A stretch of 64,000 nucleotides of DNA from Clostridia bacterium DTU025 (GTDB taxonomy: Bacteria > Bacillota > DTU025): positions 1-64,000 of the forward strand of contig LFSP01000043.1 in the NCBI GenBank assembly GCA_001513145.1, in the 5' to 3' direction. This document shows, piece after piece, positions 1 to 64,000 of the stretch (positions are counted from its first letter, which is position 1; each line of letters begins with the position of its first letter). The position numbers were made by a program, and so were the translations under genes. The notes beneath the pieces are model-generated. The model ran no database searches. It was not told the DNA's origin and saw only the letters and a list, made by a program, of their open reading frames with translations.

Positions 1-232
1 CAGCCTAAGTTTGAACTCAACAGCCAGGAGACGAATTTACACCACATCTAGGACTTGACCCGCTCACGCCTCACAGGGAAAACGTCGAAATTCGGAGAAA
101 CCAATGAAGGGTTGACGGCAGCCGCGGCGAACAATTGAACGTGGGGCATTGTTCCATTTCCGCCAGATCAGGTGGATGGGTCTATCTGAATCCGTACCGA
201 TGGGAGCGTGCACGAAAGAGAGTGGTGCGGTT

Positions 233-3145
233 ATGGCTTGCCTCAGCGGCCACAGAAAGCGGCACGACGGACAGCCTTCGCTGGCCAGCGCACGGTGGAT
301 AGTCCTCGCAGCCATCATCGTGGCGGCCGCGATGATGCCTTGCCTTGCTTCCGAGAGCGACATTAGCTGGACAGAGGAAGAGCTGGCCTTCATGGAAGAG
401 CACCCGGTGATCCGGCTTGGCGTGGATCCGGGGTTCGTGCCCTTCGAGTTCATCGATGAGAACGGCGAGTACAGAGGGATCGCCGCGGACTACCTTGCGT
501 TGATCCGCGAGATAACCGGCCTCGAGTTCGAGGTCATGAAGGGCCTGACCTGGCCTGTGGCCTACGACATGGCGCTTTCAGGCGAGATCGACGTGCTGCC
601 CGCCGTGGGCAGAACCCCCGAAAGGGAGGAGCGCTTCCTCTTATCCGAGCCATATTACCATTTCAAGCGGGTTATCGTGACCCGCGACACGGATACCGAG
701 ATATCCGGCATGGATGATCTGGAAGGGCTCACCGTGGCTGTGCAGCGAAACAGTTCGCATCACAGCTACTTATTGTCTTACCCCAGAATCAACCTGAGCC
801 TGTACGACTCCGTGGAAGCTGCCCTCGCCGCTGTGGCCACAGGCGAGGAGAGGGCCTTCCTTGGGAACCTCGCCACCACGAACCACCTGGCCCGCTCCCA
901 CGGGATAACCAACCTAAGGTTCATATCGTTTGAGGCTGAACGACAGCAATCTCTGCACCTTGCCGTGCGCAGGGACTGGCCCCAACTGGTGAGCATCCTC
1001 AACAAGGCGCTGGCCTCCATCCCCGACACCGAGCGCATCGCAATACGAGACAAGTGGATCGAACTGGATACTGACATTGACCATGGGCCCATCCTTCGCG
1101 TGCTGCGCATGGTGGTGGCGCTGATCGCCGTCGTGCTGGCGGTGTCATTGTACTGGATCTCGCACCTGCGCAGGGAGATTCAGCACAGAAAGCAGGTCCA
1201 GGCAGAGCTTGAGAAGGCTAAGCGGGAAGCCGACGAGGCCAACAGGTTCAAGTCCAGTTACCTTGCGCGGATGTCCCACGAGATACGGACGCCGCTGAAC
1301 GCCATCACCGGCATGTCATACCTGCTGAAGAGAACGGAGATGTCGCTGACGCAGCGGATGTACGTCGACCGGATCATACAGGCGGCCAACAGCATGCTCA
1401 GCATCATCGACGACATCCTCGATTTCTCCAAGATCGAGGCCGGCAAGATGGAGCTGGAGATCGCCTCCTTCAGCATGGATCAGGTGATTCAGAACGTAGT
1501 CAACATCGTCTCATACAAGATCAACGAACAGGGGATCGGCTTCCGCCTCACAAAGGATCCGCTCGTTCCCAACTGGTTCTTCGGCGATGCCAAGCGGATC
1601 GAGCAGACCCTGGTGAACGTCCTGAACAACGCCGCCAAGTTCACCAGCGCCGGAGAGGTCACGCTTGACGTCCGTCTGGTGGCCAGAGAGAGGGATACAT
1701 ATCACCTCTCGTTCACGGTGAGGGATACCGGGGTGGGCATGACCGAAGAGCAGCTGGATAGGCTCTTCCTTCCTTTTGAACAGGGAGACAGCAGCATCAA
1801 GCGGCGTTACGGAGGCTCCGGCCTGGGGCTGTCCATCGTCAAGAGTCTGCTGGATCTGATGGGCGGAGACGTGGAGGTGTTCAGCACCCCCGGAGAGGGC
1901 TCCACCTTCGTGCTGAGACTGCCGCTCAAGGTCGACCGAGAGCGAGAGGCGGCACACGCGAAAGCGTTGTCAGGCACCCAGTTTCGGGATGTTCGGGCTC
2001 TCGTGCTGGAGAAGTCCGGGGCCAACATGAACCTGATCGAGAGCTACTTGAGCAGCTTCGGGATGCAGTGCGAGCTCACCAGCTCAGAGGCGAGCGCGGT
2101 CCGTATGCTGGAGGCCGCAGACGGCAAGTTCGCTAAGCCTTTCGACGTGTTCATCATAGACTACGACACCCCTGCTCAGGGCGGTTTCAGGTTCGTTGAG
2201 GCCCTGCGGAGCAACGGCAGGATAGTGAGGATGCCGAAGGTTGTGATGCTCCTTCCGATGATGCGGGAGGACCTGTTTGACCAGCTCAGCGAGTACGGAA
2301 TCGACCTGGGCATCGGTAAGCCCATAATACCGTCGATACTTGTCAACGGCATCCTGGATATGTTCAGTTTGAAAGCGGTCTCCAGGGCCCAGCCTGCGGC
2401 CCCGCGCGAACACCGCCTTCCGAAGCTCGACAGGCCGCGTCGCGTGCTGTTGGCGGAGGACAACACCACCAACCAGCTGATCGTCAAGTCGCTGCTGGGG
2501 CAGCTGGGCATAGAGGTCATAGTTGCAGGCGACGGCAGGGAAGCGGTGGAGCTGTACGAGCAGGAGAAGGACAGCATCGACCTGATACTCATGGACCTGC
2601 ACATGCCGGTGATGGACGGGTTCGAGGCTGCGGAGAGGATCCGGGAGCTGTCGGCAACCGTTCCCATCGTGGCCATGACGGCAGACGTTGTCATGGGCGT
2701 TCGCGAGAGGTGCGAAAGGAGCGGCATCCACCACTACATCAGCAAGCCCTTCGATCCCGAGCGCATGCTCCAGATCATCAGCGACATCATCCTCGAGCAC
2801 GAACTCAAGCCAGGTTCGGATGCCCCCGTCCTGGACCGGGCATTGGGCCTGAGGAACATGGGTGGCGACGAAAGGCTGTACCGGCAGGTGCTGACGGAGT
2901 ACCGCAACGAGAATCGCGACACCATCCAGAGGCTTGAGGCTGCGGTGCGCGAGAAGAGGTACCCTGATGCCACGCAGATCGTCCATAAGGTGAAGGGGAG
3001 TACCGGAAGCATCGGGGCGACACAGGTGTACGAGGCCGCCGTTTCGCTGCAGAGGGCGCTTGCCGAGGAAAGGGAAGACGAGATACCGGCGCTTCAAGAA
3101 GGCTTCTCCAGACTGCTGGGGAGGTTGCTCGAGGAACTGATGTGA
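233..3145 (+). CDS. BvgS-like hybrid sensor histidine kinase
   Basis: A membrane sensor kinase running a multistep phosphorelay. From the ATG at 233 (970 aa) I see a signal/anchor segment, a periplasmic family 3 solute-binding domain (about residues 45-275), a membrane helix near 289-312, the HisKA box SHEIRTPLN with His349, a HATPase domain with GxGLGLSIV, a degenerate receiver (about 587-705, with LEKSG where an acidic pair is expected), a full receiver (AEDN; phospho-acceptor Asp788 in MDLHMP) and a C-terminal HPt domain with His918 in VHKVKGS. The frame is open from an ATG at 149, but the 233 start puts the hydrophobic segment nearer the N-terminus; the start is uncertain. It is followed after 48 bp by a REC-PAS-EAL regulator that could be its output. 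The ligand (amino acid or similar) is unknown. Confidence 0.9.
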   Translation: MACLSGHRKRHDGQPSLASARWIVLAAIIVAAAMMPCLASESDISWTEEELAFMEEHPVIRLGVDPGFVPFEFIDENGEYRGIAADYLALIREITGLEFEVMKGLTWPVAYDMALSGEIDVLPAVGRTPEREERFLLSEPYYHFKRVIVTRDTDTEISGMDDLEGLTVAVQRNSSHHSYLLSYPRINLSLYDSVEAALAAVATGEERAFLGNLATTNHLARSHGITNLRFISFEAERQQSLHLAVRRDWPQLVSILNKALASIPDTERIAIRDKWIELDTDIDHGPILRVLRMVVALIAVVLAVSLYWISHLRREIQHRKQVQAELEKAKREADEANRFKSSYLARMSHEIRTPLNAITGMSYLLKRTEMSLTQRMYVDRIIQAANSMLSIIDDILDFSKIEAGKMELEIASFSMDQVIQNVVNIVSYKINEQGIGFRLTKDPLVPNWFFGDAKRIEQTLVNVLNNAAKFTSAGEVTLDVRLVARERDTYHLSFTVRDTGVGMTEEQLDRLFLPFEQGDSSIKRRYGGSGLGLSIVKSLLDLMGGDVEVFSTPGEGSTFVLRLPLKVDREREAAHAKALSGTQFRDVRALVLEKSGANMNLIESYLSSFGMQCELTSSEASAVRMLEAADGKFAKPFDVFIIDYDTPAQGGFRFVEALRSNGRIVRMPKVVMLLPMMREDLFDQLSEYGIDLGIGKPIIPSILVNGILDMFSLKAVSRAQPAAPREHRLPKLDRPRRVLLAEDNTTNQLIVKSLLGQLGIEVIVAGDGREAVELYEQEKDSIDLILMDLHMPVMDGFEAAERIRELSATVPIVAMTADVVMGVRERCERSGIHHYISKPFDPERMLQIISDIILEHELKPGSDAPVLDRALGLRNMGGDERLYRQVLTEYRNENRDTIQRLEAAVREKRYPDATQIVHKVKGSTGSIGATQVYEAAVSLQRALAEEREDEIPALQEGFSRLLGRLLEELM

Positions 3146-3193
3146 CATCGAGTAAGGCCAGGATTGCGTGCGGCCGAGGAGGGAGGCGTCACA

Positions 3194-5290
3194 ATGCAGA
3201 TTAAGATCTTGGTAGCAGACGATTCGGCACCCGACAGGCTGATCATCCAGAACATGCTCAGCGATTACCACATACTGACTGCTTGCGACGGCGTGGAGAC
3301 CATGCGCATGCTGGAAGAGCATGATGACATCAACATGCTCATACTGGACCTCAAGATGCCCAACATGGACGGATTCGAGGTCCTTGAGGCCCTGAAGGGA
3401 AACGAGCGGTTCAGGAAGCTTCGCACCATAGTACTCACGAACTACGACGAACTGGAGAACGAGATCAAAGGCCTCAAGCTGGGCGCGGTGGACTTCATTC
3501 GTAAGCCGATTCACATGGATTCGCTCCGGGTCAGGATCGAGGTTCATGCCGCCCTCCTGCGCGCCCAGGAGGCGTTGGAGCGGCAATTGGCTGAACAGAA
3601 GCTCTCGTTCGATAGGGTCTTCGAGGAGGCCCCCATCGGCATTACCATCTCCCGCGGCGGCGATGAAGAACACCCTGAGGGGGTGCTCCTACGGGGCAAC
3701 CCCGCGTACGAGCAGATCACCGGCAGGACGACGGAGGAACTGAGAAGGCTGGGATGGCCCAAAATCACGCACCCAGACGACCTGAAAGGCGATCTCGAAC
3801 AGCTGAGCAGGCTGTACGCCGGCGAGATAAAGAGCTATTCCATGGAGAAGCGGTACATCAAGCCCGATGGGTCCATCGTGTGGGTGCACATCGTGTGCGC
3901 CGCCCTCTCTCCAACCGACGACAACACGGTGAACTACATATCTTTCATCCAGGACATCTCGGACAGAAAAAAGAAGATCGAGAACGAGCTCAGGTACATA
4001 TACGAGCACGACGGCTGGACGGGGCTTTACAACCGCAACTACCTAGAGGCGTTGCTGTCCGCCGACGCGAAACTCAAGAAGGGGCTGAAGCGGGCCTTAA
4101 TCGGTATCGACCTCAGCACGGTGCAGCTTCTGGTGGCCAACTACGGGTTCCAGTACACCCAGAACCTCATAAAGAGGGTGGCGCAGGCCCTCGCCCGATA
4201 CTGCACCGAAAGCCGCATCCTGTTTCAGCCGCGGGAAAACCGGTTCGTCTTCTACATAGTTGACTACAAAGACAAAGACGAGCTCATCGCCTTCAGCAAC
4301 ACCATCGCAGACACCCTCATGTCGGTGCTGGTCACTGAAAGGATAGGCGGCGGGATCGGCATCGTCGAGATAGAACAGGGCGGAGACGAAGCCGACATCG
4401 ACATGCTCCTTCGGAGGCTGATGATCGCCTCGGAGAGGTCCTTGAGCCTGTTCGAGAGGGGCTTCCGCACCTGCTTCTACGATGACCAGCTGGAAGCCCT
4501 GGTTAACCGCGAAAGAGACGTTGTGGAGGCGCTCAACGCCATCGCAGAGCATGACTACTCCAGAGACGATCTGTTCCTGCAGTACCAGCCCATCATTGAC
4601 CTGAAGACCGGCTCGATCCTGAGTTTCGAGGCCCTGGCAAGGCTCAGAACGGGCAAGTTGGGGCTGGTGCCGCCCATGGAGTTCATCCCCATCGCCGAGA
4701 AGACGAAGCTCATCATCCCCATAGGCGAGCGGGTGATCGTCAAGGCCCTCCAGTTCCTGAACAGGCTGAAGGAGCTGGGGCGCGATGACGTCAACGTTTC
4801 CATAAACATCTCCGCGATTCAGCTGTTGAACCCCGGCTGCGCCGACAGGCTGCTGGAGCTGATCCGCAAGATGCAAGTGGCCCCCAAGAACATCGGCATC
4901 GAGATCACGGAATCAGTCTTCGCAGCCGATTTTGAACACATAAACAGCATCCTTCAGGAGCTGAGAGACGCAGGGATCTCAGTGGCCATAGACGACTTCG
5001 GCAGCGGCTACTCCTCCCTCGCCAGGGAGAAGGAGCTCAAGGTGGACTGCATCAAGATCGCCAAGCAGTTCATCGACAGGTTGCTGGTGACGGAGAGGAA
5101 CCGCGCCATCACTGGCGACATCATCTCCATGTCTCATAGGCTTGGGCACCGCGTGGTCGCCGAAGGGGTCGAGCACGACGTCCAGCTCAAGTACTTGAAG
5201 GACCATAACTGCGACATGGTGCAGGGATACCTCATCAGCGTGCCGCTGGATGAGGACGATGCCATCAGGTTCCTGGAGAGGCGACGCTGA
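3194..5290 (+). CDS. Response regulator with REC, PAS, degenerate GGDEF and EAL domains
   Basis: A probable cyclic-di-GMP phosphodiesterase controlled by phosphorylation. The receiver domain (VADDS; Asp52 in ILDLKMP) is followed by a PAS domain (about 135-250), a GGDEF-like domain whose signature is missing (PRENRFVFYI where GGDEF should be), and an EAL domain with the E-A-L motif near residue 479, INISAIQ, EITES, DDFGSGYSS and VVAEGVE, all the usual catalytic positions. Diguanylate cyclase activity is therefore unlikely and hydrolysis likely. The ATG at 3194 is preceded by GGAGGGAGG; an in-frame GTG at 3164 is less likely. Its place 48 bp after the hybrid kinase suggests one signalling operon. 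Confidence 0.9.
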   Translation: MQIKILVADDSAPDRLIIQNMLSDYHILTACDGVETMRMLEEHDDINMLILDLKMPNMDGFEVLEALKGNERFRKLRTIVLTNYDELENEIKGLKLGAVDFIRKPIHMDSLRVRIEVHAALLRAQEALERQLAEQKLSFDRVFEEAPIGITISRGGDEEHPEGVLLRGNPAYEQITGRTTEELRRLGWPKITHPDDLKGDLEQLSRLYAGEIKSYSMEKRYIKPDGSIVWVHIVCAALSPTDDNTVNYISFIQDISDRKKKIENELRYIYEHDGWTGLYNRNYLEALLSADAKLKKGLKRALIGIDLSTVQLLVANYGFQYTQNLIKRVAQALARYCTESRILFQPRENRFVFYIVDYKDKDELIAFSNTIADTLMSVLVTERIGGGIGIVEIEQGGDEADIDMLLRRLMIASERSLSLFERGFRTCFYDDQLEALVNRERDVVEALNAIAEHDYSRDDLFLQYQPIIDLKTGSILSFEALARLRTGKLGLVPPMEFIPIAEKTKLIIPIGERVIVKALQFLNRLKELGRDDVNVSINISAIQLLNPGCADRLLELIRKMQVAPKNIGIEITESVFAADFEHINSILQELRDAGISVAIDDFGSGYSSLAREKELKVDCIKIAKQFIDRLLVTERNRAITGDIISMSHRLGHRVVAEGVEHDVQLKYLKDHNCDMVQGYLISVPLDEDDAIRFLERRR

Positions 5291-5373
5291 AGGATCGGGC
5301 GCATGCGCCGAAGCTCATGACAGGCGCCAGTGGAGCGGCTGCCTGAAGCGACTGGAAGGAGGTCATCAGTTCC

Positions 5374-6066
5374 ATGAAGATGAAGATGAAGATGCGGCTT
5401 GCGGTGATGGTTGCACTGCTTGTATCAACAGTTGCGTGGTTGGGCTGCGCCGCCGCTCTTCCGCAAGGTTTCGTGTACGTGACGGATGTGATCCCCACTG
5501 CCATCTTGGATATCAGGTACTTTGGAGACAACAACTTCTTGGGTACCCGGGTCGACGGCTACGAGGCCCCGACGGCCATCCTCACCGAGGAGGCCGCGGC
5601 TGCGCTGAAGACGGCGGCGGACCTCCTGGAGGAGCAGGGGTACTACATCAAGGTATTCGACGCGTACCGTCCGCAGCGGGCGGTGGCCCACTTCGTGAGG
5701 TGGTCCAAGGACCCTGCTGACGCGAAGATGAAGGAGCAGTTCTATCCCGACCTTGACAAGTCGGTCCTGTTCGAGCTGGGCTACATCGCTGAGAGGTCTG
5801 GGCACTCCAGGGGCAGCACGGTGGACCTCACCATCGTCTACATGGACACATTGGAAGAGGTGGACATGGGCAGCGGGTTCGACTTCCTTGGGGAGATATC
5901 ACACCATGACACGGATCTCATCACCGAGGAGCAGGCGGCCAACAGGAGCATCCTGCGGGAAGCCATGGTCAGGGCGGGGTTCCTGGTGTATCCGAAGGAG
6001 TGGTGGCACTACACCCTGGCGGACGAGCCCTATCCCGACACATACTTCGACTTCGTCGTGAAGTAG
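5374..6066 (+). CDS. D-alanyl-D-alanine dipeptidase, VanX/DdpX type (peptidase M15D)
   Basis: A zinc dipeptidase that splits D-Ala-D-Ala or related peptidoglycan dipeptides. The protein (230 aa) begins with MKMKMKMRL and a hydrophobic segment, so it is exported or anchored; a Cys in WLGC at the end of that segment is a poor lipobox. Family motifs are present: FDAYRPQRAV, SGHSRGSTVD with ligand His144 and Asp151, and EWWHY near residue 210. GGAAGGAGG lies 11 bp before the ATG. Because it appears to be exported and there are no vanH/vanA genes nearby, a role in cell-wall turnover or scavenging of peptides is more likely than glycopeptide resistance. Confidence 0.9.
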   Translation: MKMKMKMRLAVMVALLVSTVAWLGCAAALPQGFVYVTDVIPTAILDIRYFGDNNFLGTRVDGYEAPTAILTEEAAAALKTAADLLEEQGYYIKVFDAYRPQRAVAHFVRWSKDPADAKMKEQFYPDLDKSVLFELGYIAERSGHSRGSTVDLTIVYMDTLEEVDMGSGFDFLGEISHHDTDLITEEQAANRSILREAMVRAGFLVYPKEWWHYTLADEPYPDTYFDFVVK

Positions 6067-6258
6067 CGGGCCTCGGCTGGCCAAGGGCCGGTCAATACAG
6101 GGCCTGGGCTGGGAACTCAATATGTGAAAGATGTCGTAATAATGTGTAGACGGACCTGCCTACAGTCGCCGGAAGGGGCCGCGCCCATCCCCGTCCAGAC
6201 GGTGGGCTACAAGATGGCGCCTTTCGGCGGCAGGCCGCCACTGCTGTCGTGTCGGACT

Positions 6259-6276
6259 TGACTGACTATTCAGTCA
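6259..6276. promoter_or_regulatory. Perfect inverted-repeat operator, TetR-type
   Basis: TGACTGA-CTAT-TCAGTCA is a perfect 7-bp inverted repeat with a 4-bp spacer, 31 bp before the radical SAM gene start. Arms of this sequence and spacing resemble known TetR-family operators. A TTGACT at 6258 inside it could be a -35 box. No TetR gene lies in the window, so the regulator would act from elsewhere. Confidence 0.6.
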
Positions 6277-6307
6277 GCCACACTTTCACATCCGGGGAGG
6301 GATCGAG

Positions 6308-7681
6308 ATGATAGGCGCCGAGAGGGCCGCAGTGGACTTGATGCTAAGCTACCTTTCAACCAACCCTGTGGAGAAGCTTCCTCTCATGCTGTCGCTGGCT
6401 GAGAGGCTGGATCGTGGAGGCTTGCACAGGTCCCAGATCCGGGGGATACGCAAGGCCCTGCTGGACGAGGGCAGCGTATGGAGGACTTTCGTTGAGAACC
6501 TGTTCCGCGACGTCGACCTCAAGATAATCAAGAAGGGCGTGAGCAACTTCATAGTCAACGCCACCCTTCAGGGATCGGCCCGCATGAGGGCGATGGAGGC
6601 GGAACGCGACATCAACGTGCCGTGGGCGATACTGATGGATCCCACCAGCGCCTGTAACCTATCGTGCAAAGGGTGTTGGGCCGCGGAGTACGACAGGCAC
6701 TCCAACCTATCCTACGAGGACATGGACTCCATCTGCCGCCAAGGCAAGGAACTGGGCATACACTTCTACATCTTCTCCGGCGGCGAGCCGCTGGTTCGCG
6801 CCAACGACATCATCCGGCTCTGCGAGGCCCACCAGGACTGCTTCTTCATGGCCTTCACCAACGGCACCCTAGTCACCGACGAGCTCTGCGAGGAGATGCT
6901 GCGGGTTGGCAACTTCGCGCTGGCGCTGTCCATCGAGGGAGACGAGGAAGCCACGGATATGCGCCGTGGCAAGGGCACGTACCGGAAGGTGCTGGAGGCG
7001 ATGGAGCGGCTCCGCCGGCACAAGCTGCTGTTCGGCTACTCCACGTGCTATCACCGGTACAACACTGAGTCCGTGGCCTCCGACGAGTTCGTGGACGACA
7101 TGATCGCGAGGGGCTGCAAGTTCAGCTGGAACTTCACGTACATCCCGGTGGGTAAGGGAGCCCCCACCGACCTGCTGGCCACCGCGGAGCAGAGGGCCTA
7201 CATGTACCGGCGCATCCGGCATATAAGAGCCACCAAGCCAATCTTCGCGATGGATTTCTGGAACGACGGCGAGTTCTCCGACGGCTGCATCGCAGGCGGA
7301 CGTCGGTACCTGCACATCAACGCCAACGGCGACGTGGAGCCCTGCGCGTTCATACACTTCTCCAACGTGAACATCCACGACGTGACGCTGCTTGAAGCGC
7401 TGCAATCCCCGCTCTTCATGGCTTACCGCAAGCGGCATCCGTTCAACCAGAACCACTTGCGGCCGTGCCCGCTCCTGGACAACCCGGAGATGCTTCGCGA
7501 CATGGTGAAGGAGTCGCGGGCCGTCTCCACCGACATGGCGGAGCCTGACGACGTGGACGAGCTGTGCGGCAGGACGGAGCTGGCGGCTAAGAGGTGGGCG
7601 GAGGTGGCGGACAGGCTGTGGTACGGGGCTGGCGGTCATGTGGACGGTGCAGGAAAGAGTCAGGTGGCGTCAAAAAAATAG
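6308..7681 (+). CDS. Radical SAM/SPASM domain protein
   Basis: A 457-aa radical S-adenosylmethionine enzyme of unknown substrate. An N-terminal helical region of about 105 residues precedes the radical SAM domain; the cluster motif CNLSCKGC (Cys116, Cys120, Cys123) follows WAILMDPTSA, and FSGGEPL is the SAM-binding GGE motif. The C-terminal SPASM-like region has cysteines in DGCIAGG, EPCAF and RPCPLL, expected to bind auxiliary Fe-S clusters. GGGGAGGGA lies just before the ATG. It stands alone downstream of a TetR-like operator and ends 4 bp before an inverted repeat pair. SPASM proteins often modify peptides, but no small precursor peptide gene is visible beside it. Confidence 0.88.
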   Translation: MIGAERAAVDLMLSYLSTNPVEKLPLMLSLAERLDRGGLHRSQIRGIRKALLDEGSVWRTFVENLFRDVDLKIIKKGVSNFIVNATLQGSARMRAMEAERDINVPWAILMDPTSACNLSCKGCWAAEYDRHSNLSYEDMDSICRQGKELGIHFYIFSGGEPLVRANDIIRLCEAHQDCFFMAFTNGTLVTDELCEEMLRVGNFALALSIEGDEEATDMRRGKGTYRKVLEAMERLRRHKLLFGYSTCYHRYNTESVASDEFVDDMIARGCKFSWNFTYIPVGKGAPTDLLATAEQRAYMYRRIRHIRATKPIFAMDFWNDGEFSDGCIAGGRRYLHINANGDVEPCAFIHFSNVNIHDVTLLEALQSPLFMAYRKRHPFNQNHLRPCPLLDNPEMLRDMVKESRAVSTDMAEPDDVDELCGRTELAAKRWAEVADRLWYGAGGHVDGAGKSQVASKK

Positions 7682-7684
7682 AGT

Positions 7685-7778
7685 CATTGCGGCTGTGTTA
7701 GCTGACGGTTGGCGGCGGTTGGGGCCGGAGATGCCCGCTGTTCCGGCGCCAACCGCCTACTGCAACAGCCGCGATGGG
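7685..7778. repeat. Dispersed palindromic repeat, inverted pair 1
   Basis: Left unit 7685-7712 (inverted) and right unit 7749-7778 form a long stem around a loop of about 36 nt, beginning 4 bp after the stop codon of the radical SAM gene. The arms match the family consensus CCAACCG, a short variable stretch, then CTGACACAGCCGCAATGG with a few changes. The transcript would fold into a large hairpin. There is no U-run, so it is not a standard terminator. Confidence 0.9.
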
Positions 7779-7868
7779 TTTGAGACCCCCCCTTCTTTCC
7801 ATTCCACCAGCAGACATCGCTTTTCTGATACAATGAGTGTTAGTGCAGTGAATGGGGGCTGATAGCGT

Positions 7869-9362
7869 TTGAACGTTCTCCTTGAGAAGTTCAGGGACGT
7901 GGTGTCGGCGGTGCTGCCGATCACCCTGATCGTGGTGATCCTGAACTTCACCATCACTCCGCTTGAGAGTCACCTGCTGCTCCGCTTCATCCTTGGAGCG
8001 TTCGTGATCATCCTGGGGCTATCGGTGTTCCTCTTTGGCGCGGACATCGGCGTGACCCCCATAGGCACCCTCTTCGGGTCGCATATGGCCAAGAGCAACA
8101 AGGTCTGGGTGGTGGCGCTGGGTGGCCTCTCCCTGGGTTTCATGATCTCCATCGCCGAGCCAGACCTGCACATCCTGGCTGGGCAGGTGGAGGCGGTTTC
8201 CGGCGGAAGCGTCTCCAAGGTACTGATGGTGGTCGTGGTCTCCATCGGGCTGGCTGCGCTGATGACGACCGGTCTCTTCAGGATCGTTTTCAACAGGGCG
8301 CTGAACAAGCTCCTGGCTGCGGCGTACGTGATCATCGGGGCGATGGCGGTCTTCTCATCGCCGGAGTTCGTGGCGATAGCCTTCGACGCCTCCGGGGCCA
8401 CCACAGGCGCAATCACGGTGCCATTCATGCTGGCGATAGCATACGGCGTGTCCTCCCTGAAGAAGGACGGCCAGGCCTCTGAGGAAGACAGCTTCGGGCT
8501 GGTGGGCGTGGCGTCGGCCGGAGCCATCCTGGGAGTCATCGCCATGAGCCTGGGGGCCAAGCGCGTGCAGGCCGTGGCGGAGGTGGAGTCGGCCTTCTTA
8601 GCATCCACATCGGTTCTGGCTCCCTTCGTCCAACAGCTGCCGCACGTGGTCAGGGACTCCATCCTGGCGCTGTTGCCGCTGCTCGTGGCGTTCGTGATCT
8701 TTGAACCGGTGTCGTTCAAGCTGCCTCGGAGGCAGGTAAGCAGGATAGTCAAGGGCATGGTGTATACCTTCATCGGCCTTGTGCTGTTTCTCCTAGGGGT
8801 GAACGCCGGCTTCATGGACGTGGGGTCCATTGTAGGTGGCCAGGTGGTCACAGTCGCCGGCAAGTGGGTGCTGGTGGGCATCGGCTTCGCCCTGGGCACA
8901 GTGGTGGTGCTGGCTGAACCCGCCGTGTACGTGCTGACGAAGCAGATCGAAGAGGTCACCGCAGGATACGTTAAGAGAAGGCTGGTCTTGTTGGCGCTAT
9001 CCCTGGGCATCGGGATCGCGGTGGCCCTTGCGATGCTGCGGATCACCACTCCCACTCTGCAGCTCTGGCATTACCTGCTGCCGGGATACATCATCTCGCT
9101 GATACTGGCGTTCCAGGTCCCGCCGCTGTTCGTGGGCATCGCCTTCGACGCTGGGGGAGTGGCGTCAGGTCCCATGACAGCCAGCTTCATCCTGGCGTTC
9201 GCCCAGGGCGCCGCCCAGGCCACGGCTGGGGCCGATCCGATGGCCGAAGGCTTCGGGGTCATCGCGATGGTGGCGATGATGCCGCTGATAGCCCTGCAGC
9301 TCTTGGGCTTAGCCTTCAAACTGAAGACCGCGAAGGGGGGCACGGCCGCAGATGGAGAATAG
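7869..9362 (+). CDS. DUF1538 family integral membrane protein
   Basis: A 497-aa multi-spanning membrane protein made of two homologous halves. The N-terminal half has FGADIGVTPIGTLFG, then AEPDLHILAGQVE and VAIAFDASGATTGAITVPF; the C-terminal half repeats these as GVNAGFMDVGSI, AEPAVYVLTKQIEEV and GIAFDAGGVASGPMTASF. This two-fold repeat is typical of DUF1538 proteins, which are presumed transporters of unknown substrate. The start is TTG at 7869, with GGGGG about 10 bp upstream. It overlaps the next gene, a tandem PII-like protein, by 11 bp. By analogy with PII regulation of transporters, that protein probably gates or senses the transport activity. Confidence 0.85.
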   Translation: MNVLLEKFRDVVSAVLPITLIVVILNFTITPLESHLLLRFILGAFVIILGLSVFLFGADIGVTPIGTLFGSHMAKSNKVWVVALGGLSLGFMISIAEPDLHILAGQVEAVSGGSVSKVLMVVVVSIGLAALMTTGLFRIVFNRALNKLLAAAYVIIGAMAVFSSPEFVAIAFDASGATTGAITVPFMLAIAYGVSSLKKDGQASEEDSFGLVGVASAGAILGVIAMSLGAKRVQAVAEVESAFLASTSVLAPFVQQLPHVVRDSILALLPLLVAFVIFEPVSFKLPRRQVSRIVKGMVYTFIGLVLFLLGVNAGFMDVGSIVGGQVVTVAGKWVLVGIGFALGTVVVLAEPAVYVLTKQIEEVTAGYVKRRLVLLALSLGIGIAVALAMLRITTPTLQLWHYLLPGYIISLILAFQVPPLFVGIAFDAGGVASGPMTASFILAFAQGAAQATAGADPMAEGFGVIAMVAMMPLIALQLLGLAFKLKTAKGGTAADGE

Positions 9363-10020
9363 TCCGGAAAAGGCAGACATGGGGCTGTTCTGCGTCATCG
9401 TCAACTATGCGCTGGGAAGCAGGATCCTGAAGATAGCGAAGGAGGCCGGAGTCACCGGCGGCACCGTAATCCTGGGTAAGGGCACGATGCGCAGCCGCAT
9501 ACTGGAGTTTCTGGAGCTGGCGGACGTACGCAAGGAGATCGTCTTCATGGTCGCTGAAAAGCGCGTCGGCGAAGCTGCTCTGGAGCGGCTGGTGGACCGG
9601 CTGGACATGACGAAACCCAACCACGGGATAGCCTTCAGCATGCCGGTGAAAGGCGTGCTCGGCCTGCGCTGCGGAACCATGGAAGGAATCAATGAGAGCA
9701 GAGGTGTTGCCAGTCCCATGTACCATGCCATTTTCGTCATTGTGGACAAGGGTGGGGCGGACACGGTGATAGATGCCGCCAAGTCGGCCGGAGCCAAGGG
9801 CGCCACCGTCATCAACGCCCGAGGTTCGGGCATCCATGAGACAGCCATGCTCTTCTCCATGCCAATCGAGCCCGAGAAGGATATGGTCCTGATCCTGTCG
9901 GAGGCCAGCAAGACCCAGGCCATCTGCGAGGCCATACGGCAGGCGTGCAAGGTGGACGAGCCCGGCCGCGGCATCATCTTCGTCCTGGACGTTGACAAGA
10001 CCTACGGCCTGTACCAGTAG
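9352..10020 (+). CDS. Tandem PII-like (GlnB-fold) regulatory protein
   Basis: A 222-aa soluble protein with two GlnB-like units. Unit one (about residues 10-105) has GLFCVIVNYALGSRILKIA and ends HGIAFSMPVKGVLGL; unit two (about 115-222) has AIFVIVDKGGADTVIDAA and ends RGIIFVLDVDKTYGL. Each has an early G-G-T/A-T-V-I segment typical of the fold. The gene overlaps the DUF1538 membrane protein by 11 bp, so they are translated together. PII proteins bind adenine nucleotides or other small effectors and switch transporters; which effector is used here cannot be told. The T-loop tyrosine of classical GlnB is not evident. Confidence 0.8.
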   Translation: MENSPEKADMGLFCVIVNYALGSRILKIAKEAGVTGGTVILGKGTMRSRILEFLELADVRKEIVFMVAEKRVGEAALERLVDRLDMTKPNHGIAFSMPVKGVLGLRCGTMEGINESRGVASPMYHAIFVIVDKGGADTVIDAAKSAGAKGATVINARGSGIHETAMLFSMPIEPEKDMVLILSEASKTQAICEAIRQACKVDEPGRGIIFVLDVDKTYGLYQ

Positions 10021-10122
10021 GCATGAAGCACGCGGACGCCGCCGCGCCAGCCGCTTTCCCGCAGGGCCACAGAGGCTCTACCGAGAGGGCGGGCGGAACA
10101 TCACAGGCTGAGAGGGTGTAGC

Positions 10123-11082
10123 ATGCCAGACACGATCCTGATAACGCACTCATCCTTCGCCAGGCGCAACACCGCCCCGGCGGACACGCTGCGCGCCGCC
10201 GGATACGCCCTGCGCTACGTCACCGCCGAAGAGCTCCAGCAGGAACTGCCAGACGTGGTGGGAATGGTCGTGGGCCTGCAGCGCATTACCGCCGACATCA
10301 TGGATAGGGCCCCGCGCCTTAGGGCCATAGCCAGGTTCGGAGTGGGCACGGACAACATCGACATTGCCGCAGCCACGTCCAGGGGCATAATCGTCACGAA
10401 CGCTCCAGGCGTCAACGCCGCCGCCGTGGCCGAGCTGGCCCTGGGCCTGATGATAGACGTGTCCCGGCGCATCAGCCTGGTGGACCGCAGGGTGCGGTCA
10501 GGCGTCTGGCGCGGCCACGTGGGCACGGAGCTTTCCGGCAAGACGCTGGGCATAGTGGGAGCAGGCGCCATCGGCCGCCGCCTGGTCAAGCTGGTTCAGG
10601 GCTTCGACATGCGGGTGCTCGCAGCCACGCGCACTCCTGACCATGAATGGGCCCGGGCCAACTCCGTGAGCATCGTCGACCTGCCGGTTCTGCTCCGGGA
10701 GGCGGACTACGTGAGCCTGCACGTCCCCCTGACGCCCCAGACGCGCTCGCTCATGGGCGAGGCTGAGCTTGACCAGATGAAGCCCACGGCGATCCTGATA
10801 AACACCTCCCGCGGCGAGATCGTAGACGAGCAGGCCCTGATATCTGCCCTGCAGAGCGGGGTCATCGCCGGCGCCGGGCTTGACGTGTTCCAGTCCGAGC
10901 CTCCCGTCGACTCGCCTCTTCTGTCCATGGACAACGTGGTGCTCACCTCGCACATCGGCGGCGCCAGCGCCGAGGCCTTCCACGCCGCGGCCCAGATTGC
11001 GTCGGAGAACCTTCTCGACGCGCTGCAGGGGAGGGTGCCGAAGCACGTGGTGAACCCGGAGGTGCTAGCCCGCCGTAGGTAG
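10123..11082 (+). CDS. D-2-hydroxyacid dehydrogenase (phosphoglycerate dehydrogenase-like)
   Basis: A 319-aa NAD-dependent dehydrogenase of 2-hydroxy acids. The Rossmann motif GIVGAGAIGRRL follows the substrate-domain motif GVGTDNIDI. The catalytic triad is visible: Arg in INTSRGEIVDE, Glu in DVFQSEPP and His in TSHIGGAS. There is no C-terminal ACT domain, so it is not a full-length serine-pathway SerA; it may act on glyoxylate, hydroxypyruvate or another 2-keto acid. The ATG at 10123 follows GAGAGGGTG. A repeat pair starts 20 bp after its stop. Confidence 0.88.
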   Translation: MPDTILITHSSFARRNTAPADTLRAAGYALRYVTAEELQQELPDVVGMVVGLQRITADIMDRAPRLRAIARFGVGTDNIDIAAATSRGIIVTNAPGVNAAAVAELALGLMIDVSRRISLVDRRVRSGVWRGHVGTELSGKTLGIVGAGAIGRRLVKLVQGFDMRVLAATRTPDHEWARANSVSIVDLPVLLREADYVSLHVPLTPQTRSLMGEAELDQMKPTAILINTSRGEIVDEQALISALQSGVIAGAGLDVFQSEPPVDSPLLSMDNVVLTSHIGGASAEAFHAAAQIASENLLDALQGRVPKHVVNPEVLARRR

Positions 11083-11101
11083 TGGGGCCCCTTTGTCTTT
11101 C

Positions 11102-11168
11102 CCATTGCGGCTGTGTTAGTTGGCGGTTGGTGTTGGGCACCAACCGTCTGCTGACACAGCCGCGATTG
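11102..11168. repeat. Dispersed palindromic repeat, inverted pair 2
   Basis: Left unit 11102-11130 (inverted) and right unit 11140-11168 are separated by only 9 bp, making a near-perfect stem of about 29 bp between a dehydrogenase gene and a peptidase gene. It is the tightest hairpin of the family in the window. The peptidase reading frame happens to stay open across both arms but starts downstream of them. Confidence 0.92.
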
Positions 11169-11270
11169 CTTTTCGGAAAGGGGGGCGCGATAGGTGTGGA
11201 GGAGAGTGCCGGTTTGGTCAGAATTAGTCTCCAAGGGAAAAGACTAAGATCGCGGGGAGTGGTGATCCGG

Positions 11271-12341
11271 ATGCAGCAGGCGCTGGTGGACGAGTTCGTG
11301 GAACTGGTGAGCATTGACGCCGAGTCAGGAGATGAGGGGGAGATAGCGGCTGCGGTGGCAGGCAAGCTCAGGGTCATCGGCCTGGAGGTGGAGATAGACG
11401 CCGCCGGGAACGTGATAGGCCGTGCAGGGGAAGGGGAGCCGGTGATCCTCTGCGCACACCTGGACCGGGTTAAGCCTGGCAAGGGCATCCGTCCGGTGGT
11501 GGAGGACGGGGTGATCCGGTCTTCAGGAGACACGATTCTGGCTGCAGACGACGTGGCGGGGATCGTGGCGATCCTGGCGGGGCTCAGGCGAGCCAAGGAG
11601 GCCTTGGGGGCGCTTCCGGCGGTGGAGGCCATCTTCACAGTGGGGGAGGAGACCCACCTTGCGGGCTCGAGGCGGCTGGATTACGGGGCAGTAAGGGGCA
11701 AGATGGCTTATGTGTTCGACGCGTCGAGGCCGGTGGGGGTGGTGGTGACGTCCAGCCCGACGCACGTGGGGATCACCGCCAGGGTGATGGGGCAGGCGGC
11801 CCACGCAGCCGTGAACCCGCAGGACGGCGTCAGCGCGATACAGGCTGCCGCCAGGGGCATCGTGCGGCTTCCCTTCGGCTGGGTTGACGACCACACCACG
11901 GCCAACGTGGGCATGATATCCGGCGGCACGGCTACGAACGTGGTGTGCGACGACGTGCTGATGCGCGCCGAGGTCAGGAGCCTGGACCACGACCGCGCTG
12001 TGGCCCTGGCGGAGCACTTCGCCAACGTCATCTCGCTGGAGGCGGCCACGGTGGGCGCCAGGGCCAACGTGACGACGGAGGTGGAGTACAGGGGATACCG
12101 TATCCCGTCTGACGAGCCGGTGGTGCGCAGGGTGGTGCGGGCCATCGAGGCCATGGGCCTTGAGGCGACGATAGAGTCCTCGATGGGAGGAAGCGACGGC
12201 AACATATTCAACGCCAACGGCATAGCCAGCGTGGTGCTGGGGATAGGCTGCGAGGCGGTGCACTCCACCCGCGAGCGCATAGCCATCAGCCAGCTCGAGG
12301 CGGCGGCGAGGCTTGCCCAGTCCTTGCTGGTGACGGCATGA
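11271..12341 (+). CDS. M20-family metallopeptidase (PepT-like)
   Basis: A 356-aa di-zinc aminopeptidase-type enzyme. Likely metal ligands and catalytic residues are His and Asp in CAHLDRV, Asp in LAADDVAG, the Glu pair in VGEETHLAGS, Asp in YVFDASRP and the late His in EAVHSTRE. The dimerisation segment (HAAVNPQDGVSAIQAAA) lies between. Size and motifs fit the tripeptidase T/PepT2 branch. The frame is open from 11082, but that stretch is repeat sequence; GGGGAG about 11 bp before the ATG at 11271 supports this start. Its end overlaps sbcD by 4 bp (ATGA), so the three genes to 16566 probably form one transcript. Confidence 0.88.
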   Translation: MQQALVDEFVELVSIDAESGDEGEIAAAVAGKLRVIGLEVEIDAAGNVIGRAGEGEPVILCAHLDRVKPGKGIRPVVEDGVIRSSGDTILAADDVAGIVAILAGLRRAKEALGALPAVEAIFTVGEETHLAGSRRLDYGAVRGKMAYVFDASRPVGVVVTSSPTHVGITARVMGQAAHAAVNPQDGVSAIQAAARGIVRLPFGWVDDHTTANVGMISGGTATNVVCDDVLMRAEVRSLDHDRAVALAEHFANVISLEAATVGARANVTTEVEYRGYRIPSDEPVVRRVVRAIEAMGLEATIESSMGGSDGNIFNANGIASVVLGIGCEAVHSTRERIAISQLEAAARLAQSLLVTA

Positions 12342-13501
12342 GGATCATCCACACATCCGACTGGCACCTGGGCAGGATCTTCTACAAGGTCCACCTCACC
12401 GAGGAGCAGGCCTACGTGCTGGACCAGCTGGTCGGAATAGTGAGAGAGGAACGGCCTGACCTGGTGGTCATCGCCGGCGACGTGTACGACCGCTCGGCGC
12501 CGCCGGCCGAGGCGGTGGAGCTGCTGGACGACGCGCTCAGCCGCATCGTGCTGGGCCTTGGAGTGCCGGTGGTGGCCATCGCCGGAAACCATGACTCTCC
12601 GGAGCGCCTGGGGTTCTGCTCGAGCTTGCTGAGCTCGAAGGGGCTGTTCATGGTCGGCGCGGCGGATACGGCGCGGCCCATCGAGTTTTGCGACCAGCAC
12701 GGCCCGGTGTGGGTGGTGCCGGTGCCGTATGCCGAGCCAGCCGTGGTGCGCGACAGGCTCGAGGCGCCCGATGCCGCTGACCACGACGCGGCGCTAGGGG
12801 CGCAGCTTGACGCGGCCATGGCGGCAGTGCCGCCCAACGCCCGGCGCATCGCGGTGGCCCACGCCCTGACCTACGGCGGCCAGACCTCCGGCTCCGAGCG
12901 CCCGCTGACGCTGGGAGGCACGGGGGCGGTTGATGCGGCCCGCTTCGACGGCTTCTGTTACGCCGCCCTGGGCCATCTGCACAGGCCGCAGCAGATAACC
13001 GGCACCGGGTGCCGATATTCGGGCAGTCTCATGAAGTATTCCTTCGACGAGGCTGACCACGCCAAGTCCGTCTCGGTGGTTGACATCGACGGCCAGGGCA
13101 ACGCCAGCGTGATGGCGATCCCCCTGACGCCCCGACGCGATGTGCGGAGGCTCAGGGGCAGTCTCCAGGAGATAGTGGAGGGAGCCCGGCGCGACCCTGC
13201 CCGCGACGACTACATATCCATCACCCTTGTAGACGCGCCAGCTGTTTGGGACGCGTTGGCTAGGCTGAGGGAGCACTACCCCAACGTGATGCACCTGGAG
13301 TTCGAGTTCACTTCCGCCGAAGACCAGGCCCCGAAGCTTGCCGGAGCCGGCGCCGACTGGAGCCAGCGCAGCCTGGTGCAGCTGTTCCGCGACTTCTATC
13401 AGCAGACGACAGGCGCTCCCATTGAGGAGCGCCACATGAAAGCCTTCCTGGACGCCGCCGAGAGGGTGGCCTCCGACGAGAAGGAGGTGGCGGCGTCATG
13501 A
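12338..13501 (+). CDS. sbcD: Exonuclease SbcCD subunit D
   Basis: The nuclease subunit (387 aa) of the SbcCD complex, which opens DNA hairpins and trims blocked double-strand ends. The Mre11-type phosphoesterase motifs are in order: HTSDWHLG, AGDVYDRS, AGNHDSPERL, a His-containing segment near VAHALTYGG and GHLHRPQ near residue 212, all binding two Mn ions. A capping domain follows. It overlaps the previous gene and sbcC by 4 bp each (ATGA), indicating coupled translation. The role fits a genome rich in long palindromes, which SbcCD cuts when they extrude. Confidence 0.96.
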   Translation: MRIIHTSDWHLGRIFYKVHLTEEQAYVLDQLVGIVREERPDLVVIAGDVYDRSAPPAEAVELLDDALSRIVLGLGVPVVAIAGNHDSPERLGFCSSLLSSKGLFMVGAADTARPIEFCDQHGPVWVVPVPYAEPAVVRDRLEAPDAADHDAALGAQLDAAMAAVPPNARRIAVAHALTYGGQTSGSERPLTLGGTGAVDAARFDGFCYAALGHLHRPQQITGTGCRYSGSLMKYSFDEADHAKSVSVVDIDGQGNASVMAIPLTPRRDVRRLRGSLQEIVEGARRDPARDDYISITLVDAPAVWDALARLREHYPNVMHLEFEFTSAEDQAPKLAGAGADWSQRSLVQLFRDFYQQTTGAPIEERHMKAFLDAAERVASDEKEVAAS

Positions 13502-16500
13502 GGCCGGTCCGCCTCGTGATTCAGGCGTTCGGCGCGTACGCCGGCCGCCAGGTGGTGGACTTCCGCGAGCTGGGCCCAAGGAGCTTCTTTCTGATCTCCG
13601 GCCCGACCGGCTCCGGCAAGACCACGGTGCTGGACGCCATCTGCTTCGCCCTCTACGGCGTGGCCAGCGGCTCGGAGCGCGAAGCCCGGGGCATGCGCAG
13701 CCATCACGCCGACCCGGCCACTCCCACCTGCATGGAGCTGGACTTCGTCGTGCGCGGCCGCCGCTACAAGGTCAGGCGCAGCCTGGACCACGAGGTGGAG
13801 GGCAGGAAGACCCCGCTGAAGGCCGATGCCACGTTGTGGGACATGGAGGGCTGCGACATCGACGGCGAGGGCCGAGTTCTCGCAACCGGCCTCACCAGGG
13901 TGACGCAGCACGTCACGTCCCTGCTGGGCCTGGGCGACAAGCAGTTTAGGCAGGTGGTGCTGCTGCCGCAGGGTCAGTTCCGGCAGGCGCTGACCGCAGG
14001 CTCCCAGGAGCGCCAGGAGATCTTCCAGCTGCTCTTCGACACGGTCCGCTACCTCGAGATCGAGCGAGCCCTGCTGGACGACGTCGCCAAGCTCAAGGCG
14101 GGCCTCCGCGATCTTGATGCCGCCATCCGGGCTGACCTGGAGCGGGCAGGCGTCGGCACCCGCGAGGAGCTGGAGTCCAAGATCCAGGAGGAGTCCGAGC
14201 GCTTCGAGCGGGCGAAAGACGCGGAGGCCGCGGCGCACAAGGCCGTGAAGGTGGCCGAGGCCGCGCTGAAGGCTGGCGAGCGGGCCATGGAGCTGCACCA
14301 GGAGGTCGCGGCGGCGCAGGAGCAGCTTGACCAGATCGAGGCGCAGCGGCCCGCCGTGGAGGCGCTCCGGCGCGAACTTGCCCTGGCGGAGAAGGCCCTG
14401 ACATGCGCGGCGGCACACGAGGCCTTCCAGTTCGCCGTGGCCGAGGAGGAGCACGCTGCTGGGGAGCACGCCGCCGCGGCAGAGGCGCTGGTGAAGGCGA
14501 AAGCCAAGCACGACGCTGCTCAAGCCGGCCTCTATAGGGAGCGGAGCCCGGAGCGTGCGCATGCCCGCGAGGAGGCGCAGCGAAAGGTGATGCGCCTGGC
14601 TGAGCTGGAAGGAGCCGTGGAGGAGATCGAGGCCGCCCGCGAATCGCTGGTGGAGGCAAGCCGACGGTGTGAGGAAGCGCAGGGCAAGGCCGAACAGGCT
14701 TCCAAGGAGCTTGAGCAGGCTAAGGAGTCTCTCGGGAGACTGGAGGAGGAGCGCAACGCGCTCAGGCTGCAGGCGGCCGCCGCCGGAGAGCATCGGCAAC
14801 AGCTCAAAGCGCTCGAGACGGCGATGGACCGCGCAGCCAGTCTTGAACGCCTAGAGAGGGAGCTGAAGAAGGCCCGAGAGGAAGCCGATGCCGCCGAGGC
14901 CAGGGCCAGGGCCGCCGACGAGGAGTTCAGGTCTGCCAGGGCGCGAGCCGATGCGCTGCGCGAGGCCATGATGCGGGACCAGGCTGCCTTCCTTGCGGCG
15001 AGCCTGGCCGAGGGCGAGCCATGCCCGGTGTGCGGATCGGTGCACCATCCGGCGCCGGCAAAGCCGGGCGACGGCGGCAAGCTGGTGGGGGCTGCAGAGG
15101 TGGAGCAGGCGGAGTCTGCCGCCAGAAGGAAGCAGGCCGCGGCAGAGGCAGCGGCCAAGGCGTTCCAGGAGGCTGGCACGGCCCTGTCTGTGCTCAAGGG
15201 GCGGGTGCAGGCCCTGAAGGAGAGCCAGACCGAGCCTGAAGCGTCAGTCAAGGAGCTGACCCGGCGGCACAGGGATGTCTCTGCGGCGCTGGATGCGTGC
15301 CTTCGCGCCGAGGACAGGCTGGCTCAGGTGGAGGAGGAGCTGAAGCGGGCGAGGGACGACGTCGCCAACCGTTCTGAAACACAGCTGCAATGGGAATCGG
15401 AGAGGGTCGACGCCGTCGCCAAGGAAGCCGCCGCCCGGGCTGCCCTGGACTCCTGCTCCAAGCGGGTGCCAGTGGAGCTCAGGTCCATGGACGCCCTGCG
15501 CGATGCGAAGGAGCGAGCGGAGAAGGAAAGGGCCGCGCTGGATAAGGCTCTGGAGGCCGCCATGCGGGAGCACGAGGACGCTGTCGGCAAGCTTTCCGCA
15601 GCGGAATCGGCGCTGAAGGCCGCCCAGTCTCGGGTGGAGGCCGCGGCCAAGCGCAAGGACGAGGCCAGCCGGAGGCTCCAGTCTTCAGTGGAAAGAGCGG
15701 GCTTTGAGTCGGTGGCGCACTTCCTCGGCTCAATCCGGGACGCCGACGCCATGGAGGGGCTGCGCAGTAAGGTCTCAGAGCTCGAGAGGGACCTTGCCGC
15801 CGCGACGGGGCGCCTCAAGCGGGCGAAGGATGCGGCCAAAGGCGTTGACAGGCCGGACCTGGAGCAGCTCAGGCAGACGTACGAGGCCGCCGACAGGGCG
15901 GAGAAGGAGGCCATCACGGCGAAGGCCGAGGCGAAGGCCCGATGCCAGGAGCTGGAACGGGCGCGCGGCGCACTGCTGAGGCACCTTGAGGAGCGGAGGC
16001 AGCTGGAGGAGGAGTACGCCGTGGTGAACCGGGTGGCGGAGGTGACGGCGGGCAGGGCGCCGAACAGGTTGGGGATGAACTTCGAGAGGTTCGTGCTGGC
16101 GTCCATGCTGGATCAGGTGGCGGAGACGGCAACGGCGCGTCTGCAGGTGATGAGCAGAGGGCGCTACCGCCTGCGCCGCACAGACCAGCGCAGGACCGCC
16201 CGGTCGCACGCAGGGCTGGAGCTGGAGGTGTACGACCACTACACCGGCAGGGAGAGGCCGGTGTCGACGCTGTCAGGCGGCGAGGGGTTCATGGCGTCGT
16301 TGGCGTTGGCGCTGGGCCTGTCCGACGTGGTGCAGGCGAGGTCAGGAGGGATCAGGCTCGACACCATCTTCATCGACGAGGGCTTCGGCACGCTTGACCC
16401 GGAGAGCCTAGACCTTGCCATTGACACCCTGGTGGACCTGCAGCTTGCAGGCTCCAGGCTGGTGGGGATCATATCCCACGTGCCGGAGCTTGCGGAGAGG

Positions 16501-16566
16501 ATCGATGCCAGGCTGGAGGTGACCATGACCGAGAGGGGAAGCAGGGCTAGGTTCGTGGTGGGCTAG
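13498..16566 (+). CDS. sbcC: Exonuclease SbcCD subunit C (Rad50-like ATPase)
   Basis: The 1022-aa SMC-like ATPase partner of SbcD. The Walker A motif SGPTGSGKTT lies near residue 35, a Q-loop at LPQGQFRQAL, then long Ala/Glu/Arg-rich coiled coils flank a zinc hook CPVCG at residues 509-513. The ABC signature LSGGEGFMASL is near 925 and Walker B DTIFIDEGFGTLD near 955. The length is usual for the family. The coiled-coil DNA gives many long shadow reading frames on both strands, which are not genes. Confidence 0.96.
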   Translation: MRPVRLVIQAFGAYAGRQVVDFRELGPRSFFLISGPTGSGKTTVLDAICFALYGVASGSEREARGMRSHHADPATPTCMELDFVVRGRRYKVRRSLDHEVEGRKTPLKADATLWDMEGCDIDGEGRVLATGLTRVTQHVTSLLGLGDKQFRQVVLLPQGQFRQALTAGSQERQEIFQLLFDTVRYLEIERALLDDVAKLKAGLRDLDAAIRADLERAGVGTREELESKIQEESERFERAKDAEAAAHKAVKVAEAALKAGERAMELHQEVAAAQEQLDQIEAQRPAVEALRRELALAEKALTCAAAHEAFQFAVAEEEHAAGEHAAAAEALVKAKAKHDAAQAGLYRERSPERAHAREEAQRKVMRLAELEGAVEEIEAARESLVEASRRCEEAQGKAEQASKELEQAKESLGRLEEERNALRLQAAAAGEHRQQLKALETAMDRAASLERLERELKKAREEADAAEARARAADEEFRSARARADALREAMMRDQAAFLAASLAEGEPCPVCGSVHHPAPAKPGDGGKLVGAAEVEQAESAARRKQAAAEAAAKAFQEAGTALSVLKGRVQALKESQTEPEASVKELTRRHRDVSAALDACLRAEDRLAQVEEELKRARDDVANRSETQLQWESERVDAVAKEAAARAALDSCSKRVPVELRSMDALRDAKERAEKERAALDKALEAAMREHEDAVGKLSAAESALKAAQSRVEAAAKRKDEASRRLQSSVERAGFESVAHFLGSIRDADAMEGLRSKVSELERDLAAATGRLKRAKDAAKGVDRPDLEQLRQTYEAADRAEKEAITAKAEAKARCQELERARGALLRHLEERRQLEEEYAVVNRVAEVTAGRAPNRLGMNFERFVLASMLDQVAETATARLQVMSRGRYRLRRTDQRRTARSHAGLELEVYDHYTGRERPVSTLSGGEGFMASLALALGLSDVVQARSGGIRLDTIFIDEGFGTLDPESLDLAIDTLVDLQLAGSRLVGIISHVPELAERIDARLEVTMTERGSRARFVVG

Positions 16567-16670
16567 GCCGCAGGGCTCCGTTCGGGCCATCTGCCCTGGG
16601 CGCAAGGGGATTGAGCATGCATATCCTGCAATGAGCTCAGCACCTATTCATACCCAGGGAGTTGATGGAC

Positions 16671-17255
16671 ATGGCCGAAATCGAGGCCGGTCAGGTCGGA
16701 ATGCGCCAGGGGCCTCCGCCCTGCCCCAACGGGTTTCTGTATCAGATTCGAGCAGGCGATACCCTGTTTGCCATAGCCCAGAGGTTCGGGACAACCGTAA
16801 CGCAGATCCTGGCGGCCAACCCAGGCCTGGATCCCAATTCGCTGCAGGTGGCGCGGCTGATCTGCATACCCAGGGCGGGCGCCCCAGGCGGATGCCCCGC
16901 CGGCACCAGCCCTTACACCATCCGCAGCGGCGACACTTTCTACTCCATCGCGCAGCGGGCAGGCACCACGGTGGAGGCCATCCAGAGGGCCAACCCCGGA
17001 GTGAACCCCAACGCGCTTCGGGTGGGGCAGGTCATCTGCGTGCCAGGTCGCGCGCCTGACGGAGCTCCCGGAGCGTGCCCAGCTGGCACCAGGCCGTACG
17101 TGATCCGCAGCGGCGACACCTTCTTCGCGCTGGCGCAGCGTTTCGGGGTGAGCGTCGCAGACCTGCAGGCCGCCAACCCGGGGGTGAACCCCAACGCGCT
17201 TCAGATAGGACAGCTCGTTTGCATCCCAACCCGAGTGCAGACCACCAGCAGCTGA
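16671..17255 (+). CDS. Triple LysM-domain protein
   Basis: A 194-aa protein made of three LysM repeats (about residues 20-65, 75-120, 130-180), each with the pattern Y-I-R-x-GDT-x-x-x-IAQRFGT, AANPGxxPNxLxxGQ and IC[IV]P, joined by Pro/Gly/Cys-containing linkers. LysM modules bind peptidoglycan or chitin-like glycans. There is no signal peptide, and Cys-rich LysM proteins without one are typical of spore coat or cortex proteins (SafA-like), so a spore location is likely. The start is chosen at ATG 16671, about 9 bp after AGGGAG; TTG 16662 and ATG 16665 are also in frame. Confidence 0.85.
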   Translation: MAEIEAGQVGMRQGPPPCPNGFLYQIRAGDTLFAIAQRFGTTVTQILAANPGLDPNSLQVARLICIPRAGAPGGCPAGTSPYTIRSGDTFYSIAQRAGTTVEAIQRANPGVNPNALRVGQVICVPGRAPDGAPGACPAGTRPYVIRSGDTFFALAQRFGVSVADLQAANPGVNPNALQIGQLVCIPTRVQTTSS

Positions 17256-17331
17256 GGATGATCCATGGGCGCGGGCAGTGCCCAGACGGGACGCCCGCGC
17301 ACACTCTGGCGAAGAAAGGAGACAAGCATCC

Positions 17332-18555
17332 ATGAGCATGGTCCAAGACGATGACCTCCGAAAGAAGCGCGTGGAGCAGCTCAGAGAAGTCATCATGGAG
17401 CTCCACGCCGGCAAGACAGTGGACGAAGTCAAGGCCAAGTTCAAAGACGTGATCCAGGGCGTCACCGCGCAGGAGATCTCCGCCATGGAGCAGTCCCTCA
17501 TCGAACAGGGCATACCAGTGGAGGAAGTGCAGAGGCTCTGCGACGTACACGCCAGCGTGTTCGCGGACGCCCTGGAGCTCCAGCCTGACCCCAAGGCGGC
17601 GCCGGGCCACCCCATGCAGGTCTTCATGGAGGAGAACCGCGCCCTTGAGCGGGTGATGGAGGAGAAGGTGGAGCCGGCCCTGAAGGCCTTCCGAGAGGGC
17701 GCCGCCAGCGCCATGGAGTTCCTGGACGACTTCAACCTGCTCTTCGACGTGGACAAGCACTACAAGCGCAAGGAGGAAGTGTTATTCCCGCTTCTCGAGA
17801 AGTACGGCGTTTACGGGCCCACCAAGGTGATGTGGGGCGTAGACGACGAGATCCGCGCCTCCCTGAAGGAAGCCCGGGCGAAGCTCCTTGCCTTCGACGG
17901 CACCGAGGGCGCGCGGGCTGACGTTGCGGCCGCGGTGGAGAAGGCGCTGAGGGGCATCAAGGAGATGATCTTCAAGGAGGAGAAGATCTTCCTGCCCATG
18001 GCGGACCAGCACTTCAAGCCAGAAGAGTGGCGCGACATCGCCCTTGCCTCCCGCGAGATCGGCTACTGCTTGGTGGAGCCCGACGCCGCCATAGAGTGGA
18101 TCGCCAGGTTCGGGGCCGAGGGCGAGGGCGCTAGCCTGGCCACCGCAGGCGACGTGATACACCTTCCCACCGGCGCTCTCACCGTGTCACAGCTGGAGCT
18201 GATGCTGAACTCGCTGCCAATTGATATCACCTTTGTAGACGAGAACGACACCGTCAGGTACTTCTCCGCATCGCGGGAGCGCATCTTCACTAGACCGAAG
18301 ACCATCATCGGCCGAAAGGTACAGAACTGCCATCCTCCCACCAGCGTGCACGTGGTGGAGCAGATCCTCGAAAGCTTCAGGCGGGGCGAGCGCGACGTCG
18401 CCGACTTCTGGATCCACATGGGCCCCAAGTTCGTGTACATACGGTACTTCGCCGTGCGGGACGCCGCAGGAGAATACAGGGGCACCCTCGAAGTGAGCCA
18501 GGAGATCAGCGGCATCAAGGCGCTGGAAGGCGAAAAGCGCCTGCTGGACTGGTGA
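17332..18555 (+). CDS. DUF438/hemerythrin/PAS domain protein
   Basis: A 407-aa cytoplasmic protein with a DUF438 N-terminal domain (about residues 10-80), a hemerythrin-like four-helix region (about 90-235; HPMQVFMEEN, DKHYKRKEEVLFP, KEEKIFLPM) and a C-terminal PAS domain (about 285-400; LPIDITFVDENDTVRYFS, KVQNCHPP). Such proteins are thought to sense oxygen, NO or redox state and are common in anaerobes. One expected hemerythrin His position appears as Asp in VMWGVDDEIR. AAAGGAGA lies 9 bp before the ATG. It has no output domain, so it may be a sensor or a scavenger. Confidence 0.85.
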   Translation: MSMVQDDDLRKKRVEQLREVIMELHAGKTVDEVKAKFKDVIQGVTAQEISAMEQSLIEQGIPVEEVQRLCDVHASVFADALELQPDPKAAPGHPMQVFMEENRALERVMEEKVEPALKAFREGAASAMEFLDDFNLLFDVDKHYKRKEEVLFPLLEKYGVYGPTKVMWGVDDEIRASLKEARAKLLAFDGTEGARADVAAAVEKALRGIKEMIFKEEKIFLPMADQHFKPEEWRDIALASREIGYCLVEPDAAIEWIARFGAEGEGASLATAGDVIHLPTGALTVSQLELMLNSLPIDITFVDENDTVRYFSASRERIFTRPKTIIGRKVQNCHPPTSVHVVEQILESFRRGERDVADFWIHMGPKFVYIRYFAVRDAAGEYRGTLEVSQEISGIKALEGEKRLLDW

Positions 18556-18652
18556 GGTTGGTAAGGCTGGCGAAGCCGGTGACGCGCCTGCCGCATCGGC
18601 GGCTGGCGCAGGTTCAGGCGCAGGCGACGGAGAGGAGCTACCGAAAGCGACC

Positions 18653-19468
18653 ATGAGACGGGCCCGAGACGCACAGCATCATGAGGACAGGCAGTACCAC
18701 GGGTTCTTCGCGGAGTACTACGATGTGTTGCACGGCACGTATGACGCCGACATCCCGTTCTACCTGGATCTTGCTCGCAAGCACGGAGGGCCCATCCTCG
18801 AGCTGGGATCGGGCTCAGGCAGGCTACTTGTGCCCCTGGCAGAGGCGGGGCATGAGGTGACCGGCCTCGACGCATCCGAGGACATGCTAAAGCGGTGCGC
18901 CAACCGTCTACTGACACAGCCGCAATGGGTTCGCGACCGGGTCAGGCTGGAGCACGGCGACATGCTCGCCTTCAGCCTGCCCCGGCGCTTCTCCCTGGTC
19001 CTTGCCGCCTGCAACACCATACTCCACTGCGTCTCCACCGACCAGCTTCTCGCCCTGTTCGAGCGGGCCCGCGCCCATATGGCCCCCGACGGCCTCTTCG
19101 TGGTGGACTTCAACATCCCCAACGTCAAGAAGATGCTGGAGTCCGACGGCGTCGAGGAGGTGTTCCGGGTCACCCATCCCGAGGCCGGCACGGAGCTGGT
19201 CTGCACCTACCGCGCCGAATACGACTTCATCCGCCAGCTGGAGACCATCTACATGCACCTTCAGGAGTTCGACCGGGACCGGCTGCTGCGTGCGGCCACC
19301 AACACGACGCAGCGCGCCTTCTATTTCCCCAGGGAAGTTGCCCTTGCCCTGCGATCCTCAGGCTTCAGGACGGTCAGAACCTGGACCGGATACCGCCACG
19401 GCCGGCTAGTGGAATCCACCAGGGACATCGTGTACATCTGCCAGCGCAGCGATGAGCCGCGGAGTTGA
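18653..19468 (+). CDS. Class I SAM-dependent methyltransferase carrying an in-frame repeat
   Basis: A 271-aa methyltransferase with a complete SAM-binding core: motif I LELGSGSGRLLVPLA, motif II GLDASEDML, then HGDMLAF and the motif IV-like LVLAACNTI. The substrate is unknown. One unit of the dispersed repeat (18900-18928) lies inside the frame, giving the residues NRLLTQPQW between motif II and HGDML. The core is still continuous and of normal length, so the protein is probably functional. Its last 63 bp overlap the end of a convergent gene. The ribosome site is weak (GGAG about 16 bp upstream). Confidence 0.85.
   Translation: MRRARDAQHHEDRQYHGFFAEYYDVLHGTYDADIPFYLDLARKHGGPILELGSGSGRLLVPLAEAGHEVTGLDASEDMLKRCANRLLTQPQWVRDRVRLEHGDMLAFSLPRRFSLVLAACNTILHCVSTDQLLALFERARAHMAPDGLFVVDFNIPNVKKMLESDGVEEVFRVTHPEAGTELVCTYRAEYDFIRQLETIYMHLQEFDRDRLLRAATNTTQRAFYFPREVALALRSSGFRTVRTWTGYRHGRLVESTRDIVYICQRSDEPRS
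18900..18928 (+). repeat. Dispersed repeat, single unit inside a CDS
   Basis: A 29-bp unit close to the family consensus (CCAACCG, TCTA, CTGACACAGCCGCAATGG) lies wholly inside the methyltransferase gene. It is read in the one frame that has no stop and encodes NRLLTQPQW. No inverted partner is found nearby. Confidence 0.92.
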
Positions 19469-19894
19469 CACCGAAAGCTGCCTGAGGCTTATCCGCACCT
19501 CCCCGGGAGCCACTTCCACGCTCTCCACATCCACATCGTAAAGCAGCCCGTTGGTGACGAGCTCCAGGTCCACGTCGATGGTGGACGCTCCCACGTACGA
19601 CACCCCCGGCGGGAACCTCGCTGACATCATGGCTATGGCCATATCCGCCGTCACCGGCCCGAGCCCCAGCTGCCCGCTTACCCTGAGCCCAAAGTGCGCC
19701 CCCTCAGGCTGAAGCGGCTCCAGATGCAGCCTAGGGCTTAGCGCCACTGGAGACTTCAGCTCCAGCTCCACAGCGAGACCGTTCTCCGCAAGGTGTATGT
19801 CGCGTACCTTCACGTCGCCGGCTCCCGCCAGTGCAGCCGCCGCCTCACGGATCTCGCCCTCGGTTATCCGGATCCTGGTCCCCTCGATGAACAT
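19406..19894 (-). CDS. Hypothetical protein, possibly lipid-binding
   Basis: A 162-aa protein with alternating hydrophobic residues suggesting a mostly beta structure (VKVRDIHLAENGLAVELEL, then STIDVDLELV) and no signal peptide or membrane segment. It faintly resembles the beta-rich DUF2993/LmeA type, but I do not recognise the family with confidence. GGAGG sits 7 bp before the ATG, which supports a real gene. It is convergent with the methyltransferase, sharing 63 bp of coding sequence, and divergent from the TlpA-like gene. Confidence 0.65.
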   Translation of the reverse strand: MFIEGTRIRITEGEIREAAAALAGAGDVKVRDIHLAENGLAVELELKSPVALSPRLHLEPLQPEGAHFGLRVSGQLGLGPVTADMAIAMMSARFPPGVSYVGASTIDVDLELVTNGLLYDVDVESVEVAPGEVRISLRQLSVSTPRLIAALADVHDVPGGFH

Positions 19895-20006
19895 CTACAC
19901 GCCTCCATCGCACAGTAGTTATTTCCGTCACATGCAGGGCTTTAGCAGGAACACCCCATGCGGCGGGCGAAATGGTTAAGTCACATGCCACCCGGAGGTG
20001 CATTCT

Positions 20007-20525
20007 GTGAAGAGACTCTTATTTCTAGTGCTCATGCTCGGCCTGATCTTTGCGGCCAACGCCGACGCGGCGCTTCGGATCAACACCCCCGAAGGCTTCG
20101 TCGGCAGGAACTCACCGGTGTTCACCCTCAATACCACGGGCGGCGACACCTACGGACTCAGGGACAAACCCGGCTACGTCTACGTGCTGGAGTTTTGGAG
20201 CATCGCGTGTTCCGCCTGCAAGATCGCAGAGCCGGTGCTTGAGGCCGTCCACAACCAGTATGATTCCCAGGGAGTCAGGGTGGTGGGCGTCAACATAGCT
20301 GATACCGCCGCCGCCATCCAGCAGTACGTCAGCAGGGCCGGGCTGACATACGCCCAGGTGGTTGACAGGATCGGCAACGTGACCAGCCTGTTTAAGGTGT
20401 ACGCCACCCCTACCATCGTCGTCATCGACAGGAAAGGCATAGTCCGCGACGTCCACGTCGGCCTGCGCGCCGGTTGGGAGCAGCAGCTTCTGGGCCTGGT
20501 GTCCCAGCTTGCGGAGGAGGGCTAG
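20007..20525 (+). CDS. TlpA-like extracytoplasmic thioredoxin
   Basis: A 172-aa exported thioredoxin-fold protein. A signal peptide (about residues 1-22) is followed by the redox motif CSAC in FWSIACSACKIAEP and the cis-Pro segment YATPTIVVIDRKG. It would oxidise, reduce or isomerise thiols outside the membrane. The start is a GTG at 20007, 8 bp after GGAGG (20 bp after a run of A/T-rich sequence). It heads a three-gene unit with a 44-aa CxxC membrane peptide and a membrane Fe-S protein, which together look like an electron path across the membrane to this thioredoxin. Confidence 0.88.
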   Translation: MKRLLFLVLMLGLIFAANADAALRINTPEGFVGRNSPVFTLNTTGGDTYGLRDKPGYVYVLEFWSIACSACKIAEPVLEAVHNQYDSQGVRVVGVNIADTAAAIQQYVSRAGLTYAQVVDRIGNVTSLFKVYATPTIVVIDRKGIVRDVHVGLRAGWEQQLLGLVSQLAEEG

Positions 20526-20527
20526 CC

Positions 20528-20662
20528 ATGCGGAGAAACGCCCTCCTCGCCCTGATAGCCGTTGGCGTCGCGCTGATGGTGCTGGGCGGCCTCAGGGGCG
20601 ACTACTGGACCATCCTGGCCAACGCTCGGACCATCTGCCTTTCATGCATAGGGATTGAGTGA
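20528..20662 (+). CDS. Small CxxC membrane protein (CD1871A-like)
   Basis: A 44-aa protein with one membrane helix (ALLALIAVGVALMVLGGL) and a short tail ending TICLSCIGIE, which holds a CxxC motif. It starts 2 bp after the stop of the TlpA-like gene and ends just before the Fe-S membrane protein. Its size, sequence and position match the small clostridial CxxC proteins named after CD1871A. It probably passes electrons or disulfides between its two neighbours. Confidence 0.75.
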   Translation: MRRNALLALIAVGVALMVLGGLRGDYWTILANARTICLSCIGIE

Positions 20663-20666
20663 GCGC

Positions 20667-21476
20667 ATGGCGATAACGAGACCGATATCCCCGCGCCGCA
20701 CCGTGATCCAGGCCGCCGCCACGGCCTTCGCCAACTCCGGGTTTCCGGCGCTCAAGATGTGCCCGTATCCGGGGCTCAACTGCTACGCCTGCCCCCTGGC
20801 CTCCGTAGCCTGCCCCCTGGGGTCGCTTCAGAACTTCTTCGTCCTGAGGCAGATCCCGTACGCCCTCACCGGGCTGTTCCTGGCTGTGGGCGCCGCGTTC
20901 GGACGGGCAGTCTGCGGCTGGGTATGCCCGTTCGGCTTCCTCCAGGACATCCTCGCCCGCATCGGTCCCCGCCGGAAGCGCCTTCGCACCCAGAGGGGCT
21001 CGTGGCTGAGGTACGTTGTCCTCGTCGGTGTGGCCGGCTTGGCCACGTACGCCGTGGGCGCCCCGCTCTTCTGCAAGCTCTGCCCCGCCGGCACGCTGCA
21101 GGCCGGCATACCCCAGGTGATCCTCAGGCCGGGCCTGAGGGGCCTGATCGGCGCCCTCTACTGGGCGAAACTGGCGATCCTGGCGGCCTTCTTCGTCGCT
21201 GCCCTCCTGGTGAAACGCCCCTTCTGCCGGTTTGTATGCCCTTTGGGCGCCATCTATTCGCCGTTTAACCGCATCAGCCTCATGCAGCTCTCTGTAGACA
21301 GGACCGCCTGCACGCAGTGCAACGCGTGCAAGCATGTCTGCCCTGTAGACCTCTGCGTGTACCAGGACCCTGGCTCCGATTCATGCATCAGGTGCCTGGA
21401 GTGCACCCGGTGCCCAGCTGTGAAAGTGAGCTGGAGGGGGAAAGCGGTTAGCGAGCCCGCCACCTTGACACAATAG
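20667..21476 (+). CDS. Membrane 4Fe-4S protein, NapH/CcdA-partner type
   Basis: A 269-aa polytopic membrane protein rich in cysteine. It has a Cys-rich N-terminal segment (MCPYPGLNCYACPLASVACP), the paired motifs CGWVCPFG and CRFVCPLG typical of NapH/YccM-like proteins, a CKLCPAG segment, and a C-terminal ferredoxin-like part (CTQCNACKHVCPVDLC, then CIRCLECTRCP). These should bind two or more 4Fe-4S clusters and carry electrons through the membrane. An in-frame TTG at 20655 overlaps the previous gene; ATG 20667 is preferred. With the TlpA-like and CxxC proteins it forms a redox module. Confidence 0.87.
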   Translation: MAITRPISPRRTVIQAAATAFANSGFPALKMCPYPGLNCYACPLASVACPLGSLQNFFVLRQIPYALTGLFLAVGAAFGRAVCGWVCPFGFLQDILARIGPRRKRLRTQRGSWLRYVVLVGVAGLATYAVGAPLFCKLCPAGTLQAGIPQVILRPGLRGLIGALYWAKLAILAAFFVAALLVKRPFCRFVCPLGAIYSPFNRISLMQLSVDRTACTQCNACKHVCPVDLCVYQDPGSDSCIRCLECTRCPAVKVSWRGKAVSEPATLTQ

Positions 21477-21513
21477 ACAGCGAGAACACCCCTTTCGAAA
21501 GGAGTGATTTGAG

Positions 21514-22602
21514 CTGTCGCACTTAGGGGTTGGCGTCATCGGGGCGGGCATGGCCTTCGAGCGGCTCCACCTTCCCGCCTACCAGCGCCTCAGCGACTAC
21601 TACAGGATCGTTGCCATCTGTGACCGGGATGTCGCCCGGGCCAACCGTTACCGAGAACAGCTCGGATTGTCCGAAAGCCAGATATACCAGGACTGGCGCC
21701 CCATGGTGGCCCGCGATGACGTGGACGTCATCGACATCATGGTTCCCATCGAGCTGAACTTCGCCATCACCCAGGCCGTGGCTCACGCCGTGTCCGGCAC
21801 GGGCAAGGGCATAATCTGCGAGAAGCCGCTAGGCGCCAACCTGCGCGAGGCCGCCGCCGCGAGGGAGCTTCCCGCGAAATTCAAGGTTCCCATCATGATC
21901 GCTGAGAACCGCCGGTACAGCCCTGAGACCAACATCATCCGCGACATGGTGCAGAGCGGCCGCGTCGGCGACGTGGTCTACTTCACCTACAGCCGGACCA
22001 CGGACTTCCCGTCTCAGATGATGAGAGACGACTTCGCCGCCAGGGAATGGAGGCAGCACCCGGACTACCCGGGCGGCGCCATCACCGACAGCGCGGTGCA
22101 CGACATCGCCGCCATGCGCCACATCTTCGGCTCCATCGCTAGCCTTCACGCCATCGGCCAACCACAGGAGGCCCCCTTCTCGCCGTACAGCGCCGTCCTG
22201 GTGAACCTCACTTTCGCCAGCGGCGTCATCGGGCAGTTCAGCTTCTTCTGCGCCGGCAGCGAGACGCAGCGGCCGCTATCGGGCCTGAGGATCTTCGGCA
22301 CCCGCGGCATGATCTACCTCGAGCATCCCGACTGCGGGCGCATCGAGTTGTCGTACCCGGACGGGCGGTCGGAGACCGTGACGTACGAGCCCGGCGCCGG
22401 GTTCTACAACGAGCTTCTGAACTTCGCCAAGTCTCTCAGGGGAGAGGAGCCCATCAGCGTGCCGCCGGAGATGGAGTACGGCGACCTCAAGACCGTCATG
22501 GACATCCTGCACTCCGTGTCGGCTGGAGCCGTGGTGAAGGTTGACACCACGCCACACTACACTCCAGACTACGGCGAGGCGGTCCGCGAGTATCTGCAGT
22601 GA
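21514..22602 (+). CDS. Gfo/Idh/MocA-family oxidoreductase
   Basis: A 362-aa NAD(P)-dependent sugar or inositol oxidoreductase. The dinucleotide-binding loop GVGVIGAGMAFERLH is at the very N-terminus; EKPLGANL is the family motif with the catalytic Lys, and the later part (DSAVHDIAAMRHIFG) matches the substrate domain with its Asp and His. The first ATG (21550) would cut off the Rossmann strand. An in-frame stop at 21505 limits the start, and the only suitable codon is CTG at 21514, 8 bp after AAAGGAGTG. It therefore probably uses a rare CTG start. A sugar-isomerase-like gene follows. Confidence 0.88.
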   Translation: MSHLGVGVIGAGMAFERLHLPAYQRLSDYYRIVAICDRDVARANRYREQLGLSESQIYQDWRPMVARDDVDVIDIMVPIELNFAITQAVAHAVSGTGKGIICEKPLGANLREAAAARELPAKFKVPIMIAENRRYSPETNIIRDMVQSGRVGDVVYFTYSRTTDFPSQMMRDDFAAREWRQHPDYPGGAITDSAVHDIAAMRHIFGSIASLHAIGQPQEAPFSPYSAVLVNLTFASGVIGQFSFFCAGSETQRPLSGLRIFGTRGMIYLEHPDCGRIELSYPDGRSETVTYEPGAGFYNELLNFAKSLRGEEPISVPPEMEYGDLKTVMDILHSVSAGAVVKVDTTPHYTPDYGEAVREYLQ

Positions 22603-22613
22603 GGCACGCGCCG

Positions 22614-22642
22614 CCAACCGCCAACTGACACAGCCGCAATGG
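22614..22642 (+). repeat. Dispersed repeat, single unit
   Basis: A near-consensus unit (CCAACCG, CCAA, CTGACACAGCCGCAATGG) 11 bp after the stop codon of the oxidoreductase gene. No inverted partner within 150 bp. Confidence 0.92.
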
Positions 22643-22765
22643 GCCTGTGGAGACAGGGGCAGGACGGGGCCGCGAAGCCGCGGCCTGTCCGGTAGGATTT
22701 GACGCACACTTCGCGAAATCCTGAGCTGTCATACATCGCAGCAACTGACGAAGGGAGGATGCGGT

Positions 22766-24010
22766 ATGAGGGTAAACGTAGTGACCGTGGCGTCGTCGCT
22801 TCGAGACCGCTCCGTCATGGAGGCGCGGGAGACGGAGTACAGGGATCGTCTTGCGGCTGTGGGGAAGTCGGCAGGCGTTGAGCTGGCGTGGCTCCGGCCG
22901 GAAGCCACCGCTGCTGAGCTTGGCGCTGGCGCCGGTCTCATAGTATTGGTGTTAAGCGGCGGAACCGAGCGGGCAGGTCTTTCGCTGATGGCCAGGTGGG
23001 GCGGGCCGTGCGTGCTCCTGGCTCACAGCTCCGACAACGCGCTCGCCGCGGCGCTGGAGATGCTGAGCGTCGCCGGAACCGACGGGGCGCGCTGCAGGAT
23101 AGTGCAGGCACGGCCCGGCTGGAATGAGGAGATCGGCCGCGCACTCAGGGTCATGAGGGCCCACCACATGATGGCCACGTCGGTGCTGGGGGCCGTGGGC
23201 GCCCGCGACATCGAGCCCGTGCCAGACTGGGTGCTGGACCAGCAGTTTCGCCGAACCTGGGGCGTGGACGTGAGGCGCATCGCCATGGCCGAGCTGATGG
23301 ACGCCTACAGGGGCGAGGAGGACGAGCCGGCCAGGCGCATCGCCGACGAGCTGGCGGCCGCCGCCCGGGGGTGCGTCGAGCCCACTGGCGAGAACATGAT
23401 GGACTCGGCCAAACTGTACTCTGCGCTGAAGGGCATCATCACCAGATATGGTCTCACGGCTGTGACGGTGCGGTGCTTCGAGCTGCTGGCGCCTTTGCAG
23501 GCCACGGCGTGCTACGCGCTGGCCCGCCTCAACGACGAGGGGGTGCCGGCGGCCTGTGAGGGCGACATGGGCGCGGCCGTCACCATGATGCTGGCCAAGC
23601 ACCTGGCGGGCAGCCCCGGGTTCATGGCAAACCCGGCGGAGATAGATGAGCGAGGCGGCAGGATCCTTCTGGCACATTGCACCATACCCATGAGCATGTG
23701 CGACGATTTCACCCTGCGTTCGCACTACGAGTCAGGCTTCGGCGTCGGCATCCAGGGAAGCCTGCTCCCGGGGAGGGTGACCCTGCTTCGCGTAGGAGGA
23801 CCTGAGTTCAGAGAAGTCTACGTGGCCGCTGGCACGCTGGTGGAGTGCACCGACAGGGCGGACCTGTGCCGGACGCAGCTCATGATTGAGCTTGATTCGC
23901 CGGCCGAAGCTGCTAGAATTCTCAGTAGGCCCCTGGGCAACCATCACATCGTTGTCAAAGGGGATTTCGTTGACATCGTAAGGGATTACGTGGACTTCTA
24001 CTTGGCATAG
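22766..24010 (+). CDS. L-fucose/L-arabinose isomerase-like protein
   Basis: A 414-aa protein resembling the sugar isomerase family of L-fucose and L-arabinose isomerases. Supporting segments are ENMMDSAKLYSALKGII, the conserved CEGDMGAAVTMMLAKHLAG with Glu and Asp as metal ligands, the LAHCTIP segment and the C-terminal GNHHIVVKGDF with the usual His. The expected reaction is aldose-ketose isomerisation, but the substrate is not clear. GGGAGG lies 7 bp before the ATG. It follows a Gfo/Idh oxidoreductase and ends at a clear terminator, suggesting a small sugar-use unit. Confidence 0.82.
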   Translation: MRVNVVTVASSLRDRSVMEARETEYRDRLAAVGKSAGVELAWLRPEATAAELGAGAGLIVLVLSGGTERAGLSLMARWGGPCVLLAHSSDNALAAALEMLSVAGTDGARCRIVQARPGWNEEIGRALRVMRAHHMMATSVLGAVGARDIEPVPDWVLDQQFRRTWGVDVRRIAMAELMDAYRGEEDEPARRIADELAAAARGCVEPTGENMMDSAKLYSALKGIITRYGLTAVTVRCFELLAPLQATACYALARLNDEGVPAACEGDMGAAVTMMLAKHLAGSPGFMANPAEIDERGGRILLAHCTIPMSMCDDFTLRSHYESGFGVGIQGSLLPGRVTLLRVGGPEFREVYVAAGTLVECTDRADLCRTQLMIELDSPAEAARILSRPLGNHHIVVKGDFVDIVRDYVDFYLA

Positions 24011-24019
24011 CCCCGCAAG

Positions 24020-24041
24020 AATCGCCCGTAAGGGCGATTTT
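24020..24041 (+). terminator. Intrinsic terminator
   Basis: AATCGCCC, loop GTAA, GGGCGATT then TTTT, starting 9 bp after the isomerase-like gene. A standard Rho-independent terminator. Confidence 0.85.
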
Positions 24042-24101
24042 CCTCCGCGGCCGTCTGGTGTAGCCTTGTGGCAGAGCCAGACGGGTGCGGAGGTGACGGC
24101 G

Positions 24102-25136
24102 TTGCCTGCCAAGGCGTGCCCCGACTGCGGGGGCGTGCAGGTGATCAGGTGGGGCAGGCGCAGCGGCGTACAGCGCCTGAGGTGTAGGGCCTGCGGGCGC
24201 TGCTTCACCGAGGTGACTGGCACCGCGGTGGAGCGGCTGCGCCTCAGGAGCATGTGGACGAGGTTCCTGGAGTGCTTCGAGGAGAAGCTCACGGTGAGGG
24301 ACGCCGCGAGGCGCCTAGGGATGTCCACGCGGACTATCATGCGGTGGCGGCATCGGTTGCTTGCGGAGATGGAGCGGGAGGATCGTGCCGTGCTGCTGGA
24401 CGGCGTGGTGGAGCTGGCGCAGTTTCCGGTGCGGGACCCTTACGTGCACGCGCGTTTGCCGGAGCGCGAGCGTGCGTGGCTGCTCCTGGCGTGGAAGCGG
24501 GGCGGCCCTATGAGGTGCGCCATCGTCGACAACACCCCGGGGCACGGGCACCAGCAGGCCCTGGACTCCATGACCACCCGTGACGCGCTCCTCATGGAAC
24601 AGCGGCATTACGGAACGCGCAGGCCGGAGCCGACGTGCATCCGCAGCATCTGCTGGGTGGAGGGCATTCGGGGAAGGTGGAGCCCCGTGGACGTGGTCGG
24701 GAAGGGGCCAGGGTTCAATACCAGGCGCGCCAGGCAGATGATAAGGGAGTTCCGCCTGTGGCTGAGGCCCTTTTTCGGGGTCAAGCGCAAGTACCTTCTG
24801 GGCTACTTCTCCTGGTTCGCACGGACGCCGCAGGCTGCGAAGCTCACTTGCCAACCGTTAGCTGACACAGCCGCAATGACTTCAACGAAACGGAGACGGG
24901 TACACTTTGTCTCAGAGAGCTACAGCTTCCATCGCCAAGTTCGCCGGCGTCGTAGCCATGGGCGCAGTCCTCAGCAAGATCCTGGGCTTCCTGCGGGAGA
25001 CCACCCTAGCTTCGCAGTTCGGGGCAACGTTCGCCACCGACGCCTACTTCATGGCGATGGTGATACCCACCTTGCTCCTGATGGGGGTCGGCCCCGCCGT
25101 CACCACCACGCTGATCCCGGTCTTCACCGACATTGA
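24102..25136 (+). pseudogene. IS1595/IS1-like transposase, 3' end decayed
   Basis: The first 250 residues look like a transposase: a zinc ribbon (CPDCGG then CRACGRCFTE), a helix-turn-helix (TVRDAARRLGMSTRTIMRW), a short acidic catalytic-like segment (LLDGVVEL) and a C-terminal FGVKRKYLLGYFSWFAR. The start is probably TTG 24102, 8 bp after GCGGAGG. After about 24850 the frame enters a repeat unit and then runs 230 bp into murJ in the wrong frame, so the natural end has been lost. An inverted repeat CCGTCTGG/CCAGACGG (24052-24086) lies just upstream. I see no clear terminal inverted repeats. It could be a domesticated or dead element. Confidence 0.6.
24852..24880 (+). repeat. Dispersed repeat, single unit at the transposase 3' end
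   Basis: CCAACCG, TTAG, CTGACACAGCCGCAATG, ending 27 bp before the murJ start. It marks the point where similarity of the upstream frame to transposases ends. Confidence 0.9.
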
Positions 25137-26478
25137 CCGACGCAGGGGCCGCAGCGCGGCCTTCTCGTCTGTGAGCGTCATAATAAACGCCACCGCCCTC
25201 ATAGCCGCCGGCGTCATGGTAGCCGGCATGCTCCTGGCCCGCCCCATAGTCCGCGTGGTGGCGCCTGGGTTCTCCGGGGAGACTTACAGCCTCACGGTCA
25301 AACTGACAGTGATACTCTTCCCCATCGCGGTGTTCTCGGTCATCACGCACTCGGTGACCGGAGTGCTGCACGCGCTGGGGCTTTTCACCGTGCCCGCCCT
25401 GACTGGGATAGTCCAGAACGTGGTCATCATCACGTCGATCCTAGTGTTCGGTCCAAAGTATGGGATCACCGCGGTGGCAGTGGGGACCAGTCTGGGGTCA
25501 CTGTCGACGTTGCTGATACAGCTTCCGGTGCTGTATGGGGCGGGGTACCGCCACAGGTTCGTCCTGGACTGGCGGGACCGGGGCCTCAGGCAGGTGGGCA
25601 AGCTCATGGGGCCCATCGTGGCCGGCACGGCGGCGTCGCAGGCGGGCACCCTGGTCATCCGCACCCTGGCTTCCAGGCTGCCCGAGGGCAGCATCACATA
25701 CCTCAACTACTCCCAGCGCCTGGTGGGCCTGCCAACCGGCGTGTTCGGCACGGCCCTGGTGACGGTGCTGTACCCAACCATGGCCAGGCTGTTCGCCGAG
25801 GACAGGTCCAGGTTCATGCAGACCTTCAGGCGCTCCGTTGGAGTGATCTTCTTCACACTGGCCCCCATGGCCGCCGGTCTGATGATCCTGGCGTCGCCAG
25901 TGGTCCGCCTGGCCTTCGAGCGCGGCGCCTTCACCTCCGCAGCCACCGTGGCCACTGCGGCGTCGCTGACGTGCCTTTCGGTGGCAATACCCTTCACGAC
26001 CCTGACGGACCTGACCAACAAGGCCTTCTACTCCGCGCACAACACCATGACCCCGGTGGCCATCAACATGTCCGGGGTGGCGGCAAACGTCGTGGTGAGC
26101 CTGCTCCTGGTTGGCCGCCTGGGCCACGTGGGCCTGGCGATAGGCTCGGCGTTCCAGCCGATATTCACGTTCTTTCTGGGGCAGCGTCTTCTGCGCAGGA
26201 AAGTCGGTGGGGTGAACGGCTACAGGTTGCCGGTCTCGGTGGCCAAGACGCTGGCCGCAGCACTCATCATGAGCGCAGCGGTGGTGGCGGTGGACCCGCA
26301 CCTTGCCAGGGTCTTCTCGGGATCCGGCGTGGTGCGGCAGGCGCTGCGCCTGGCGGGCTCGGTGGCCACCGGCGGCCTGGCCTACGTGGCCGCCGCAGCG
26401 CTCTTGCGAAGCGGGGAGCTATCGTTCGCTGTCGACACCGTACGTGAGCGGGCCGCCAGGGTTCGCCGAAGAGGATAG
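24907..26478 (+). CDS. murJ: Lipid II flippase MurJ
   Basis: A 523-aa integral membrane protein of the MOP superfamily that moves lipid II across the membrane for peptidoglycan synthesis. The N-terminal KILGFLRETTLASQFGA is the family signature, with about 14 predicted helices following; YFMAMVIPTLL and the later LVGLPTGVFGTAL are also typical. The start is TTG at 24907 after CGGAG. It has no clear promoter of its own other than sequence around the repeat unit upstream. Its last 60 bp overlap the end of a convergent phosphodiesterase-like gene. Confidence 0.93.
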   Translation: MSQRATASIAKFAGVVAMGAVLSKILGFLRETTLASQFGATFATDAYFMAMVIPTLLLMGVGPAVTTTLIPVFTDIDRRRGRSAAFSSVSVIINATALIAAGVMVAGMLLARPIVRVVAPGFSGETYSLTVKLTVILFPIAVFSVITHSVTGVLHALGLFTVPALTGIVQNVVIITSILVFGPKYGITAVAVGTSLGSLSTLLIQLPVLYGAGYRHRFVLDWRDRGLRQVGKLMGPIVAGTAASQAGTLVIRTLASRLPEGSITYLNYSQRLVGLPTGVFGTALVTVLYPTMARLFAEDRSRFMQTFRRSVGVIFFTLAPMAAGLMILASPVVRLAFERGAFTSAATVATAASLTCLSVAIPFTTLTDLTNKAFYSAHNTMTPVAINMSGVAANVVVSLLLVGRLGHVGLAIGSAFQPIFTFFLGQRLLRRKVGGVNGYRLPVSVAKTLAAALIMSAAVVAVDPHLARVFSGSGVVRQALRLAGSVATGGLAYVAAAALLRSGELSFAVDTVRERAARVRRRG

Positions 26479-27765
26479 AGCGCTCCAGAGTACCCTTCCG
26501 GTGGCGCCGGCAGGCGGCGCTATCCCCAGCAGATACGATATGGTGGGGGCCACGTCGATGATGGGCGTCGGCTCCTCGATCACCACCCCCTGGCGTATTC
26601 CGGCGCCGCTTAACACCATAAACACGTTGGTGGAAGACCGGTGCCGGCCGTCATGGTTGGCGCCCACTCCGAACAGCACGTCCTTGGCGGAGAAGTGGTG
26701 CGGCGGCTCGGGCCAGACCAGCATGTCGCCGCTTAAGGGGCTTGTGCCCAGGTGATCAAGCTCGTCCCTGGTGAGGACTCCGCCCACGTATGGCTGCGCG
26801 GCGATGCTGGCAGCCAGCGCGTCGAGGCGGGCGCGGTCCATCTCATGCAGGAAGTAGACCTGAACGGCCATGCCTGTCGACAGGATGATCGCGTCTGTGG
26901 CACTGGACGGTTGGTCGTCCATATCCAGCACCTCGGCCTTGAGCCCCGCGCGGCTGAACTGCGACAGAAGCTCCGGCATGCTGGACCGCCCCCAGTACGG
27001 GGTCATGCCGTGGTCCGACGTGAGGATTATAGTAGTCCGTTCGAAGATTCCGAGCTTTCGCAAGCCGTCAAGGAGGGTTCCCAGCGCCCTGTCCATCCTG
27101 GAAAGCTCAGACGCCATCTTCCGGCGCCAGCTGGGCTCCGCCAGGGACGGCAGAGTCCCGTAGCCCAGCCCATTGTGGCCGGCGGCGTCCAGGTCGTCGC
27201 CGTAGATGGCCAGGAACTCCGGCATGCCGGACTCGATGATCTTCAGGGCCTCTGCCACCCGGCGCTCGAACCTGCCGCCTGGCTGCACGTACGTGTCTGC
27301 GCGGCCCTGCAGGACGAACTGCTGCACCGACGCGGTGGAAAGCCCCGCCTTCGCTGCAGCCTCGGCCACAGTCTCCACGTTGTTGAACCTGCCGGAAACC
27401 TTCACCATGTTCGTGGCGGCGTCGTAGTGGCGGCCGACGTTGCCGTGGGTTTCAGGCCATGCCCCTGTGAGGGCGCTGGTCTGCATGGCCGTGGTGACGC
27501 TGGGAACGCCTGTGTACGCGTTGGGGAAGTACGCGCCCTGGCTGACCAGGCCCTCCAGGTTCGGAGCGCCTGGCCCGCCAGGGGCCACTGCCCAGTCGAA
27601 GTAGTCGCGGCGGAATCCGTCCCAGTTGATGTATATGACGAACCTTTCGGGTTCCGCGGCGCCAACCGTCAACAACAACAGCTGCGATGAGATGGCGAGA
27701 GCGGCGACGGCCGCCAGCGCCACTGCCCTGGTTCGCCGGCACACGAACACGAGAAAGCGGGGCAT
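26419..27765 (-). CDS. Exported alkaline phosphatase/nucleotide pyrophosphatase-superfamily enzyme
   Basis: A 448-aa secreted phosphodiesterase-type metalloenzyme. A long signal peptide is followed by the first metal site (YINWDGFRRDYFD), the nucleophile region VPSVTTAMQTSALTG with the likely Thr, and DDLDAAGHNGLG and LTSDHGMTPY as the metal-binding Asp/His motifs. The substrate could be a phosphodiester or a glycolipid head group. GGAGGG lies 5 bp before the ATG at 27765; an in-frame ATG at 27783 is less likely. A degenerate copy of the dispersed repeat lies in the signal-peptide region. It is convergent with murJ and overlaps it by 60 bp. Confidence 0.86.
   Translation of the reverse strand: MPRFLVFVCRRTRAVALAAVAALAISSQLLLLTVGAAEPERFVIYINWDGFRRDYFDWAVAPGGPGAPNLEGLVSQGAYFPNAYTGVPSVTTAMQTSALTGAWPETHGNVGRHYDAATNMVKVSGRFNNVETVAEAAAKAGLSTASVQQFVLQGRADTYVQPGGRFERRVAEALKIIESGMPEFLAIYGDDLDAAGHNGLGYGTLPSLAEPSWRRKMASELSRMDRALGTLLDGLRKLGIFERTTIILTSDHGMTPYWGRSSMPELLSQFSRAGLKAEVLDMDDQPSSATDAIILSTGMAVQVYFLHEMDRARLDALAASIAAQPYVGGVLTRDELDHLGTSPLSGDMLVWPEPPHHFSAKDVLFGVGANHDGRHRSSTNVFMVLSGAGIRQGVVIEEPTPIIDVAPTISYLLGIAPPAGATGRVLWSALSSSANPGGPLTYGVDSER
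27662..27690 (+). repeat. Dispersed repeat, degenerate unit in a signal-peptide region
   Basis: CCAACCGTCAACAACAACAG followed by CTGCGATGA matches the family with several changes. It encodes, on the other strand, part of the hydrophobic core and cleavage region of the phosphodiesterase-like protein (SSQLLLLTVGA). Confidence 0.7.
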
Positions 27766-27815
27766 GATATCCCTCCACGTCAATCATACCCCGCCGTAAG
27801 CTGCCAGACCGTATG

Positions 27816-29117
27816 TCAATTCATGGGCATGTTCTTTATGAGCGTGAGGTTGCCGCGCCTGGCCGCCCGCAGCACCGGCCCCATGTACTCGTCCACGTCG
27901 TCCGCGGTCATCGGCACCGGCATGTTGCGCAGCTTCGACTCAAGCTGCGGGTTCTTCGCGGCCTTCAGCGCCCGGTCGATGTGCTCCTCGGTGAACCCGG
28001 GAAGCTGCTCGAGGGTGGTGGGGAAGCCCATCCTGAGGCTCAGGGCCTGCATGCCCCTGGCCACCGCCAGGCCCAGCTCACGCCCCTTGAGCCTGTCAAG
28101 GTCGTCGGCGATGTATCCGTGCCTGCTGAAGATGTCGCCGATGAGCCTGACCTGCCTCTCTATGGCAGGCGCAAAGAACACGGTGTAGTACGGGTTCATC
28201 ACGGCGCAGGCCCTGCCGTGGCTGGCGACGTCCACGAAGGAGAAGCTGTTGAGGTGCGCGCCGTTGGTGCCGCCAACCATTATGGCGTAGCCGCCGAGGT
28301 CAGTGCCGAGCCCCAGAGCCTCCATGCACTCGGGGGAGCCGGGATCCTCCAGCGCCAGCTCCATGCCGGTCACCAGCAGCTCTATCCCGGTGCACGCGAT
28401 GCGGCTGACCTTCTCGAAGCTTTCCTGGCTGGCCCCGTAGAACACCTCCAGGCAGTGGGAGAGACCGTCGAACGCTCCGTCCAGCACCAGGCTCCTGGGG
28501 GAGCTTGCCGTCACCGAGTAATCGAACGCTGCCGCCGGCGGCGTGATCGCGTCGTCGATCAGGAGGCGTTTCTGGTTCTGGTAGTAGTCTGTGACGTTGG
28601 AGTACTTGGTCAGGTGCGCGCCGGACCCTGCCGCCGTCATCACCGCCAGCATGGGGATGAGCTCGAGCCCTGTCGCAGCCAGGCGCCTGGTCACCAGGTC
28701 AGTGCCGTAGTATTCCTCCAGGTCGGGACTTACGCCGGCGAAGCATGCGGCCACTATGGCGGCCTTCGTGGCGTCGATGGTGGACCCGCCTCCCACCGCC
28801 ACCACGCAGTCAGGCCTGTGCTGCAGTATGTACAGGGCGATGCGGTAGACGTCGTCCGAGGGCGAGTTCGGCCTCGACCCTGGCACCACGCCGTCGTATG
28901 CCAGCTCCACCCCGGCGTCCTTCATCGACGCCAGCACCTGGTTTACGGTGGGCCTGAGCCACGCGCTGTGGTTGGCCACCACCAGCGCCCGCCTGCCCAA
29001 CCCCCGGACCAGCTTGCCCGCGCGCTCCAGCGCGCCGGCGCCGTAAGCGTAGCGGTCTCCCTTGAACTCGGAAAGGAGCTGGCACGCCCTTGCCTTGACC
29101 TCTTCGTTGTGGGACAT
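27816..29117 (-). CDS. Iron-containing alcohol dehydrogenase
   Basis: A 433-aa group III alcohol dehydrogenase. The NAD-binding motif VAVGGGSTIDATKA, the GSGAHLT motif, DGLSHCLEVFYG and ASHGRACAVMNPYY hold the expected Asp and His metal ligands. Such enzymes reduce aldehydes to alcohols (butanol, propanediol or lactaldehyde type) during fermentation; the substrate is not decidable. It is transcribed leftward, 50 bp upstream of the phosphodiesterase-like gene, and divergently from the HAD phosphatase across a 100-bp gap. Confidence 0.9.
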   Translation of the reverse strand: MSHNEEVKARACQLLSEFKGDRYAYGAGALERAGKLVRGLGRRALVVANHSAWLRPTVNQVLASMKDAGVELAYDGVVPGSRPNSPSDDVYRIALYILQHRPDCVVAVGGGSTIDATKAAIVAACFAGVSPDLEEYYGTDLVTRRLAATGLELIPMLAVMTAAGSGAHLTKYSNVTDYYQNQKRLLIDDAITPPAAAFDYSVTASSPRSLVLDGAFDGLSHCLEVFYGASQESFEKVSRIACTGIELLVTGMELALEDPGSPECMEALGLGTDLGGYAIMVGGTNGAHLNSFSFVDVASHGRACAVMNPYYTVFFAPAIERQVRLIGDIFSRHGYIADDLDRLKGRELGLAVARGMQALSLRMGFPTTLEQLPGFTEEHIDRALKAAKNPQLESKLRNMPVPMTADDVDEYMGPVLRAARRGNLTLIKNMPMN

Positions 29118-29219
29118 GTTCCGACCCTCCAGCCTGCTAGTACTAGGATTTCCTTGAATGAGACCTCTCGCAAGTATAGAATCTCCAGTGAAGACTGAAC
29201 GCCAAAGGAGCGGCTAGAC

Positions 29220-30029
29220 GTGTTGGAACAAGTAAGATGCCTCCTTCTGGACCTTGACGGCACCATATACCTGGGAGACCAGCTAATCCCCGGCGCGCTG
29301 CGCCTGAAGGAGGCGGCCGAGCGCATCGGGATGGACGTCTTCTTCCTCACCAACAACTCGTCCCGCTCCAGAGAGCATTACTCCAAGAAGATCACGAAAA
29401 TGGGCTGGCCCGTCCACGTCGACTCCGTCCTCAGCTCCACGCAGGCCACGGCCCTGACGCTGCTTGAGCGGGGCTGGCGCCGCGTGTACCTGGTGGGCAC
29501 CCCCAGCTTCCGCCAGGAGCTGGAGAACTACGGTATCACTGTCGCTGGAGACGCCGAGCCTTCGGTGGACTGCGTCGTGGTGGGCTTCGACACCACCTTG
29601 GAGTACTCAAAGCTGAGGGCCGCTGGACGGCATATCCTCCGTGGCACGCCCATGATCTCGTCGAACCCAGACCGCGTATGCCCCCTCGAAGGCGGCGAGT
29701 TCATCCCTGACTGCGCCGCCATCACCGCGTGCCTGCTTACGGCCTACCCCGGCACCACCACGGAGTACATGGGCAAGCCCGAGCTTCCAATGCTGCGGCT
29801 GGTGGAGTCGCGCACCCGCTGGCGCGGCAGAGCCATCGCCATGGTGGGAGACAGGCTCTACACCGACGTGCGCTTCGGTTCCCGCTGGGGCCTCACCGCC
29901 GTGCTCACGCTGTCGGGGGAGACCGCCGTCGAGGACCTTGGCCCCGACGATAGGCCCGACGTCATCGTGAAGGACGTGGGCGAGCTGGCGGATATGCTGC
30001 TCGAGGCCAATGGGCTGAAGCCATTGTAG
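29220..30029 (+). CDS. HAD-IIA family hydrolase (NagD/p-nitrophenylphosphatase-like)
   Basis: A 269-aa phosphatase of the haloacid dehalogenase superfamily. Motif I is LLLDLDGTIYLGD, motif II LTNNSSRS, motif III the Lys in MGKPELPM and motif IV AMVGDRLYTDV; the type IIA cap lies between. It removes phosphate from sugar phosphates, nucleotides or 2-phosphoglycolate-like compounds. The start is GTG at 29220, 9 bp after AAAGGAG. The last residues and stop codon (KPL-stop) lie within a copy of the dispersed repeat. Confidence 0.92.
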   Translation: MLEQVRCLLLDLDGTIYLGDQLIPGALRLKEAAERIGMDVFFLTNNSSRSREHYSKKITKMGWPVHVDSVLSSTQATALTLLERGWRRVYLVGTPSFRQELENYGITVAGDAEPSVDCVVVGFDTTLEYSKLRAAGRHILRGTPMISSNPDRVCPLEGGEFIPDCAAITACLLTAYPGTTTEYMGKPELPMLRLVESRTRWRGRAIAMVGDRLYTDVRFGSRWGLTAVLTLSGETAVEDLGPDDRPDVIVKDVGELADMLLEANGLKPL

Positions 30030-30049
30030 CTGTTGACCTTGGCGGTTGG
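30021..30049 (-). repeat. Dispersed repeat, single unit overlapping a stop codon
   Basis: An inverted-orientation, moderately degenerate unit (CCATTGTAGCTG ... GGCGGTTGG). It supplies the last two codons and the TAG stop of the HAD hydrolase gene and the spacer before glpP. Confidence 0.8.
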
Positions 30050-30061
30050 TGCCTGACGCCT

Positions 30062-30667
30062 CTAGCGGCTGTAGCCCCACAGCTCCTGGTTGCTGGTGGA
30101 CACCCCTAGGGCGCCTGCGGCCAGCACCGCCTCGAGGTCCTCGGCGGTTTGCACCAGGCCGCCGGCGATGAAGGGCGACATCTTGTCCAGGGGCAGCCGC
30201 GGGGCCACCCGAGGGAGCACCAGCGCCGGCAAGATCTCCACGGCGTCAGGCTTCGATGATGCGGCCACCTCCAGCCCTGTCTTGAGCGACTCGGAATCCA
30301 GCAGGAAGAGGCGGAGTATAGCCACGAGCCCTTCGGACATGGCCGCCCTGATCAGCGAGGTCCTGGTGGTGAGTATGCCCTTCAGGCCTATCTCAGTGGC
30401 CAGCCACTTCACCCCCGGGCCGTCCTTGCCGATCCCCTGGATCAGGTCCAGGTGGCAGAAGGGGTATATCCCCAGGGGCTCGCACCTGGTGCACAGGTCC
30501 CTGAGGTCATATATGGTGCCGGTCAAGAGGAACACGACCTTTGCGCCGCAGCGGGCGGCAACGTCCACGTCCTCCGCACGCCTGAGCGCAGGGATTGCCG
30601 GGTGTTTGACCAGGTGTTCCAGGATCTCCCGCCGCTGCGCGGGGCCGAGGCCGGGCGTCCGTGTCAA
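30062..30667 (-). CDS. glpP: Glycerol-3-phosphate responsive antiterminator GlpP
   Basis: A 201-aa RNA-binding antiterminator of the GlpP family, which binds glycerol-3-phosphate and lets polymerase read through leader terminators of glycerol genes. Family segments are REILEHLVKHPAIPALR, VVFLLTGTIYDL, HLDLIQGIG and FIAGGLVQTAEDLEAVLAAG. The frame is open far upstream, but GGAGGGAG 9 bp before the TTG at 30667 sets the start. No glpF, glpK or glpD gene lies in the window, so its targets are elsewhere. Confidence 0.88.
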   Translation of the reverse strand: MTRTPGLGPAQRREILEHLVKHPAIPALRRAEDVDVAARCGAKVVFLLTGTIYDLRDLCTRCEPLGIYPFCHLDLIQGIGKDGPGVKWLATEIGLKGILTTRTSLIRAAMSEGLVAILRLFLLDSESLKTGLEVAASSKPDAVEILPALVLPRVAPRLPLDKMSPFIAGGLVQTAEDLEAVLAAGALGVSTSNQELWGYSR

Positions 30668-30769
30668 GCGTATGCACTCCCTCCGCAGGCGGCCAGCGCC
30701 TGATGTGAGAAGCTTTATCCTTTGAATGATATACTTGTTGGCGTTGCCAGCGCAACTGGGGGGCTGAAC

Positions 30770-31750
30770 ATGAAGCGCAGGTGGAGGGCCTTGCTCGCGA
30801 TCCTTTGCGGCTGTGCTACTCTGTGGTTGGCGGCCTCTGGCTGGGCCAAAGCCGCGCCAACCGTCACCTACAACAGCTGCAATGGGTTCGAAGAGGAAGG
30901 CATGCCGGTCGCATCCATTGTCATGGGGGAGGAGCTCGGGCGCTGGGGCCCCGGCCGCAGCGGAGGCCTGATCCTGAGCGGCGAGGCGTCGCCGTTTCGA
31001 TGGTTCGGCTACTCGTTGACAGCGGGCAATGCCAGCTACGTGCGGCTCGTGGCGCCGCTGCAGGAGGAGGGCCAGAGGGTGGAGAGGCGGCTCGTCGGGC
31101 ACAGGCTGGAGTACCGCCCGTGTCCGTGGCTGGTCGTGGCGGTGAGCGAGACTGCTGTGGGTTCGGGGGATCTGTCTGCGATAATGTACTGGCCATTCCC
31201 GGGCTTTCCGCTGTACGGTCTTCAGAAGGCGGCATATCAGGCGGACTCGAAGCAGGACTCCCTGATAAACGTGCAGCTGGGCGCGGATTTCCGGGTGAGC
31301 GTGGGACGGGCGGAGCTGTGGGGCGAGTTTCTCATCGACGACGCCCAGGCCACCCTGGAGGAAAAGGCGAAGGTGCCTGACATGATAGCGTACCTGGTGG
31401 GCGCGGGGGTGTCGGGCCTCGGGCCTGAGGGCAAGCTCAGCGTGAGGGGGGAGTACGTGAGGATAGCCAACTTCGTGTACTCGCACAGGAACCCCGATTC
31501 CGCATACATTCTGGACGGAAAGCCGCTGGGCCACAGCCTGGGCCCTGACGCCGACATGTTTGAGCTCGCGGCGGAATACGCCCTCGGGCCGGGCGGGCCC
31601 ACCATCGAGGCGGCCGCCTCCGTACAGCGCCACGGCGAGGGCGAGCTGGCTAAGCCGTGGGCGGAGCACAAGCCGCCGCCTGGAAAGTTCCCGTCCGGCG
31701 AGGTTGAACTGGTGTTCACCGCATCCTTAGGTGTCAGAATGGACATATGA
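30770..31750 (+). CDS. Exported beta-barrel-like protein resembling capsule assembly Wzi proteins
   Basis: A 326-aa exported protein. The signal peptide (about residues 1-29) is encoded by an inverted pair of the dispersed repeat. The mature part has alternating strands and segments reminiscent of Wzi-like barrels: ELWGEFLIDDAQATLEEK, SVRGEYVRIANFVYSH, LDGKPLGHSLGPDADMFEL, and a terminal VELVFTASLGVRMDI. Wzi proteins are outer-membrane barrels, so this would suggest a second membrane. The similarity is by eye and partial. The ATG at 30770 is preceded by GGGGGG. It is convergent with a second small barrel-like gene. Confidence 0.65.
   Translation: MKRRWRALLAILCGCATLWLAASGWAKAAPTVTYNSCNGFEEEGMPVASIVMGEELGRWGPGRSGGLILSGEASPFRWFGYSLTAGNASYVRLVAPLQEEGQRVERRLVGHRLEYRPCPWLVVAVSETAVGSGDLSAIMYWPFPGFPLYGLQKAAYQADSKQDSLINVQLGADFRVSVGRAELWGEFLIDDAQATLEEKAKVPDMIAYLVGAGVSGLGPEGKLSVRGEYVRIANFVYSHRNPDSAYILDGKPLGHSLGPDADMFELAAEYALGPGGPTIEAAASVQRHGEGELAKPWAEHKPPPGKFPSGEVELVFTASLGVRMDI
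30804..30885. repeat. Dispersed palindromic repeat, inverted pair 3, inside a CDS
   Basis: Left unit 30804-30830 (inverted) and right unit 30857-30885, both degenerate, are separated by 26 bp. The whole pair is read as the core and cleavage region of a signal peptide (LCGCATLWLA ... APTVTYNSCNG). Confidence 0.75.
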
Positions 31751-31790
31751 CGGGCGCCGGGCAAGCTGCGGTCGGTCGGCCCCTGGTGGG

Positions 31791-32210
31791 TTAGAACGTG
31801 ATGCGCACCCCCGACCTGACCTTGCCGTAGCTTGCGGGGGCCATAACCCACTCGAACTCGGCGAAGAGCTTGTGGAACTCGCCGCCTGCCAGCACTGACG
31901 GATGCACCTCTTTCGAGTGGATCTCCCACGTGGCGCCGGCCCCGACGTAGGCTCCGGTGAGCACGAACACCCTGTGCGGTATGTACAGCAGCGCCGACGC
32001 CGTGGCTGAGCCGCCGTCTTCTAGGATGTCGAGGTTCAGGGAGAGGTTGAACCAGTCCAGCGGCCTGAACCCCGTGCCGATGTTGAAGCCGTCTCCAAGG
32101 ACAAAAGAAGCTTGAACCCAGGAGTTCGCGTCGCAGGCCGCGGGCGCCGCCAGGGCAGTCAGCACTGCGACGAACACGCACACTGACAGTGCCAGTATCT
32201 TGGTCTTCAT
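31791..32210 (-). CDS. Small exported beta-barrel-like protein
   Basis: A 139-aa exported protein with a clear signal peptide (MKTKILALSVCVFVAVLTAL) and a body of alternating hydrophobic strands (LNLDILEDGGSATASALLYI). It ends in SGVRITF; a C-terminal Phe on an amphipathic strand is the usual signal for outer-membrane barrel assembly. GGGAGGTGA lies about 8 bp before the ATG at 32210. I recognise no named family. It is convergent with the Wzi-like gene, 40 bp apart, and divergent from the VanZ-like gene. Confidence 0.7.
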   Translation of the reverse strand: MKTKILALSVCVFVAVLTALAAPAACDANSWVQASFVLGDGFNIGTGFRPLDWFNLSLNLDILEDGGSATASALLYIPHRVFVLTGAYVGAGATWEIHSKEVHPSVLAGGEFHKLFAEFEWVMAPASYGKVRSGVRITF

Positions 32211-32254
32211 GTGAATGTCACCTCCCATTGGGCGGTTTTTCGGAGGAATGAGCC

Positions 32255-32707
32255 TTGAGCCAACGGCGCCGAGCCCTGTTGTGGTGGGCCTTAGTTGCAG
32301 CGTACCTGTTGACAATAGCCATCGCCTGGACCAGGCCTGAGTTCGGCGCCGACTACGCGATCCGCCTTCTCGCGCGTTGGTTCCCGACGCTTGAGCCTGC
32401 CAAAATAAGGCTCGCCGTGGTCGCAGCGCGGAAGGTCGCGCATTTTCTCGGATATGGTGTATTCTCCGTCATCCTGTGCAACGCCTTCCTGTCGATGGCG
32501 CCTGATAGGCCCTCTCGAAGAAACGTGTTCGGCCGCGCTGTCCTCGCAGCTTTGGGGGCCTTGGCGCTGGCCGTCATAGACGAATCGCGTCAGCACGCGT
32601 CGCCTTTCCGCACCGGCGCCACGGCAGATATTTTCCTCGACGTGTTGGGGATAGCCACGGGGCTGGCCTTGCGGATTCTAACTGGCAATGGAAGACGGGA
32701 AACGTGA
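32255..32707 (+). CDS. VanZ family membrane protein
   Basis: A 150-aa protein with about four membrane helices. Family marks are ARKVAHFLGYGVFSVIL and the late VIDESRQHASPFRTGATADIFLDVLGIATG. VanZ-like proteins are linked to cell-envelope functions and teicoplanin tolerance, but the mechanism is unknown. The start is TTG at 32255, 8 bp after GGAGG. prsA follows 63 bp later with its own -10 box. Confidence 0.85.
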   Translation: MSQRRRALLWWALVAAYLLTIAIAWTRPEFGADYAIRLLARWFPTLEPAKIRLAVVAARKVAHFLGYGVFSVILCNAFLSMAPDRPSRRNVFGRAVLAALGALALAVIDESRQHASPFRTGATADIFLDVLGIATGLALRILTGNGRRET

Positions 32708-32722
32708 GTGCAAGATATGCGT

Positions 32723-32728
32723 TATAAT
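32723..32728 (+). promoter_or_regulatory. -10 box for the PrsA-like gene
   Basis: A perfect TATAAT lies 42 bp before the ATG of the foldase gene. The hexamer 17 bp upstream is not a good -35, so the promoter may need an activator or be weak. Confidence 0.5.
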
Positions 32729-32770
32729 ACTGAGAGTGGCACTGCAACTTCATAATGGGAGGTCGGCTTC

Positions 32771-33787
32771 ATGAGACTTAAGAGACTCTTAGCTTCATCG
32801 CTACTCGCGCTTTTCCTAGTGGCTGCCGTGGCATGGCCCGGTGCGGCGGCCGACACTGAGCTCGTGGTAAAGCTCAAGGACGGACTTGAGATCCTGGTGG
32901 AGATCCCGGTGGACCCCGAGGCCATAGAATCGTTCCACGTCGGCTCCACGCAGTTCGTGGCCCAGGAGGCCGGCGGCGCTCTGATCGCCCGCGTCGGCGA
33001 TGAGGAGATCCCTGCGAAAGCGTTCTATGACAGCCTGGTGGAGCTTGCCGGCAGGGACGTGCTGATGCAGCTCATGGCCGAGGCGGCGCTGCGGGACGCC
33101 GCCAGAGCCAGAAACGTGACTGTGACCGAAGAGGACGTCGTAGCCGAGCTGGAGTCCATCAAGAGCCAGCTGGGCCCGGCGTTCGACCAGATCCTTATCC
33201 AGTACAACATGACCGAGGCCGACCTTCTTCACAACATAGAGCTGAGCCTGCTCGCGGTGGAGATCGCCAATGCCGGCCGCGAGATCACCGACGCAGAGGT
33301 GGAGGAGTACTACAACGCCAACATCGATGTGTTCTCGATTCCCGAATCGGTGAGGGCAAGTCACATATTAGTGGAGACTGAAGAGGAGGTCCAGGCGGTT
33401 CTGGACGCGCTGGAAGAGGGCCAGTCCTTCGCAGACCTGGCGATGCGGTACTCCATCGACACCGGATCGGCGGTGCGCGGCGGCGACCTCGGCTACTTCT
33501 ACCGTGGAGACATGGTCCAGGAGTTCGAGGACGTTGCGTTTGCGCTGGAGGTGGGCGAGACCAGCGGCGCGGTGAAGACGGACTACGGCTACCACGTGAT
33601 CGCTCTCACCGACAGGATCCCGCGGAAGGTGTACTCGCTGGAAGAGGTGAGGGAGGACGTCATCACCATGATGAGGCAGCAGCGCACCCCGGAGTTCGGG
33701 CAGCTGGTGTCGGAGCTTCTGAGGACCACTCCCGTCACCATCTATGACGAGAGGTTCCAGGATCTCAGCAACTCATTGCAGCCGTAG
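32771..33787 (+). CDS. PrsA/SurA-like peptidylprolyl isomerase
   Basis: A 338-aa exported foldase. A signal peptide (about residues 1-27, no lipobox Cys) precedes a SurA-N-like chaperone region and a PpiC parvulin domain (about 195-285: VRASHILVETEEE, FADLAMRYSID, GGDLGYFYRGDMV, YGYHVIALTDR). It helps fold secreted or outer-membrane proteins. The lack of a lipobox differs from Bacillus PrsA and would fit a soluble SurA-like periplasmic protein. GGGAGG lies before the ATG. The last codons and stop (SLQP-stop) are inside a unit of the dispersed repeat. Confidence 0.9.
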   Translation: MRLKRLLASSLLALFLVAAVAWPGAAADTELVVKLKDGLEILVEIPVDPEAIESFHVGSTQFVAQEAGGALIARVGDEEIPAKAFYDSLVELAGRDVLMQLMAEAALRDAARARNVTVTEEDVVAELESIKSQLGPAFDQILIQYNMTEADLLHNIELSLLAVEIANAGREITDAEVEEYYNANIDVFSIPESVRASHILVETEEEVQAVLDALEEGQSFADLAMRYSIDTGSAVRGGDLGYFYRGDMVQEFEDVAFALEVGETSGAVKTDYGYHVIALTDRIPRKVYSLEEVREDVITMMRQQRTPEFGQLVSELLRTTPVTIYDERFQDLSNSLQP

Positions 33788-33893
33788 CAGTTAACGGTTG
33801 GTGGGGAACCCGGGCGAGCTTGAAGCGGTGCGCCCGGGTTCCTGTGCCTTCAGGGGCTCTGCTACCAACCGCCAACTGACACAGCCGCAATGG
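33773..33893. repeat. Dispersed palindromic repeat, inverted pair 4
   Basis: Left unit 33773-33801 (inverted) covers the stop codon of the PrsA-like gene; right unit 33865-33893 is near consensus. The 63 bp between them contain a separate GC-rich hairpin at 33806-33841. Confidence 0.88.
33806..33841 (+). terminator. Hairpin, probable terminator
   Basis: GAACCCGGGCG and CGCCCGGGTTC pair perfectly over 11 bp with a 14-nt loop, 19 bp after the PrsA-like stop. The T-run is poor (TTCCTGTGCCTT), so strength is uncertain. Confidence 0.55.
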
Positions 33894-33921
33894 GTTTCGT
33901 GGGGCACTGGGGCCTGTGCCT

Positions 33922-34140
33922 TTACGCGTCAGGTTCATGTTCCTCTGGCAGACCGGCACGCTGCTGTGGCGCCGGACGCACGTCCACGAGAAACCTGCCC
34001 GAAAGCGGCCTGGAATTGTTGTTCTCCGAGAATTCTACGGTGAGGGCGATTGCCGATACGATGGTCCCCACGACAGATATCCACGTGCCTATGAGGTCCA
34101 GGAGGTCGGCTACCGACCTTCTTGAGGAATCGTCGTTCAC
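33922..34140 (-). CDS. Small membrane protein
   Basis: A 72-aa protein with one hydrophobic helix (IGTWISVVGTIVSAIALTV) after a short charged N-terminus (VNDDSSRRSVADLLDL) and a polar tail. AGGAGG lies 8 bp before the GTG at 34140, which is why I accept it. It is divergent from mobA. No family is recognised. Confidence 0.5.
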   Translation of the reverse strand: MNDDSSRRSVADLLDLIGTWISVVGTIVSAIALTVEFSENNNSRPLSGRFLVDVRPAPQQRAGLPEEHEPDA

Positions 34141-34185
34141 GTGCAGCGCCTCCTCAGTCTGGTCGAACACTCAAGGATACGCTTG

Positions 34186-34893
34186 ATGGCGGCAATGGGT
34201 GACGAGGTGGTTGGCCCGGTGCGAAAGGTGATAGATGACGTCGGCGCGGTGATCCTGGCAGGCGGGTCCGGCTCGCGGCTGGGCGGGAACAAGGCCCTGC
34301 TGCCGCTGGCCGGAGCGCCCATGGCGCAGCACGTGTTGGACGTGGTCGCGGGCCTGGTGGACAGGGTCGTGGTGGTGGGCAATACGATGGAGGAGGCCAA
34401 GACGGTCATCGCCGGGCTCAAGTGGCCCGATGGCGTTGCGGCTGTGCCCGCCGACGACGGCGTGGGGGAGAGACAGGGGCCTTTGGCGGGGATAAGGGCG
34501 GGCCTTGCGGCGTGCGGCCGCGCCAGGTGCCTGGTGGTGGGCTGCGACATGCCGTTTCTGTGCCGTGGGGTGCTCGAGGCCCTGATAGGGCTCTCGCAGG
34601 GGCATGATGCAGCTGCCCCGCGCCTGGGTCCGGTGAGGGCAACGGAGCCGCTGTGCGCGGTCTACGAGGTGAGGTGTGTGGGTGTCATCGATGCCCTGCT
34701 GGCCTCGGGGACTGCCAAGGTCACGAGGCTGCTGGATGCCGTCGATACGGTCTACATGGAAGCTGAAGAGTGCAGCAAGCTGGACCCTGCGGGGCTTGGG
34801 TTCTTCAACGTGAACACGTGGGAGGACGTGGCGGCTGCCGAAGGGGTGATCATGCGGTCTCGCTGCGCCCGCGCTGGTTGCGGCCGGGGTTGA
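34186..34893 (+). CDS. mobA: Molybdenum cofactor guanylyltransferase-like protein
   Basis: A 235-aa nucleotidyltransferase that attaches GMP to molybdopterin, or a close relative. The signature VILAGGSGSRLGGNKALLPL (residues about 20-39), QGPLAGIRAGLAA, VVGCDMPFL with the metal-binding Asp, and the later FFNVNTWED are all as in MobA. AAGGA precedes the ATG at 34186. No molybdoenzyme lies in the window. Its last 44 bp overlap a convergent membrane-protein gene. Confidence 0.87.
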   Translation: MAAMGDEVVGPVRKVIDDVGAVILAGGSGSRLGGNKALLPLAGAPMAQHVLDVVAGLVDRVVVVGNTMEEAKTVIAGLKWPDGVAAVPADDGVGERQGPLAGIRAGLAACGRARCLVVGCDMPFLCRGVLEALIGLSQGHDAAAPRLGPVRATEPLCAVYEVRCVGVIDALLASGTAKVTRLLDAVDTVYMEAEECSKLDPAGLGFFNVNTWEDVAAAEGVIMRSRCARAGCGRG

Positions 34894-35953
34894 CGCTGGG
34901 GCCTGAGCGCAGCACCCCGGTGGCCATGAGAACGGCGCCCAGGGCCAGGTTGAGGTAGTAGGTGATGGCGCGCCAGACCATGACGAACACGCCCAGCACT
35001 GCCCGCGGGGCTACGCTGCTGAAGAGCGCGGCGAAGCCAAGCTCCGCGGCGCCTGACGAGCCCGGGGTTGGGGCGTACGCGGCGGCGAGGTAGAACACGA
35101 CGGTGATGGCCATCACCTGTATTATGGAGCAGGGGAAGCCGAGGCCCCGCAGCACCAGGGCAGGGACCAGCGCCGTCGAGAGCCACCAGCCGAAACTGAG
35201 GAGCAGCACCTTCGCCAGCTCCACCCTGTAGCTGGTGACGAACCGGTCAAGGGCGGTCCGGAACTCGATGAGCTCGCTGTTGAGGCGCTCGATGGCCCTG
35301 TCGATGGTCTCCTGGCGGAACAGGCGTAGCGTGAACCTGTTGCGCACCGCTGCCACCGCAAGCTGCTGGATCCGCTCAGGCCGGATGATGAAGTACAGGA
35401 CGAAGGCGAACACGCCCAGCGACACCAGGATGCCGGCGCCGCAGGCCACGGCCAGGGCGGGAGAAAGCCGCCAGGCGCCGTCAGGCCACTGCCACAACAG
35501 CGCCACCGAGGCGGTGAGCCCCAACGACACCCTGGCGAAGACGTTGAGGACGGTCTTTACGGCCACCACGGCGCTGGCCTGCCCGGGGGTGAAGTCAGGC
35601 GACGAGAGCAGGTAGGCCTGGAACGGCTCGCCGCCGGAGTCGAACGGGGTCACGTTGGACACGAAGGTGCCGAGGATTGCCACCCTGACCGCGCGCCCGA
35701 GGCTCAAGCGGCCTCCCAGCGCCTGCACGAGCACCTTCATGCGAAGGCCGTCCACGACCCACGTGAACACCACGAGGCTCAGCGCCAGGGCCAGCATCTT
35801 GGGGTCCACCTTCGCCAGTTCCGCCCACGACACTTCCCCACGGGTCAGCTGGAACAACACGTACGCGGCGACTAAGCCGAAGGCCGACGCCAGCAGCGCG
35901 CCGCGGCGCAGCTGCCGGATGCGTGCAGGTGAGCTGTTCCCGCCGCTCGTCAT
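34850..35953 (-). CDS. Flippase-like protein (LPG_synthase_TM / UPF0104 family)
   Basis: A 367-aa membrane protein with about eight helices, of the family that includes the membrane half of lysyl-phosphatidylglycerol synthase (MprF) and YbhN. Family features are VSNVTPFDSGGEPFQAYLL, the KTVLNVFARV segment and PTPGSSGAAELGF. It lacks the C-terminal synthase domain and so is likely a lipid flippase or unknown transporter. The ATG at 35953 follows GGAGG by 8 bp. It ends 44 bp inside mobA, on the other strand. Confidence 0.85.
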   Translation of the reverse strand: MTSGGNSSPARIRQLRRGALLASAFGLVAAYVLFQLTRGEVSWAELAKVDPKMLALALSLVVFTWVVDGLRMKVLVQALGGRLSLGRAVRVAILGTFVSNVTPFDSGGEPFQAYLLSSPDFTPGQASAVVAVKTVLNVFARVSLGLTASVALLWQWPDGAWRLSPALAVACGAGILVSLGVFAFVLYFIIRPERIQQLAVAAVRNRFTLRLFRQETIDRAIERLNSELIEFRTALDRFVTSYRVELAKVLLLSFGWWLSTALVPALVLRGLGFPCSIIQVMAITVVFYLAAAYAPTPGSSGAAELGFAALFSSVAPRAVLGVFVMVWRAITYYLNLALGAVLMATGVLRSGPSVNPGRNQRGRSETA

Positions 35954-36036
35954 CGCCGGCACCTCCGGAGCAGATGGTAGAAAGCACGTTCCATTATACC
36001 ATCACGCTCGACAGGCAGGTCATGATGGGCAAACCA

Positions 36037-37929
36037 CTATCCCCAGATCAAGGAAAGCGTCTGATACGCCACCACCGCCAGCATCCAGGCCAGAACCAGC
36101 TGGTACACAACGGCGAAGACGGTCCAGCCAGTGGACCCAGTCTCGCGCCTGATGGCTGCCACCGTGGCAACGCATGGCACGTACGCCATAGACATCACAA
36201 TGAAGGCGTACGCCGCGGCCGGGGTGAACGCTGCGGCCAGGGCGGCGCTGACGCCGGTCTCCCCTGAACCATAGAGCACTCCAAGGGAGCCGGCGATCAT
36301 CTCCTTGGCGAAGAAGCCGGTTATCAGGGCGGACGCCGCCTGCCACGTGCCGAAGCCCGCCGGCCTGAACAGCGGCGCGATGAGCCCGCCGATGAAGCCC
36401 ATGAGGGAGCCCTCGCCGCCGTCAGAGCCTGGCGGGACGTTGGTCAGCACCCACATGATGGCGACGCCCATGACGATGATGGTGCCGGCGCGGGTCAGGA
36501 AGTCGTAGCAGCGTATCCACGTTGCGCGAAGCACGGTGGAGGCTGAGGGCATCCTGTAAGGCGGCAGCTCCATGAGGAACGCCGAAGGCGCGGTGGCCTC
36601 GCCAGCGCGGCTCTCCTGGCGCAGGAGCCACATGCTGAGCAGCTTGGCCATGCCAGCCGCCAGCGCCACGCCCAGCGCGTATACGGAGAACACCACCAGG
36701 GCGCGGTAGCGGGGGAACAGCGCCGTCGCGAACAGCACGTACACAGGGAGCCTGGCGGCGCACGACACCAGCGGGTTGATGAGGATCGATACCAGCCTCT
36801 CGCGCCGGTTGTCGAGGGCGCGGGTGGCGAGGATCCCCGTGACGTTGCAGCCGAAGCCCAGGATCATGGGGATGCAGGCGCGCCCGCTCAGGCCCAGCAT
36901 GGCCATGAACCTGTCGGATATCGTGGCGGCTCTGGCCATGTAGCCCGAGTCCTCCAGCAGCGAGATGGCCAGGAAAAGGGCGAACACCGGAGGAGCGAAC
37001 TCCAGCACCGCGCCGACTCCGCCTGCGATCCCGTCCACCACGAAGGACGTGAGAAGCTCGGGGGCGCCCACCATCTCAAGGCCGCGCGCCAGGGCTCCGC
37101 CAACCCTGCCCATGAGCTCAGCAGCCATGTCGGAAAGCGGTCCGCCCAGCGTGAAGGTGAAGCCGAACATGGCCGCCATCACCGCGGCAAACACCGGGAA
37201 CGCCAGCCATCTGTGGAGGACAATGGCGTCGATGCGTTGCGTCAGCGACTTGGCGCCGGCGCTCTCCTCGTCGACGTGGACGGTGGCGGCGACGATCGCA
37301 GCTGCCCTCTCGTAGCGGCGCACCGCGTTCTCCTCCGAAACGGTGGCCTCCACCTGCAGCGTGCCGGGGCGTCCGGGGGCTGATCCGTCGCTTTCGCCAG
37401 CGCGACTCACCGCCTCGCCGGCCTCGTTGCCGGCCGCCTCACCGGCCGCCGCCAGCTCCACCGCCTGCTTCAGCACGCGCTTCAGGCCTTCGCCCGTGGT
37501 CGCGACAGTGGGCACCACGGGCACGCGCAGCTCCTGCGAGAGCGCCTGGACGTCGATGTCGAGGCCCATCCTCCTTGCCTCGTCCATCATATTCAGGGCC
37601 ACCACCGTGGGAACCCCTAGTTCCAGCAGTTGAAGCGTAAGGTACAGGTGCCGCTCGAGATTGGTGGCGTCCACGACGTTGATGATGGCGTCGGCGTTTC
37701 CTTCCAGTATGAACTGCCTGGCCACCGTCTCGTCGGGGGGACCAGGCGAAAGCGAATACGTGCCTGGCAGGTCCACCAGGTCAACCTCTATATCACCCGA
37801 CCGCGCCACTCCCTGCGCGATGTCGACGGTGACCCCCGGCCAGTTGCCCACGTGCTGATGGGAGTGGGTGAGGGCGTTGAAGATCACACTCTTGCCGCAG
37901 TTGGGGTTACCGACCAATGCTATGACCAT
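36037..37929 (-). CDS. feoB: Ferrous iron transporter FeoB
   Basis: A 630-aa Fe(II) permease with an N-terminal G protein domain: G1 GNPNCGKS (7-14), G3 DLPGTYSL, G4 NMMD, followed by a spacer helical region and the membrane core with two Gate motifs (for example LGFGCNVTGILATRAL and LINPLVSCAARLPVYVL) whose conserved Cys lines the pore. The length is a little short of the usual 650-770 residues. It is the last gene of the dtxR-feoA-feoB set, with a DtxR-type box directly upstream, so low iron should induce it. Confidence 0.95.
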   Translation of the reverse strand: MVIALVGNPNCGKSVIFNALTHSHQHVGNWPGVTVDIAQGVARSGDIEVDLVDLPGTYSLSPGPPDETVARQFILEGNADAIINVVDATNLERHLYLTLQLLELGVPTVVALNMMDEARRMGLDIDVQALSQELRVPVVPTVATTGEGLKRVLKQAVELAAAGEAAGNEAGEAVSRAGESDGSAPGRPGTLQVEATVSEENAVRRYERAAAIVAATVHVDEESAGAKSLTQRIDAIVLHRWLAFPVFAAVMAAMFGFTFTLGGPLSDMAAELMGRVGGALARGLEMVGAPELLTSFVVDGIAGGVGAVLEFAPPVFALFLAISLLEDSGYMARAATISDRFMAMLGLSGRACIPMILGFGCNVTGILATRALDNRRERLVSILINPLVSCAARLPVYVLFATALFPRYRALVVFSVYALGVALAAGMAKLLSMWLLRQESRAGEATAPSAFLMELPPYRMPSASTVLRATWIRCYDFLTRAGTIIVMGVAIMWVLTNVPPGSDGGEGSLMGFIGGLIAPLFRPAGFGTWQAASALITGFFAKEMIAGSLGVLYGSGETGVSAALAAAFTPAAAYAFIVMSMAYVPCVATVAAIRRETGSTGWTVFAVVYQLVLAWMLAVVAYQTLSLIWG

Positions 37930-37954
37930 AGTGTCCTCGCGTTCTCCTTCGCAT

Positions 37955-37970
37955 GTTAGCGGAGACTAAC
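37955..37970. promoter_or_regulatory. DtxR-type box before feoB
   Basis: GTTAG-CGGAGA-CTAAC is an inverted repeat with 5-bp arms 25 bp upstream of the feoB start. The arms and spacing match those of the box before dtxR. Confidence 0.6.
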
Positions 37971-37997
37971 TTTTCGCCAAACAGATGCCCAGCTTGC

Positions 37998-38387
37998 CTA
38001 GCTGCATCCGCACGCTCCGCGCCTCGCCCCGCGGCGCCTGCGCAGACGGTTCCGTCGTCCGCCCGCCGCCGGCACCCGTCCCCTGCCTGCGGCGCAGCAC
38101 ACGGCCTTGGAGTCGCACGGCGCTTTGCACGGCGCGTTACACGGCGAGCCACACGGAAGCACCGGCACGCATCTTGCCTCGCATCGCCTTATGCCCATAC
38201 GGCAGCCGCGCGCGCATATGATCAACGGGTCGCCCAGCGGAGCGCAACCCTCCACCTGCACCACCGCGCCTGGCGTGAGCCCCAGCTCCAGCAGGCGGCG
38301 TCCCAGGCGGTTGCTGCAGTCCACCTGCGCAACTGTTCCAGACTGCCCCGGCTTCAGGTCGGCCAGGCTAGCGCTGTTCTGCGTCAT
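37998..38387 (-). CDS. feoA: FeoA-like protein with cysteine-rich C-terminal tail
   Basis: A 129-aa protein. Residues 1 to about 75 are a FeoA/SH3-like domain (LADLKPGQSGTVAQVD, LGRRLLELGLTPGAVVQV, PLGDPLIICARGC). FeoA proteins are normally 75-85 residues; here a tail follows with nine cysteines (LPCGSPCNAPCKAPC, then AVCC and ACGCS) and an Arg-rich stretch. The tail could bind iron or an Fe-S cluster, a function otherwise given by FeoC. It starts 20 bp inside the end of dtxR and lies 68 bp before feoB. Confidence 0.85.
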   Translation of the reverse strand: MTQNSASLADLKPGQSGTVAQVDCSNRLGRRLLELGLTPGAVVQVEGCAPLGDPLIICARGCRMGIRRCEARCVPVLPCGSPCNAPCKAPCDSKAVCCAAGRGRVPAAGGRRNRLRRRRGARRGACGCS

Positions 38388-38778
38388 CTTGTTTACCCCT
38401 GCCTTCCATGAATTCTATCAACGCGTCCATCGTCTTCGGGCTCAGCACGTGCTCTATCTTGCAGGCGTCAAGCTCCGCGGTGCTATCGTCCACCCCCAGC
38501 GTAGACACGAGGAAGCGCTTGATGGTGGAGTGCCGATTCCGGACCATCTTCGCGTACCTGCACCCCGCTTCCGTAAGGACTACGGGGCCGTATCGTTCCT
38601 GTTGAACCAGGCCTCGCTCAGCCAGCGAGGCCATGGCTTGATTCACGCTTGACTTGGAGACCCCCAGGCGCATCGCGATGTCGGTGGTGCGCACCCCGTC
38701 CGTCTCCGAGCCGCACAGATCCCACACAGCCTCGAGATAATCCTCGAGAGACGGCGATATGCTTCCATAGCTGGGCAC
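38368..38778 (-). CDS. DtxR/MntR-family metal-dependent repressor
   Basis: A 136-aa transcription factor with an N-terminal winged helix (SLEDYLEAVWDL, TTDIAMRLGVSKSSVNQAM) and a dimerisation/metal domain (DACKIEHVLSPKTMDALIEFME) holding Glu, His and Cys ligands. It lacks the C-terminal SH3 domain. The GTG at 38778 is placed 7 bp after GGGAGG; the frame is open to 38808. It heads the iron operon and has a DtxR box 32 bp upstream, so it probably represses itself and feoAB in response to Fe(II). Confidence 0.9.
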   Translation of the reverse strand: MPSYGSISPSLEDYLEAVWDLCGSETDGVRTTDIAMRLGVSKSSVNQAMASLAERGLVQQERYGPVVLTEAGCRYAKMVRNRHSTIKRFLVSTLGVDDSTAELDACKIEHVLSPKTMDALIEFMEGRGKQDDAEQR

Positions 38779-38809
38779 ACCAACACCTCCCGTCCGGATG
38801 CCAGGCAAG

Positions 38810-38828
38810 AGTTAGGCTAGACTAACTT
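38810..38828. promoter_or_regulatory. DtxR-type box before dtxR-feoA-feoB
   Basis: AGTTAGGCTAGACTAACTT is a near-palindrome close to the known DtxR/IdeR consensus (TTAGGTTAGSCTAACCTAA). It lies 32 bp before the repressor start. Confidence 0.75.
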
Positions 38829-38903
38829 CCAAGCCAATTGTACCCTCGGTGCACCGAGGCGTCAAGCGTTTTCGATGCCGCCGGCGTGAGCGTCAAGTCA
38901 ACG

Positions 38904-38941
38904 CGAGAGAGCCCCGCCTTGGCTTGGCGGGGGCCCTCTCG
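38904..38941. terminator. Strong hairpin between arcC and the iron operon
   Basis: CGAGAGAGCCCCGCC pairs with GGCGGGGGCCCTCTCG over about 15 bp with a 7-nt loop. It lies downstream of the leftward carbamate kinase gene and is most likely its terminator. Confidence 0.7.
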
Positions 38942-39009
38942 TTCGGTGTGGTTACTGGCGAGTAGCTGCTCTACAAGTGGCAGGCAGGGATGGAGCCGCA
39001 CGAGGCGGT

Positions 39010-39954
39010 CTACGTCGTGATGTGAGTGCCGGCGCTACCCGAGATGGCCTCCAGGGCCTGGTGCAGGCTGGCGATGATGGCCTCCTCGCCGCCGTTCTCG
39101 AGGAAGCGGCGGCAGGCCTCCACCTTCGGGCCCATGGAGCCGGCCCTGAAGTGGCCCTCCTCCTGGTAGGCCACGAGCTCGTTCAGCGTCACGCGGTCAA
39201 GGTCGCGCTGATTGGGGGTGCGGTAGTTCAGGGCCACGCGGGGCACGTCGGTGAGGATCATAAGCACTTGGGCGCCGACGTCGTGGGCGACGCGCTCCGC
39301 GCCGAGGTCCTTGTCGATGACGGCCTCGACGCCCACCAGGTCGCCGTCGCGCTCGATGACGGGGATGCCACCTCCGCCGTTGGCGATGACTATGGCGCCA
39401 GCCGCCACCAGCTGGGCGATGGCTGGAGCCTCGACTATGCGTTTGGGGTCTGGGGACGGCACGACCCGGCGCCAGCCCCGGCCCGCGTCTTCGATCCAGC
39501 GTTCATCGGTGGTGGCCATGCGCTGGCGGGCCCAGTCTTCAGGGCAAAAAGGGCCTACAGGCTTCGTCGGGTTCTGGAAGGCGGGGTCGGCGGGGTCCAC
39601 CACGGCCTGGGTGACGATGGTGGCCACGGGGCGGTGGATGCCCTTGCGCTTGAGGGATCTTCCGAGGCACTGCTGGAGCATGTAGCCGATGAGCCCCTGG
39701 GATTGGGCACCGCAGGCGTCCAGGGGCATGGCGGGCACCTGGTTGCGGCCTGCCTCCTGCTGTATGAGGATGGCGCCGACCTGAGGGCCGTTGCCGTGGG
39801 TGATCACCACGGTGTGGCCGGCGGCTACGAGCTCGGCGATCTGGTCTGTGGTGGACTGCACGTTGGCCAGCTGTTCGTCGAAGGCTCCGGCCTGGCGAGG
39901 CTGGAGGATGGCGTTGCCGCCGAGGGCGATGACTATGCGTTTACCTGTGGGCAC
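39010..39954 (-). CDS. arcC: Carbamate kinase
   Basis: A 314-aa amino acid kinase-fold enzyme that makes ATP from carbamoyl phosphate and ADP in fermentative arginine, agmatine or allantoin breakdown. Motifs: VIALGGNAILQP, VITHGNGPQVG, VIANGGGGIPV, VIDKDLGAERVA and GSMGPKVEACRRFLE. The start is GTG at 39954, 9 bp after AAGGAG, 1 bp downstream of the nagA stop. No arginine deiminase or ornithine carbamoyltransferase gene lies beside it, so the source of carbamoyl phosphate is not shown. Confidence 0.95.
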   Translation of the reverse strand: MPTGKRIVIALGGNAILQPRQAGAFDEQLANVQSTTDQIAELVAAGHTVVITHGNGPQVGAILIQQEAGRNQVPAMPLDACGAQSQGLIGYMLQQCLGRSLKRKGIHRPVATIVTQAVVDPADPAFQNPTKPVGPFCPEDWARQRMATTDERWIEDAGRGWRRVVPSPDPKRIVEAPAIAQLVAAGAIVIANGGGGIPVIERDGDLVGVEAVIDKDLGAERVAHDVGAQVLMILTDVPRVALNYRTPNQRDLDRVTLNELVAYQEEGHFRAGSMGPKVEACRRFLENGGEEAIIASLHQALEAISGSAGTHITT

Positions 39955-39955
39955 C

Positions 39956-41167
39956 TCATAGCACTCCTTCGTAGACTGTGTTGCCTGCAACTATCGTGCG
40001 CACCACCTGGCCTTCAGGGCCGAGGATGGTGATGTCGGCATCCATCCCTGGGGCGAGGCTGCCCTTGCAGTGGCCTTGGCCGATGAGGCGCGCCGGGGTG
40101 CTGCTGGCCATCTGGACGGCCTCCGCCAGCGACACGTGGGCGAAGCGCCGGACGTTGGCGACGGCGCGGTCCATGGCGAGGGTGCTGCCTGCCAGCGAGC
40201 CGGACTCGAGGCGGGCGACGCCGTCCTTCACGATGACGACCTGGCCGCCCAGCTCCGAGCGGCCCTCGGGCATGCCTGCGGCGCGCATGGCGTCGGTCAC
40301 CAGCGCCACGCGCGAGGGGCCTTTGGCCCTGACGATGAGGTCCACCACGGCGGGGTGCAGGTGGACTCCGTCGGCGATCATCTCGCACGCAAGCTCGTCG
40401 AGGGTGAGCGCGGCGCCGACGGTGCCGGGGGCGCGGTGGTGCAGCCCGCGCATGGCGTTGAACGTGTGGGCGACGAGCCTCGCGCCGGCCTGCGCTGCGG
40501 CGCAGGTTTGCTCGTAGGTGGCCTCGGTGTGCGCGATGGCGGGAACAACGCCCGCCTCGGCCAGGAGCGAGATGATCTCCAGCGCGCCGTCGATCTCAGG
40601 AGCCACCGACATGATCTTGACGTGGCCCGCGCCTGCCTGGAGAAGCTCGTCCAGGACGGCCCTGTCAGGGGATAGGATACCCGATTCGGGCTGGGCGCCG
40701 CGGGCGGCGGGGTTCAGGAACGGCCCTTCCACGTTGATCCCCAGCACGGCCGCGCCACGCGGGACGACCGGAGCGTCGGTGGAGGCGGCGGACTGGGCTT
40801 GGATGTAGTCTGCCACGTGGCGGCAGGCCCGTACCATGTCGGGCAGTGGGTTGGATATGACGGTGGGCAGAAAGCCGGTCACCCCTCGGGAGGCCGCGAA
40901 CGCCGCCATGGTCTGCAGGGCCCCAGGCGTCGCGTCCATGGTGTCGGCGCCGGCGGCGCCGTGGATGTGGATGTCGATGAAGCCTGGGCACACGGTGCAC
41001 CCTGCGGCGTCGATGACGGTGGCGCCGCGTCCGTCTGCAGGGGGAAGGGCGGCGTCGCCGGTGGGGTGCACGGCTGCGATGGTGCCGTCTTCAATGAGTA
41101 TCACGCCGTTTGGGATAACAAGGTCGGGGGCGACGACGGCGCCGCCCCTGATTATCACCTTGCTCAA
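39956..41167 (-). CDS. nagA: N-acetylglucosamine-6-phosphate deacetylase
   Basis: A 403-aa amidohydrolase that removes acetate from GlcNAc-6-phosphate in amino-sugar recycling. The metal motif FIDIHIHGAAG, the Glu ligand in NVEGPFLNP, HTFNAMRGLHHR and the catalytic Asp in LVTDAM are all present. The start is TTG at 41167 after GAGGGG. It lies 15 bp after the malic enzyme and is nearly joined to arcC, so these three form one transcript. The substrate probably comes from its own cell wall or from chitin. Confidence 0.93.
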   Translation of the reverse strand: MSKVIIRGGAVVAPDLVIPNGVILIEDGTIAAVHPTGDAALPPADGRGATVIDAAGCTVCPGFIDIHIHGAAGADTMDATPGALQTMAAFAASRGVTGFLPTVISNPLPDMVRACRHVADYIQAQSAASTDAPVVPRGAAVLGINVEGPFLNPAARGAQPESGILSPDRAVLDELLQAGAGHVKIMSVAPEIDGALEIISLLAEAGVVPAIAHTEATYEQTCAAAQAGARLVAHTFNAMRGLHHRAPGTVGAALTLDELACEMIADGVHLHPAVVDLIVRAKGPSRVALVTDAMRAAGMPEGRSELGGQVVIVKDGVARLESGSLAGSTLAMDRAVANVRRFAHVSLAEAVQMASSTPARLIGQGHCKGSLAPGMDADITILGPEGQVVRTIVAGNTVYEGVL

Positions 41168-41182
41168 GAGCTCAACCCCTCG

Positions 41183-42529
41183 TTACTCCTGGTCGTCGGG
41201 CTCAGGGGGCATGGCGATGAACCCCTGGTCCATCATCATCGTGGTGAGGGCCCGCGACTCGCGGATGATGTTCTCCGCCTCGGCCAGGAGCTCCTCCCTG
41301 GTGGCCGTGCGCCTGGCGACGCCCTGCTGGATGGCGGCCATGCCCACGGCAGCGGCCTCGCGCGGGTAGACCTCCCATTCGTCCATGGTGGGAACTATGT
41401 AGTCAGGGCGCAGCCCTTTCTCCTCCGCCACCGCGGCCAGCTCCCTGGCGGCAGCTATGCACATCTCGTCGGTGATGGTGGTGGCCCTGACGTCAAGGGC
41501 GCCTCTGAAGATGGCGGGGAACCCCAGCGAGTTGTTGATCTGGTTGGCGAAGTCGGACCTGCCGGTGGCCACCACGGCGGCTCCGGCCTCCTCAGCGTCC
41601 CACGGCCAGATCTCGGGCACTGGGTTCGCGCAGGCGAAGACGATGGGATCGGAAGCCATGCCGCGCACCCATTCAGGCAGGATGACTCCGGGGCCAGGCT
41701 GTGAGCAGCCTATGACCACGTCGGCGCCGGCCATGGCCTCGGCGATGCCGCCCTGGATGCCGTCGCCGTTTGTGAGCTGGCACATGCCCCACTTGGGGCC
41801 AGGGGCGCCCTCCAGGTCGGTCCTGCCCTTGTGCAGGGTGCCCTTGGAGTCGCAGAGCACGATCTTGGCAGGGTCCACGCCCGCGGCGATCAGGAGGTGC
41901 ACCGTGCGGATGTTGGCGGCGCCTGCGCCCACCATGGCCACCTTGACGTTGCCGATGTCCTTGCCCACGAGCTTCAGGGCGTTGATGAAGCCAGCCAGCA
42001 ACACCGCCGCGGTGCCCTGCTGGTCGTCGTGCCACACCGGGATCTCGCACTCCGCGCGCAGCCTGTCGAGGATGTCGAAGCACTTGGGCTGGGCGATGTC
42101 TTCGAGGTTGATGCCGCCGAAGGCAGGCTGCAGCCACTTCACCGCGGAGATTATCTCCTCGGGGTCTTTGGTCTTCAGGCAGATGGGTACGGCGTTGACC
42201 CCTCCGAGGTACTTGAAGAGCATGGACTTGCCTTCCATCACCGGAAGCGCGGCCTCCGGGCCGATGTCGCCTAGACCCAGCACTCTGGTGCCGTCGCTCA
42301 CCACGGCGATGGTGTTGCCTTTGGCCGTATGCTCGTAGACCTTCTCAGGATTGGCGTAGATGTCCATGCACGGTGCCGCGACGCCAGGCGAGTACCAGAT
42401 GGCGAAGTCCTGGAATGACCTGATGGCGGCCTTGGGAACCGTCTGGTACTTGCCGCGGTAGAACGGGTGGAGACGCAAAGCTTCCTGCGAGGGCTTCTGG
42501 GCTTTCGAGAGTCGATCGTCCTTACTCAC
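41183..42529 (-). CDS. NAD(P)-dependent malic enzyme
   Basis: A 448-aa enzyme converting malate to pyruvate and CO2 with reduction of NAD(P). The N-terminal YSPGVAAPCMDI with the catalytic Tyr, the Lys region VVSDGTRVLGLGDIG, GGINLEDIAQPKCF with metal ligands Glu and Asp, and the nucleotide motif VAMVGAGAANIRT are as in the short bacterial form without a phosphotransacetylase domain. Reading further upstream (to 42865) is open but has no start signal; GGGGAGGG lies 7 bp before the GTG at 42529. It is the first gene of a unit with nagA and arcC. Confidence 0.94.
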   Translation of the reverse strand: MSKDDRLSKAQKPSQEALRLHPFYRGKYQTVPKAAIRSFQDFAIWYSPGVAAPCMDIYANPEKVYEHTAKGNTIAVVSDGTRVLGLGDIGPEAALPVMEGKSMLFKYLGGVNAVPICLKTKDPEEIISAVKWLQPAFGGINLEDIAQPKCFDILDRLRAECEIPVWHDDQQGTAAVLLAGFINALKLVGKDIGNVKVAMVGAGAANIRTVHLLIAAGVDPAKIVLCDSKGTLHKGRTDLEGAPGPKWGMCQLTNGDGIQGGIAEAMAGADVVIGCSQPGPGVILPEWVRGMASDPIVFACANPVPEIWPWDAEEAGAAVVATGRSDFANQINNSLGFPAIFRGALDVRATTITDEMCIAAARELAAVAEEKGLRPDYIVPTMDEWEVYPREAAAVGMAAIQQGVARRTATREELLAEAENIIRESRALTTMMMDQGFIAMPPEPDDQE

Positions 42530-42686
42530 TGGGCAACCCTCCCCGAAAAATGACTGTGATGGGTTTTTCAACAGAGCGATGCGGAACCCTTCTGCCGGAA
42601 GGCGGCAATGTGGCCCCAGCGCATAGCGGGACTCCGCCCGAGGGAGGATATGCCCGTAAACTGGCATTGGTGGTGAGGGTTGAAAC

Positions 42687-44288
42687 TTGAGGATGAGACG
42701 TCCGGTGCCGCTTGGCACTGTGGAGAGCGCGCCGCCAGGGGGAGGCGTCGTCGCCCGCGTCGAGGAGCTGCGGAGGCTCCTCGCTGAAAGCAGCGACGTG
42801 CTGGTCAGGTATTTCGGTGGAGACGGGGGTGGGGAAGGCCAGGGCGCCCAGCTGGACGCCGCCATCCTATGGATCGATGGGTTGGCGGACCTCTCCCTGA
42901 TGACGCAGGGCGTGGTCGGGCCGCTGAGCGCGGCGGTGGATGACTACGCCAGGGGTCGGAGCGGGCGGGGCGCGGACGAGTGTGGCCACGCGGAGCAGGA
43001 CGAGGGGGCGCCCCTTCAGACCCTTGGGCAGCCTTTCCGCATGGAGGAGCACCGGCTCTCTGCGGCGGCAGTGCGGCGGCTTCGCGACCCTGCCGAGGCC
43101 GCGATGCTCGCCGTGCGCGGCCACACGCTGGTCATCAGCGCAGGCGACCCGGACATCCTGGCCTGCAACACCTCCGCTTACTTCGGCAGGCAGGTGCAGG
43201 AGCCGTCGAACGAGTCCACCATCACCGGCTCCAAGGAGAGCTTCGTGGAGTCGCTGCGGGTGAACACGTCGCTGATACGTCAGCGCGTCGCCAGCCCCAG
43301 GCTGCGGGTGGAGGAGCTCTCGATAGGCCGCATCAGCCGAACCAAGGTTGCCGTGATTCACATCGACGGCATCGCCAACGACGCCGTCGTGAACGAGGTC
43401 AGGCAGAGGTTGTCCATGGTGGACGTGGACGCCGTTCACGAGCTAGGGCACCTCAAAGAGCTCATAGCCGACGCGCCGTATTCCCTGTTCACCACTATGC
43501 TGCGCACGGAGAGGCCTGACCGGGTGGCGGCGGCGCTCCTTGAGGGCAGGGTGGCGCTCCTGGCGGACTCCACCCCCTTCGCCATGGTGGTCCCCCAGAC
43601 GTTCATCATGACCATGACTACTCCCGAGGACTACTACGAACGTTTCTCCATCGGCACGGCGACCAGGGTCATCAGGATCCTGGCCTTCATCGTGTCGCTG
43701 CTGCTTCCTGCGTCCTACGTTGCGGTCATCACCTTCCACCAGGAGCTGTTGCCGACGCCATTGATCCTCAGCATCGCAGCCCAGCGGGAGGGGATCCCCT
43801 TCCCGGCGGCGTTTGAGGCGATACTCATGGAGCTCACCTTCGAAGTGGTGAGGGAGGCCGGGATAAGGCTGCCCAGGCTGGTGGGGCCCACCGTCAGCAT
43901 CGTGGGGGTGCTGGTGCTGGGGGATGCCGCCATCAGATCCGGGCTGGTGTCGCCCATAATGGTGATCGTGGTGGCCGCCACAGGAGTGGCCTCCTTCACG
44001 GCGCCGTCATACAGCACCGCCATGGCAGTGCGGGTGCTGAGGTTCGTCTTCCTCGCGGCCGGTTCGGCGCTGGGGCTGTATGGGGTTACCGTATGCCTTC
44101 TCACGTTGCTGGCGCACCTTACCGCCCTGGAGTCCTTCGGCGTGCCGTACATGTCTCCGGTGGCGCCGCTGGTGCCAGAGGACCTGCGAGACGCCCTCTG
44201 GCGGGTGCCGTGGTGGCTGATGAGGCGACGGCCTTCGGAGGTGCAACCCAAGGACACGCGGAGACATCGGGGAGGCGAAGGCAGTTGA
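42687..44288 (+). CDS. Spore germination protein, GerA (GerAA/GerKA) family
   Basis: A 533-aa subunit of a nutrient germinant receptor in the inner spore membrane. The family segments are PSNESTITGSKESFVESLRVNTSLIR, RTKVAVIHIDGIAN, the ELIADAPYSLFTTMLRTERPD stretch and a C-terminal membrane part with helices including RILAFIVSLLLPASYVAV and ILMELTFEVVREAGIRLP. The N-terminal cytoplasmic region has a Gly/Glu-rich insert. The start is TTG 42687 (or ATG 42693) after GGTGAGGG. Its stop overlaps the next gene by 4 bp. It shows that the host makes endospores. Confidence 0.93.
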   Translation: MRMRRPVPLGTVESAPPGGGVVARVEELRRLLAESSDVLVRYFGGDGGGEGQGAQLDAAILWIDGLADLSLMTQGVVGPLSAAVDDYARGRSGRGADECGHAEQDEGAPLQTLGQPFRMEEHRLSAAAVRRLRDPAEAAMLAVRGHTLVISAGDPDILACNTSAYFGRQVQEPSNESTITGSKESFVESLRVNTSLIRQRVASPRLRVEELSIGRISRTKVAVIHIDGIANDAVVNEVRQRLSMVDVDAVHELGHLKELIADAPYSLFTTMLRTERPDRVAAALLEGRVALLADSTPFAMVVPQTFIMTMTTPEDYYERFSIGTATRVIRILAFIVSLLLPASYVAVITFHQELLPTPLILSIAAQREGIPFPAAFEAILMELTFEVVREAGIRLPRLVGPTVSIVGVLVLGDAAIRSGLVSPIMVIVVAATGVASFTAPSYSTAMAVRVLRFVFLAAGSALGLYGVTVCLLTLLAHLTALESFGVPYMSPVAPLVPEDLRDALWRVPWWLMRRRPSEVQPKDTRRHRGGEGS

Positions 44289-46618
44289 AAAGGGCAGGCG
44301 GCGTGTCAGGCCGCAGCCTTGGGGCTCTGGCGATCCTTGTGCGACTCACCATACTGGTCACCTCGCTGCCGTGGTCAGGCGGGGACTTCCCGCACCAGAG
44401 CGCGTGGATAGCGGCGGCCGCCGGGTCGGTGCTGGCAGTCCCATTCATGTGGCTCATGGTTGCGGCAGTGTCAGGGGACCCGCCGGAGAGCCTCATAGCC
44501 AAGGCACGCAGCCGTATCGGACGCTGGGCAGTGCCGGTGCTGGCGCCGGTGGTGGCTGGGTACTGGCTCATCACCGCAGCGACGTACCTAAGAACCACAG
44601 CCGAGGCGTTCGTCGTGTCGTCCATGCCGTCAACGCCAGTGGCGGTGCTGATGCTGCCCCTAGCCGTGGTGAGCGCCGGGATCGCCCGGCGAGGCATAGG
44701 GTTGGTGTGCGCCCTTGCTGACCTGCTGGGGATCGTGGCCTGCGCTGTCGTGCTGTTGGTGGTGGCCGCCACGGCGGGGCAGTTCCAGCTCTTGAACCTC
44801 AAGCCTCCGCTGCCTGACGGCGTGTCAGTGCTGACGGTTCAAGTGGTGGAGACCGCGCACCTGTGGAGCCCGGCGAGCCTGATCTGGATGGTCTACCCCC
44901 GGATCACCGACGAGAAGAAGCGAAGTCCCCTCAGGGCGCTCTTGGCCGCGGTGGGGGTTGGGGGATTCCTCATCGTGGTGGTGCGCGTCGCCATCGCGGC
45001 CGCCCTCGGGCCCCTCGTGGATCAGCTGCCTTACCTCTTCTATGACCTCGCCCGCGTGGCGACGATAGGAGGTTTCCTTGACCAGGTCGAGGTGCTGGTG
45101 ATGGGCACGTGGCTGTTGGGCACCGGGGCCGTCATGGCCGGGCTGTACTGGGCGGCGGCGGAGGCCATCGGTGAAGCGCTGTCGGTACATGCCAGAGGTA
45201 TCTTCACGTATCCACTGGCCGCAGCCAGCGCCGTGCTGGGGCTTTCCATGTTCGAGGACGCGATGGAGCTGCGCAACTTCATATCGCTGAGGGGTTCAGG
45301 CGCACTGGAGCTGGCCGTCATAGTGGGCATATCTGTATTGATGCTCATTGGAGACTGGCTGAGGCGCCCGAGAGGGCGGCAGACCGCCGCCTGTGTGCTG
45401 GCGCTGTGCTTCATCGCCGCCGGCACGTCAGGCTGCTGGGACAGGCGGGAGATCGAGACCCTCGGCTTCGTGACGGCATGTGCCATCGACACTGCCGACG
45501 CCGGAAGCAGGCCTGCAGATGCCGGCCTAGTGCAGGTGTCGGTGCAGCTGGTAAAGCCCTGGGCGCTGAGCATGGGGGAGAGGGACAGCACGCGTGAGAG
45601 GGCCTTCTCCACCGAGACCGCAACTGGGCTCACGGTGTTCGAGGCCGTCAGGAACCTGAACGAAGCATCGCCGCGCAGGCCCTTCTGGTCGCACAACAGG
45701 TGGCTGCTGTTTGGCGAGGACTTCGCCAGGGCCGGGGTGGAAACGGCCCTGGACTTCTTCGCAAGGGACGGCGAGACCAGGATCCTGACGCAGATGGCGG
45801 TGCTTGACGGTGGGCGCGGATGGGATCTGCTCTGGGCCGAGTTCGAGATGGAGCCGCTGCCGGCCGAGGGAGGACGGGGAATGCTCCTCGGGGCGACGTC
45901 TGCCATAGGAACCACAGTATCCACCACACTGAAAGACTTCCTCATCGCACTGGAGGATCCAGGCGCTGATCCTGTGGCGCCGCGCGTGGTCATCGTGGCG
46001 TACTCCGACAAGCCTTCAGTGTCGGGTGACCTGCTGAGGGATGAGATAGAGACCACAGCCCAGCTCAGCGGCCTAGCCGTGTTCCGCGACGACAGGCTCG
46101 TGGGGTGGCTGGACCGGGCCCAGACCAGGGGCTACAACTGGATCCGCGGGAAGGTGGATTCCACGATCATATCGATCCCGGCGCCTGACGCCGACGACCC
46201 TCACGATTTCAGGCAGTACCTGTCCCTGGAGGTGCTGCGGGCCGGGTCGCGCGTGAGGGTGGAGGCGGATGACGAGTCAGGAAAGGTGCGGGCCACAGTG
46301 GAAGTGACGGTGAAAGCTGCCATAGGCGAAGCCCGCCCCCCGCTGAAGCTGGAACAGGAGGAGGTAGTCTTCTCCAGGATCGAGCAGCTCATGGCCGAAG
46401 AGGTGCGCCGCGAGGCGCTGGATGCGGTGGAGCACGCCCAGAGGCTCGAAGCCGACATTTTCGGCTTCGGAAGGCTGCTGATGGCCTCGGATCCGAAGGC
46501 GTGGAGACGACTCGAGGACAGGTGGCGCCAGGTGTTCCGCGAGATGGAGGTGGACGTGCAGGTGAAGGCCACGATAAGGCGAACGGGACTTGCCAGCGGC
46601 CGGTTCACCGTGCGCTAG
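44285..46618 (+). CDS. GerB-GerC fusion: germination permease joined to Ger(x)C lipoprotein
   Basis: One uninterrupted 777-aa frame covers two normally separate germinant receptor subunits. Residues 1 to about 365 are a GerB-type permease of about ten helices (LGALAILVRLTILVTSLPW; WSPASLIWMVYPRI). Residues about 366-777 are Ger(x)C: a signal-like helix (QTAACVLALCFIAAGTSG), lipobox Cys384 and the family opening CWDRREIETLGFV, then FWSHNRWLLFGEDFA and a C-terminal domain. Sizes add up to two normal proteins. An internal ATG (45341) falls in the last GerB helix and could start a separate GerC, but lacks a good ribosome site. The start is TTG 44285, 11 bp after GGGGAGG, overlapping the GerA gene by 4 bp. 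Confidence 0.88.
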   Translation: MKRAGGVSGRSLGALAILVRLTILVTSLPWSGGDFPHQSAWIAAAAGSVLAVPFMWLMVAAVSGDPPESLIAKARSRIGRWAVPVLAPVVAGYWLITAATYLRTTAEAFVVSSMPSTPVAVLMLPLAVVSAGIARRGIGLVCALADLLGIVACAVVLLVVAATAGQFQLLNLKPPLPDGVSVLTVQVVETAHLWSPASLIWMVYPRITDEKKRSPLRALLAAVGVGGFLIVVVRVAIAAALGPLVDQLPYLFYDLARVATIGGFLDQVEVLVMGTWLLGTGAVMAGLYWAAAEAIGEALSVHARGIFTYPLAAASAVLGLSMFEDAMELRNFISLRGSGALELAVIVGISVLMLIGDWLRRPRGRQTAACVLALCFIAAGTSGCWDRREIETLGFVTACAIDTADAGSRPADAGLVQVSVQLVKPWALSMGERDSTRERAFSTETATGLTVFEAVRNLNEASPRRPFWSHNRWLLFGEDFARAGVETALDFFARDGETRILTQMAVLDGGRGWDLLWAEFEMEPLPAEGGRGMLLGATSAIGTTVSTTLKDFLIALEDPGADPVAPRVVIVAYSDKPSVSGDLLRDEIETTAQLSGLAVFRDDRLVGWLDRAQTRGYNWIRGKVDSTIISIPAPDADDPHDFRQYLSLEVLRAGSRVRVEADDESGKVRATVEVTVKAAIGEARPPLKLEQEEVVFSRIEQLMAEEVRREALDAVEHAQRLEADIFGFGRLLMASDPKAWRRLEDRWRQVFREMEVDVQVKATIRRTGLASGRFTVR

Positions 46619-46623
46619 GCTGG

Positions 46624-46857
46624 ATGAAGACCTTTGCGGTGGCTGTGGTGGTGGCGGGATTTGCGGTTATCTGGGTCGTCGAGCGCAGGGCGCTCACCCG
46701 GAGCCGGGCCAACCGCCGGGAGGTGGTGGCCTTCGCGGCTGTGATGGCCCTGAGCTTCGCGCTGTGCGTCGCGGTGGCGGCGGACCTGCCGGTGCCCAAT
46801 CCCTCCAAGTGGGTGACGGACGCCAGCAGCTGGCTGATGCGGCTGTTCTCGCCATAG
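46624..46857 (+). CDS. Small two-helix membrane protein of the germination locus
   Basis: A 77-aa protein with two hydrophobic helices (TFAVAVVVAGFAVIWVV and VVAFAAVMALSFALCVAV) joined by a basic loop. It starts 5 bp after the GerB-GerC gene, so it is in the same operon. Small membrane proteins of this kind often follow gerABC operons and tune receptor activity; the exact family is not recognised. The ribosome site is weak. Confidence 0.65.
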   Translation: MKTFAVAVVVAGFAVIWVVERRALTRSRANRREVVAFAAVMALSFALCVAVAADLPVPNPSKWVTDASSWLMRLFSP

Positions 46858-46931
46858 CATCGGGCCCGTGCTATACTCGACTCATGACGCAGAAAGCTGC
46901 GTCCAGCTCAGGAAGGGCAGGTGCGGTCTGA

Positions 46932-47876
46932 ATGTTCGTGTTTGACGCTCACTGTGACACCCTCATGGACGTGGTGGCAGGGAAGCGCCGTCTGGCGGAG
47001 ACCGGTAAGGGAGGGCACATCGACATACCCAGGCTAAGGCAGGGAGGCGTCGGCGCCCAGGTGTTCGCGGCATGGATCGAGCGGGAGTTCCTGCCGGGCA
47101 GCGGTGCCAGGCGCGCGTGCCAGTACATAGACGCCTTCTACCGAGAGGTGGAGGACAACCCCGACGACCTGGCCTTCGTCAGGAGCGCTGCCGACCTTGC
47201 CAGGGCCCAGCAGGAAGGCAAGATCGGGGCCATCCTGGCCATCGAGGGCGGCGAGGCGCTGGACGGGTCGGTGGAGATGATAAGGATCTTCCACCGGCTG
47301 GGCGTTCGGCTCATGACCATCACCTGGAGCGACCGAAACGAGCTGGGCGATGGAGCCTACGACCCCACCGGAGGAGGCCTCACCAAGGCAGGGGTTCAGG
47401 TGGTGCGGGAGATGAACCGCATGGGCATGGTGGTGGACGTCTCCCACGCGTCCGATGCAACCTTCTGGAGCATTCTGCAGAACACCACGGGGCCGCTGGT
47501 GGCGTCGCATTCCAACTCCAGGGCGCTGTTCGACCACCCCAGGAACCTCACGGATGAGCAGGTTCGCGCCATCGCAGAGAGGGGAGGAGTGGTCTGCGCC
47601 ACGCTGGTTAAGCCGTTCCTGGGCCCCGGCTACAACTCGGTCGCAGGGGTCGTCGACCACATCGACCACTTCGTGAAGATCGCCGGGGTGGAGCACGTCG
47701 GGATCGGCTCCGACTTCGACGGCGTAGGCCCTGACGGCCTCGTCGACGGCATCGCGGATGCGTCCCAGATAGGCCTGGTGGCCGAGGAGATGCGCCGCAG
47801 GGGACGCCCTGAGCACGAGGTAGAGGCCATAATGGGGCGCAATTTGACGCGCGTCTTCTCCGAAATCATGGGCTAG
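46932..47876 (+). CDS. Membrane dipeptidase (peptidase M19)
   Basis: A 314-aa zinc dipeptidase of the renal dipeptidase family. DAHCDTLMDV holds the first His and Asp, AIEGGEAL the bridging Glu, DVSHASDATFW a His, SHSNSRALFDHPRNLTDEQ another and HVGIGSDFDGVG the last Asp. It splits dipeptides, including those with D-residues, and has no signal peptide despite the name. A -10-like TATACT lies at 46871, giving it its own promoter. Its last 11 bp overlap the convergent DNA methyltransferase. Confidence 0.93.
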   Translation: MFVFDAHCDTLMDVVAGKRRLAETGKGGHIDIPRLRQGGVGAQVFAAWIEREFLPGSGARRACQYIDAFYREVEDNPDDLAFVRSAADLARAQQEGKIGAILAIEGGEALDGSVEMIRIFHRLGVRLMTITWSDRNELGDGAYDPTGGGLTKAGVQVVREMNRMGMVVDVSHASDATFWSILQNTTGPLVASHSNSRALFDHPRNLTDEQVRAIAERGGVVCATLVKPFLGPGYNSVAGVVDHIDHFVKIAGVEHVGIGSDFDGVGPDGLVDGIADASQIGLVAEEMRRRGRPEHEVEAIMGRNLTRVFSEIMG

Positions 47877-48774
47877 GGGCGCCGGCTGCAGACGCTCCTG
47901 CTGCCGCCTGCATCGCCTGCCGAGTCCGTTCCACGCTCTTGGCGAAGTAGAACTCATCGATCTCGAAGCCCACGAAGCTAACGCCAAGGCCGGCGCAGGC
48001 GACGGCCGTGTTGCCCAGCCCCAGGAAGGGATCCAGCACCCTCCTGCACTTCGCGAGGCCGTGCAGCTGGATGCACATCTGCGGGAGCCTGGGTGGGAAC
48101 GTGGCAGGGTGCGGGCGCTGATCCGCGCGGCGCCGTATGGTCTCGTACGGGATGAACCAGGTGTTGCCTCGGCACCGAAGGTCCGCTCGGCCTTCACCGC
48201 CCTCGCCCCATCGGGCGATGTTGGACTTGTCCTGGTACGGAACCCCCACTGCCAGCCTGTCCAGGGGCACGTCGCCGCTGAGGGTGAAATGGAAGATGTA
48301 CTCGTGGCAGTCGTTGACGAAACGATTGCTCCGGATGGGCTTGTAGTGGCCTACGGCGATATCGCTGTCGATGGGCGCCCTGGAGCCCACGTCAGACTGG
48401 CTGATGGCGATGGATTTCACCCAGTGTATCACGTTCTGCAGCTCGAACAGGCCGCGCATGACGAAAGCCACGTCCAGCGGAACCCACGGGTCGCTGGGCT
48501 TGGCGCCTATGTTCAGGAAGAACGAACCCTTGGGCGCGAGCACGCGTGCCACTTCCTTGGCCCAGGTCCTAGTCCACTCGAGGTAATCATCGCGAGGCAC
48601 GGTATCATCGTAGGTGAGGTATCCTGTGCCCAGGTTGTACGGGGGCGAGGTTACCACTACATCTATTGATTCCGGAGCCAGCAGGGAGCGCATCCCTTCG
48701 ATGCAATCCCGTCTGTACAACTCCGCGGTTGGTCCGTTGGGCGCTGACATGTGCACCGAATACTCTGCATTCAA
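47866..48774 (-). CDS. Orphan site-specific DNA methyltransferase (beta group)
   Basis: A 302-aa amino-methyltransferase. The catalytic motif TSPPYNLG comes first and the SAM-binding motif DPFLGLGNTAVAC near the C-terminus, which is the beta-group order of N4-cytosine and N6-adenine enzymes. There is no restriction endonuclease gene nearby, so it is probably an orphan regulatory or epigenetic enzyme. The start is taken as TTG 48774, 9 bp after GAGGTGAT; ATG 48750 is the alternative. The recognition site cannot be read from sequence. It is divergent from tcdA with only 35 bp between. Confidence 0.88.
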   Translation of the reverse strand: MNAEYSVHMSAPNGPTAELYRRDCIEGMRSLLAPESIDVVVTSPPYNLGTGYLTYDDTVPRDDYLEWTRTWAKEVARVLAPKGSFFLNIGAKPSDPWVPLDVAFVMRGLFELQNVIHWVKSIAISQSDVGSRAPIDSDIAVGHYKPIRSNRFVNDCHEYIFHFTLSGDVPLDRLAVGVPYQDKSNIARWGEGGEGRADLRCRGNTWFIPYETIRRRADQRPHPATFPPRLPQMCIQLHGLAKCRRVLDPFLGLGNTAVACAGLGVSFVGFEIDEFYFAKSVERTRQAMQAAAGASAAGAPSP

Positions 48775-48809
48775 CTGGTTATCACCTCGTACGAAAGGGA
48801 GAGCGTCCA

Positions 48810-49517
48810 TTGTCCGATATTCAAAGTGAAGACTGGCGTTCAAGAACTGAGCTCATCATCGGCGCCCGTGGCCTGGCCCGGCTGGAGCGCTCGCGCGTGA
48901 TGGTGGTTGGACTCGGCGGCGTCGGGGCGGCCTGCGTGGAGGCGCTCGCCCGCGCCGGTGTGGGTGCCCTCGACCTGGTGGACGCCGATGTCGTAGCCCC
49001 TTCCAACATCAACCGGCAGCTCATAGCGGATACTACAACCCTGGGGCTCAAGAAGGCCGAGGTGGCCGCCGCCAGGGTGAGGGCGATCAATCCGCAGTGC
49101 GAAGCGGTTGCCCATTCGGTGTGGGTTGACGCCGGCAACGTCGATGCCCTCTTGGCCCGTGCTCCGGATTACGTGGCGGACGCCATCGACTCCATCGGCT
49201 CTAAGATCGAGCTGATCCTCGCGGCGCTCAGGGCCGGCGTGCCGATAGTGTCAAGCATGGGCGCTGGCAACAAGCTGGATCCCACCAGGTTCAGGATAGC
49301 CGATATCTCCAGGACCCACACCTGCCCCATGGCCCGCGCCGTTCGGACTGCCCTGCGCAAGCGCGGCGTGACGGGTGGGTTGACAGTGGTCTTTTCAGAC
49401 GAGCCGCCTGCGAGCCAAGCCAGCCGGCCCCCGGGTTCGTTCGCCCCGGTGCCCCCGGCCGCGGGGCTTGCTATGGCGTCGGCGATACTTCGGGCTCTTC
49501 TGGCCGGTCTTCAATGA
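48810..49517 (+). CDS. tcdA: tRNA threonylcarbamoyladenosine dehydratase TcdA
   Basis: A 235-aa ThiF/E1-like enzyme that uses ATP to cyclise t6A to ct6A at position 37 of ANN-decoding tRNAs. VMVVGLGGVGAACVEALARAG is the nucleotide-binding loop, DLVDADVVAPSNINRQL the Asp/Arg region, DYVADAIDSIGSK the adenylation site and GAGNKLDPTRFRIADISRT a family-specific segment. The start is TTG 48810, 8 bp after AAGGGAG. Its last 47 bp overlap a convergent gene. Confidence 0.9.
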   Translation: MSDIQSEDWRSRTELIIGARGLARLERSRVMVVGLGGVGAACVEALARAGVGALDLVDADVVAPSNINRQLIADTTTLGLKKAEVAAARVRAINPQCEAVAHSVWVDAGNVDALLARAPDYVADAIDSIGSKIELILAALRAGVPIVSSMGAGNKLDPTRFRIADISRTHTCPMARAVRTALRKRGVTGGLTVVFSDEPPASQASRPPGSFAPVPPAAGLAMASAILRALLAGLQ

Positions 49518-50751
49518 GCTGCCACTCGGCGCGCTGGACCGTGCCGGTCGACGGATCCACCACCTTCTCGTCGAGCCAGTAGAGCAGCATCCCATCGTCG
49601 ATGCGGTAGATCCACGCCCGCTTGTACTTCTCCGCCCACTCGAAGATCGTCACCACCGGGCTGTTGTAGGAGGCGTAGCCCACGTAGGCCACCTCTACGG
49701 TGCTGCCTATCACCGGGTCGAACGCGTCGAGGATGTCGCCGGCCTCCATCTTCAGAAGCCCCGTCCGGGGGATCCAGAACCCGCCCGTCAGCGTGCCGGT
49801 GCCGGAGTGCGCCTGGATGGCCGAGTCCTCCATTGCGCCGCTGAACATCCTCTGTATTCTCACTGAAGACCATTTCCTATCGGCAGACAGTATCTCCACG
49901 TTCAGCACCGCGGGGATCGGCAGACTGAAGCCCGTGGCTGGAGACCACGTGCGGATGGAGCCCTGATAGCTGAAGCTCGTTCCGGGCACGACCCAGGACG
50001 GGGCGACGCCGGAGGTCCAGGGCAGGGTGACGTAGCGCTTGGAGACGAACTCCGCCACTACCACGTGGGCGTACCTGTCGTCCTTCAGCACGATCCATTC
50101 CGCCTGGTAGAGCACGAGCCCGGTGTCACTGTCGAAAAGCCAGGTGAAGTAGTGCCCTGCCCCAGCCGGCGCGTAGTCCACTCGAATAGCAGGATGGACG
50201 CCGCTTGAGGACACATACGCCGTTGCGGAGGTATACACGCCTGCCGGGAGGCTCATCTGGAGGGCCTTGACGGCGTTGATGTTCACCCAGAAGTCGCAGA
50301 TGCCCGGATAGCCCGTGGAGAACACGTCGCTCCATGGGATCGGAGGCTGGCCAACGAATATCGTGGAGCTGGTGGCGGCGTAGCGCGACGCCAGCGCCAC
50401 CACATCTGTTCGCATGATCGCCGGGGCAGAGTTCAGCTCGCCAGCCCGCGGGGTCGGCGCGATGACGACGGGCTCGTCGCGGAAGGGATTCTCCACGGTG
50501 TCGGCTGCCACGCGATAGTACGCCCGCAGGCCTTCCGTCACCCAGTCGGGTGCCTCCATGTTCCGCGCGGCGGGCATCAGCGACAACAGCCAGTTGTGCT
50601 CGGTCGACGTGTCTGCCGTGCTCACGGGGGAGTTAAGCTGTGCACGGGACGGCAGCGAAGGCAGGCGCACGTTTGCCGCGCCCAGCGGCTGCGCGAACGC
50701 AAGTAAGGCGATCAGTGCGGCATACAGAGATGCGATGGCTGCTCGTTTCAA
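49471..50751 (-). CDS. Exported protein of unknown function
   Basis: A 426-aa secreted protein. A signal peptide (LKRAAIASLYAALIALLAFA) is followed by a beta-rich body with Tyr/Trp-rich segments (WLFDSDTGLVLYQAEWIVLK; WIYRIDDGMLLYWLDEKVVD). The repeated theme of a strand pair ending LVLYQ/LLYW suggests a repeated fold, but I do not recognise the family. The TTG at 50751 follows GGAGGG by 8 bp. It is convergent with tcdA, overlapping it by 47 bp, and is divergent from the caspase-like gene. Confidence 0.75.
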   Translation of the reverse strand: MKRAAIASLYAALIALLAFAQPLGAANVRLPSLPSRAQLNSPVSTADTSTEHNWLLSLMPAARNMEAPDWVTEGLRAYYRVAADTVENPFRDEPVVIAPTPRAGELNSAPAIMRTDVVALASRYAATSSTIFVGQPPIPWSDVFSTGYPGICDFWVNINAVKALQMSLPAGVYTSATAYVSSSGVHPAIRVDYAPAGAGHYFTWLFDSDTGLVLYQAEWIVLKDDRYAHVVVAEFVSKRYVTLPWTSGVAPSWVVPGTSFSYQGSIRTWSPATGFSLPIPAVLNVEILSADRKWSSVRIQRMFSGAMEDSAIQAHSGTGTLTGGFWIPRTGLLKMEAGDILDAFDPVIGSTVEVAYVGYASYNSPVVTIFEWAEKYKRAWIYRIDDGMLLYWLDEKVVDPSTGTVQRAEWQLIEDRPEEPEVSPTP

Positions 50752-50922
50752 GGATGCATCCCTCCGATACACGTCGACCCGCGGTTCTTCCAGAGATTAT
50801 TCCTCAGTGTTCCCCCGTTCTCCTTCACGCATAGGTAAAGATGAGCTGGGGCGGAACATTGGGGTAATCTGACCAGTCGTAAGTACGTAGAAGGAGTCAC
50901 TGGGCAGCACCGCCTGGGTTCC

Positions 50923-51726
50923 GTGAGGATCCTCACGATAGGGATAGCCGCGTATCTGACGGGAGGCGCGCTGGACGGCCCTGTGAACGATGCCGAACTG
51001 CTCTGCGATGGTCTGGGCACCAACAACCAGCTGGTCAACGAGGCGTGGATTCTCAAGGACGATCAGGCCACGAAGGACGCGATCATCTCCAGCATCCAGA
51101 GCCTGTCCTACGGGCTGGGGTCTGACGACACCTTTATCGTGACCTTCTCCGGGCACGGATACAGGAATCTGGAGGAGTCGCATGAGTACCTCGTGCCCTG
51201 GGATCATGATGGAACTGTCGGTTCGTACATCAGCGATACGGAACTCGGAAACCTAGTGGACCTTTACCTGCCATCCTGCAGGACCGTGTTCATCCTCGAT
51301 GCCTGTTATTCAGGAGGCATGGCCTCGGCCGCCGGCGCTGTACCCGCGGGTATGAAGAGGTCGACCAGCTTTGACCTTATGGCACGGAACATATCCGGTC
51401 CCAACAGGATCGTGATGACTGCCTGCGAAAAGGATGAAGTCTCATACGAATTCCCAGGCCTGCCGATACCGGGCAGAGGGGAGAATACATATGGGCTCTT
51501 CGCCTGGGCGTTCGCGCATGGCATCTGGGGACCCGACTATCCGGCGGACACGGGCCCATACGGTCCTGATGGTCACATCACGTGCGCGGAGGCCTTCAGC
51601 TATGCCTCCGAGATGGTCACGTTTTTCATGGATCAACTCGAGCCGCACTTGCCAGAGGGCCGCCAGACGCCTTGGCTTTACGACCCCTATAACCTAGCGC
51701 CGACTACGTACATCTTCTCGCACTGA
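50923..51726 (+). CDS. Caspase-like cysteine protease (peptidase C14)
   Basis: A 267-aa prokaryotic metacaspase-like protein. The p20-type core is complete: an opening strand (LTIGIAAYLTGGALDGPVND), the catalytic His78 in TFSGHGYR and Cys128 in FILDACYSGG. There is no extra sensor domain, transmembrane helix or signal peptide, so it is a bare protease domain. Metacaspases cut after Arg or Lys, and true caspases after Asp; the preference is not readable here. The GTG start has no good ribosome site (AAGGAG lies 27 bp upstream), so the start may be off. A terminator follows. Confidence 0.88.
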   Translation: MRILTIGIAAYLTGGALDGPVNDAELLCDGLGTNNQLVNEAWILKDDQATKDAIISSIQSLSYGLGSDDTFIVTFSGHGYRNLEESHEYLVPWDHDGTVGSYISDTELGNLVDLYLPSCRTVFILDACYSGGMASAAGAVPAGMKRSTSFDLMARNISGPNRIVMTACEKDEVSYEFPGLPIPGRGENTYGLFAWAFAHGIWGPDYPADTGPYGPDGHITCAEAFSYASEMVTFFMDQLEPHLPEGRQTPWLYDPYNLAPTTYIFSH

Positions 51727-51759
51727 ACTGGCTGATTTCGCATCGGATTGAGCCGCAGC

Positions 51760-51786
51760 GCCGCGCTGGATTCTAGCCAGCGCGGC
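51760..51786 (+). terminator. Intrinsic terminator
   Basis: GCCGCGCTGG, loop ATTCTAG, CCAGCGCGGC, then ATCTTTCTT, 34 bp after the caspase-like gene. Confidence 0.75.
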
Positions 51787-51799
51787 ATCTTTCTTGCGC

Positions 51800-51985
51800 C
51801 TAGGGAGAAGGCCGTCCTCCCGAGGAGGACCCGCTGTTTCGGCGGCGGACGGTGACGAGGTAGTAATAGTAGGTCACTGCGGTCATGAGCGCGGACACGA
51901 TGGTAGGGTGGGTGTCGGCTATGGAGATGTCGACGGACTTCCCGTGCATGACGCCGCCGATCCTGCCAGTGATGGTGGACGCCAT
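51800..51985 (-). CDS. Small protein at the end of the efflux operon
   Basis: A 61-aa protein with a hydrophobic C-terminal half (IVSALMTAVTYYYYLVTV) followed by an Arg/Ser-rich tail. It begins 12 bp after the ABC permease, with GGGGG 8 bp before its ATG, so it is probably co-transcribed. No family is recognised; the support is position and ribosome site only. Confidence 0.4.
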   Translation of the reverse strand: MASTITGRIGGVMHGKSVDISIADTHPTIVSALMTAVTYYYYLVTVRRRNSGSSSGGRPSP

Positions 51986-51997
51986 GCCAATCGCCCC

Positions 51998-53203
51998 CTA
52001 TTCGTAGCGCAGCGCGGCAACAGGGTCCATGTTCGACGCCCGGGCGGCCGGATACGTGCCGAAGGCCAGTCCGACCAGGGTGGAAAATCCGATTGCCGCC
52101 ACCACTGCCAGCCAGTTGAAGGCCATCGGCCAGCCCAGTGCGGCCGAGGCGATGCCGGCCCCGACGTATCCGAGGGCGAGGCCCGCTGCGCCACCGAGGC
52201 TGCTCAGCACCACGGCCTCCACAAGGAACTGCGAGCGTATGTCCTCGTTGCGGGCGCCAAGCGACTTGCGCACCCCGATCTCCCTGGTGCGCTCCGCCAC
52301 CGACGTGAGCAGCGTGTTCATGATGCCCAGTCCGCTTACGAGGAGGCTGATGCCGGCTATGACCGTGAGCATCGCCGTGACTATCGATGTGATCTGCCTG
52401 GTGGCTTTGAGCAGCGCCTGCTGCGACGAGACCTCGAATGCCCGGTCGTCGCCGGCGACTGTGGAGAGATACCTCTTGAGCTGCGCCACGGCGGCATCGG
52501 CGTCATCCGGGGACGAGGTCTGGCAGAAGAACATGCTTACGTTCCTGGAAGGCAACATCTTGTAGACCATTGTAGTGACTGGTATGAACGCCTGTCTATC
52601 CATATCAGAAAGAAACACGGAGCCTTTGGGCTCCACCACTCCCACAACTGTGAAAGGACGGCTGCGCTCGCCCACGGTGACTGAGACCTGCCGACCGATG
52701 GGGTCGAGATCCGCGAACAGGTCCCTGGCTACGGCGCTTCCCAGCACGATGACATGGGACGACGAATCGAGGTCCGAATGGACGATCCCTCTTCCCAAGG
52801 CGATCTTCGTAGTCATGATCCTGGCATACTCAGGCTCAATGCCAGTGAGCGACGCTGTGGTGGGTTCTCCGCGATATGTGAGTGTCGCATTGGACTGCGC
52901 CACCGCTGACACCGCTGACAGGGCAGGAGCGGCTTCGAGCATTCGGGCGCTAAGCTCCAAAGTCATGAACTTCATGACCTTTCGCGGATCCTGGCTGGCG
53001 TTGAGGTTCGGAACCACCGCGATCATGTTCGATCCCAGGTCTGAGATGTTCCGGGCTATCTCTGCTTGGGCGCTCATCCCCACGGAGATCACGGTGATGA
53101 CGGCGCCGACGCCCACCATGACGCCCAGCACCGAGAGGAACGTCCGGAGCTTGTTGGCCTTCAGGTTTCGAAGCGCCAGGAGCACGGTCTCAACGAGGGT
53201 CAT
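51998..53203 (-). CDS. MacB-like ABC transporter permease
   Basis: A 401-aa FtsX/MacB-type permease: one N-terminal helix ([21 protein letters not shown]), a large extracytoplasmic domain of about 200 residues and three C-terminal helices ([23 protein letters not shown] is the first). It transmits ATP-driven movement across the membrane rather than forming a channel, typically exporting peptides, antibiotics or lipoproteins. GGAGG lies 9 bp before the ATG at 53203. It overlaps the ATPase gene by 14 bp, so the two are made together. Confidence 0.9.
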
Positions 53204-53897
53204 CTGACGCCGCCTCCGTTTGCGGTGCGGGCTCCACACGCTCAACCAGACCGTCCCTGAGGAAGACTGTGCGACCTGCCCGCGCCGCGACGTCCCTGTC
53301 GTGAGTGACGACGATCACCGTGACGCCCTCCTTATTCAAGGAGTCGATGATGTCAAGGATGTCTGCACCTGTCTTGGAGTCGAGGTTGCCTGTGGGCTCG
53401 TCGGCCAGGATCAGGGAAGGGGAGTTCACCAACGCCCTGGCTATGGCGGCCCGCTGCTTCTGGCCGCCTGAGACCTCGCTCGGCCTGTGATGGGCCCTGT
53501 CGGCAAGGCCCATACGGCGCAGGGCCTCTGCGGCCAGGCGGCGCCGCTCGCGGACCCTGATACCGGCGTACATGAGCGGGATCTCCACGTTCGCCTGCAG
53601 GGTTTCGCGGGGCAAGAGGTTGAACTGCTGGAACACGAAACCGACGTGCTTGTTTCTGATGCGGGCGAGGTCTTCATCAGTCATGTCGGCCACGTCATTG
53701 CCGTCAAGCAGGTACCTGCCTGATGTGGGGCGGTCCAGGCATCCGATGATGTGCATGAGCGTGGACTTGCCAGAACCCGACGGCCCCATTATGGCGACGT
53801 ACTCTCCTTTGGCGACCTCCAGGTCGACTCCGGCCAGCGCGCGCACGCTGATGTCGCCCATGTGGTAGTCCTTCACGATGCGCTCCAGCTTGATCAT
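53190..53897 (-). CDS. MacB/LolD-type ABC transporter ATP-binding protein
   Basis: A 235-aa ATPase: Walker [10 protein letters not shown], the Q-loop [14 protein letters not shown], signature [15 protein letters not shown], Walker [13 protein letters not shown] and the switch His in VVTHDRDVA. It pairs with the downstream permease and upstream adaptor as a MacAB-like tripartite unit. An adaptor plus MacB in a Gram-positive usually lacks an outer-membrane channel; if the host is diderm, a TolC-like partner would be elsewhere. Confidence 0.93.
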
Positions 53898-53901
53898 GCG
53901 G

Positions 53902-54876
53902 TCACTCCTCCCGAGGCCGCATCCTGAAGGTGAACACGTCGTCTTCGCCTGTAAGCTGGCGGGCGCGGGCCTGAGCGGCGACCGCGTCTTCGACGATGAC
54001 TGCTCCTTCTTTCAACCCCGACAGCACCTGGGTGAACGTGCCGTCTGACACGCCGACTTCCAGTCTGGCGATGCGGATGTCGCCGCCGTCGACGATGATG
54101 GCTGACGGGTAGCCTTGCCAGTCTATCCAGGCGCGGGCGGGGATGCGCAACGAACCCGCGTGCTCGCGCGTGGTGATCCTGGCGTGGGCGGTGAGGCCTG
54201 CCCTCAGGCGGTCATCGGTGGAATCCAGGCTTATCTGGACGGGCAGGGTGACCACGCCGCCGCGGGATGAGGCCACCAGCCCTACCGATGTGACGGTGCC
54301 CGGTAACTCAAGGCCCTGGATGGAGTCGAAGGTGATGACAGCTGGCATGCCCGCCGTCACCCGAGTGAGGTCCACCTCGTCGAGCTCCGCCCTGACGGAG
54401 AAGGAGGAGTCGTCCACGAGGACGGCTATGGGTTGGCCGGCGGTGGCGAACGCACCTGCCTTCACGTCGAGGGAGGCCACGACGCCGTCGAAGTCGGCAG
54501 TCGCCCGTTGCATGCCTGCAGACTGGCTTCCCATCATCCCGTAGGCTGATGAGAGGAAGTCATACAGCGGATCGCCCCGCGACACCCGCGAGCCTTCGTC
54601 TATATGGACGGCCGTTACTCTGCCAGGCGCTTCGGTCTGGTATACCCGCATGTTGCGCGGCATAACTGTGCCCGAGACTTCCACGAACTCCAGGACGACG
54701 CCGCGCCCCACTGTGTGCGTGGGCGCATCCTTCGCCGCAGCCGTAAGCGCAGACAGCTGGGCGTCTATCCTGACAGGCTTGACATATATCGCAAGAAGAA
54801 CGCCCACGCCTAGCAAGGCGAAGATCCAGATCCACCGGCGCCGGTGCGGCGCCTTTGCCGATTTGCCACGCGACAA
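53902..54876 (-). CDS. HlyD/MacA-family efflux adaptor
   Basis: A 324-aa membrane-anchored adaptor with a basic N-terminus ([12 protein letters not shown]), one helix ([16 protein letters not shown]) and a beta-barrel/lipoyl body ([38 protein letters not shown], then [17 protein letters not shown]). The coiled-coil hairpin between the lipoyl halves is very short. The start is TTG 54876, 8 bp after GGAGG. It lies 4 bp upstream of the ATPase and begins the operon of adaptor, ATPase, permease and small protein. Confidence 0.88.
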
Positions 54877-54995
54877 GCCTCGCACCTCCAGAGTCTCTGG
54901 ATCATTATACCCAGTTGCCGACGGCGCCGAAATCGCCCGACGGGTCTAGCTATCTGGCTGACCTCGTGGTATCATAGTGATGAAAAGCACATAAG

Positions 54996-55135
54996 TGGCC
55001 TTCGGGGCAAGGTGTGATTCCTGACCGGCGGTGATGGCTCCCGTGACGGGGGCTTAGTCCGCGAGCTGCTTCGCAGCAGAACTGGTGAGATCCCAGTACC
55101 GACGGTATAGTCCGGATGGGAGAAGGCGGTGCAAT
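54996..55135 (+). ncRNA. FMN riboswitch (RFN element)
   Basis: The conserved RFN blocks are seen in order: CTTCGGGGCAAGGTGTGATTC, TGACCGGCGGTGAT, a variable stem (GAGCTGCTTCGCAGCAGA), AACTGGTGAGATCCCAGTACC, GACGGTATAGTCCGGATGGG and GAGAAGG. FMN binding would favour the terminator at 55155-55181 and stop expression of the riboflavin transporter gene downstream. Confidence 0.95.
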
Positions 55136-55154
55136 GCGCAGGCAATGCAACCTC

Positions 55155-55181
55155 AAGCCCAGGGCCACTCCCTGGGCTTTT
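55155..55181 (+). terminator. Riboswitch expression-platform terminator
   Basis: AAGCCCAGGG, loop CCACT, CCCTGGGCTT followed by TT, directly after the FMN aptamer and 30 bp before the ribU start. It is the ligand-controlled attenuator. Confidence 0.88.
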
Positions 55182-55210
55182 CGCATTCCAGATGTGCGGG
55201 GGTATGCAAT

Positions 55211-55768
55211 GTGAGCGTACAGGTTGAAGTGGGTTATCGTCGTCTCGCCACCCTGGCGGTGCTGATCGCGCTGGGAATAGTGTTCTTCCTGGTGCTTCGG
55301 TTCCACCCGTTCCCGATGGTGCCATTCCTCGTATACGAGCCGGCAGACGTGGCGCTGCTGGTGGCGGGGTTCGCCCTTGGGCCCAGTGAGGGCCTGCTGG
55401 CTACGGCCGTCGTGTGCGTGCTGCAGGCGCCGCTCCATCCTGAAGGCGGCTGGTTCGGCGCACTGATGCACTTCATAGCGTCCGGGGCCCTGGTGGCCAC
55501 GTCATCGGTGATCTACGCGAGGAACCGGACGAAGCGCGGGGCTTACGTCGCGCTGGGGGCGGGCGCGGTGGCCATGATCCTGGTGATGATACCGGCCAAC
55601 CTCATACTGATTCCGGTGTTCTACGGGCTGCCGCGTTCGGCGGTGGTGTCGGTGATGGGGTGGATCATCGCGTTCAACGTGCTGAAGGCCGGGTTGAATG
55701 CGGTCATCACCGCCATCATCTACAAACCCATCTCCAGGCTGATCAAGGGCGTGGCGGGGTCGCGCTGA
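55211..55768 (+). CDS. ribU: Riboflavin ECF transporter S component RibU
   Basis: A 185-aa membrane protein with about six helices, the substrate-binding part of an ECF vitamin transporter. LVYEPADVALLVAGFALGPSEG and LHPEGGWFGALMHFIASGALV match the riboflavin-specific S components. The start is GTG 55211; the ATG at 55204 is out of frame. It sits under an FMN riboswitch, which agrees with riboflavin uptake. The energising EcfA/EcfT genes are not in the window. It is convergent with the TraX-like gene, 15 bp apart. Confidence 0.93.
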   Translation: MSVQVEVGYRRLATLAVLIALGIVFFLVLRFHPFPMVPFLVYEPADVALLVAGFALGPSEGLLATAVVCVLQAPLHPEGGWFGALMHFIASGALVATSSVIYARNRTKRGAYVALGAGAVAMILVMIPANLILIPVFYGLPRSAVVSVMGWIIAFNVLKAGLNAVITAIIYKPISRLIKGVAGSR

Positions 55769-55783
55769 CGCGGGCGAGCCGGT

Positions 55784-56488
55784 TCACCTGGCGAACCAGA
55801 TGCTCCGCCCGACCGCGTAGAGTAACCATAGGTGGACAGGGTAGAACACGTAGAAGAACCACTTTGCAGCGGGGGAAGCAGAACCCCGCTGCTCGTTGTA
55901 CAGCAGGAATAGCGGCAGGGCGAACACCATCATCCACTGGTAGTCCCACAGGAACCAGGCTTGTGGCTGGAAGAACGAGCTGAGGGATGGCAGGAGGGAG
56001 AGGGCCACGTAGGCCAGCGACATCGCCTTCCTGTTCTCCCGCAGGTAGTAGAATGTGAGCGCCATGCCGACGCCGTATACGGACGCTTCAGTGAGCAGCG
56101 CCAGGCCGGCCCACAAGGCAGCCAGCACGTTGCCTTCCATGGGCCGGTTCGTCTCCATGCCCCAGCGTAGCGCCCACAACATGAGAAGGCATGTTCCTAG
56201 CGATAGGAAGATGTTGGGAAAATCCTTGTACCAGGGCAGCAAGTGCGAGAGGGTTCTTGAGCCGGCGGCCATGATCAGTGCGCCGGCGAACAGTCGCGCC
56301 ACCAGGCGGGGGACGCTTCGCGTGTGGATGAAGCCTTCGACCGATGCGAAGAAGAAAATCGGCGCCGAGAGCCTGCCGAGGTATCTGAACCACAGAGGGT
56401 AGCCTGGCAGGTAGTACTGGACGTGGTCGAGAAGCATTAGGCCCGCGGCTATGAGTTTCAACTGGAAGACTGTGAGCCCCGGCGGCAT
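55784..56488 (-). CDS. TraX family membrane protein
   Basis: A 234-aa protein with about eight helices of the TraX family, named for the F-pilin acetylase but widespread in chromosomes. Family marks are LKLIAAGLMLLDHVQYYLPG, RYLGRLSAPIFFFASVEGFIHT and the late KWFFYVFYPVHLWLLYAVG. It may acetylate a surface polymer. The ATG at 56488 follows GGGAGGG by 6 bp. No pilus or conjugation genes lie near it. Confidence 0.87.
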   Translation of the reverse strand: MPPGLTVFQLKLIAAGLMLLDHVQYYLPGYPLWFRYLGRLSAPIFFFASVEGFIHTRSVPRLVARLFAGALIMAAGSRTLSHLLPWYKDFPNIFLSLGTCLLMLWALRWGMETNRPMEGNVLAALWAGLALLTEASVYGVGMALTFYYLRENRKAMSLAYVALSLLPSLSSFFQPQAWFLWDYQWMMVFALPLFLLYNEQRGSASPAAKWFFYVFYPVHLWLLYAVGRSIWFAR

Positions 56489-56897
56489 GGCCATCCCTCC
56501 CGGTCACTAATTCGCCGGCTGGAACGGGGTTGCCTGCCTGCGGGGTATGTCCCGGCGCAGCGATGGAACCGGGCAGTGAAGACGGAGTGGTCGGCGGGAT
56601 GCGGTCGCGGCGACCCACCCACGGGTCGTTTACACAGGAGGTGCTCCGCTTATCCCAGCTACGCGCGGTGTGTGGCCAGAAGGTCCGCACGAAGTGCACC
56701 GACTCACGGTGCCCACCGGTTAGACGTGGCGGGGGCGACCCACCCGTGGGTCGGCGTGGGCAGCCAAGGTGGGGGCTCTCTCGCGTTGGTTTGACGCTCA
56801 TCCGCTGGCGAGTCGTTGTGCTGGCAAGTAGGCCCAGTAGCGAGCCGGTTCGCAGCCAGCTTCGAGAAAGCAATTGGTGTGCGGCGGCGATCTCCCC
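56489..56897. other. Non-coding stretch with two GGGTCG palindromes
   Basis: No convincing gene is found here. Two similar palindromic elements occur 124 bp apart: CGACCCACCCACGGGTCG (56611-56628) and CGACCCACCCGTGGGTCG (56736-56753), each within a GGCGACCCACCC context. They could be protein-binding sites or RNA hairpins. The leftward reading frames through here continue into the antisense of tRNA-Gly and are not genes. Confidence 0.5.
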
Positions 56898-56926
56898 TTG
56901 CAGATCGTCGCGCGTCTGGGTATAAT
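56898..56926 (+). promoter_or_regulatory. Promoter of tRNA-Gly
   Basis: TTGCAG, 17-bp spacer, TATAAT, 28 bp before the tRNA. A strong housekeeping-type promoter. Confidence 0.8.
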
Positions 56927-56954
56927 AAGGTTGAAGCCGCCAAGGGTGGCGCGA

Positions 56955-57029
56955 GCGGATGTAGCCCAGCGGTAGGGCAACGGCTTCCCAAGCCGTGGGT
57001 CGCGGGTTCGAATCCCGTCATCCGCTCCA
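56955..57029 (+). tRNA. tRNA-Gly (anticodon CCC)
   Basis: A full cloverleaf can be folded: acceptor GCGGATG/CATCCGC, D arm GCCCAGCGGTAGGGC, anticodon arm ACGGC-TTCCCAA-GCCGT, T arm GCGGGTTCGAATCCCGT and an encoded 3' TCCA. The anticodon is CCC, reading GGG. Confidence 0.97.
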
Positions 57030-57101
57030 TTGCTTTTCTTTGGCAGTCATCGCGTGCCACGTTGCCTCACACGGGACTGTCGTCATACGTTCATCGTGGC
57101 G

Positions 57102-57130
57102 TTGACACGCGGGGCTAGAGCTGGTAACAT
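57102..57130 (+). promoter_or_regulatory. Promoter of tRNA-Thr
   Basis: A perfect TTGACA, 17-bp spacer and TAACAT, 21 bp before the tRNA. The gene thus has its own promoter, separate from tRNA-Gly. Confidence 0.8.
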
Positions 57131-57151
57131 GTCTGATGCAAACCTGTGTGA

Positions 57152-57227
<76 letters not shown>

Positions 57228-57246
57228 TTTATTAGCGCGGTATTGG

Positions 57247-57270
57247 ACGCCCCTCTTGGGGCGTTTTCTT
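57247..57270 (+). terminator. Intrinsic terminator after tRNA-Thr
   Basis: ACGCCCC, loop TCTT, GGGGCGT, then TTTCTT, 20 bp after the tRNA. Confidence 0.88.
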
Positions 57271-57367
57271 GTTGTACGGCCGTGCTCCTCCAACCTTACA
57301 TGGGGTCACATCTCGCTCTACCCGAGGCACATCTGCAACTTGGCCGTGTACTCTATGGCAGACCGAC

Positions 57368-58057
57368 ATGGGGGTGAGCGAGTTGACACTATGGACCGCA
57401 TTCAAGAGATGGCTGGGCTTGCTGCCACCGGACGAGTGTTGTGACCCCGAACCCAAGTGTCCGCTGCCTGAGCCGCCGTCTCATTGCCCGCATCCGCCTA
57501 AGCCGCCGTGTGACGAGTGCTGTCCGTGCCCGCCGGGGCCTCCCGGGCCGGCTGGTCCACCGGGACCCGCGGGGCCTGCTGGGCCGCCTGGGCCGCCGGC
57601 ACACGTGTGCCCGTGCGGTAACCTGGTGGAGAACGGGGACTTCGCGAACGGTCTGGCGGGGTGGGACACCACGATGAACGTGGGAGTGGAGACAGGGAAC
57701 GTCCACAGCGTGCCCAACGCGGCGCGTCTGGGAGTGCCGCCTAACGTGAACGAACCGGCTATTCTTGCACAGGTCATAGACGACATCGACTACAACTGCT
57801 GCTACATCCTGGACTTCTTCATCGACGGTTCCAGCAACCAGCCCATAACTGTGCAAGTGTTGTTCGGCGAAGTCACGGGGGCACAGGTGGTGATTCCCGC
57901 TACCATTCAGCCGGATTACTCCTACTACCGCGTCTTCGTGCCGTGCCCGCCCGAGGGGGAACAGGTCACCGTGGTCTTCTCAAAGCCGGGCACAGGCAAC
58001 ATCTTCGTTGATGACGTGGGCTTTTGGGCAGCGGGGGTTTGCCAGGGCGAAGGGTAG
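57368..58057 (+). CDS. Collagen-like, cysteine-rich probable spore-surface protein
   Basis: A 229-aa protein in three parts. Residues 1-55 are Cys/Pro-rich (DECCDPEPKCPLPEPP, PPCDECCPCP). Then comes a short run of about nine Gly-X-Y triplets (GPPGPAGPPGPAGPAGPPG). The rest is a beta-sandwich-like domain opening NLVENGDFANGLAGWD, as in carbohydrate-binding modules. This layout resembles BclA-type exosporium or spore-coat proteins, so assembly on the spore surface is likely. The ATG at 57368 has no upstream ribosome site; TTG 57383 behind GGGGGTGAG is possible. There is no signal peptide, as expected for a protein made in the mother cell. Confidence 0.82.
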   Translation: MGVSELTLWTAFKRWLGLLPPDECCDPEPKCPLPEPPSHCPHPPKPPCDECCPCPPGPPGPAGPPGPAGPAGPPGPPAHVCPCGNLVENGDFANGLAGWDTTMNVGVETGNVHSVPNAARLGVPPNVNEPAILAQVIDDIDYNCCYILDFFIDGSSNQPITVQVLFGEVTGAQVVIPATIQPDYSYYRVFVPCPPEGEQVTVVFSKPGTGNIFVDDVGFWAAGVCQGEG

Positions 58058-58063
58058 CCGTCT

Positions 58064-58093
58064 CCAGGGGGGCTAAAGGATTGGCCCCCCTGG
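58064..58093 (+). terminator. Hairpin after the collagen-like gene
   Basis: CCAGGGGGGC pairs with GCCCCCCTGG across a 10-nt loop, 6 bp after the stop. There is no T-run, so termination strength is uncertain. Confidence 0.55.
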
Positions 58094-58164
58094 ATTGCGC
58101 CAGCTCCCAGGGCATGCTAACATTGGCACAGTGGGAGACACTGCTTGCGGGCGGAGATGCGTAG

Positions 58165-58626
58165 ATGCGGGAGGTCGATTTGCACGGCATGCCGACGTCG
58201 CAGGCGCTCGACGCGTTCGCCATCGCTTACGAGAACGCGCTCAGGGAAGCGCCGGGGCGTCCGTTCAAAGTGATCCACGGATACGGCTCCAGCGGCGAAG
58301 GCGGGCACACGAGGAACGCCATCAGGTCGTGGCTGCGGGCGTCGTCGTCGTCGCTGACATGGGTGCCTGGCGAAGAAGTGGACGGCAATCCAGGCTACAC
58401 GCTGGTCTATCCGGAAAGGCGACTTCCGAAGGGCGCGGCGCGGATGCATGACGCCATCGTCGATTACTGCTCCAGGGAGCGCACGAGATCGCACGTGATC
58501 GGGCGTTTCGTGAGGCGCGCTTCGGAGGCGGAGATAGCCGAGGCTCTGCGCCAGCTCGAGATGAAGGGCCGGCTACGCACCTTCGTGCGCCAAGGAAAGA
58601 AGTATTACATTGCGTCAGATCGATGA
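58165..58626 (+). CDS. Smr-domain protein
   Basis: A 153-aa protein. The N-terminal Smr domain (EVDLHGMPTSQALDAF, then VIHGYGSSGEGGHTRNAI, then PGYTLVY) has the DLHG and HGxG motifs of the MutS2 C-terminal nuclease, which cuts DNA or RNA. Residues about 95-150 form a small extra domain (VIGRFVRRASEAEIAEALRQ; GKKYYI) that looks like a winged helix. It lacks any MutS part. GCGGAG lies 8 bp before the ATG. Role unknown; perhaps ribosome rescue or DNA processing, as for other stand-alone Smr proteins. Confidence 0.82.
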   Translation: MREVDLHGMPTSQALDAFAIAYENALREAPGRPFKVIHGYGSSGEGGHTRNAIRSWLRASSSSLTWVPGEEVDGNPGYTLVYPERRLPKGAARMHDAIVDYCSRERTRSHVIGRFVRRASEAEIAEALRQLEMKGRLRTFVRQGKKYYIASDR

Positions 58627-58653
58627 GTTGGGTGAAGGGTGGTTGATGCTTGG

Positions 58654-59043
58654 ATGCCTGTTCTTTACAAGGTTACGGCGGTGGTGAAGTCTGACACCGA
58701 GTACGAGTACTTCGACGGGGAAGGCAACGAGTTCGCGCGGGTGCTGAAACCCCCGGAGCACTACACGGCGGCGGTGGTCGGCTGTATCGGGCTGACGATG
58801 CACGCCATCCTCAACAAGATGAAGGTCGAACATCAGGGCATCCGCGTTGCCGGAACCGCCACCAGGACGGACGGGAAGCCCGGGATGGTTGAGTCGATAG
58901 AGCTGCACGTGAGCGTGAAGGCGCCCGAGCTCAGCGAGGAACAGGTGGAACGGGTGAAGGAGCTTACGGAGAAGTACTGTCTGATCGCGGAAAGCATCAG
59001 GAAGGGGACCCGCATCGACTGGGTCCGCGTGGCGTTCGAGTAA
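58654..59043 (+). CDS. OsmC-family protein
   Basis: A 129-aa OsmC/Ohr-like protein. The resolving region with Cys in VVGCIGLTMHAILNKMK and the later KELTEKYCLIAESIRKGT with the second Cys match the peroxidatic pair that reduces organic hydroperoxides; some members instead bind sulfur species. The start is taken as ATG 58654 after AAGGGTGG; GTG 58639 is in frame. It lies 41 bp upstream of a CsoR-type repressor, so the two are probably one unit for thiol, metal or sulfur stress. Confidence 0.82.
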   Translation: MPVLYKVTAVVKSDTEYEYFDGEGNEFARVLKPPEHYTAAVVGCIGLTMHAILNKMKVEHQGIRVAGTATRTDGKPGMVESIELHVSVKAPELSEEQVERVKELTEKYCLIAESIRKGTRIDWVRVAFE

Positions 59044-59084
59044 GAACAGTCTGATGCAGACAGGCCGAAAGCGAGGCAGCCCAA

Positions 59085-59411
59085 GTGGCAGGAGCGGAGA
59101 AGCGTTCTGTGCTGAATCGGTTGAAGCGAATAGAGGGGCAGATCAGGGGCATCCAGCGCATGCTGGAGGAAGACAAGCCGTGTGCGGATGTGCTTGACCA
59201 GATAGCCGCGGCTCGGACCGCCCTGCACAACGCCGGAGTTCTCATCATCGCGAACCACGCCAGGGAGTGTTTGATGGAGCGCGGCGGGGAGGGCGGCCGG
59301 CCGGCAGGGCAGACAATGGCGGCGGACGGCGGCGCGCCGGAACGGGTCGACGGCGCCGCAGACCCCATCGAGGAACTGGTCAGGATCATGAAGAAGCTCG
59401 CACGGTCCTGA
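59085..59411 (+). CDS. CsoR-family metal/thiol-sensing repressor
   Basis: A 108-aa helical repressor (DUF156). The family core is LNRLKRIEGQIRGIQRML followed by the sensing residues Cys in DKPCADVL, His in IIANHARECL and Cys in the same segment, the Cys-His-Cys set typical of Cu(I)-sensing CsoR. A Gly/Ala-rich insert (about residues 67-90) lengthens the C-terminus. The start is GTG 59085. It follows the OsmC gene and ends before a strong terminator. No copper exporter is next to it. Confidence 0.88.
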   Translation: MAGAEKRSVLNRLKRIEGQIRGIQRMLEEDKPCADVLDQIAAARTALHNAGVLIIANHARECLMERGGEGGRPAGQTMAADGGAPERVDGAADPIEELVRIMKKLARS

Positions 59412-59472
59412 GCAAGGCCGTGAGCGCGCGGTGGTGAGCGCGCACCGGCGGCGAGAAAGCAGTATGCAAACA

Positions 59473-59507
59473 CATACGCCTGCGGAGCGGGACCCCGCAG
59501 GCGTATG
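59473..59507. terminator. Bidirectional terminator
   Basis: CATACGCCTGCGG and CCGCAGGCGTATG pair perfectly over 13 bp around a 9-nt loop, between the rightward csoR-like gene and the leftward htrA-like gene. It probably serves both. Confidence 0.85.
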
Positions 59508-59565
59508 CGCTGTTTAGGAGAGGAGAGAGTATTCTGTGGGGCAGATCTGGGACCGGTCAGGCCGA

Positions 59566-60777
59566 TCAGTCTTCGGTGGGATACTCACCCAGGGTTACCG
59601 GCACGTAGAGACGCTGTGAGCCTCTCCACACCCAGAGAGTGACCCTGTCTCCCACCTTCATCTTGGCTATCTCGTCGGCCAGCGACGTCTCGGAGGTCAG
59701 GGCCTTGCCGTTCATCTCCTTGATGATATCGCCGCGCTGAAGCTTTGCCCTGGCGGCAGGGCTGCCGTCGAACACGTCGGTCACCAGCACGCCTTCGGTG
59801 GTCTCAAGCCCCATGGCCTCGGCGAGCTCCTTGTTGATCTGCTGATACCAGATCCCCAGCCACGGCCTGCCGGCCTTGCCCAGCTCGATCAGGTCCTGCA
59901 GCGTATCCTTGACGGAATCGATGGCGATGGCGAAGCTCATGCCCTGAGCGTAGGGGATCAGGGCGGTGTTGATGCCCACCACGTGGCCGTTCAGGTCCAG
60001 CAGCGGGCCGCCGGAGTTGCCGCTGTTGATGGCTGCGTCGGTCTGTATCAGATCGCCGGTGGCCAGGGTCCTGCCGGAGCGATCGTTCAATGAACGGCCG
60101 GTAGCGCTGACTATGCCGGCGGTGACGGTGTGGTCGAACCCGTAGGGGTTACCGATGGCTATGACCCACTGGCCCGGCCTGAGGCTTGACGAGTCGCCCA
60201 GCGTCGCGTAGGGCAGGTCCTGAGCATCGATCTTCAGTACAGCCACGTCGGACTGCTGGTCGCCGCCGATCAGGCGTGCCTGGAACTCGCGGCCGTCGGT
60301 CAGGGTCACCTCGATCTTCTTGGCGCCGTCCACCACGTGGTAGTTCGTGACGATGTACCCGTCAGGGCTCACGATGAAGCCTGAACCGGTTCCGGGCACA
60401 ACCCTCACTCCACCTTCGAATCCTGGGCCGAGCAGCGGCCCGAAAAACTCTTCAAAGAAGGGTATCCGCAGGCCGGTGCTAACCCGCTGCAGGGTTTCCG
60501 TGTCGACACGTACCACCGTGTCTCCCACGCGTTCAACTACGTCGGCGATGTCCGGCAGCCCGCCAAGCCCGCCGACTGCGGCCGGGACTGTTGATGTCGA
60601 TGTGGCGGCAGGCGCAGCCGCTAGGTCAGCGCCCTGTGCTGCTGCCAGGGTCACTGGCGCGCTGGATGCCTGGGCACTGTCGGGGTAGACGTAGTTGACC
60701 ACCAGCACGGATGTAAGCAGGCTGCTTACGATCGCCACCAGAAGTAAGGGAGCATACTTCTTCAGAGATCTAATCAC
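59566..60777 (-). CDS. HtrA/DegP-type serine protease with PDZ domain
   Basis: A 403-aa membrane-anchored protease for envelope protein quality control. An N-terminal helix (LLLVAIVSSLLTSVLVVNYV) is followed by an Ala/Thr-rich linker, the trypsin-like domain with His147 (IVTNYHVVDG), Asp177 (SDVAVLKID) and Ser255 (NSGNSGGPLL), and one PDZ domain (RPWLGIWYQQINKELAEAMG; AKLQRGDIIKEMNGK). The start is GTG 60777, 8 bp after GGAGG. It overlaps the anti-sigma gene by 8 bp, linking it to the ECF sigma regulon. Confidence 0.95.
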   Translation of the reverse strand: MIRSLKKYAPLLLVAIVSSLLTSVLVVNYVYPDSAQASSAPVTLAAAQGADLAAAPAATSTSTVPAAVGGLGGLPDIADVVERVGDTVVRVDTETLQRVSTGLRIPFFEEFFGPLLGPGFEGGVRVVPGTGSGFIVSPDGYIVTNYHVVDGAKKIEVTLTDGREFQARLIGGDQQSDVAVLKIDAQDLPYATLGDSSSLRPGQWVIAIGNPYGFDHTVTAGIVSATGRSLNDRSGRTLATGDLIQTDAAINSGNSGGPLLDLNGHVVGINTALIPYAQGMSFAIAIDSVKDTLQDLIELGKAGRPWLGIWYQQINKELAEAMGLETTEGVLVTDVFDGSPAARAKLQRGDIIKEMNGKALTSETSLADEIAKMKVGDRVTLWVWRGSQRLYVPVTLGEYPTED

Positions 60778-61540
60778 GTGCGCTACCTCCAGTCTTCACC
60801 AGTGTAGGTTCTACATATAGCTCCAGATGGGGCAAGTAGCCTTCGTGGAGCAAATCAAGCACCAGTTCGAAAGCATGCCGCTCCTGAATCTCAGCAGATG
60901 CAGACGAGCTGTAGCCGCTGAAAGCGCTGCGGGAATCGTATGGCCCGAAGCTTCCGAAGCTGCTGTAGCCTCCGTATGCTGGTCCATATGCTGATCCGTA
61001 CGCTGAGGTGGTGCCCACCGTGAGCGCCCTCATGGGGAACGGGGTGGGCGCGCCGCCTGAGCTCTGCTGTTGCGTTGGCTGGTGAGGCTGCCGCTGCTGC
61101 TGTTGCTGGAGCTGTTCCTGCCACTGCTCCTGCCGCTGCTCCACGGTGCTCGCCACCCTGGCGCTCATGGGGCCGATCAGGTCTATGTTGAAGGCGTACT
61201 GCACCACCGGAACGGCTATCAAGGCGCCCACCACTGCTGCAGGCGCCACTATCTTCGCGAACGATGCCAGCGACCTGAGAAACCTCAGAGGGCTGGGACC
61301 TCCTTTCGGGGAGCCCAGCGGCGACGCGGTGATCCTCGCTTCGATGCCATCCCACAGGCAGTGAGGGCACTCCGCCGGAGCCATGGATGACAGGGCGTTC
61401 TTCACGGCCAGGGTCGCCTCGTACACCGCGTAGCACTCGGAGCACACCGCCAGGTGCCGACGCACCCTCGCCCTGTCGAACTCCGAAAGCTCCCTGTCGA
61501 TGTATGCAGATATCAGGCGCTGGGCCATGCTGCACATCAT
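60770..61540 (-). CDS. Zinc-finger anti-sigma factor
   Basis: A 256-aa membrane anti-sigma factor. The N-terminal zf-HC2 motif (ISAYIDRELSEF, RRHLAVCSECY) binds zinc and the sigma factor; one helix (VGALIAVPVVQYAFNI) anchors it. The outer part is unusual: a Gln-rich run (about residues 130-155) and a Gly/Ser/Tyr-rich stretch (SAYGSAYGPAYGGYSSFGS) before a folded tail. It overlaps the sigma gene by 4 bp. Loss of this protein, possibly by proteolysis, would free the sigma factor. Confidence 0.87.
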   Translation of the reverse strand: MMCSMAQRLISAYIDRELSEFDRARVRRHLAVCSECYAVYEATLAVKNALSSMAPAECPHCLWDGIEARITASPLGSPKGGPSPLRFLRSLASFAKIVAPAAVVGALIAVPVVQYAFNIDLIGPMSARVASTVEQRQEQWQEQLQQQQQRQPHQPTQQQSSGGAPTPFPMRALTVGTTSAYGSAYGPAYGGYSSFGSFGPYDSRSAFSGYSSSASAEIQERHAFELVLDLLHEGYLPHLELYVEPTLVKTGGSARD

Positions 61541-62148
61541 TGACCGATCACCTCTCGCCCATGCTCGGAAAGGTAAGGAGCGAGCTTCTCTCTCAGAGCC
61601 CGTCGTCCTCTGTGTATTCTGCTCCGTACAGTCCCTATGGACGTGTTCATTATCTGCGCGATCTCCTCATAGGAGAAACCCTCGATGTCGCACAGGATCA
61701 CTGCCATGCGGAACTCAGGGGAGAGCGACTCCAGCGCCTCCTGCAGCCTGCCGTCGAGGTGGGTCCTGTCGAACACCTCTTCAGGGCTAGCGGAGGTGTC
61801 GGGTATCTCCCGGTCAACTGTTCCGCCGTCGTAGGTGTTGATGGGCTGGTCCAGCGACTCGGTGTAGGGCGTGCGCTTTCTCTTGCGCACCTCGTCGATG
61901 TAGAGGTTGGTGACTATCCGGTACAGCCACTTGTCGAAGGACGTGCCGCGCCGGTAGGAGTCGAAGGACTTGTACGCCCTCACGAAGGCCTCCTGCGTGA
62001 GGTCCTGCGCCTCATGGGGATTGCCTGTCATCCGCAGCGCGATACTGTATACTGAATTCTGATAGCGATGTACCAGCGACTCGAACTCGGCTATCCTGGA
62101 CAAGGCCGGTGCAGAGCCTGCGAGCGCATGCTGGTTGACCACTTGCAT
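61537..62148 (-). CDS. ECF RNA polymerase sigma factor (SigW-like)
   Basis: A 203-aa group 4 sigma factor. Region 2 (DLTQEAFVRAYKSFDSY, FDKWLYRIVTNLYIDEVRKRKR) recognises the -10 element and region 4 (FSYEEIAQIMNTSIGTVRSRI) the -35. It starts the sigma/anti-sigma/HtrA operon, and an ECF-type promoter upstream suggests autoregulation. The start is either ATG 62148 or GTG 62151; AGGTG lies too close, so it is uncertain by a codon or two. The role is cell-envelope stress response. Confidence 0.93.
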   Translation of the reverse strand: MQVVNQHALAGSAPALSRIAEFESLVHRYQNSVYSIALRMTGNPHEAQDLTQEAFVRAYKSFDSYRRGTSFDKWLYRIVTNLYIDEVRKRKRTPYTESLDQPINTYDGGTVDREIPDTSASPEEVFDRTHLDGRLQEALESLSPEFRMAVILCDIEGFSYEEIAQIMNTSIGTVRSRIHRGRRALREKLAPYLSEHGREVIGQ

Positions 62149-62177
62149 CACCTGCTATCGTTCCGTCTGTTCATTTC

Positions 62178-62204
62178 AACGTCGCGAGAGGGACGTTTGT
62201 TCCC
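62178..62204 (-). promoter_or_regulatory. ECF-type promoter of the sigma operon
   Basis: On the minus strand GGGAAC (62204-62199) is followed after 17 bp by CGTT (62181-62178), a pattern of ECF-sigma promoters (GGAAC ... CGTT). A second, housekeeping-like TATAAT lies just upstream near 62218-62213. Confidence 0.6.
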
Positions 62205-62286
62205 TCAGTGAATTATAACTTGCTGGCCGAAGCGGGACGAGGTCACATCCTGCCCCGTATGGTATGGACTGGAAGGAGCGTGGGCC

Positions 62287-63660
62287 ATGTCTGACATCCG
62301 TCCGCCTGACGCGGTGATCGACATCATGCGCCGCCTCAAGGATGCCGGCCACACCTGCTATGTGGCGGGCGGTGCGGTGCGGGACCTGGTGATGGGTCGC
62401 GTCCCTGCAGACTGGGACATCGCCTCGTCCGCGCTGCCTGCCGACGTGGAAAGGCTGTTTCCGCGCACCGTGCCCACAGGCATCGCCCACGGCACCGTCA
62501 CCGTGCTGCACGGCGGAATGCAGGTGGAGGTCACCACATATCGTCAGGATGGTCCCTACAGCGACGGGCGGCATCCAGACTACGTCAGCTTTGCGCCTGA
62601 CATCCGCGACGACCTGGCCAGGCGCGACTTCACCATGAACGCCATGGCCTATGATCCCATTGAAGACTGTTTGGTGGATCCTTTCGGCGGCAGGGAGCAC
62701 ATCCGACACCGGCTCATCGTGTGCGTCGGCGACCCAATGGTGAGGTTTACCGAAGACAAGCTCCGAATGGTGCGGGCGGCCAGGTTCGCGTCAACGCTCG
62801 GCTTCGACGTGCATCCCAGCATCGTGCAGGCCTGCTCGCAGCTGGCATCGGAGATCGTGCAGGTGGCCGCGGAGAGGATCATCGCTGAGCTGGTGCGGAT
62901 GATGGAAGGCGTGGAACCCTCGAAGGGCCTGGCGCTGCTGGATGAGACGGGATTGCTGGCTCACATCATGCCAGACCTCGCGGGCGAGGTGGCGGCGGAT
63001 CGGCGCAGGGAGCTGTATGCCGCGTGCGACAGCCTGCCCCAGTGGGCCTGGGAGAGGTGGGCGCTGGTCTTGAGCCCGATCGGCCCCGAGCGAGCAAGGC
63101 AGGTCCTGTTGAGCCTGCGCGCGTCGAGGCACCAGGCGGCCACAGTCTACAGGATAATGAGCGGAGCTGAGGCGCTAAGGGATGTGGCGCCGGCGGATGG
63201 CGGTGGTGGCGGCGCGGAGGGCGCCGGGGGCGGCGGGGGACGCCTGCCGGAAGCCAGGCAGTTGAGGCAGATCGCCAGGCAGGTGGGGGCCGACGCGCTG
63301 CTGTCGTCGGTCAGGGTGTTCCTGGCGCTCAGGGGCGAGCTTGCCGAGGGGGCGGGGAGCGCCGAATGGGCCGAGGGCGGGGGCGTGCCGGAGGGAGAAG
63401 GTGTCGGCCTTGGGGGCCACCCGCTGCTTCTCATGGCAGCCACCGTGCTGGCGTCGAATCCGCCCCTGAAAGTATCCGACCTTGCCATTAACGGGAAAGA
63501 TATCATGGCTGCGGCAGGGCTGGAAAGCGGACCCGCGGTGCGTCGGATCCTGGAGCGTCTGCTGGACGAGGTCATTCTGGATCCGGCGGCCAACACCAGG
63601 GACCGCCTGATCGAGCTGGCAGTCAAGTGCGCGAAGGCGCTGTCGCGCGACCAGCGGTGA
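62287..63660 (+). CDS. cca: CCA tRNA nucleotidyltransferase
   Basis: A 457-aa class II nucleotidyltransferase that adds or repairs the 3' CCA of tRNAs. The motif CYVAGGAVRDLVMGRVPADWDIA carries the DxD metal site, RRDFTMNAMA the basic motif, and DKLRMVRAARFASTLGF the nucleotide selector region. Two Gly/Glu-rich inserts in the C-terminal domain (about residues 302-320 and 355-380) are GC-rich low-complexity expansions not expected in the fold. GGAAGGAG lies before the ATG. Both tRNA genes in this window already encode CCA. Confidence 0.93.
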   Translation: MSDIRPPDAVIDIMRRLKDAGHTCYVAGGAVRDLVMGRVPADWDIASSALPADVERLFPRTVPTGIAHGTVTVLHGGMQVEVTTYRQDGPYSDGRHPDYVSFAPDIRDDLARRDFTMNAMAYDPIEDCLVDPFGGREHIRHRLIVCVGDPMVRFTEDKLRMVRAARFASTLGFDVHPSIVQACSQLASEIVQVAAERIIAELVRMMEGVEPSKGLALLDETGLLAHIMPDLAGEVAADRRRELYAACDSLPQWAWERWALVLSPIGPERARQVLLSLRASRHQAATVYRIMSGAEALRDVAPADGGGGGAEGAGGGGGRLPEARQLRQIARQVGADALLSSVRVFLALRGELAEGAGSAEWAEGGGVPEGEGVGLGGHPLLLMAATVLASNPPLKVSDLAINGKDIMAAAGLESGPAVRRILERLLDEVILDPAANTRDRLIELAVKCAKALSRDQR

Positions 63661-63760
63661 GCTCGTTCTTGGCGCGGCGGGCATGGGCGCGGCGGACGTG
63701 TGCGAGGGCAATGATGAGTTGGTCTTGCTGAAGCATTCTGCGGGATGGAGTGATATATGG

Positions 63761-64000
63761 ATGAAGGAACGTCTCAAAGTGGTCGTGGCACCGGATTCGT
63801 ACAAGGGCAGCCTGACGGCGGCGGAGGTGTGCAGCGCCGTTGAGGTCGGGTTCCGGCGCGCATGCCCCTGCGTGGAGGTGGTGCGCGTGCCCATGGCAGA
63901 CGGGGGCGAGGGCACGGTGCAGTCGCTGGTGGACGCCACCGGCGGCTCGATAGTGCGACAGCGCGTCACCGGTCCGTTGGGCGAGCCAGTTGATGCCTTC
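63761..64000 (+). CDS. Glycerate kinase, 5' part only
   Basis: The first 80 residues of a type 2 (GlxK/GarK) glycerate kinase, cut off by the window edge. VVVAPDSYKGSLTAAEVC is the family opening, and PMADGGEGTVQSLVDATGG the conserved active-site loop. The enzyme phosphorylates glycerate to 2-phosphoglycerate (or 3-phosphoglycerate). GGAG lies about 10 bp before the ATG at 63761. It may work with the hydroxyacid dehydrogenase at 10.1 kb, but they are far apart. Confidence 0.9.
   Translation, partial: MKERLKVVVAPDSYKGSLTAAEVCSAVEVGFRRACPCVEVVRVPMADGGEGTVQSLVDATGGSIVRQRVTGPLGEPVDAF

What the first reader, a model, noticed from the sequence alone, without database searches (positions are those of the whole stretch)
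7685..33893. Dispersed 29-bp palindromic repeat family, thirteen units at nine loci
Seen directly: units at 7685, 7749, 11102, 11140, 18900, 22614, 24852, 27662, 30021, 30804, 30857, 33773 and 33865. Four loci are inverted pairs (CAATGG ends outward) and five are single units. Five loci sit within 20 bp after, or across, a stop codon. All lie in the left half of the window. No REP-associated transposase is visible, so the mobilising enzyme, if any, is elsewhere. Known comparisons are REP/BIME elements of Gram-negatives and RPE-type coding repeats of Rickettsia; this sequence matches neither that I know.
Basis: seen in the sequence. Interest (0 to 1): 0.75.

Follow-up and report, generated by a model that had tools for sequence, protein, structure and literature searches.

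The report
Defunct transposase with maintained DNA sites
The repeats look like docking sites, scattered over about 47 kilobases, for a jumping-gene enzyme that has lost its cutting residues; in a related genus both the enzyme gene and its sites are kept in place by natural selection, which suggests bacteria have turned a dead jumping gene into a working part of the chromosome.

Summary
The repeat family is real: all 13 units are confirmed, plus one at 15365 (inside sbcC) and weaker ones. The unit is not a palindrome. It is an asymmetric two-part site, CCAACCG-N9-ACAGCYGCRATGG. Of about 24 copies in the 2.0-Mb genome, most lie in one ~47-kb cluster. Its relatives in the order carry the same two-part sequence at their ends, so the units are terminal-repeat sites of this protein family. 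All 16 aligned order members lack the IS1595 D-D-N catalytic set, which 10 of 11 outside rows keep. In a related genus two species share 15 of 15 comparable sites; the conserved blocks are 98% identical while the DNA inside pairs has drifted to 41-63%, and the gene has dN/dS 0.22. A third species lacks the gene at the same locus and has no or decayed sites. In the window, sites inside rlmD, a methyltransferase and sbcC show no indel against the closest relative, so they arose in place. Best reading: a catalytically dead, domesticated transposase with maintained binding sites, closest in plan to REPIN-RAYT. What the array does (DNA bridging is my guess) is unproven.

The parts
24078..24878 (+). 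IS1595-like transposase-derived gene: zinc ribbon, HTH, RNase-H-like region without catalytic residues (VELAQ instead of VEVDE). The open frame runs from 23982 to 25136, but coding signal stops at the unit at 24851
   Evidence: NF050000 2e-10, NF033547 1.6e-11, below that model's own cut-off; HTH_23; no counterpart in G004 synteny; only copy in genome; GC3 0.88 up to 24851 and 0.48 after it; model pLDDT 80, top PDB match ISCth4 transposase at E 0.004, none at or below 0.001
7684..7712 (-). site, left member of inverted pair; starts 3 bp after a stop codon; a decayed counterpart remains at the same place in G004
   Evidence: G004 C85:4398, 24.8 bits
7749..7777 (+). site, right member of pair
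11102..11130 (-). site, left member of pair; pair lies in ~100 bp absent from G004
11140..11168 (+). site, right member of pair
18900..18928 (+). site inside methyltransferase coding sequence, no indel against relatives
22614..22642 (+). single site after stop codon
24851..24879 (+). site at the 3' end of the transposase-derived gene, at the place of the right terminal repeat
26886..26914 (-). weak candidate site in a coding region
   Evidence: 27 bits, E 0.014
27662..27690 (+). site in the signal-peptide region of the minus-strand gene 26419-27783
30021..30049 (-). single site across the stop of a HAD gene; 48 bp absent from G004
30802..30830 (-). site, left member of pair, in the 5' coding part of a Wzi-like gene
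30857..30885 (+). site, right member of pair
33773..33801 (-). site, left member of pair, provides the stop of a rotamase gene
33865..33893 (+). site, right member of pair

Best explanation
The units are terminal-repeat-type binding sites of an IS1595-derived protein that has lost its catalytic residues and become a resident DNA-binding protein; one gene for it lies in the cluster (24078-24878). Shown: the units match the terminal repeats of the elements that encode this protein family; the catalytic set is absent in every aligned member of this order; in the sister genus sites and gene are conserved in place; where the gene is missing the sites are missing or decayed. Inferred: the protein binds the two blocks with its zinc ribbon and HTH, and still pairs two sites through its inactive integrase-like domain, as transposases pair their two ends. 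That would bridge the sites and hold the ~47-kb neighbourhood together as a folded domain. Pairs began as deletion derivatives of the element; some single sites, including coding ones, became full sites by point mutation. Confidence by step: terminal-repeat origin 0.9; dead and domesticated protein with selected sites in the sister genus 0.85; same state in the window's genome 0.65; bridging role 0.3.
For: Terminal repeats of the plan [TC]CAACC[AG]nnnnCTGGGACAG-tail (tail outward) lie next to homologues in G001, G003, G004, G005, G007, G008. Catalytic D1, D2 and third residue are not conserved in the 16 order members; 10 of 11 outside rows have D, D, N; published IS1595-family catalytic pattern E-DESYFG..VYTD (PMC12561309). 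G003-G007: 15 of 15 comparable sites kept, blocks 98.2% identical, 9-bp middle 83%, spacer inside pairs 41-63% in most cases, often with indels. Gene dN/dS 0.22 (zinc/HTH 0.19, rest 0.16) against 0.09-0.15 in neighbours. G006, same genus: a continuous contig without the gene, three site pairs absent at syntenic places, three decayed sites elsewhere. Coding sites in rlmD, methyltransferase and sbcC without indel, blocks 19-20 of 20 to consensus against 4-12 in G004. Middle of paired sites no more alike within than between pairs, so no RNA stem is selected. The two clusters hold different genes, so the cluster follows the gene.
Against: No binding or bridging was measured. The window's gene may be decaying: its stop codon and C-terminal ~25 residues are replaced by the unit, no left end is found, and it sits on a long branch. 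No sister species of G000 is held, so conservation in place was tested only in genus g4. In G008 elements with the same lost residues exist in copies 79-86% identical, so the family, or a helper acting on it, did multiply there. G006 is 87% complete and the absence rests on few loci. Homologues in G001, G004, G005 and G008 have terminal repeats but no array within ~10 kb.
Confidence: 0.65

Rival explanations
1. Ordinary non-autonomous mobile repeats (MITE- or REP-like) of an IS1595-type element that spread locally and are now decaying; no host function.
For: Pairs have the geometry of two element ends with a short inside; the pair at 11102/11140 and the unit at 30021 lie in DNA absent from G004; related 1.25-kb elements multiplied in G008; many units at gene ends.
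Against: Sites kept at 15 of 15 places between two species while neighbouring DNA drifted; low dN/dS of the gene; coding units without indel; no canonical IS1595 transposase in the genome; conserved blocks around a free 9-bp middle are not what uniform decay leaves.
Confidence: 0.2
2. Operators of a transcription regulator: the transposase-derived protein controls the genes of the cluster.
For: Bipartite, strongly conserved sites; some in divergent intergenic regions close to start codons in G003 (C167:5858/6050 and 17930/18152); a zinc ribbon and HTH.
Against: Many sites lie between convergent genes, after stop codons or inside coding regions, with no promoter in view; the two clusters hold unrelated ordinary genes.
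Confidence: 0.15
3. Uptake- or transfer-signal type sequences (as DUS/USS) that accumulate in place through biased DNA uptake and recombination.
For: In-place origin in coding regions, inverted pairs at gene ends, ~29-bp length, even spacing.
Against: About 24 copies mostly in 47 kb instead of hundreds genome-wide; sequence identical in plan to the ends of transposase-bearing elements; presence follows the transposase gene.
Confidence: 0.04

Closest known systems
REPIN-RAYT systems (REP-associated tyrosine transposases with dispersed inverted REP pairs)
   Same: One chromosomal transposase-type gene inherited vertically; short dispersed sites, many as inverted pairs, between genes; long persistence (PMC3116915, PMC8049555).
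   Different: RAYTs are HuH/Y1 enzymes that keep their catalytic residues (own knowledge; PMC6006769); REPs are hairpins in large numbers over the genome. Here a DDE-type protein without catalytic residues, asymmetric bipartite sites, ~20 copies, clustered near the gene, at fixed places.
IS1595 insertion-sequence family
   Same: Zinc ribbon and HTH, integrase-like region, terminal repeats containing GCTGT; same family by profile.
   Different: Canonical D, D and third residue lost in every aligned member of this order; in genera g1 and g4 an array of free terminal-repeat sites surrounds the gene.
MITEs of DDE insertion sequences
   Same: Pairs look like two element ends with a short inside.
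   Different: Single sites as conserved as pairs; positions shared between species; coding sites arise without insertion.
CENP-B and other eukaryotic DNA-binding proteins derived from dead transposases (analogy only, own knowledge)
   Same: Transposase-derived DNA-binding protein with a regional array of short sites resembling transposon ends.
   Different: Different transposase superfamily and domain of life; no segregation role shown; canonical parS and dnaA lie on another contig here.
matS/MatP, parS/ParB and other chromosome-domain sites
   Same: Regional array of sites bound by one dedicated protein, tolerated in coding sequence.
   Different: Unrelated protein and site; no GC-skew switch at the cluster.

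Membership tests
IS1595 insertion sequences | IS1/IS1595 zinc ribbon plus HTH | tested here: met
   NF050000 2e-10 above its cut-off; HTH_23 4e-8
IS1595 insertion sequences | DDE/DDN catalytic residues | tested here: not met
   D1, D2 and third residue replaced in the window protein; the set is incomplete in all 15 order homologues
IS1595 insertion sequences | Two terminal inverted repeats bounding the gene | tested here: not met
   Window gene has only a right-hand unit (24851); homologues G001:C20, G008:C55 and G008:C85 have both
IS1595 insertion sequences | About 8-bp target duplications | tested here: inconclusive
   None seen at window pairs or G008 copies; copies are old
REP/BIME/REPIN-RAYT | HuH/Y1 tyrosine transposase | tested here: not met
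   Cluster gene is IS1595-type; no Y1 domain among cluster proteins searched
REP/BIME/REPIN-RAYT | Unit folds as a short palindrome/hairpin | tested here: not met
   Unit asymmetric; within-pair middle similarity 0.54, not above between-pair 0.62
REP/BIME/REPIN-RAYT | Dispersed inverted pairs with one resident transposase-type gene | tested here: met
   Four pairs in window, seven in G003, seven in G007; one such gene in G000
Rickettsia RPE | In-frame insertion of the repeat into coding genes | tested here: not met
   Coding units align without indel
MITE | Present or absent at homologous places as clean insertions | tested here: inconclusive
   Two loci lie in extra DNA against G004, others not; 15 of 15 shared in G003/G007
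ParB/parS centromere | Sites near oriC/parAB, canonical parS | tested here: not met
   dnaA and two exact parS on contig C11, none in cluster
DUS/USS uptake sequences | Hundreds of copies genome-wide, uptake bias | tested here: not met
   About 24 copies, clustered; uptake itself not testable

The most novel reading that the evidence does not exclude
A bacterial counterpart of CENP-B: a catalytically dead DDE transposase, kept by selection, that binds and pairs an array of maintained terminal-repeat sites around its own gene to organise a chromosome domain. At least two genera of uncultured Bacillota have such arrays in different parts of the chromosome, built from related proteins with different site tails.
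Probability: 0.3. Interest if true: 0.9.

Novelty: new variant of a known kind. Interest (0 to 1): 0.72.

Why it matters
Domesticated DDE transposases with a maintained field of binding sites are known from eukaryotes; in bacteria the nearest case, REPIN-RAYT, rests on a different enzyme that keeps its active site. Here gene and sites can be followed through gain, upkeep and loss in closely related genomes. That makes it testable why bacteria keep transposase-derived genes with dispersed repeats, an open question for REPs too, without transposition as a confounder.

Tried and rejected
Origin/centromere or terminus array: no GC-skew switch, parS and dnaA elsewhere. Phage or known genomes: exact-motif scans of viral contigs and GTDB r220 contigs found nothing; the G000 model found no match better than E 0.01 in 60 relatives, because tails differ between lineages; the link appeared only through the transposase homologues. 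RNA structure: no Rfam hit at the units; paired middles not selected to match. Recent horizontal import of the 47-kb region: gene order and identity to G004 are similar inside and outside. Acquisition of coding sites by copying another unit: in rlmD the residues N, R, V, L of the 5' half and middle are shared with G004, which speaks against a copied tract. Literature searches for inactive IS1595 proteins with site arrays found no precedent.

Full report
Observation. A weight matrix scores them 29-46 bits; shuffled windows reach at most 15. Another strong unit lies at 15365 in sbcC. The unit is not a palindrome: aligned copies show two fixed blocks, CCAACCG and ACAGCYGCRATGG, around nine variable bases, with weak extension on both sides. 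Pairs always have the ATGG ends outward.

Distribution. In the 2.0-Mb genome (52 contigs, 96.7% complete) about 24 copies are credible. Most lie in C40 7.7-33.9 kb and the last 13 kb of C14. rlmD at the C14 end and sbcC on C40 lie on single contigs in G001 and G002, so I infer one cluster of ~47 kb. Loci are more evenly spaced than random. There is no skew switch there, and parS and dnaA are on C11.

The gene in the cluster. Comparison with the syntenic G004 contig showed one gene without counterpart, between an AraA-like gene and murJ: the frame 23982-25136. It has an IS1/IS1595 zinc ribbon, an HTH, and weak matches to IS1595 transposases below that family's cut-off. The AlphaFold model (pLDDT 80) matches ISCth4 transposase and retroviral integrases best, at marginal E-values. 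It is the only such gene in the genome. The unit at 24851 sits at its 3' end; codon-position GC shows coding up to there and not beyond, so the gene has lost its natural end.

Homologues and their ends. Several copies exist in G001-G005, G007 and G008. Next to most of them lies a sequence of the same plan, with tail outward, at one or both ends. The units are therefore terminal-repeat sites of this protein family. In G008, five copies of a 1.25-kb element are 79-86% identical.

Catalytic residues. In 10 of 11 outside rows, including a Bacillota one (G016:C31), D, D and N stand at the expected places; the eleventh, L275, aligns poorly. In the 16 members of this order these positions hold A, G, M, V, N, S, H and so on, and only G008:C55 keeps the first D. 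The catalytic pattern of the family is described for ISApl4 (PMC12561309).

Sister-genus test. In G003 a homologue (C147) is surrounded by the same kind of array with another tail (GACAGCRCGTATGGG): 24 pattern matches in G003, 19 in G007, 3 in G006, none in the reversed control. G003 and G007 are separate species (~85% nucleotide identity in these regions). All 15 comparable sites are shared. Blocks are 98.2% identical, the middle 83%, and the DNA inside pairs only 41-63% in most cases, often with indels. Purifying selection acts on the sites at fixed places. The gene is syntenic and has dN/dS 0.22 (0.16-0.19 in the conserved parts) beside 0.09-0.15 in neighbours. G006, same genus, has no such gene by two searches. 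On contig C42 the two flanking regions of the gene are joined by ~520 bp, and three site pairs are absent at syntenic places. Its few remaining sites score lower, including one at the place of G003:C102:5272. In G004, which lacks the gene at this place, one decayed site remains where the window has 7684. This fits loss of sites after loss of the protein, on few loci.

In-place origin. Units in rlmD (C14:67211), the methyltransferase (18900) and sbcC (15365) align to G004 with no indel, and the blocks differ from G004 at 8, 10 and 16 of 20 positions. In rlmD part of the site is an old protein motif, NRVLG. So these sites were completed by substitutions. By contrast, the pair 11102/11140 and the unit 30021 lie in DNA absent from G004: insertion there or loss in G004.

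What it does. Sites stand between genes in every arrangement and inside genes, and the two clusters hold different ordinary genes, which argues against simple gene regulation. Paired middles are not selected to match, so RNA hairpins are not the selected feature. A transposase normally holds two ends together; an inactive one with many sites could bridge them and fold its neighbourhood. That is inference.

Limits. No binding data; no close species for G000; its own copy may be decaying; draft genomes throughout. Named records behind the relatives are uncultured Bacillota MAGs.

Noticed in passing
window 54994-55131 and 56955-57227: FMN riboswitch (RF00050) and two tRNA genes (Gly-CCC, Thr-CGT) in the right half of the window; ordinary.
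   Followed up: no
window 27662-27690 and 30802-30885: Units fall in the signal-peptide coding part of two genes (26419-27783 minus; Wzi-like 30722-31750), reading as hydrophobic or tolerated residues.
   Followed up: partly
G008 contigs C14, C21, C37, C75, C85 (L173, L167, L181, L174, L175): A 1.25-kb IS1595-like element without canonical DDE residues exists in copies 79-86% identical; how it multiplied is unclear (helper in trans, or an altered active site).
   Followed up: partly
G007:C2:6206/6339 (L224): A site pair in ~4.6 kb that corresponds to only ~200 bp in G003:C147; possible gain or loss event worth a closer look.
   Followed up: no
L170 sites and window sites, outward tails: The outer part of the site ends in ATGGG in both genera although the preceding bases differ (CGT against YGCA); the tail may reflect protein specificity.
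   Followed up: no
window 16662-17255: Three tandem LysM domains encoded by a recognisable DNA repeat (about 180-bp unit).
   Followed up: no

Follow-up and report, generated by a model that had tools for sequence, protein, structure and literature searches.

Two candidate outer-membrane beta-barrel proteins and a fused LptF/G–LptD-like gene in a spore-forming, very probably diderm class of Bacillota

Does a spore-forming member of the Bacillota place beta-barrel proteins in an outer membrane of its own? The question is raised by two neighbouring genes in a 64,000-nucleotide stretch of DNA (contig LFSP01000043.1, positions 1 to 64,000; here called the window) from Clostridia bacterium DTU025. 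It bears on a wider problem, as two-membrane spore formers are central to understanding how monoderm bacteria descended from diderm ancestors. The genome that contains the window (G000) was compared with 11 other genomes of its class (G001–G011; 12 class genomes in all) within a sample of 41 related genomes. The evidence comes mostly from draft genomes, and the counts given below take related genomes as separate.

The locus and its neighbourhood

The features of the window that enter the analysis are as follows.

29220-30029, plus strand: HAD-family phosphatase, a frequent neighbour in relatives (Pfam 1.2e-23)
30062-30682, minus strand: GlpP, glycerol-3-phosphate responsive antiterminator, divergent from the Wzi-like gene (Pfam 2e-52)
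30770-31750, plus strand: predicted Wzi-like outer-membrane barrel, 326 aa with signal peptide, ATG at 30770 (PF14052 match, model, beta-signal)
31791-32210, minus strand: exported protein of 139 aa, probably an outer-membrane barrel with 8 strands (model, beta-signal)
32255-32707, plus strand: VanZ-like membrane protein (Pfam VanZ 1e-8) with RKxxH and DxxxD motifs by eye (VanZ-2 type; motif definitions from the available part of PMC12419801)
32771-33787, plus strand: exported PPIC-type foldase without lipobox (Pfam Rotamase_3 6.8e-25)
42687-44288, plus strand: GerA spore germination gene (Pfam GerA 8.3e-165)
44093-46618, plus strand: germination permease and GerAC in one frame (Pfam Spore_permease 1e-23, Spore_GerAC 1.9e-43)
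51998-53245, minus strand: MacB-type permease (Pfam MacB_PCD 4.8e-38)
53190-53897, minus strand: ABC ATPase beside the MacB-type permease (Pfam ABC_tran 1.5e-34)
53902-54885, minus strand: MacA/HlyD-type adaptor (Pfam HlyD_3 2.9e-18)

The Wzi-like gene and the small gene converge, with 40 bases between them, and the products of both carry a signal peptide by eye. The original prediction had described the small protein as exported, ending in SGVRITF and convergent with the Wzi-like gene; its coordinates, strand and ending are as claimed. GGGAGGTGA lies seven bases ahead of its ATG. Long antisense frames run opposite both genes, and homology and synteny identify the frames listed above as the real ones. 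The soluble SurA/PrsA-like foldase said to lie nearby is also there. Its secondary Pfam match, SurA_N_3 (4.1e-5), is below the cut-off, and its best NCBIfam model, PrsA, falls below that model's own cut-off. It has no lipobox, because its first 40 residues contain no cysteine, and it is a probable periplasmic chaperone.

Relatives, whose neighbouring genes were named by eye, repeat the series HAD phosphatase, GlpP, Wzi, small gene, VanZ and PPIC foldase in part or in full. The first five genes stand together in G001 and G005, the run from GlpP to the PPIC foldase is found in G007 and L018, whose contigs are equally long (with the small gene interrupted by unread bases), and GlpP, Wzi and the small gene are together in G003. 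The two barrel candidates can also part company. In G002 the Wzi gene adjoins VanZ and there is no small gene. In G004 the small gene sits between GlpP and the PPIC gene, with neither Wzi nor VanZ at that place and Wzi on another contig, and in G008 it sits between the HAD gene and VanZ, again with no Wzi. The small gene therefore goes with the neighbourhood rather than just with Wzi. Overall, 10 of the 41 genomes gave a match to the Wzi-like protein in the protein search (seven in the class, including the window's own), and the Pfam Wzi model matched in 8 of the 41; the small protein was matched in 7 of the 12 class genomes, one copy being interrupted by unread bases. The available part of PMC12419801 links VanZ-2 proteins mostly to peptidoglycan genes and describes, in the FCB group, one operon type that pairs VanZ with a Wzi-like barrel, to which the window neighbourhood is a loose parallel.

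The genome carries the spore genes GerA, GerAC and SpoIID. The 841-residue frame at 44093-46618 joins a spore germination permease and GerAC, germinant receptor subunits that are usually encoded separately.

Folds and probable roles of the two exported proteins

Outer-membrane barrels typically end in a C-terminal beta-signal of the pattern polar-x-Gly-x-x-hydrophobic-x-hydrophobic. This pattern was sought at the very end of all six-frame open reading frames of at least 100 residues in the window. In its strict form it occurs in 2 of 194, which are exactly the Wzi-like protein (SLGVRMDI) and the small protein (RSGVRITF). All six aligned members of the small-protein family end in Arg-x-x-Phe, and four of them have the full signal by eye; the relative in G008 has lost the glycine. 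Alternation of hydrophobic residues was also tried as a barrel test, giving z values of 2.37 for the small protein (reached by 21 of 1000 shuffles) and 1.5 for the Wzi-like protein (67 of 1000), as well as 0.56 for the PPIC foldase and −0.62 for GlpP. The test was dropped as non-specific because the HlyD control scored highest, with a z of 3.28.

The Wzi-like protein matches Caps_assemb_Wzi (PF14052) with an E-value of 7.2e-14 and 52 bits against a curated cut-off of 30.1. A profile made from the alignment of its family finds a single match in the PDB, E. coli Wzi (2ynk, E 5.9e-7). The structural model (pLDDT 71.9, from 10 sequences) is clearly a barrel. It contains 12 confident strands from residue 47 onward, two short strands ahead of them with pLDDT below 50, and helices only at residues 2-12 (the signal peptide), 148-158 and 160-165. 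E. coli Wzi is also the best solved structure in a Foldseek search with the model (E 4.7e-7) and in VIA, where 2ynk is matched with a Z of 20.8 and an rmsd of 3.6 over 258 residues, followed by the OmpM1 porin at 15.6. The proposal that this protein is an outer-membrane barrel thus holds up well in both family and fold.

Wzi, the outer-membrane lectin of group 1 capsule assembly (PDB 2YNK, PF14052, TC 1.B.73), therefore shares a sequence profile and the closest known fold with the window protein, but the two differ in several respects. According to the available part of PMC3791409, E. coli Wzi, with 18 strands and an N-terminal helical plug, is proposed to bind nascent capsule as it exits Wza. 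The window protein has 12 confident strands, not 18, and no N-terminal helical bundle; the VIA match begins only at residue 128 of 2ynk. The plug region is absent from the Pfam matches of relatives as well, which start at profile positions 76-85 in five of them and 64 in G036, against 92 in the window protein. Compared with its class relatives, the window protein also has about 20-40 fewer residues ahead of the first strand (from the alignment, by eye) and a 39-column alignment gap near the C-terminus, and it is the shortest intact class member seen. The Wza-type model Poly_export (PF02563; one Pfam model, searched in a genome 96.7% complete) finds no match in the window's genome; it matches in 4 of the 12 class genomes, all Wzi-positive, and in G036 a Poly_export/SLBB gene is the second downstream of the Wzi gene. 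Because the window protein has no plug, is shorter at both ends than its class relatives and has no Wza-type match beside it, it is probably not a capsule anchor in the E. coli sense. Capsule anchoring may well have been the ancestral role of Wzi in this group, with the Wza-type exporter apparently lost from the window's genome. Wzi-family proteins 27-32% identical are also found in metagenome genomes of candidate division WOR-3 and Candidatus Eisenbacteria (L023, L024, L025).

Two other readings of the Wzi-like gene have to be weighed against a glycan-binding surface barrel. The protein might be a small porin-like channel, open for want of the N-terminal plug, and not a lectin at all. Many porins score a Z of about 15 against the model, its two short helices besides the signal peptide form no plug, and the genome yielded no Wza-type exporter. 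Wzi nevertheless leads by a clear margin in both sequence and fold, and several polar residues are invariant even in the WOR-3 and Eisenbacteria relatives, which makes a channel a rather unlikely second choice behind the glycan-binding surface barrel. The gene might, alternatively, be a decaying remnant whose barrel is being trimmed now that capsule export is lost. The shortened ends point that way, as do the missing Poly_export match (present in four of the seven Wzi-positive class genomes) and an additional, broken Wzi copy in G002. Yet the frame is intact, the losses are in frame, and signal peptide, beta-signal and invariant residues are all kept, so that we regard decay as improbable.

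The small protein is harder to place. It has no family match above the cut-off in Pfam or NCBIfam, and no match in the PDB by sequence at an E-value of 10. Its model, built from 4 sequences, is of low confidence (pLDDT 57) and has 8 strands. VIA ranks two membrane barrels first, the designed 6x9z and Thermus thermophilus 3DZM (both Z 9.5), with soluble designed barrels close behind (9.0 and 8.8) and PagP (8.1) and OmpA (7.8) at lower ranks. Foldseek gives nothing at 0.001 or better; lipocalins and anticalins come first at 0.1 and worse, which was not accepted as a family match. A soluble, lipocalin-like barrel in the periplasm would fit these Foldseek matches, the weak model and the closeness of the soluble designs. 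Against it stand the membrane barrels at the top of the VIA ranking and the C-terminal Arg-x-x-Phe of all six aligned members, most with the full beta-signal; we consider it a minor possibility. The small protein is probably an outer-membrane barrel, as originally proposed, and one of 8 strands, with the strand count of the model in favour of this claim and the low pLDDT and the scores of soluble barrels weakening it. With barrels of the PagP and OmpA class and with 3DZM it shares the predicted 8 strands, a signal peptide and a C-terminal Phe, but it is shorter, belongs to no matched sequence family and has a weak model.

Outer-membrane genes beyond the window

A second membrane should be visible in the rest of the genome, and the genes looked for there were largely found. 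BamA is encoded on contig C6 (E 1.2e-49), with OmpH beside it (1e-12) and a cluster that comprises LptA, LptC, an LptF/G permease with an LptD-like part and two ABC ATPases, either of which may be LptB. A TolC-type outer-membrane efflux protein (2.1e-19) lies on a separate contig, C24, and its model matches 11 of the 12 class genomes. BamA is present in all 12 class genomes and in 7 of the 29 other sampled genomes of the phylum. All 10 genomes with a Wzi-like protein fall within these 19 BamA-positive ones, and the 22 genomes without BamA yield no Wzi-like match; the co-occurrence has a p of 8e-5, a value that presumes independent genomes although these are related. Judged by gene content, the genome very probably encodes a diderm, in agreement with the second membrane first suggested from the window.

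Other features of the envelope are less telling. The MacA-type adaptor near 54 kb had been offered as a sign of a second membrane and was set aside as too weak, since monoderm Bacillota also have such adaptors (for example YknX of Bacillus subtilis). Near the BamA cluster, L002:1-1065 encodes an exported protein with a single SLH domain, a coiled coil and a signal peptide; the contig end cuts it and takes away any barrel part it may have. It matches OmpM1 (1.6e-14) and Deinococcus SlpA (1.8e-13), and adds little to the case for a diderm because the monoderm S-layer protein Sap matches too (1.2e-12). The protein next to BamA that looks TamB-like by eye (P0002) has no Pfam match and is not counted as TamB. 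That the cell is in fact monoderm, with these genes as relics or contamination, could draw on the Sap match and on the fact that soluble PrsA-like foldases, VanZ, SLH proteins and MacA-type adaptors all occur in monoderm Bacillota as well. The joint presence of BamA, OmpH, Lpt and TolC-type genes, the occurrence of BamA throughout the class and the confinement of Wzi-like matches to BamA-positive genomes leave it scarcely credible.

Two further observations concern these regions. Close to bamA, a 621-residue protein (L002:17522-19387) contains a partial SpoIVB-type (S55) peptidase domain. In the window, a TraX-family protein (55784-56494, Pfam 2.8e-25) is encoded near the MacAB-type genes.

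The explanation we favour, and hold to be quite probable, is that this member of the Bacillota is a spore-forming diderm with a genuine outer membrane, and that the products of both window genes are beta-barrels residing in it. Sec would export both proteins by their signal peptides, and soluble foldases in the periplasm (the PPIC protein encoded next door and the OmpH/Skp protein encoded beside bamA) would escort them. BamA would then insert the barrels by way of their C-terminal beta-signals; machinery and signals are both seen in the sequence, and the act of insertion is what we infer from them. The larger barrel, a short member of the family of the capsule lectin Wzi, would most likely reside at the surface and bind glycans, and an accessory role in the envelope is the best guess for the small one. 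The lipid of this membrane would probably be a glycolipid other than lipopolysaccharide, supplied by a modified Lpt line (LptC, LptA, the LptF/G–LptD fusion and the ABC ATPases of the cluster) together with an LpxB-like glycosyltransferase.

Lipid A and the LptF/G–LptD-like fusion

The lipid A genes had also been named among those to look for elsewhere in the genome, and there the outcome was negative for LpxC. The one Pfam model used for LpxC, the committed enzyme, matches none of the 12 class genomes (drafts, the window's own being 96.7% complete). It matches 7 of the 41 sampled genomes, exactly the seven BamA-positive ones outside the class, and 4 of 14 control genomes. The LpxB model gives weak matches in 8 of the 12 class genomes, seven of them above the cut-off, and none in the window's genome. 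In the outer-membrane cluster of the latter, however, protein P0004 (L002:3592-4842) is 37 and 44% identical to two LpxB-matching frames of the class, compared with 20% to the true LpxB of G036. Searched alone, P0004 matches nothing in the PDB, nothing in Pfam at 0.01 and, in NCBIfam, only another family at chance level; its description as LpxB-like rests on the two class relatives, which lie at the sites of LpxB-model matches, and on the alignment. A divergent LpxB-like glycosyltransferase appears to have been kept without LpxC, and the outer membrane of the class appears to be free of lipid A.

It could be argued that the outer membrane contains ordinary lipopolysaccharide and that LpxC was missed or is too divergent to be matched. 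The assemblies are incomplete, and the LpxB-like protein and the Lpt line are kept. The same search, however, recovered LpxC in seven of the seven other BamA-positive genomes and in none of the 12 of the class, and P0004 is far from true LpxB; ordinary lipopolysaccharide is accordingly a very improbable reading. A lipid A-free outer membrane, the preferred reading, would set the class apart from Negativicutes and Halanaerobiia, which have full lipid A gene sets according to the available part of PMC11448272. The likeness to Negativicutes and Halanaerobiales that had been suggested extends to the outer-membrane assembly genes (BamA, OmpH, Lpt parts and a TolC-type channel are common to both) but not to LpxC, and the LptF/G of the class is fused to an LptD-like region. 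The LPS-free diderms Borrelia, Treponema, Thermus and Thermotoga keep Lpt homologues, with glycolipids as their proposed cargo (PMC10353723, in the part available). An Lpt line apparently kept without lipopolysaccharide is what the class has in common with them; the difference is that here it belongs to an endospore-forming class of Bacillota with a fused permease–translocon gene. The open-access literature searched, in the parts available, yielded no description of an LpxC-free diderm of the Bacillota. A lineage with BamA and an Lpt line in which no LpxC is found separates, within the Bacillota, the keeping of an outer membrane from the keeping of lipopolysaccharide.

The most unusual gene of the cluster is the fusion itself (G000:C6:9558-12842; L002:9555-12842). 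Its 1095 residues comprise, in one frame, an LptF/G permease (residues 12-360), an arginine-rich stretch, a hydrophobic stretch, the tripeptide Ala-Ser-Ala and an LptD-like region. The fusion is matched in 11 of the 12 class genomes, and in 10 of these (the window's own, G001-G004 and G007-G011) a single open frame spans the junction, with the caveats that it is split over two contigs in G007 and broken near the start in G008, where the translation opens with an unread residue. The exceptions are G005, which has the C-terminal part only, and G006, which has none. In the window's genome the LptD-like region matches LptD_N (9.2e-5) and DUF3769 (1.8e-4), both above the cut-off. Among eight fusions, LptF_LptG matches in all, DUF3769 in six and LptD_N in four. 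Pfam also has a model of the LptD barrel, which is not among the matches of these eight. Compared with LptD structures in the PDB, the region past the junction matches 8h1r at 4.6e-6 and 7omm at 0.005. LptD itself is marked by a jellyroll at the N-terminus, a large barrel and a pair of cysteines far apart in the chain.

In eight aligned fusions a possible cleavage site follows the hydrophobic stretch, with Ala in position −1 and a residue that is small or branched in position −3 (by eye); only two cysteines, 521 and 1055, are invariant among them. LpxC-positive relatives encode the halves as two genes, which adjoin each other in G036, G018 and G031 and lie on different contigs in G012 and G027. 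The G036 permease gene closes with a stop codon; 10 bases further on, an ATG opens a separate LptD-like protein that keeps both cysteines and has, by eye, its own signal peptide where the fusion has the internal one. The simplest history suggested by these sequences is that the fusion arose by loss of the stop between the permease gene and the LptD-like gene. The internal signal-peptide-like stretch of the fusion makes cleavage by signal peptidase a prediction. The chain may be cut or may stay whole, and its second half may also be started internally, since a Met lies close to the hydrophobic stretch in several members.

Diderm Firmicutes are reported to have no LptD in two surveys (PMC5007114, PMC8871954), the former noting no clear homologue in Negativicutes and Halanaerobiia; both statements are taken from the parts of these sources available. 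The genes described here provide a candidate LptD for this group, separate in the LpxC-positive relatives and fused in the class of the window. We found no LptF/G–LptD fusion described in the open-access literature searched, in the parts available. A broader picture, which we offer tentatively and put a little short of an even chance, would be that of a class-level, endospore-forming lineage of Bacillota whose outer membrane is free of lipid A and contains a glycolipid made with the divergent LpxB-like enzyme. In this lineage an LptF/G–LptD polyprotein would act in a shortened Lpt line, either with its LptD part freed by signal peptidase or as an uncut chain that spans the envelope, and the window's species would in addition have a short Wzi barrel without Wza.

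The number of LptF/G matches also differs among the genomes. In the class only one per genome is seen, and five LpxC-positive relatives (G036, at G036:C4:72532-73632, and G012, G018, G027 and G031) have a second match apart from the first.

What the first reader, a model, noticed from the sequence alone, without database searches (positions are those of the whole stretch)
44285..46618. GerB permease and GerC lipoprotein fused in one frame
The two subunits of the spore germinant receptor are normally separate. Here there is no stop, and the GerC signal-type helix with lipobox Cys384 is internal. This raises the possibility of cleavage and lipidation from within a polyprotein, or of a fused receptor with fixed 1:1 stoichiometry. 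An internal ATG at 45341 is the alternative.
Basis: partly seen in the sequence, partly recalled or inferred. Interest (0 to 1): 0.62.

Follow-up and report, generated by a model that had tools for sequence, protein, structure and literature searches.

The report
Fused germinant-receptor B and C subunits
In this spore-forming bacterium two normally separate parts of the nutrient sensor that wakes spores, a membrane sensor and an outside lipoprotein, are encoded as one continuous protein; the same fusion sits twice in a finished genome of a cultured bacterium, so it is real and not a sequencing slip.

Summary
Window 44285-46618 (+) is one open frame of 777 residues: a GerB permease (PF03845, residues 38-314) followed by a complete GerC (PF25198 + PF05504, 386-768), with the lipobox cysteine at 384. 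It lies in an intact operon: gerA, gerBC, then a small two-helix D-subunit-like gene. Assembly error and internal initiation are unlikely: GerB ends normally (WLRR) only 22 residues before the Cys, and the only nearby ATG has no Shine-Dalgarno sequence, whereas 121 of 124 unfused gerC genes have one. The same fusion occurs in a relative (G006) and twice in a finished chromosome whose length, 2,690,058 bp, is that of Carboxydocella thermautotrophica 41T. It arose at least twice, perhaps four times, and is rare (4 of 399 genomes of the phylum). Best model: one uncut chain in which GerC's signal peptide became an eleventh membrane helix, holding GerC outside beside GerB at 1:1. Lipoboxes of fused genes are off-consensus (T, A, N, N at -3), weakly favouring no cleavage; but the cysteine is kept and lgt and lspA are present, so processing from within the chain is not excluded. 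A new, recurrent variant of GerA-type receptors.

The parts
42687..44288 (+). gerA: GerA-type receptor A subunit, 533 aa, first gene of the operon
   Evidence: PF03323 E=8.3e-165 over residues 27-517
44269..44275 (+). Shine-Dalgarno sequence GGGGAGG of gerBC
   Evidence: duplex with the 16S tail -11.2 kcal/mol
44285..46618 (+). gerBC: fused GerB permease and GerC, 777 aa; TTG start overlaps the gerA stop (TTGA)
44396..45226 (+). GerB Spore_permease domain, residues 38-314, APC-type fold in the model
   Evidence: PF03845 8.4e-24; model matches ApcT, AdiC and GkApcT
45287..45361 (+). last GerB membrane helix (TM10, residues 335-359), running into WLRR as in unfused relatives
   Evidence: AlphaFold2 model; relative G005 reads ARWLRRR shortly before its stop
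45341..45343 (+). in-frame internal ATG, the only ATG that could start a separate gerC; lies inside the TM10 coding stretch
   Evidence: Shine-Dalgarno energy -3.3; median of unfused gerC -9.6
45374..45427 (+). former GerC signal peptide, now TM11 (helix, residues 364-381), preceded by an Arg-rich linker
   Evidence: local pLDDT 60-67, so position uncertain
45434..45436 (+). lipobox Cys384 (AGTSGC-W)
   Evidence: aligned with the lipobox Cys of fused and unfused GerC
45440..46588 (+). GerC ectodomain, residues 386-768
   Evidence: PF25198 7.3e-34, PF05504 1.7e-43; best PDB match 3N54 GerBC, E=1.9e-11
46624..46857 (+). D-subunit-like gene, 77 aa, two hydrophobic helices, third gene of the operon
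   Evidence: homologues sit directly behind gerC in fused and unfused operons: G005 8.5e-9, G002 1.4e-7, G006 8.6e-7

Best explanation
gerBC encodes one polypeptide that works as the joined B and C subunits of a GerA-type germinant receptor. Shown: one reading frame, both domains complete, intact operon, recurrence in other lineages. Inferred: GerB (10 helices, both ends in the spore core) senses the germinant in its APC-type pocket; the Arg-rich linker stays inside; the former GerC signal peptide crosses the membrane outward as TM11 and is not cut; the GerC ectodomain sits outside on GerB and GerA, tethered by protein rather than by lipid alone. This gives one GerC per GerB and would make lipidation by Lgt (GerF) dispensable for anchoring. 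The fusion arose by losing the gerB stop, through substitution or a frame-changing indel at the very tight gerB/gerC junction.
For: Continuous frame with both domains. GerB is complete to WLRR and GerC is complete from its signal helix, 22 residues separating WLRR from Cys384; in unfused pairs the gerB stop is a median 64 nt before the Cys codon, so little but the stop is missing. Same architecture in G006, twice in G061 and once in G015. G061 contig C1 is 2,690,058 bp, the published length of the finished C. thermautotrophica 41T chromosome at 247x (PMC6085454). gerA directly precedes gerBC in both G061 copies and in G015. No good Shine-Dalgarno before possible gerC starts: window ATG -3.3, G061 +0.8 and +1.0 at the nearest candidates, against 121 of 124 unfused at -4 or better. 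D-subunit gene kept behind fused gerBC. AlphaFold2 mean pLDDT 89.5, helices 335-359 and 364-381 joined by a short turn. Fused lipoboxes miss the strict motif in 4 of 4 loci against 45 of 124 unfused, p=0.02. Literature puts GerAC outside, contacting GerAA and GerAB, in predicted A-B-C 1:1:1 units (PMC11841064).
Against: The Cys is kept in every fused protein and lgt and lspA are present in all four genomes. TM11 has not lengthened: 15-18 residues from last charge to Cys, as in unfused signal peptides, median 16. The TSGC lipobox of the window also occurs in unfused GerC of Desulfosporosinus, and the p=0.02 ignores shared ancestry. TM11 is among the least confident parts of the model. No expression or protein data.
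Confidence: 0.62

Rival explanations
1. Polyprotein: GerBC is made as one chain, Lgt modifies Cys384 from the outer face and LspA cuts before it, releasing a normal lipidated GerC and a GerB with an extra C-terminal helix.
For: Cys and Gly at -1 invariant in all fused proteins; signal-like helix length unchanged; lgt and lspA present; window lipobox TSGC is used by unfused GerC.
Against: All fused lipoboxes are off-consensus at -3, and Carboxydocella has NQGC and NSGC while its own unfused GerC have LSGC and TSGC. The Trp next to the Cys is conserved as well, so retention of the motif need not mean lipidation. I know of no bacterial precedent for Lgt and LspA acting on an internal signal helix (own knowledge, not searched).
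Confidence: 0.22
2. Separate initiation: GerC is translated from an internal start (ATG 45341 or a nearby GTG or TTG), possibly beside the fused form.
For: In-frame ATG 45341 gives a 31-residue signal peptide; a GTG 37 codons before the Cys has Shine-Dalgarno energy -7.1. G006 has an ATG 17 codons before its Cys with -5.5.
Against: ATG 45341 at -3.3 is weaker than nearly all real gerC starts and than the median internal in-frame start codon (-4.4); the -7.1 GTG is within the range of such internal codons. Carboxydocella has no usable site.
Confidence: 0.1
3. Sequencing or assembly error hides a stop or frameshift at the junction.
For: The window comes from a 52-contig draft assembly; a usual arrangement in a relative (G005) is an ATGA overlap in different frames, so one indel could join the genes.
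Against: Real gerC genes have a start codon just before the charged n-region; here there is none between WLRR and the helix, so an indel hidden there would leave GerC without a start. The architecture is found twice in a finished 247x genome and once in a second genome of that genus.
Confidence: 0.03
4. A decaying receptor that no longer works.
For: The GerC end branch is long, 1.12, and GerB scores below the TIGR00912 cut-off; in G015 one fused operon lost gerA and half of gerBC by a 3.0 kb deletion.
Against: Three intact, tightly packed genes; both domains complete; codon-position G+C constant across the junction; dN/dS about 0.3 for the G061/G015 fused pair, from only 11 changed codons.
Confidence: 0.03

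Closest known systems
GerA-type germinant receptors (B. subtilis GerA, GerB, GerK)
   Same: Same A, B and C domains, gene order A-B-C, APC-like B subunit, GerC ectodomain like 3N54, optional D subunit
   Different: B and C are one polypeptide; GerC signal peptide is internal and its lipobox is weak
Heteromeric amino acid transporters SLC7/SLC3 (LAT1-4F2hc), an analogy drawn for GerAB/GerAC in PMC8617281
   Same: APC-fold transporter with a partner that crosses once, N-terminus inside, and places an ectodomain on top; the fused TM11 would match that topology
   Different: No homology shown between GerC and SLC3; here one chain instead of two; spore receptor, not animal transporter
Permease-fused substrate-binding domains of ABC importers such as OpuA (from memory, not tested here)
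   Same: A lipoprotein-type ectodomain fused behind a permease, membrane helix replacing the lipid anchor
   Different: Unrelated proteins; importer, not spore receptor

Membership tests
GerA-type germinant receptor | A subunit (PF03323) encoded directly upstream | tested here: met
   gerA 42687-44288, E=8.3e-165, overlapping gerBC
GerA-type germinant receptor | B subunit of Spore_permease family with APC-type fold | tested here: met
   PF03845 84.4 bits, cut-off 23.4; fold matches ApcT and AdiC. Below the stricter TIGR00912 cut-off
GerA-type germinant receptor | C subunit with Spore_GerAC N- and C-terminal domains | tested here: met
   PF25198 and PF05504, TIGR02887 255 bits over 163, 3N54
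GerA-type germinant receptor | B and C are separate polypeptides (typical rather than essential) | tested here: not met
   One frame without stop; the same genomes carry both fused and separate forms
GerA-type germinant receptor | C is an N-terminal lipoprotein with lipobox | tested here: inconclusive
   Cys and Gly kept, but internal and off-consensus at -3
GerA-type germinant receptor | Forespore expression and germination phenotype | not testable with these tools
   Needs experiment; sigma-G promoter not searched
D-subunit proteins (GerUD type) | Small two-helix membrane protein next to the receptor genes | tested here: met
   46624-46857, homologues behind gerC elsewhere; description of the class in PMC4661057. 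Sequence homology to GerUD itself not tested

The most novel reading that the evidence does not exclude
Lgt and LspA recognise and cut an internal signal helix behind ten membrane helices, so that one membrane polyprotein yields both a permease and a lipidated receptor subunit.
Probability: 0.2. Interest if true: 0.75.

Novelty: new variant of a known kind. Interest (0 to 1): 0.42.

Why it matters
Subunit stoichiometry and contacts of germinant receptors rest on models. A natural, repeated B-C fusion says directly that the GerB C-terminus and the GerC N-terminus can lie side by side and that 1:1 is tolerated. It also offers a clean test of an open point: whether lipidation of GerC is needed only for anchoring. 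And it gives a single-chain handle for purifying a receptor core. Carboxydocella, a cultured genus, carries it.

Tried and rejected
Stop-codon readthrough: several search hits span gerB and gerC with one in-frame TGA or TAG, but in those read a start codon follows the stop, several with a clear Shine-Dalgarno site, so they look like ordinary adjacent genes. A single origin of all fusions: spoken against by the GerC tree, where the window's 31-row clade (support 100) excludes Carboxydocella; within each of the two pairs it is not settled (AU p=0.10 and 0.13), so the four origins counted are reported as two to four. Long GerC frames in other loci (L047, L048, L050, L068, L086) hold no GerB domain. 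Literature searches for a described GerB-GerC fusion found none in the held library, which lacks most subscription papers.

Full report
What is there. Window 44285-46618 (+) is an uninterrupted frame of 777 residues. Pfam assigns Spore_permease to residues 38-314 and the two GerAC domains to 386-569 and 595-768, all above curated cut-offs; TIGR02887 (GerC) is far above its cut-off and TIGR00912 (GerB) below it, so the GerB half is divergent. The start is TTG 44285, sharing bases with the gerA stop (TTGA) and preceded by GGGGAGG at good spacing (-11.2 kcal/mol). Upstream is gerA. Downstream, five bases after the stop, is a 77-residue gene with two hydrophobic helices whose relatives lie behind gerC in other operons, fused or not; it fits the D-subunit class described for B. 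megaterium GerUD (PMC4661057). So the operon reads gerA - gerBC - D.

Is it an error? In unfused relatives gerB ends and gerC starts almost at once; the stop lies a median 64 nt before the GerC Cys codon. In G005, of the same family, the genes overlap as ATGA in different frames, after ARWLRRR. In the window WLRR is followed after 22 residues by Cys384, with no start codon between WLRR and the helix and only a GTG inside the helix. An indel hidden there would leave GerC without a start. Third-position G+C is the same on both sides (0.81, 0.84 at the junction, 0.82). Decisively, the architecture exists elsewhere: G006 (DUWJ01000128.1), G061 in two paralogous operons, and G015. G061 contig C1 has 2,690,058 bases, exactly the published length of the finished circular chromosome of Carboxydocella thermautotrophica 41T at 247x (PMC6085454); the identification rests on that length. 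G015, of the same genus, is probably another Carboxydocella (inference). Its second fused operon has been lost by a 3.0 kb deletion that took gerA and the first half of gerBC.

How common and how often. In 399 genomes spread over the phylum, 297 have a matching gene and 4 genomes (5 loci) have a clean fusion (only two candidates per genome were scored, so this is a minimum). Among 62 distinct unfused gerB-gerC pairs 12 are in one frame, one stop away from fusion. A GerC tree of 129 rows puts the fused rows in four places. A careful tree of the window's clade shows G006 as sister of the unfused G005 (100/100) and the window as sister of both (94/93), which means two fusions, or one fusion and one fission; a joint clade is not rejected (p-AU 0.10). 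The two Carboxydocella paralogues likewise are not separated firmly (p-AU 0.13). I therefore claim at least two origins and up to four. The same genomes keep unfused receptors: G000 has receptor operons on C13 and C35 with separate gerC, G061 has at least two.

One product or two? Possible internal starts were scored for pairing with the 16S tail. Of 124 unfused gerC genes, 121 reach -4 kcal/mol or better (median -9.6; the best candidate start of each gene was taken). The window's ATG 45341 has -3.3, weaker than the median of internal in-frame start codons of the same gene (-4.4); a GTG further up has -7.1, inside that range. G061 has +0.8 and +1.0 at the nearest candidates. Separate initiation is therefore unlikely, most clearly in Carboxydocella.

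Cut or not? Topology fits an uncut chain: GerB should have ten helices with both ends inside (established for APC-type proteins), the linker GDWLRRPRGRQ is Arg-rich, and GerC belongs outside. The AlphaFold2 model (mean pLDDT 89.5, pTM 0.67) has helix 335-359 and helix 364-381 joined by a short turn, the second at pLDDT 60-67. Foldseek matches the ectodomain to 3N54 and the permease to ApcT, AdiC and LAT1. The lipobox -3 residues of the fused loci are T, A, N, N; 79 of 124 unfused GerC meet the strict motif and none of the four fused loci do (p=0.02, ignoring relatedness). Carboxydocella's NQGC and NSGC contrast with LSGC and TSGC in its own unfused GerC. Against this, the Cys never changes, the helix has not lengthened (15-18 residues), TSGC occurs in unfused GerC, and lgt and lspA are present. 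I favour the uncut chain at about 0.6 and processing at about 0.2.

How it probably works. In B. subtilis, GerAB binds the amino acid in an APC-type pocket, GerAA is predicted to form the channel and GerAC lies outside touching both, in predicted 1:1:1 units (PMC8617281, PMC11841064). The first of these papers compared GerAB/GerAC with SLC7/SLC3 transporters, where a single-pass partner holds an ectodomain over an APC transporter. A GerBC chain with TM11 would have the same topology in one molecule. The stop was lost where the two genes already touched, so no new contact had to evolve; this would explain why it can recur. What benefit, if any, fixed it is unknown.

Verdict. Ordinary receptor parts in an uncommon, real and recurrent arrangement. 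New variant of a known kind.

Noticed in passing
46624-46857 (+): Gene of 77 aa, two membrane helices, D-subunit-like, conserved behind gerC in many operons of this phylum although Pfam has no family above cut-off for it.
   Followed up: partly
L193 position 3782 against L194 8472-11485: In G015 a 3.0 kb deletion relative to C. thermautotrophica removed gerA and the first half of one fused gerBC, leaving a 288-codon GerC remnant: receptor loss in progress.
   Followed up: yes
L136, L137, L138, L139, L151, L152, L158: gerB and gerC adjacent in the same frame with one TGA or TAG between; the start after the stop is often TTG. These are one mutation away from fusion; readthrough was considered and looks unnecessary.
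   Followed up: partly
54994-55131 (+): FMN riboswitch (RF00050, 110 bits); two tRNA genes at 56955 and 57152.
   Followed up: no
L040 1-1435 (G000 contig C34): A gerC at a contig end whose upstream genes are missing from the assembly; it may belong to a fourth receptor operon of this genome.
   Followed up: no
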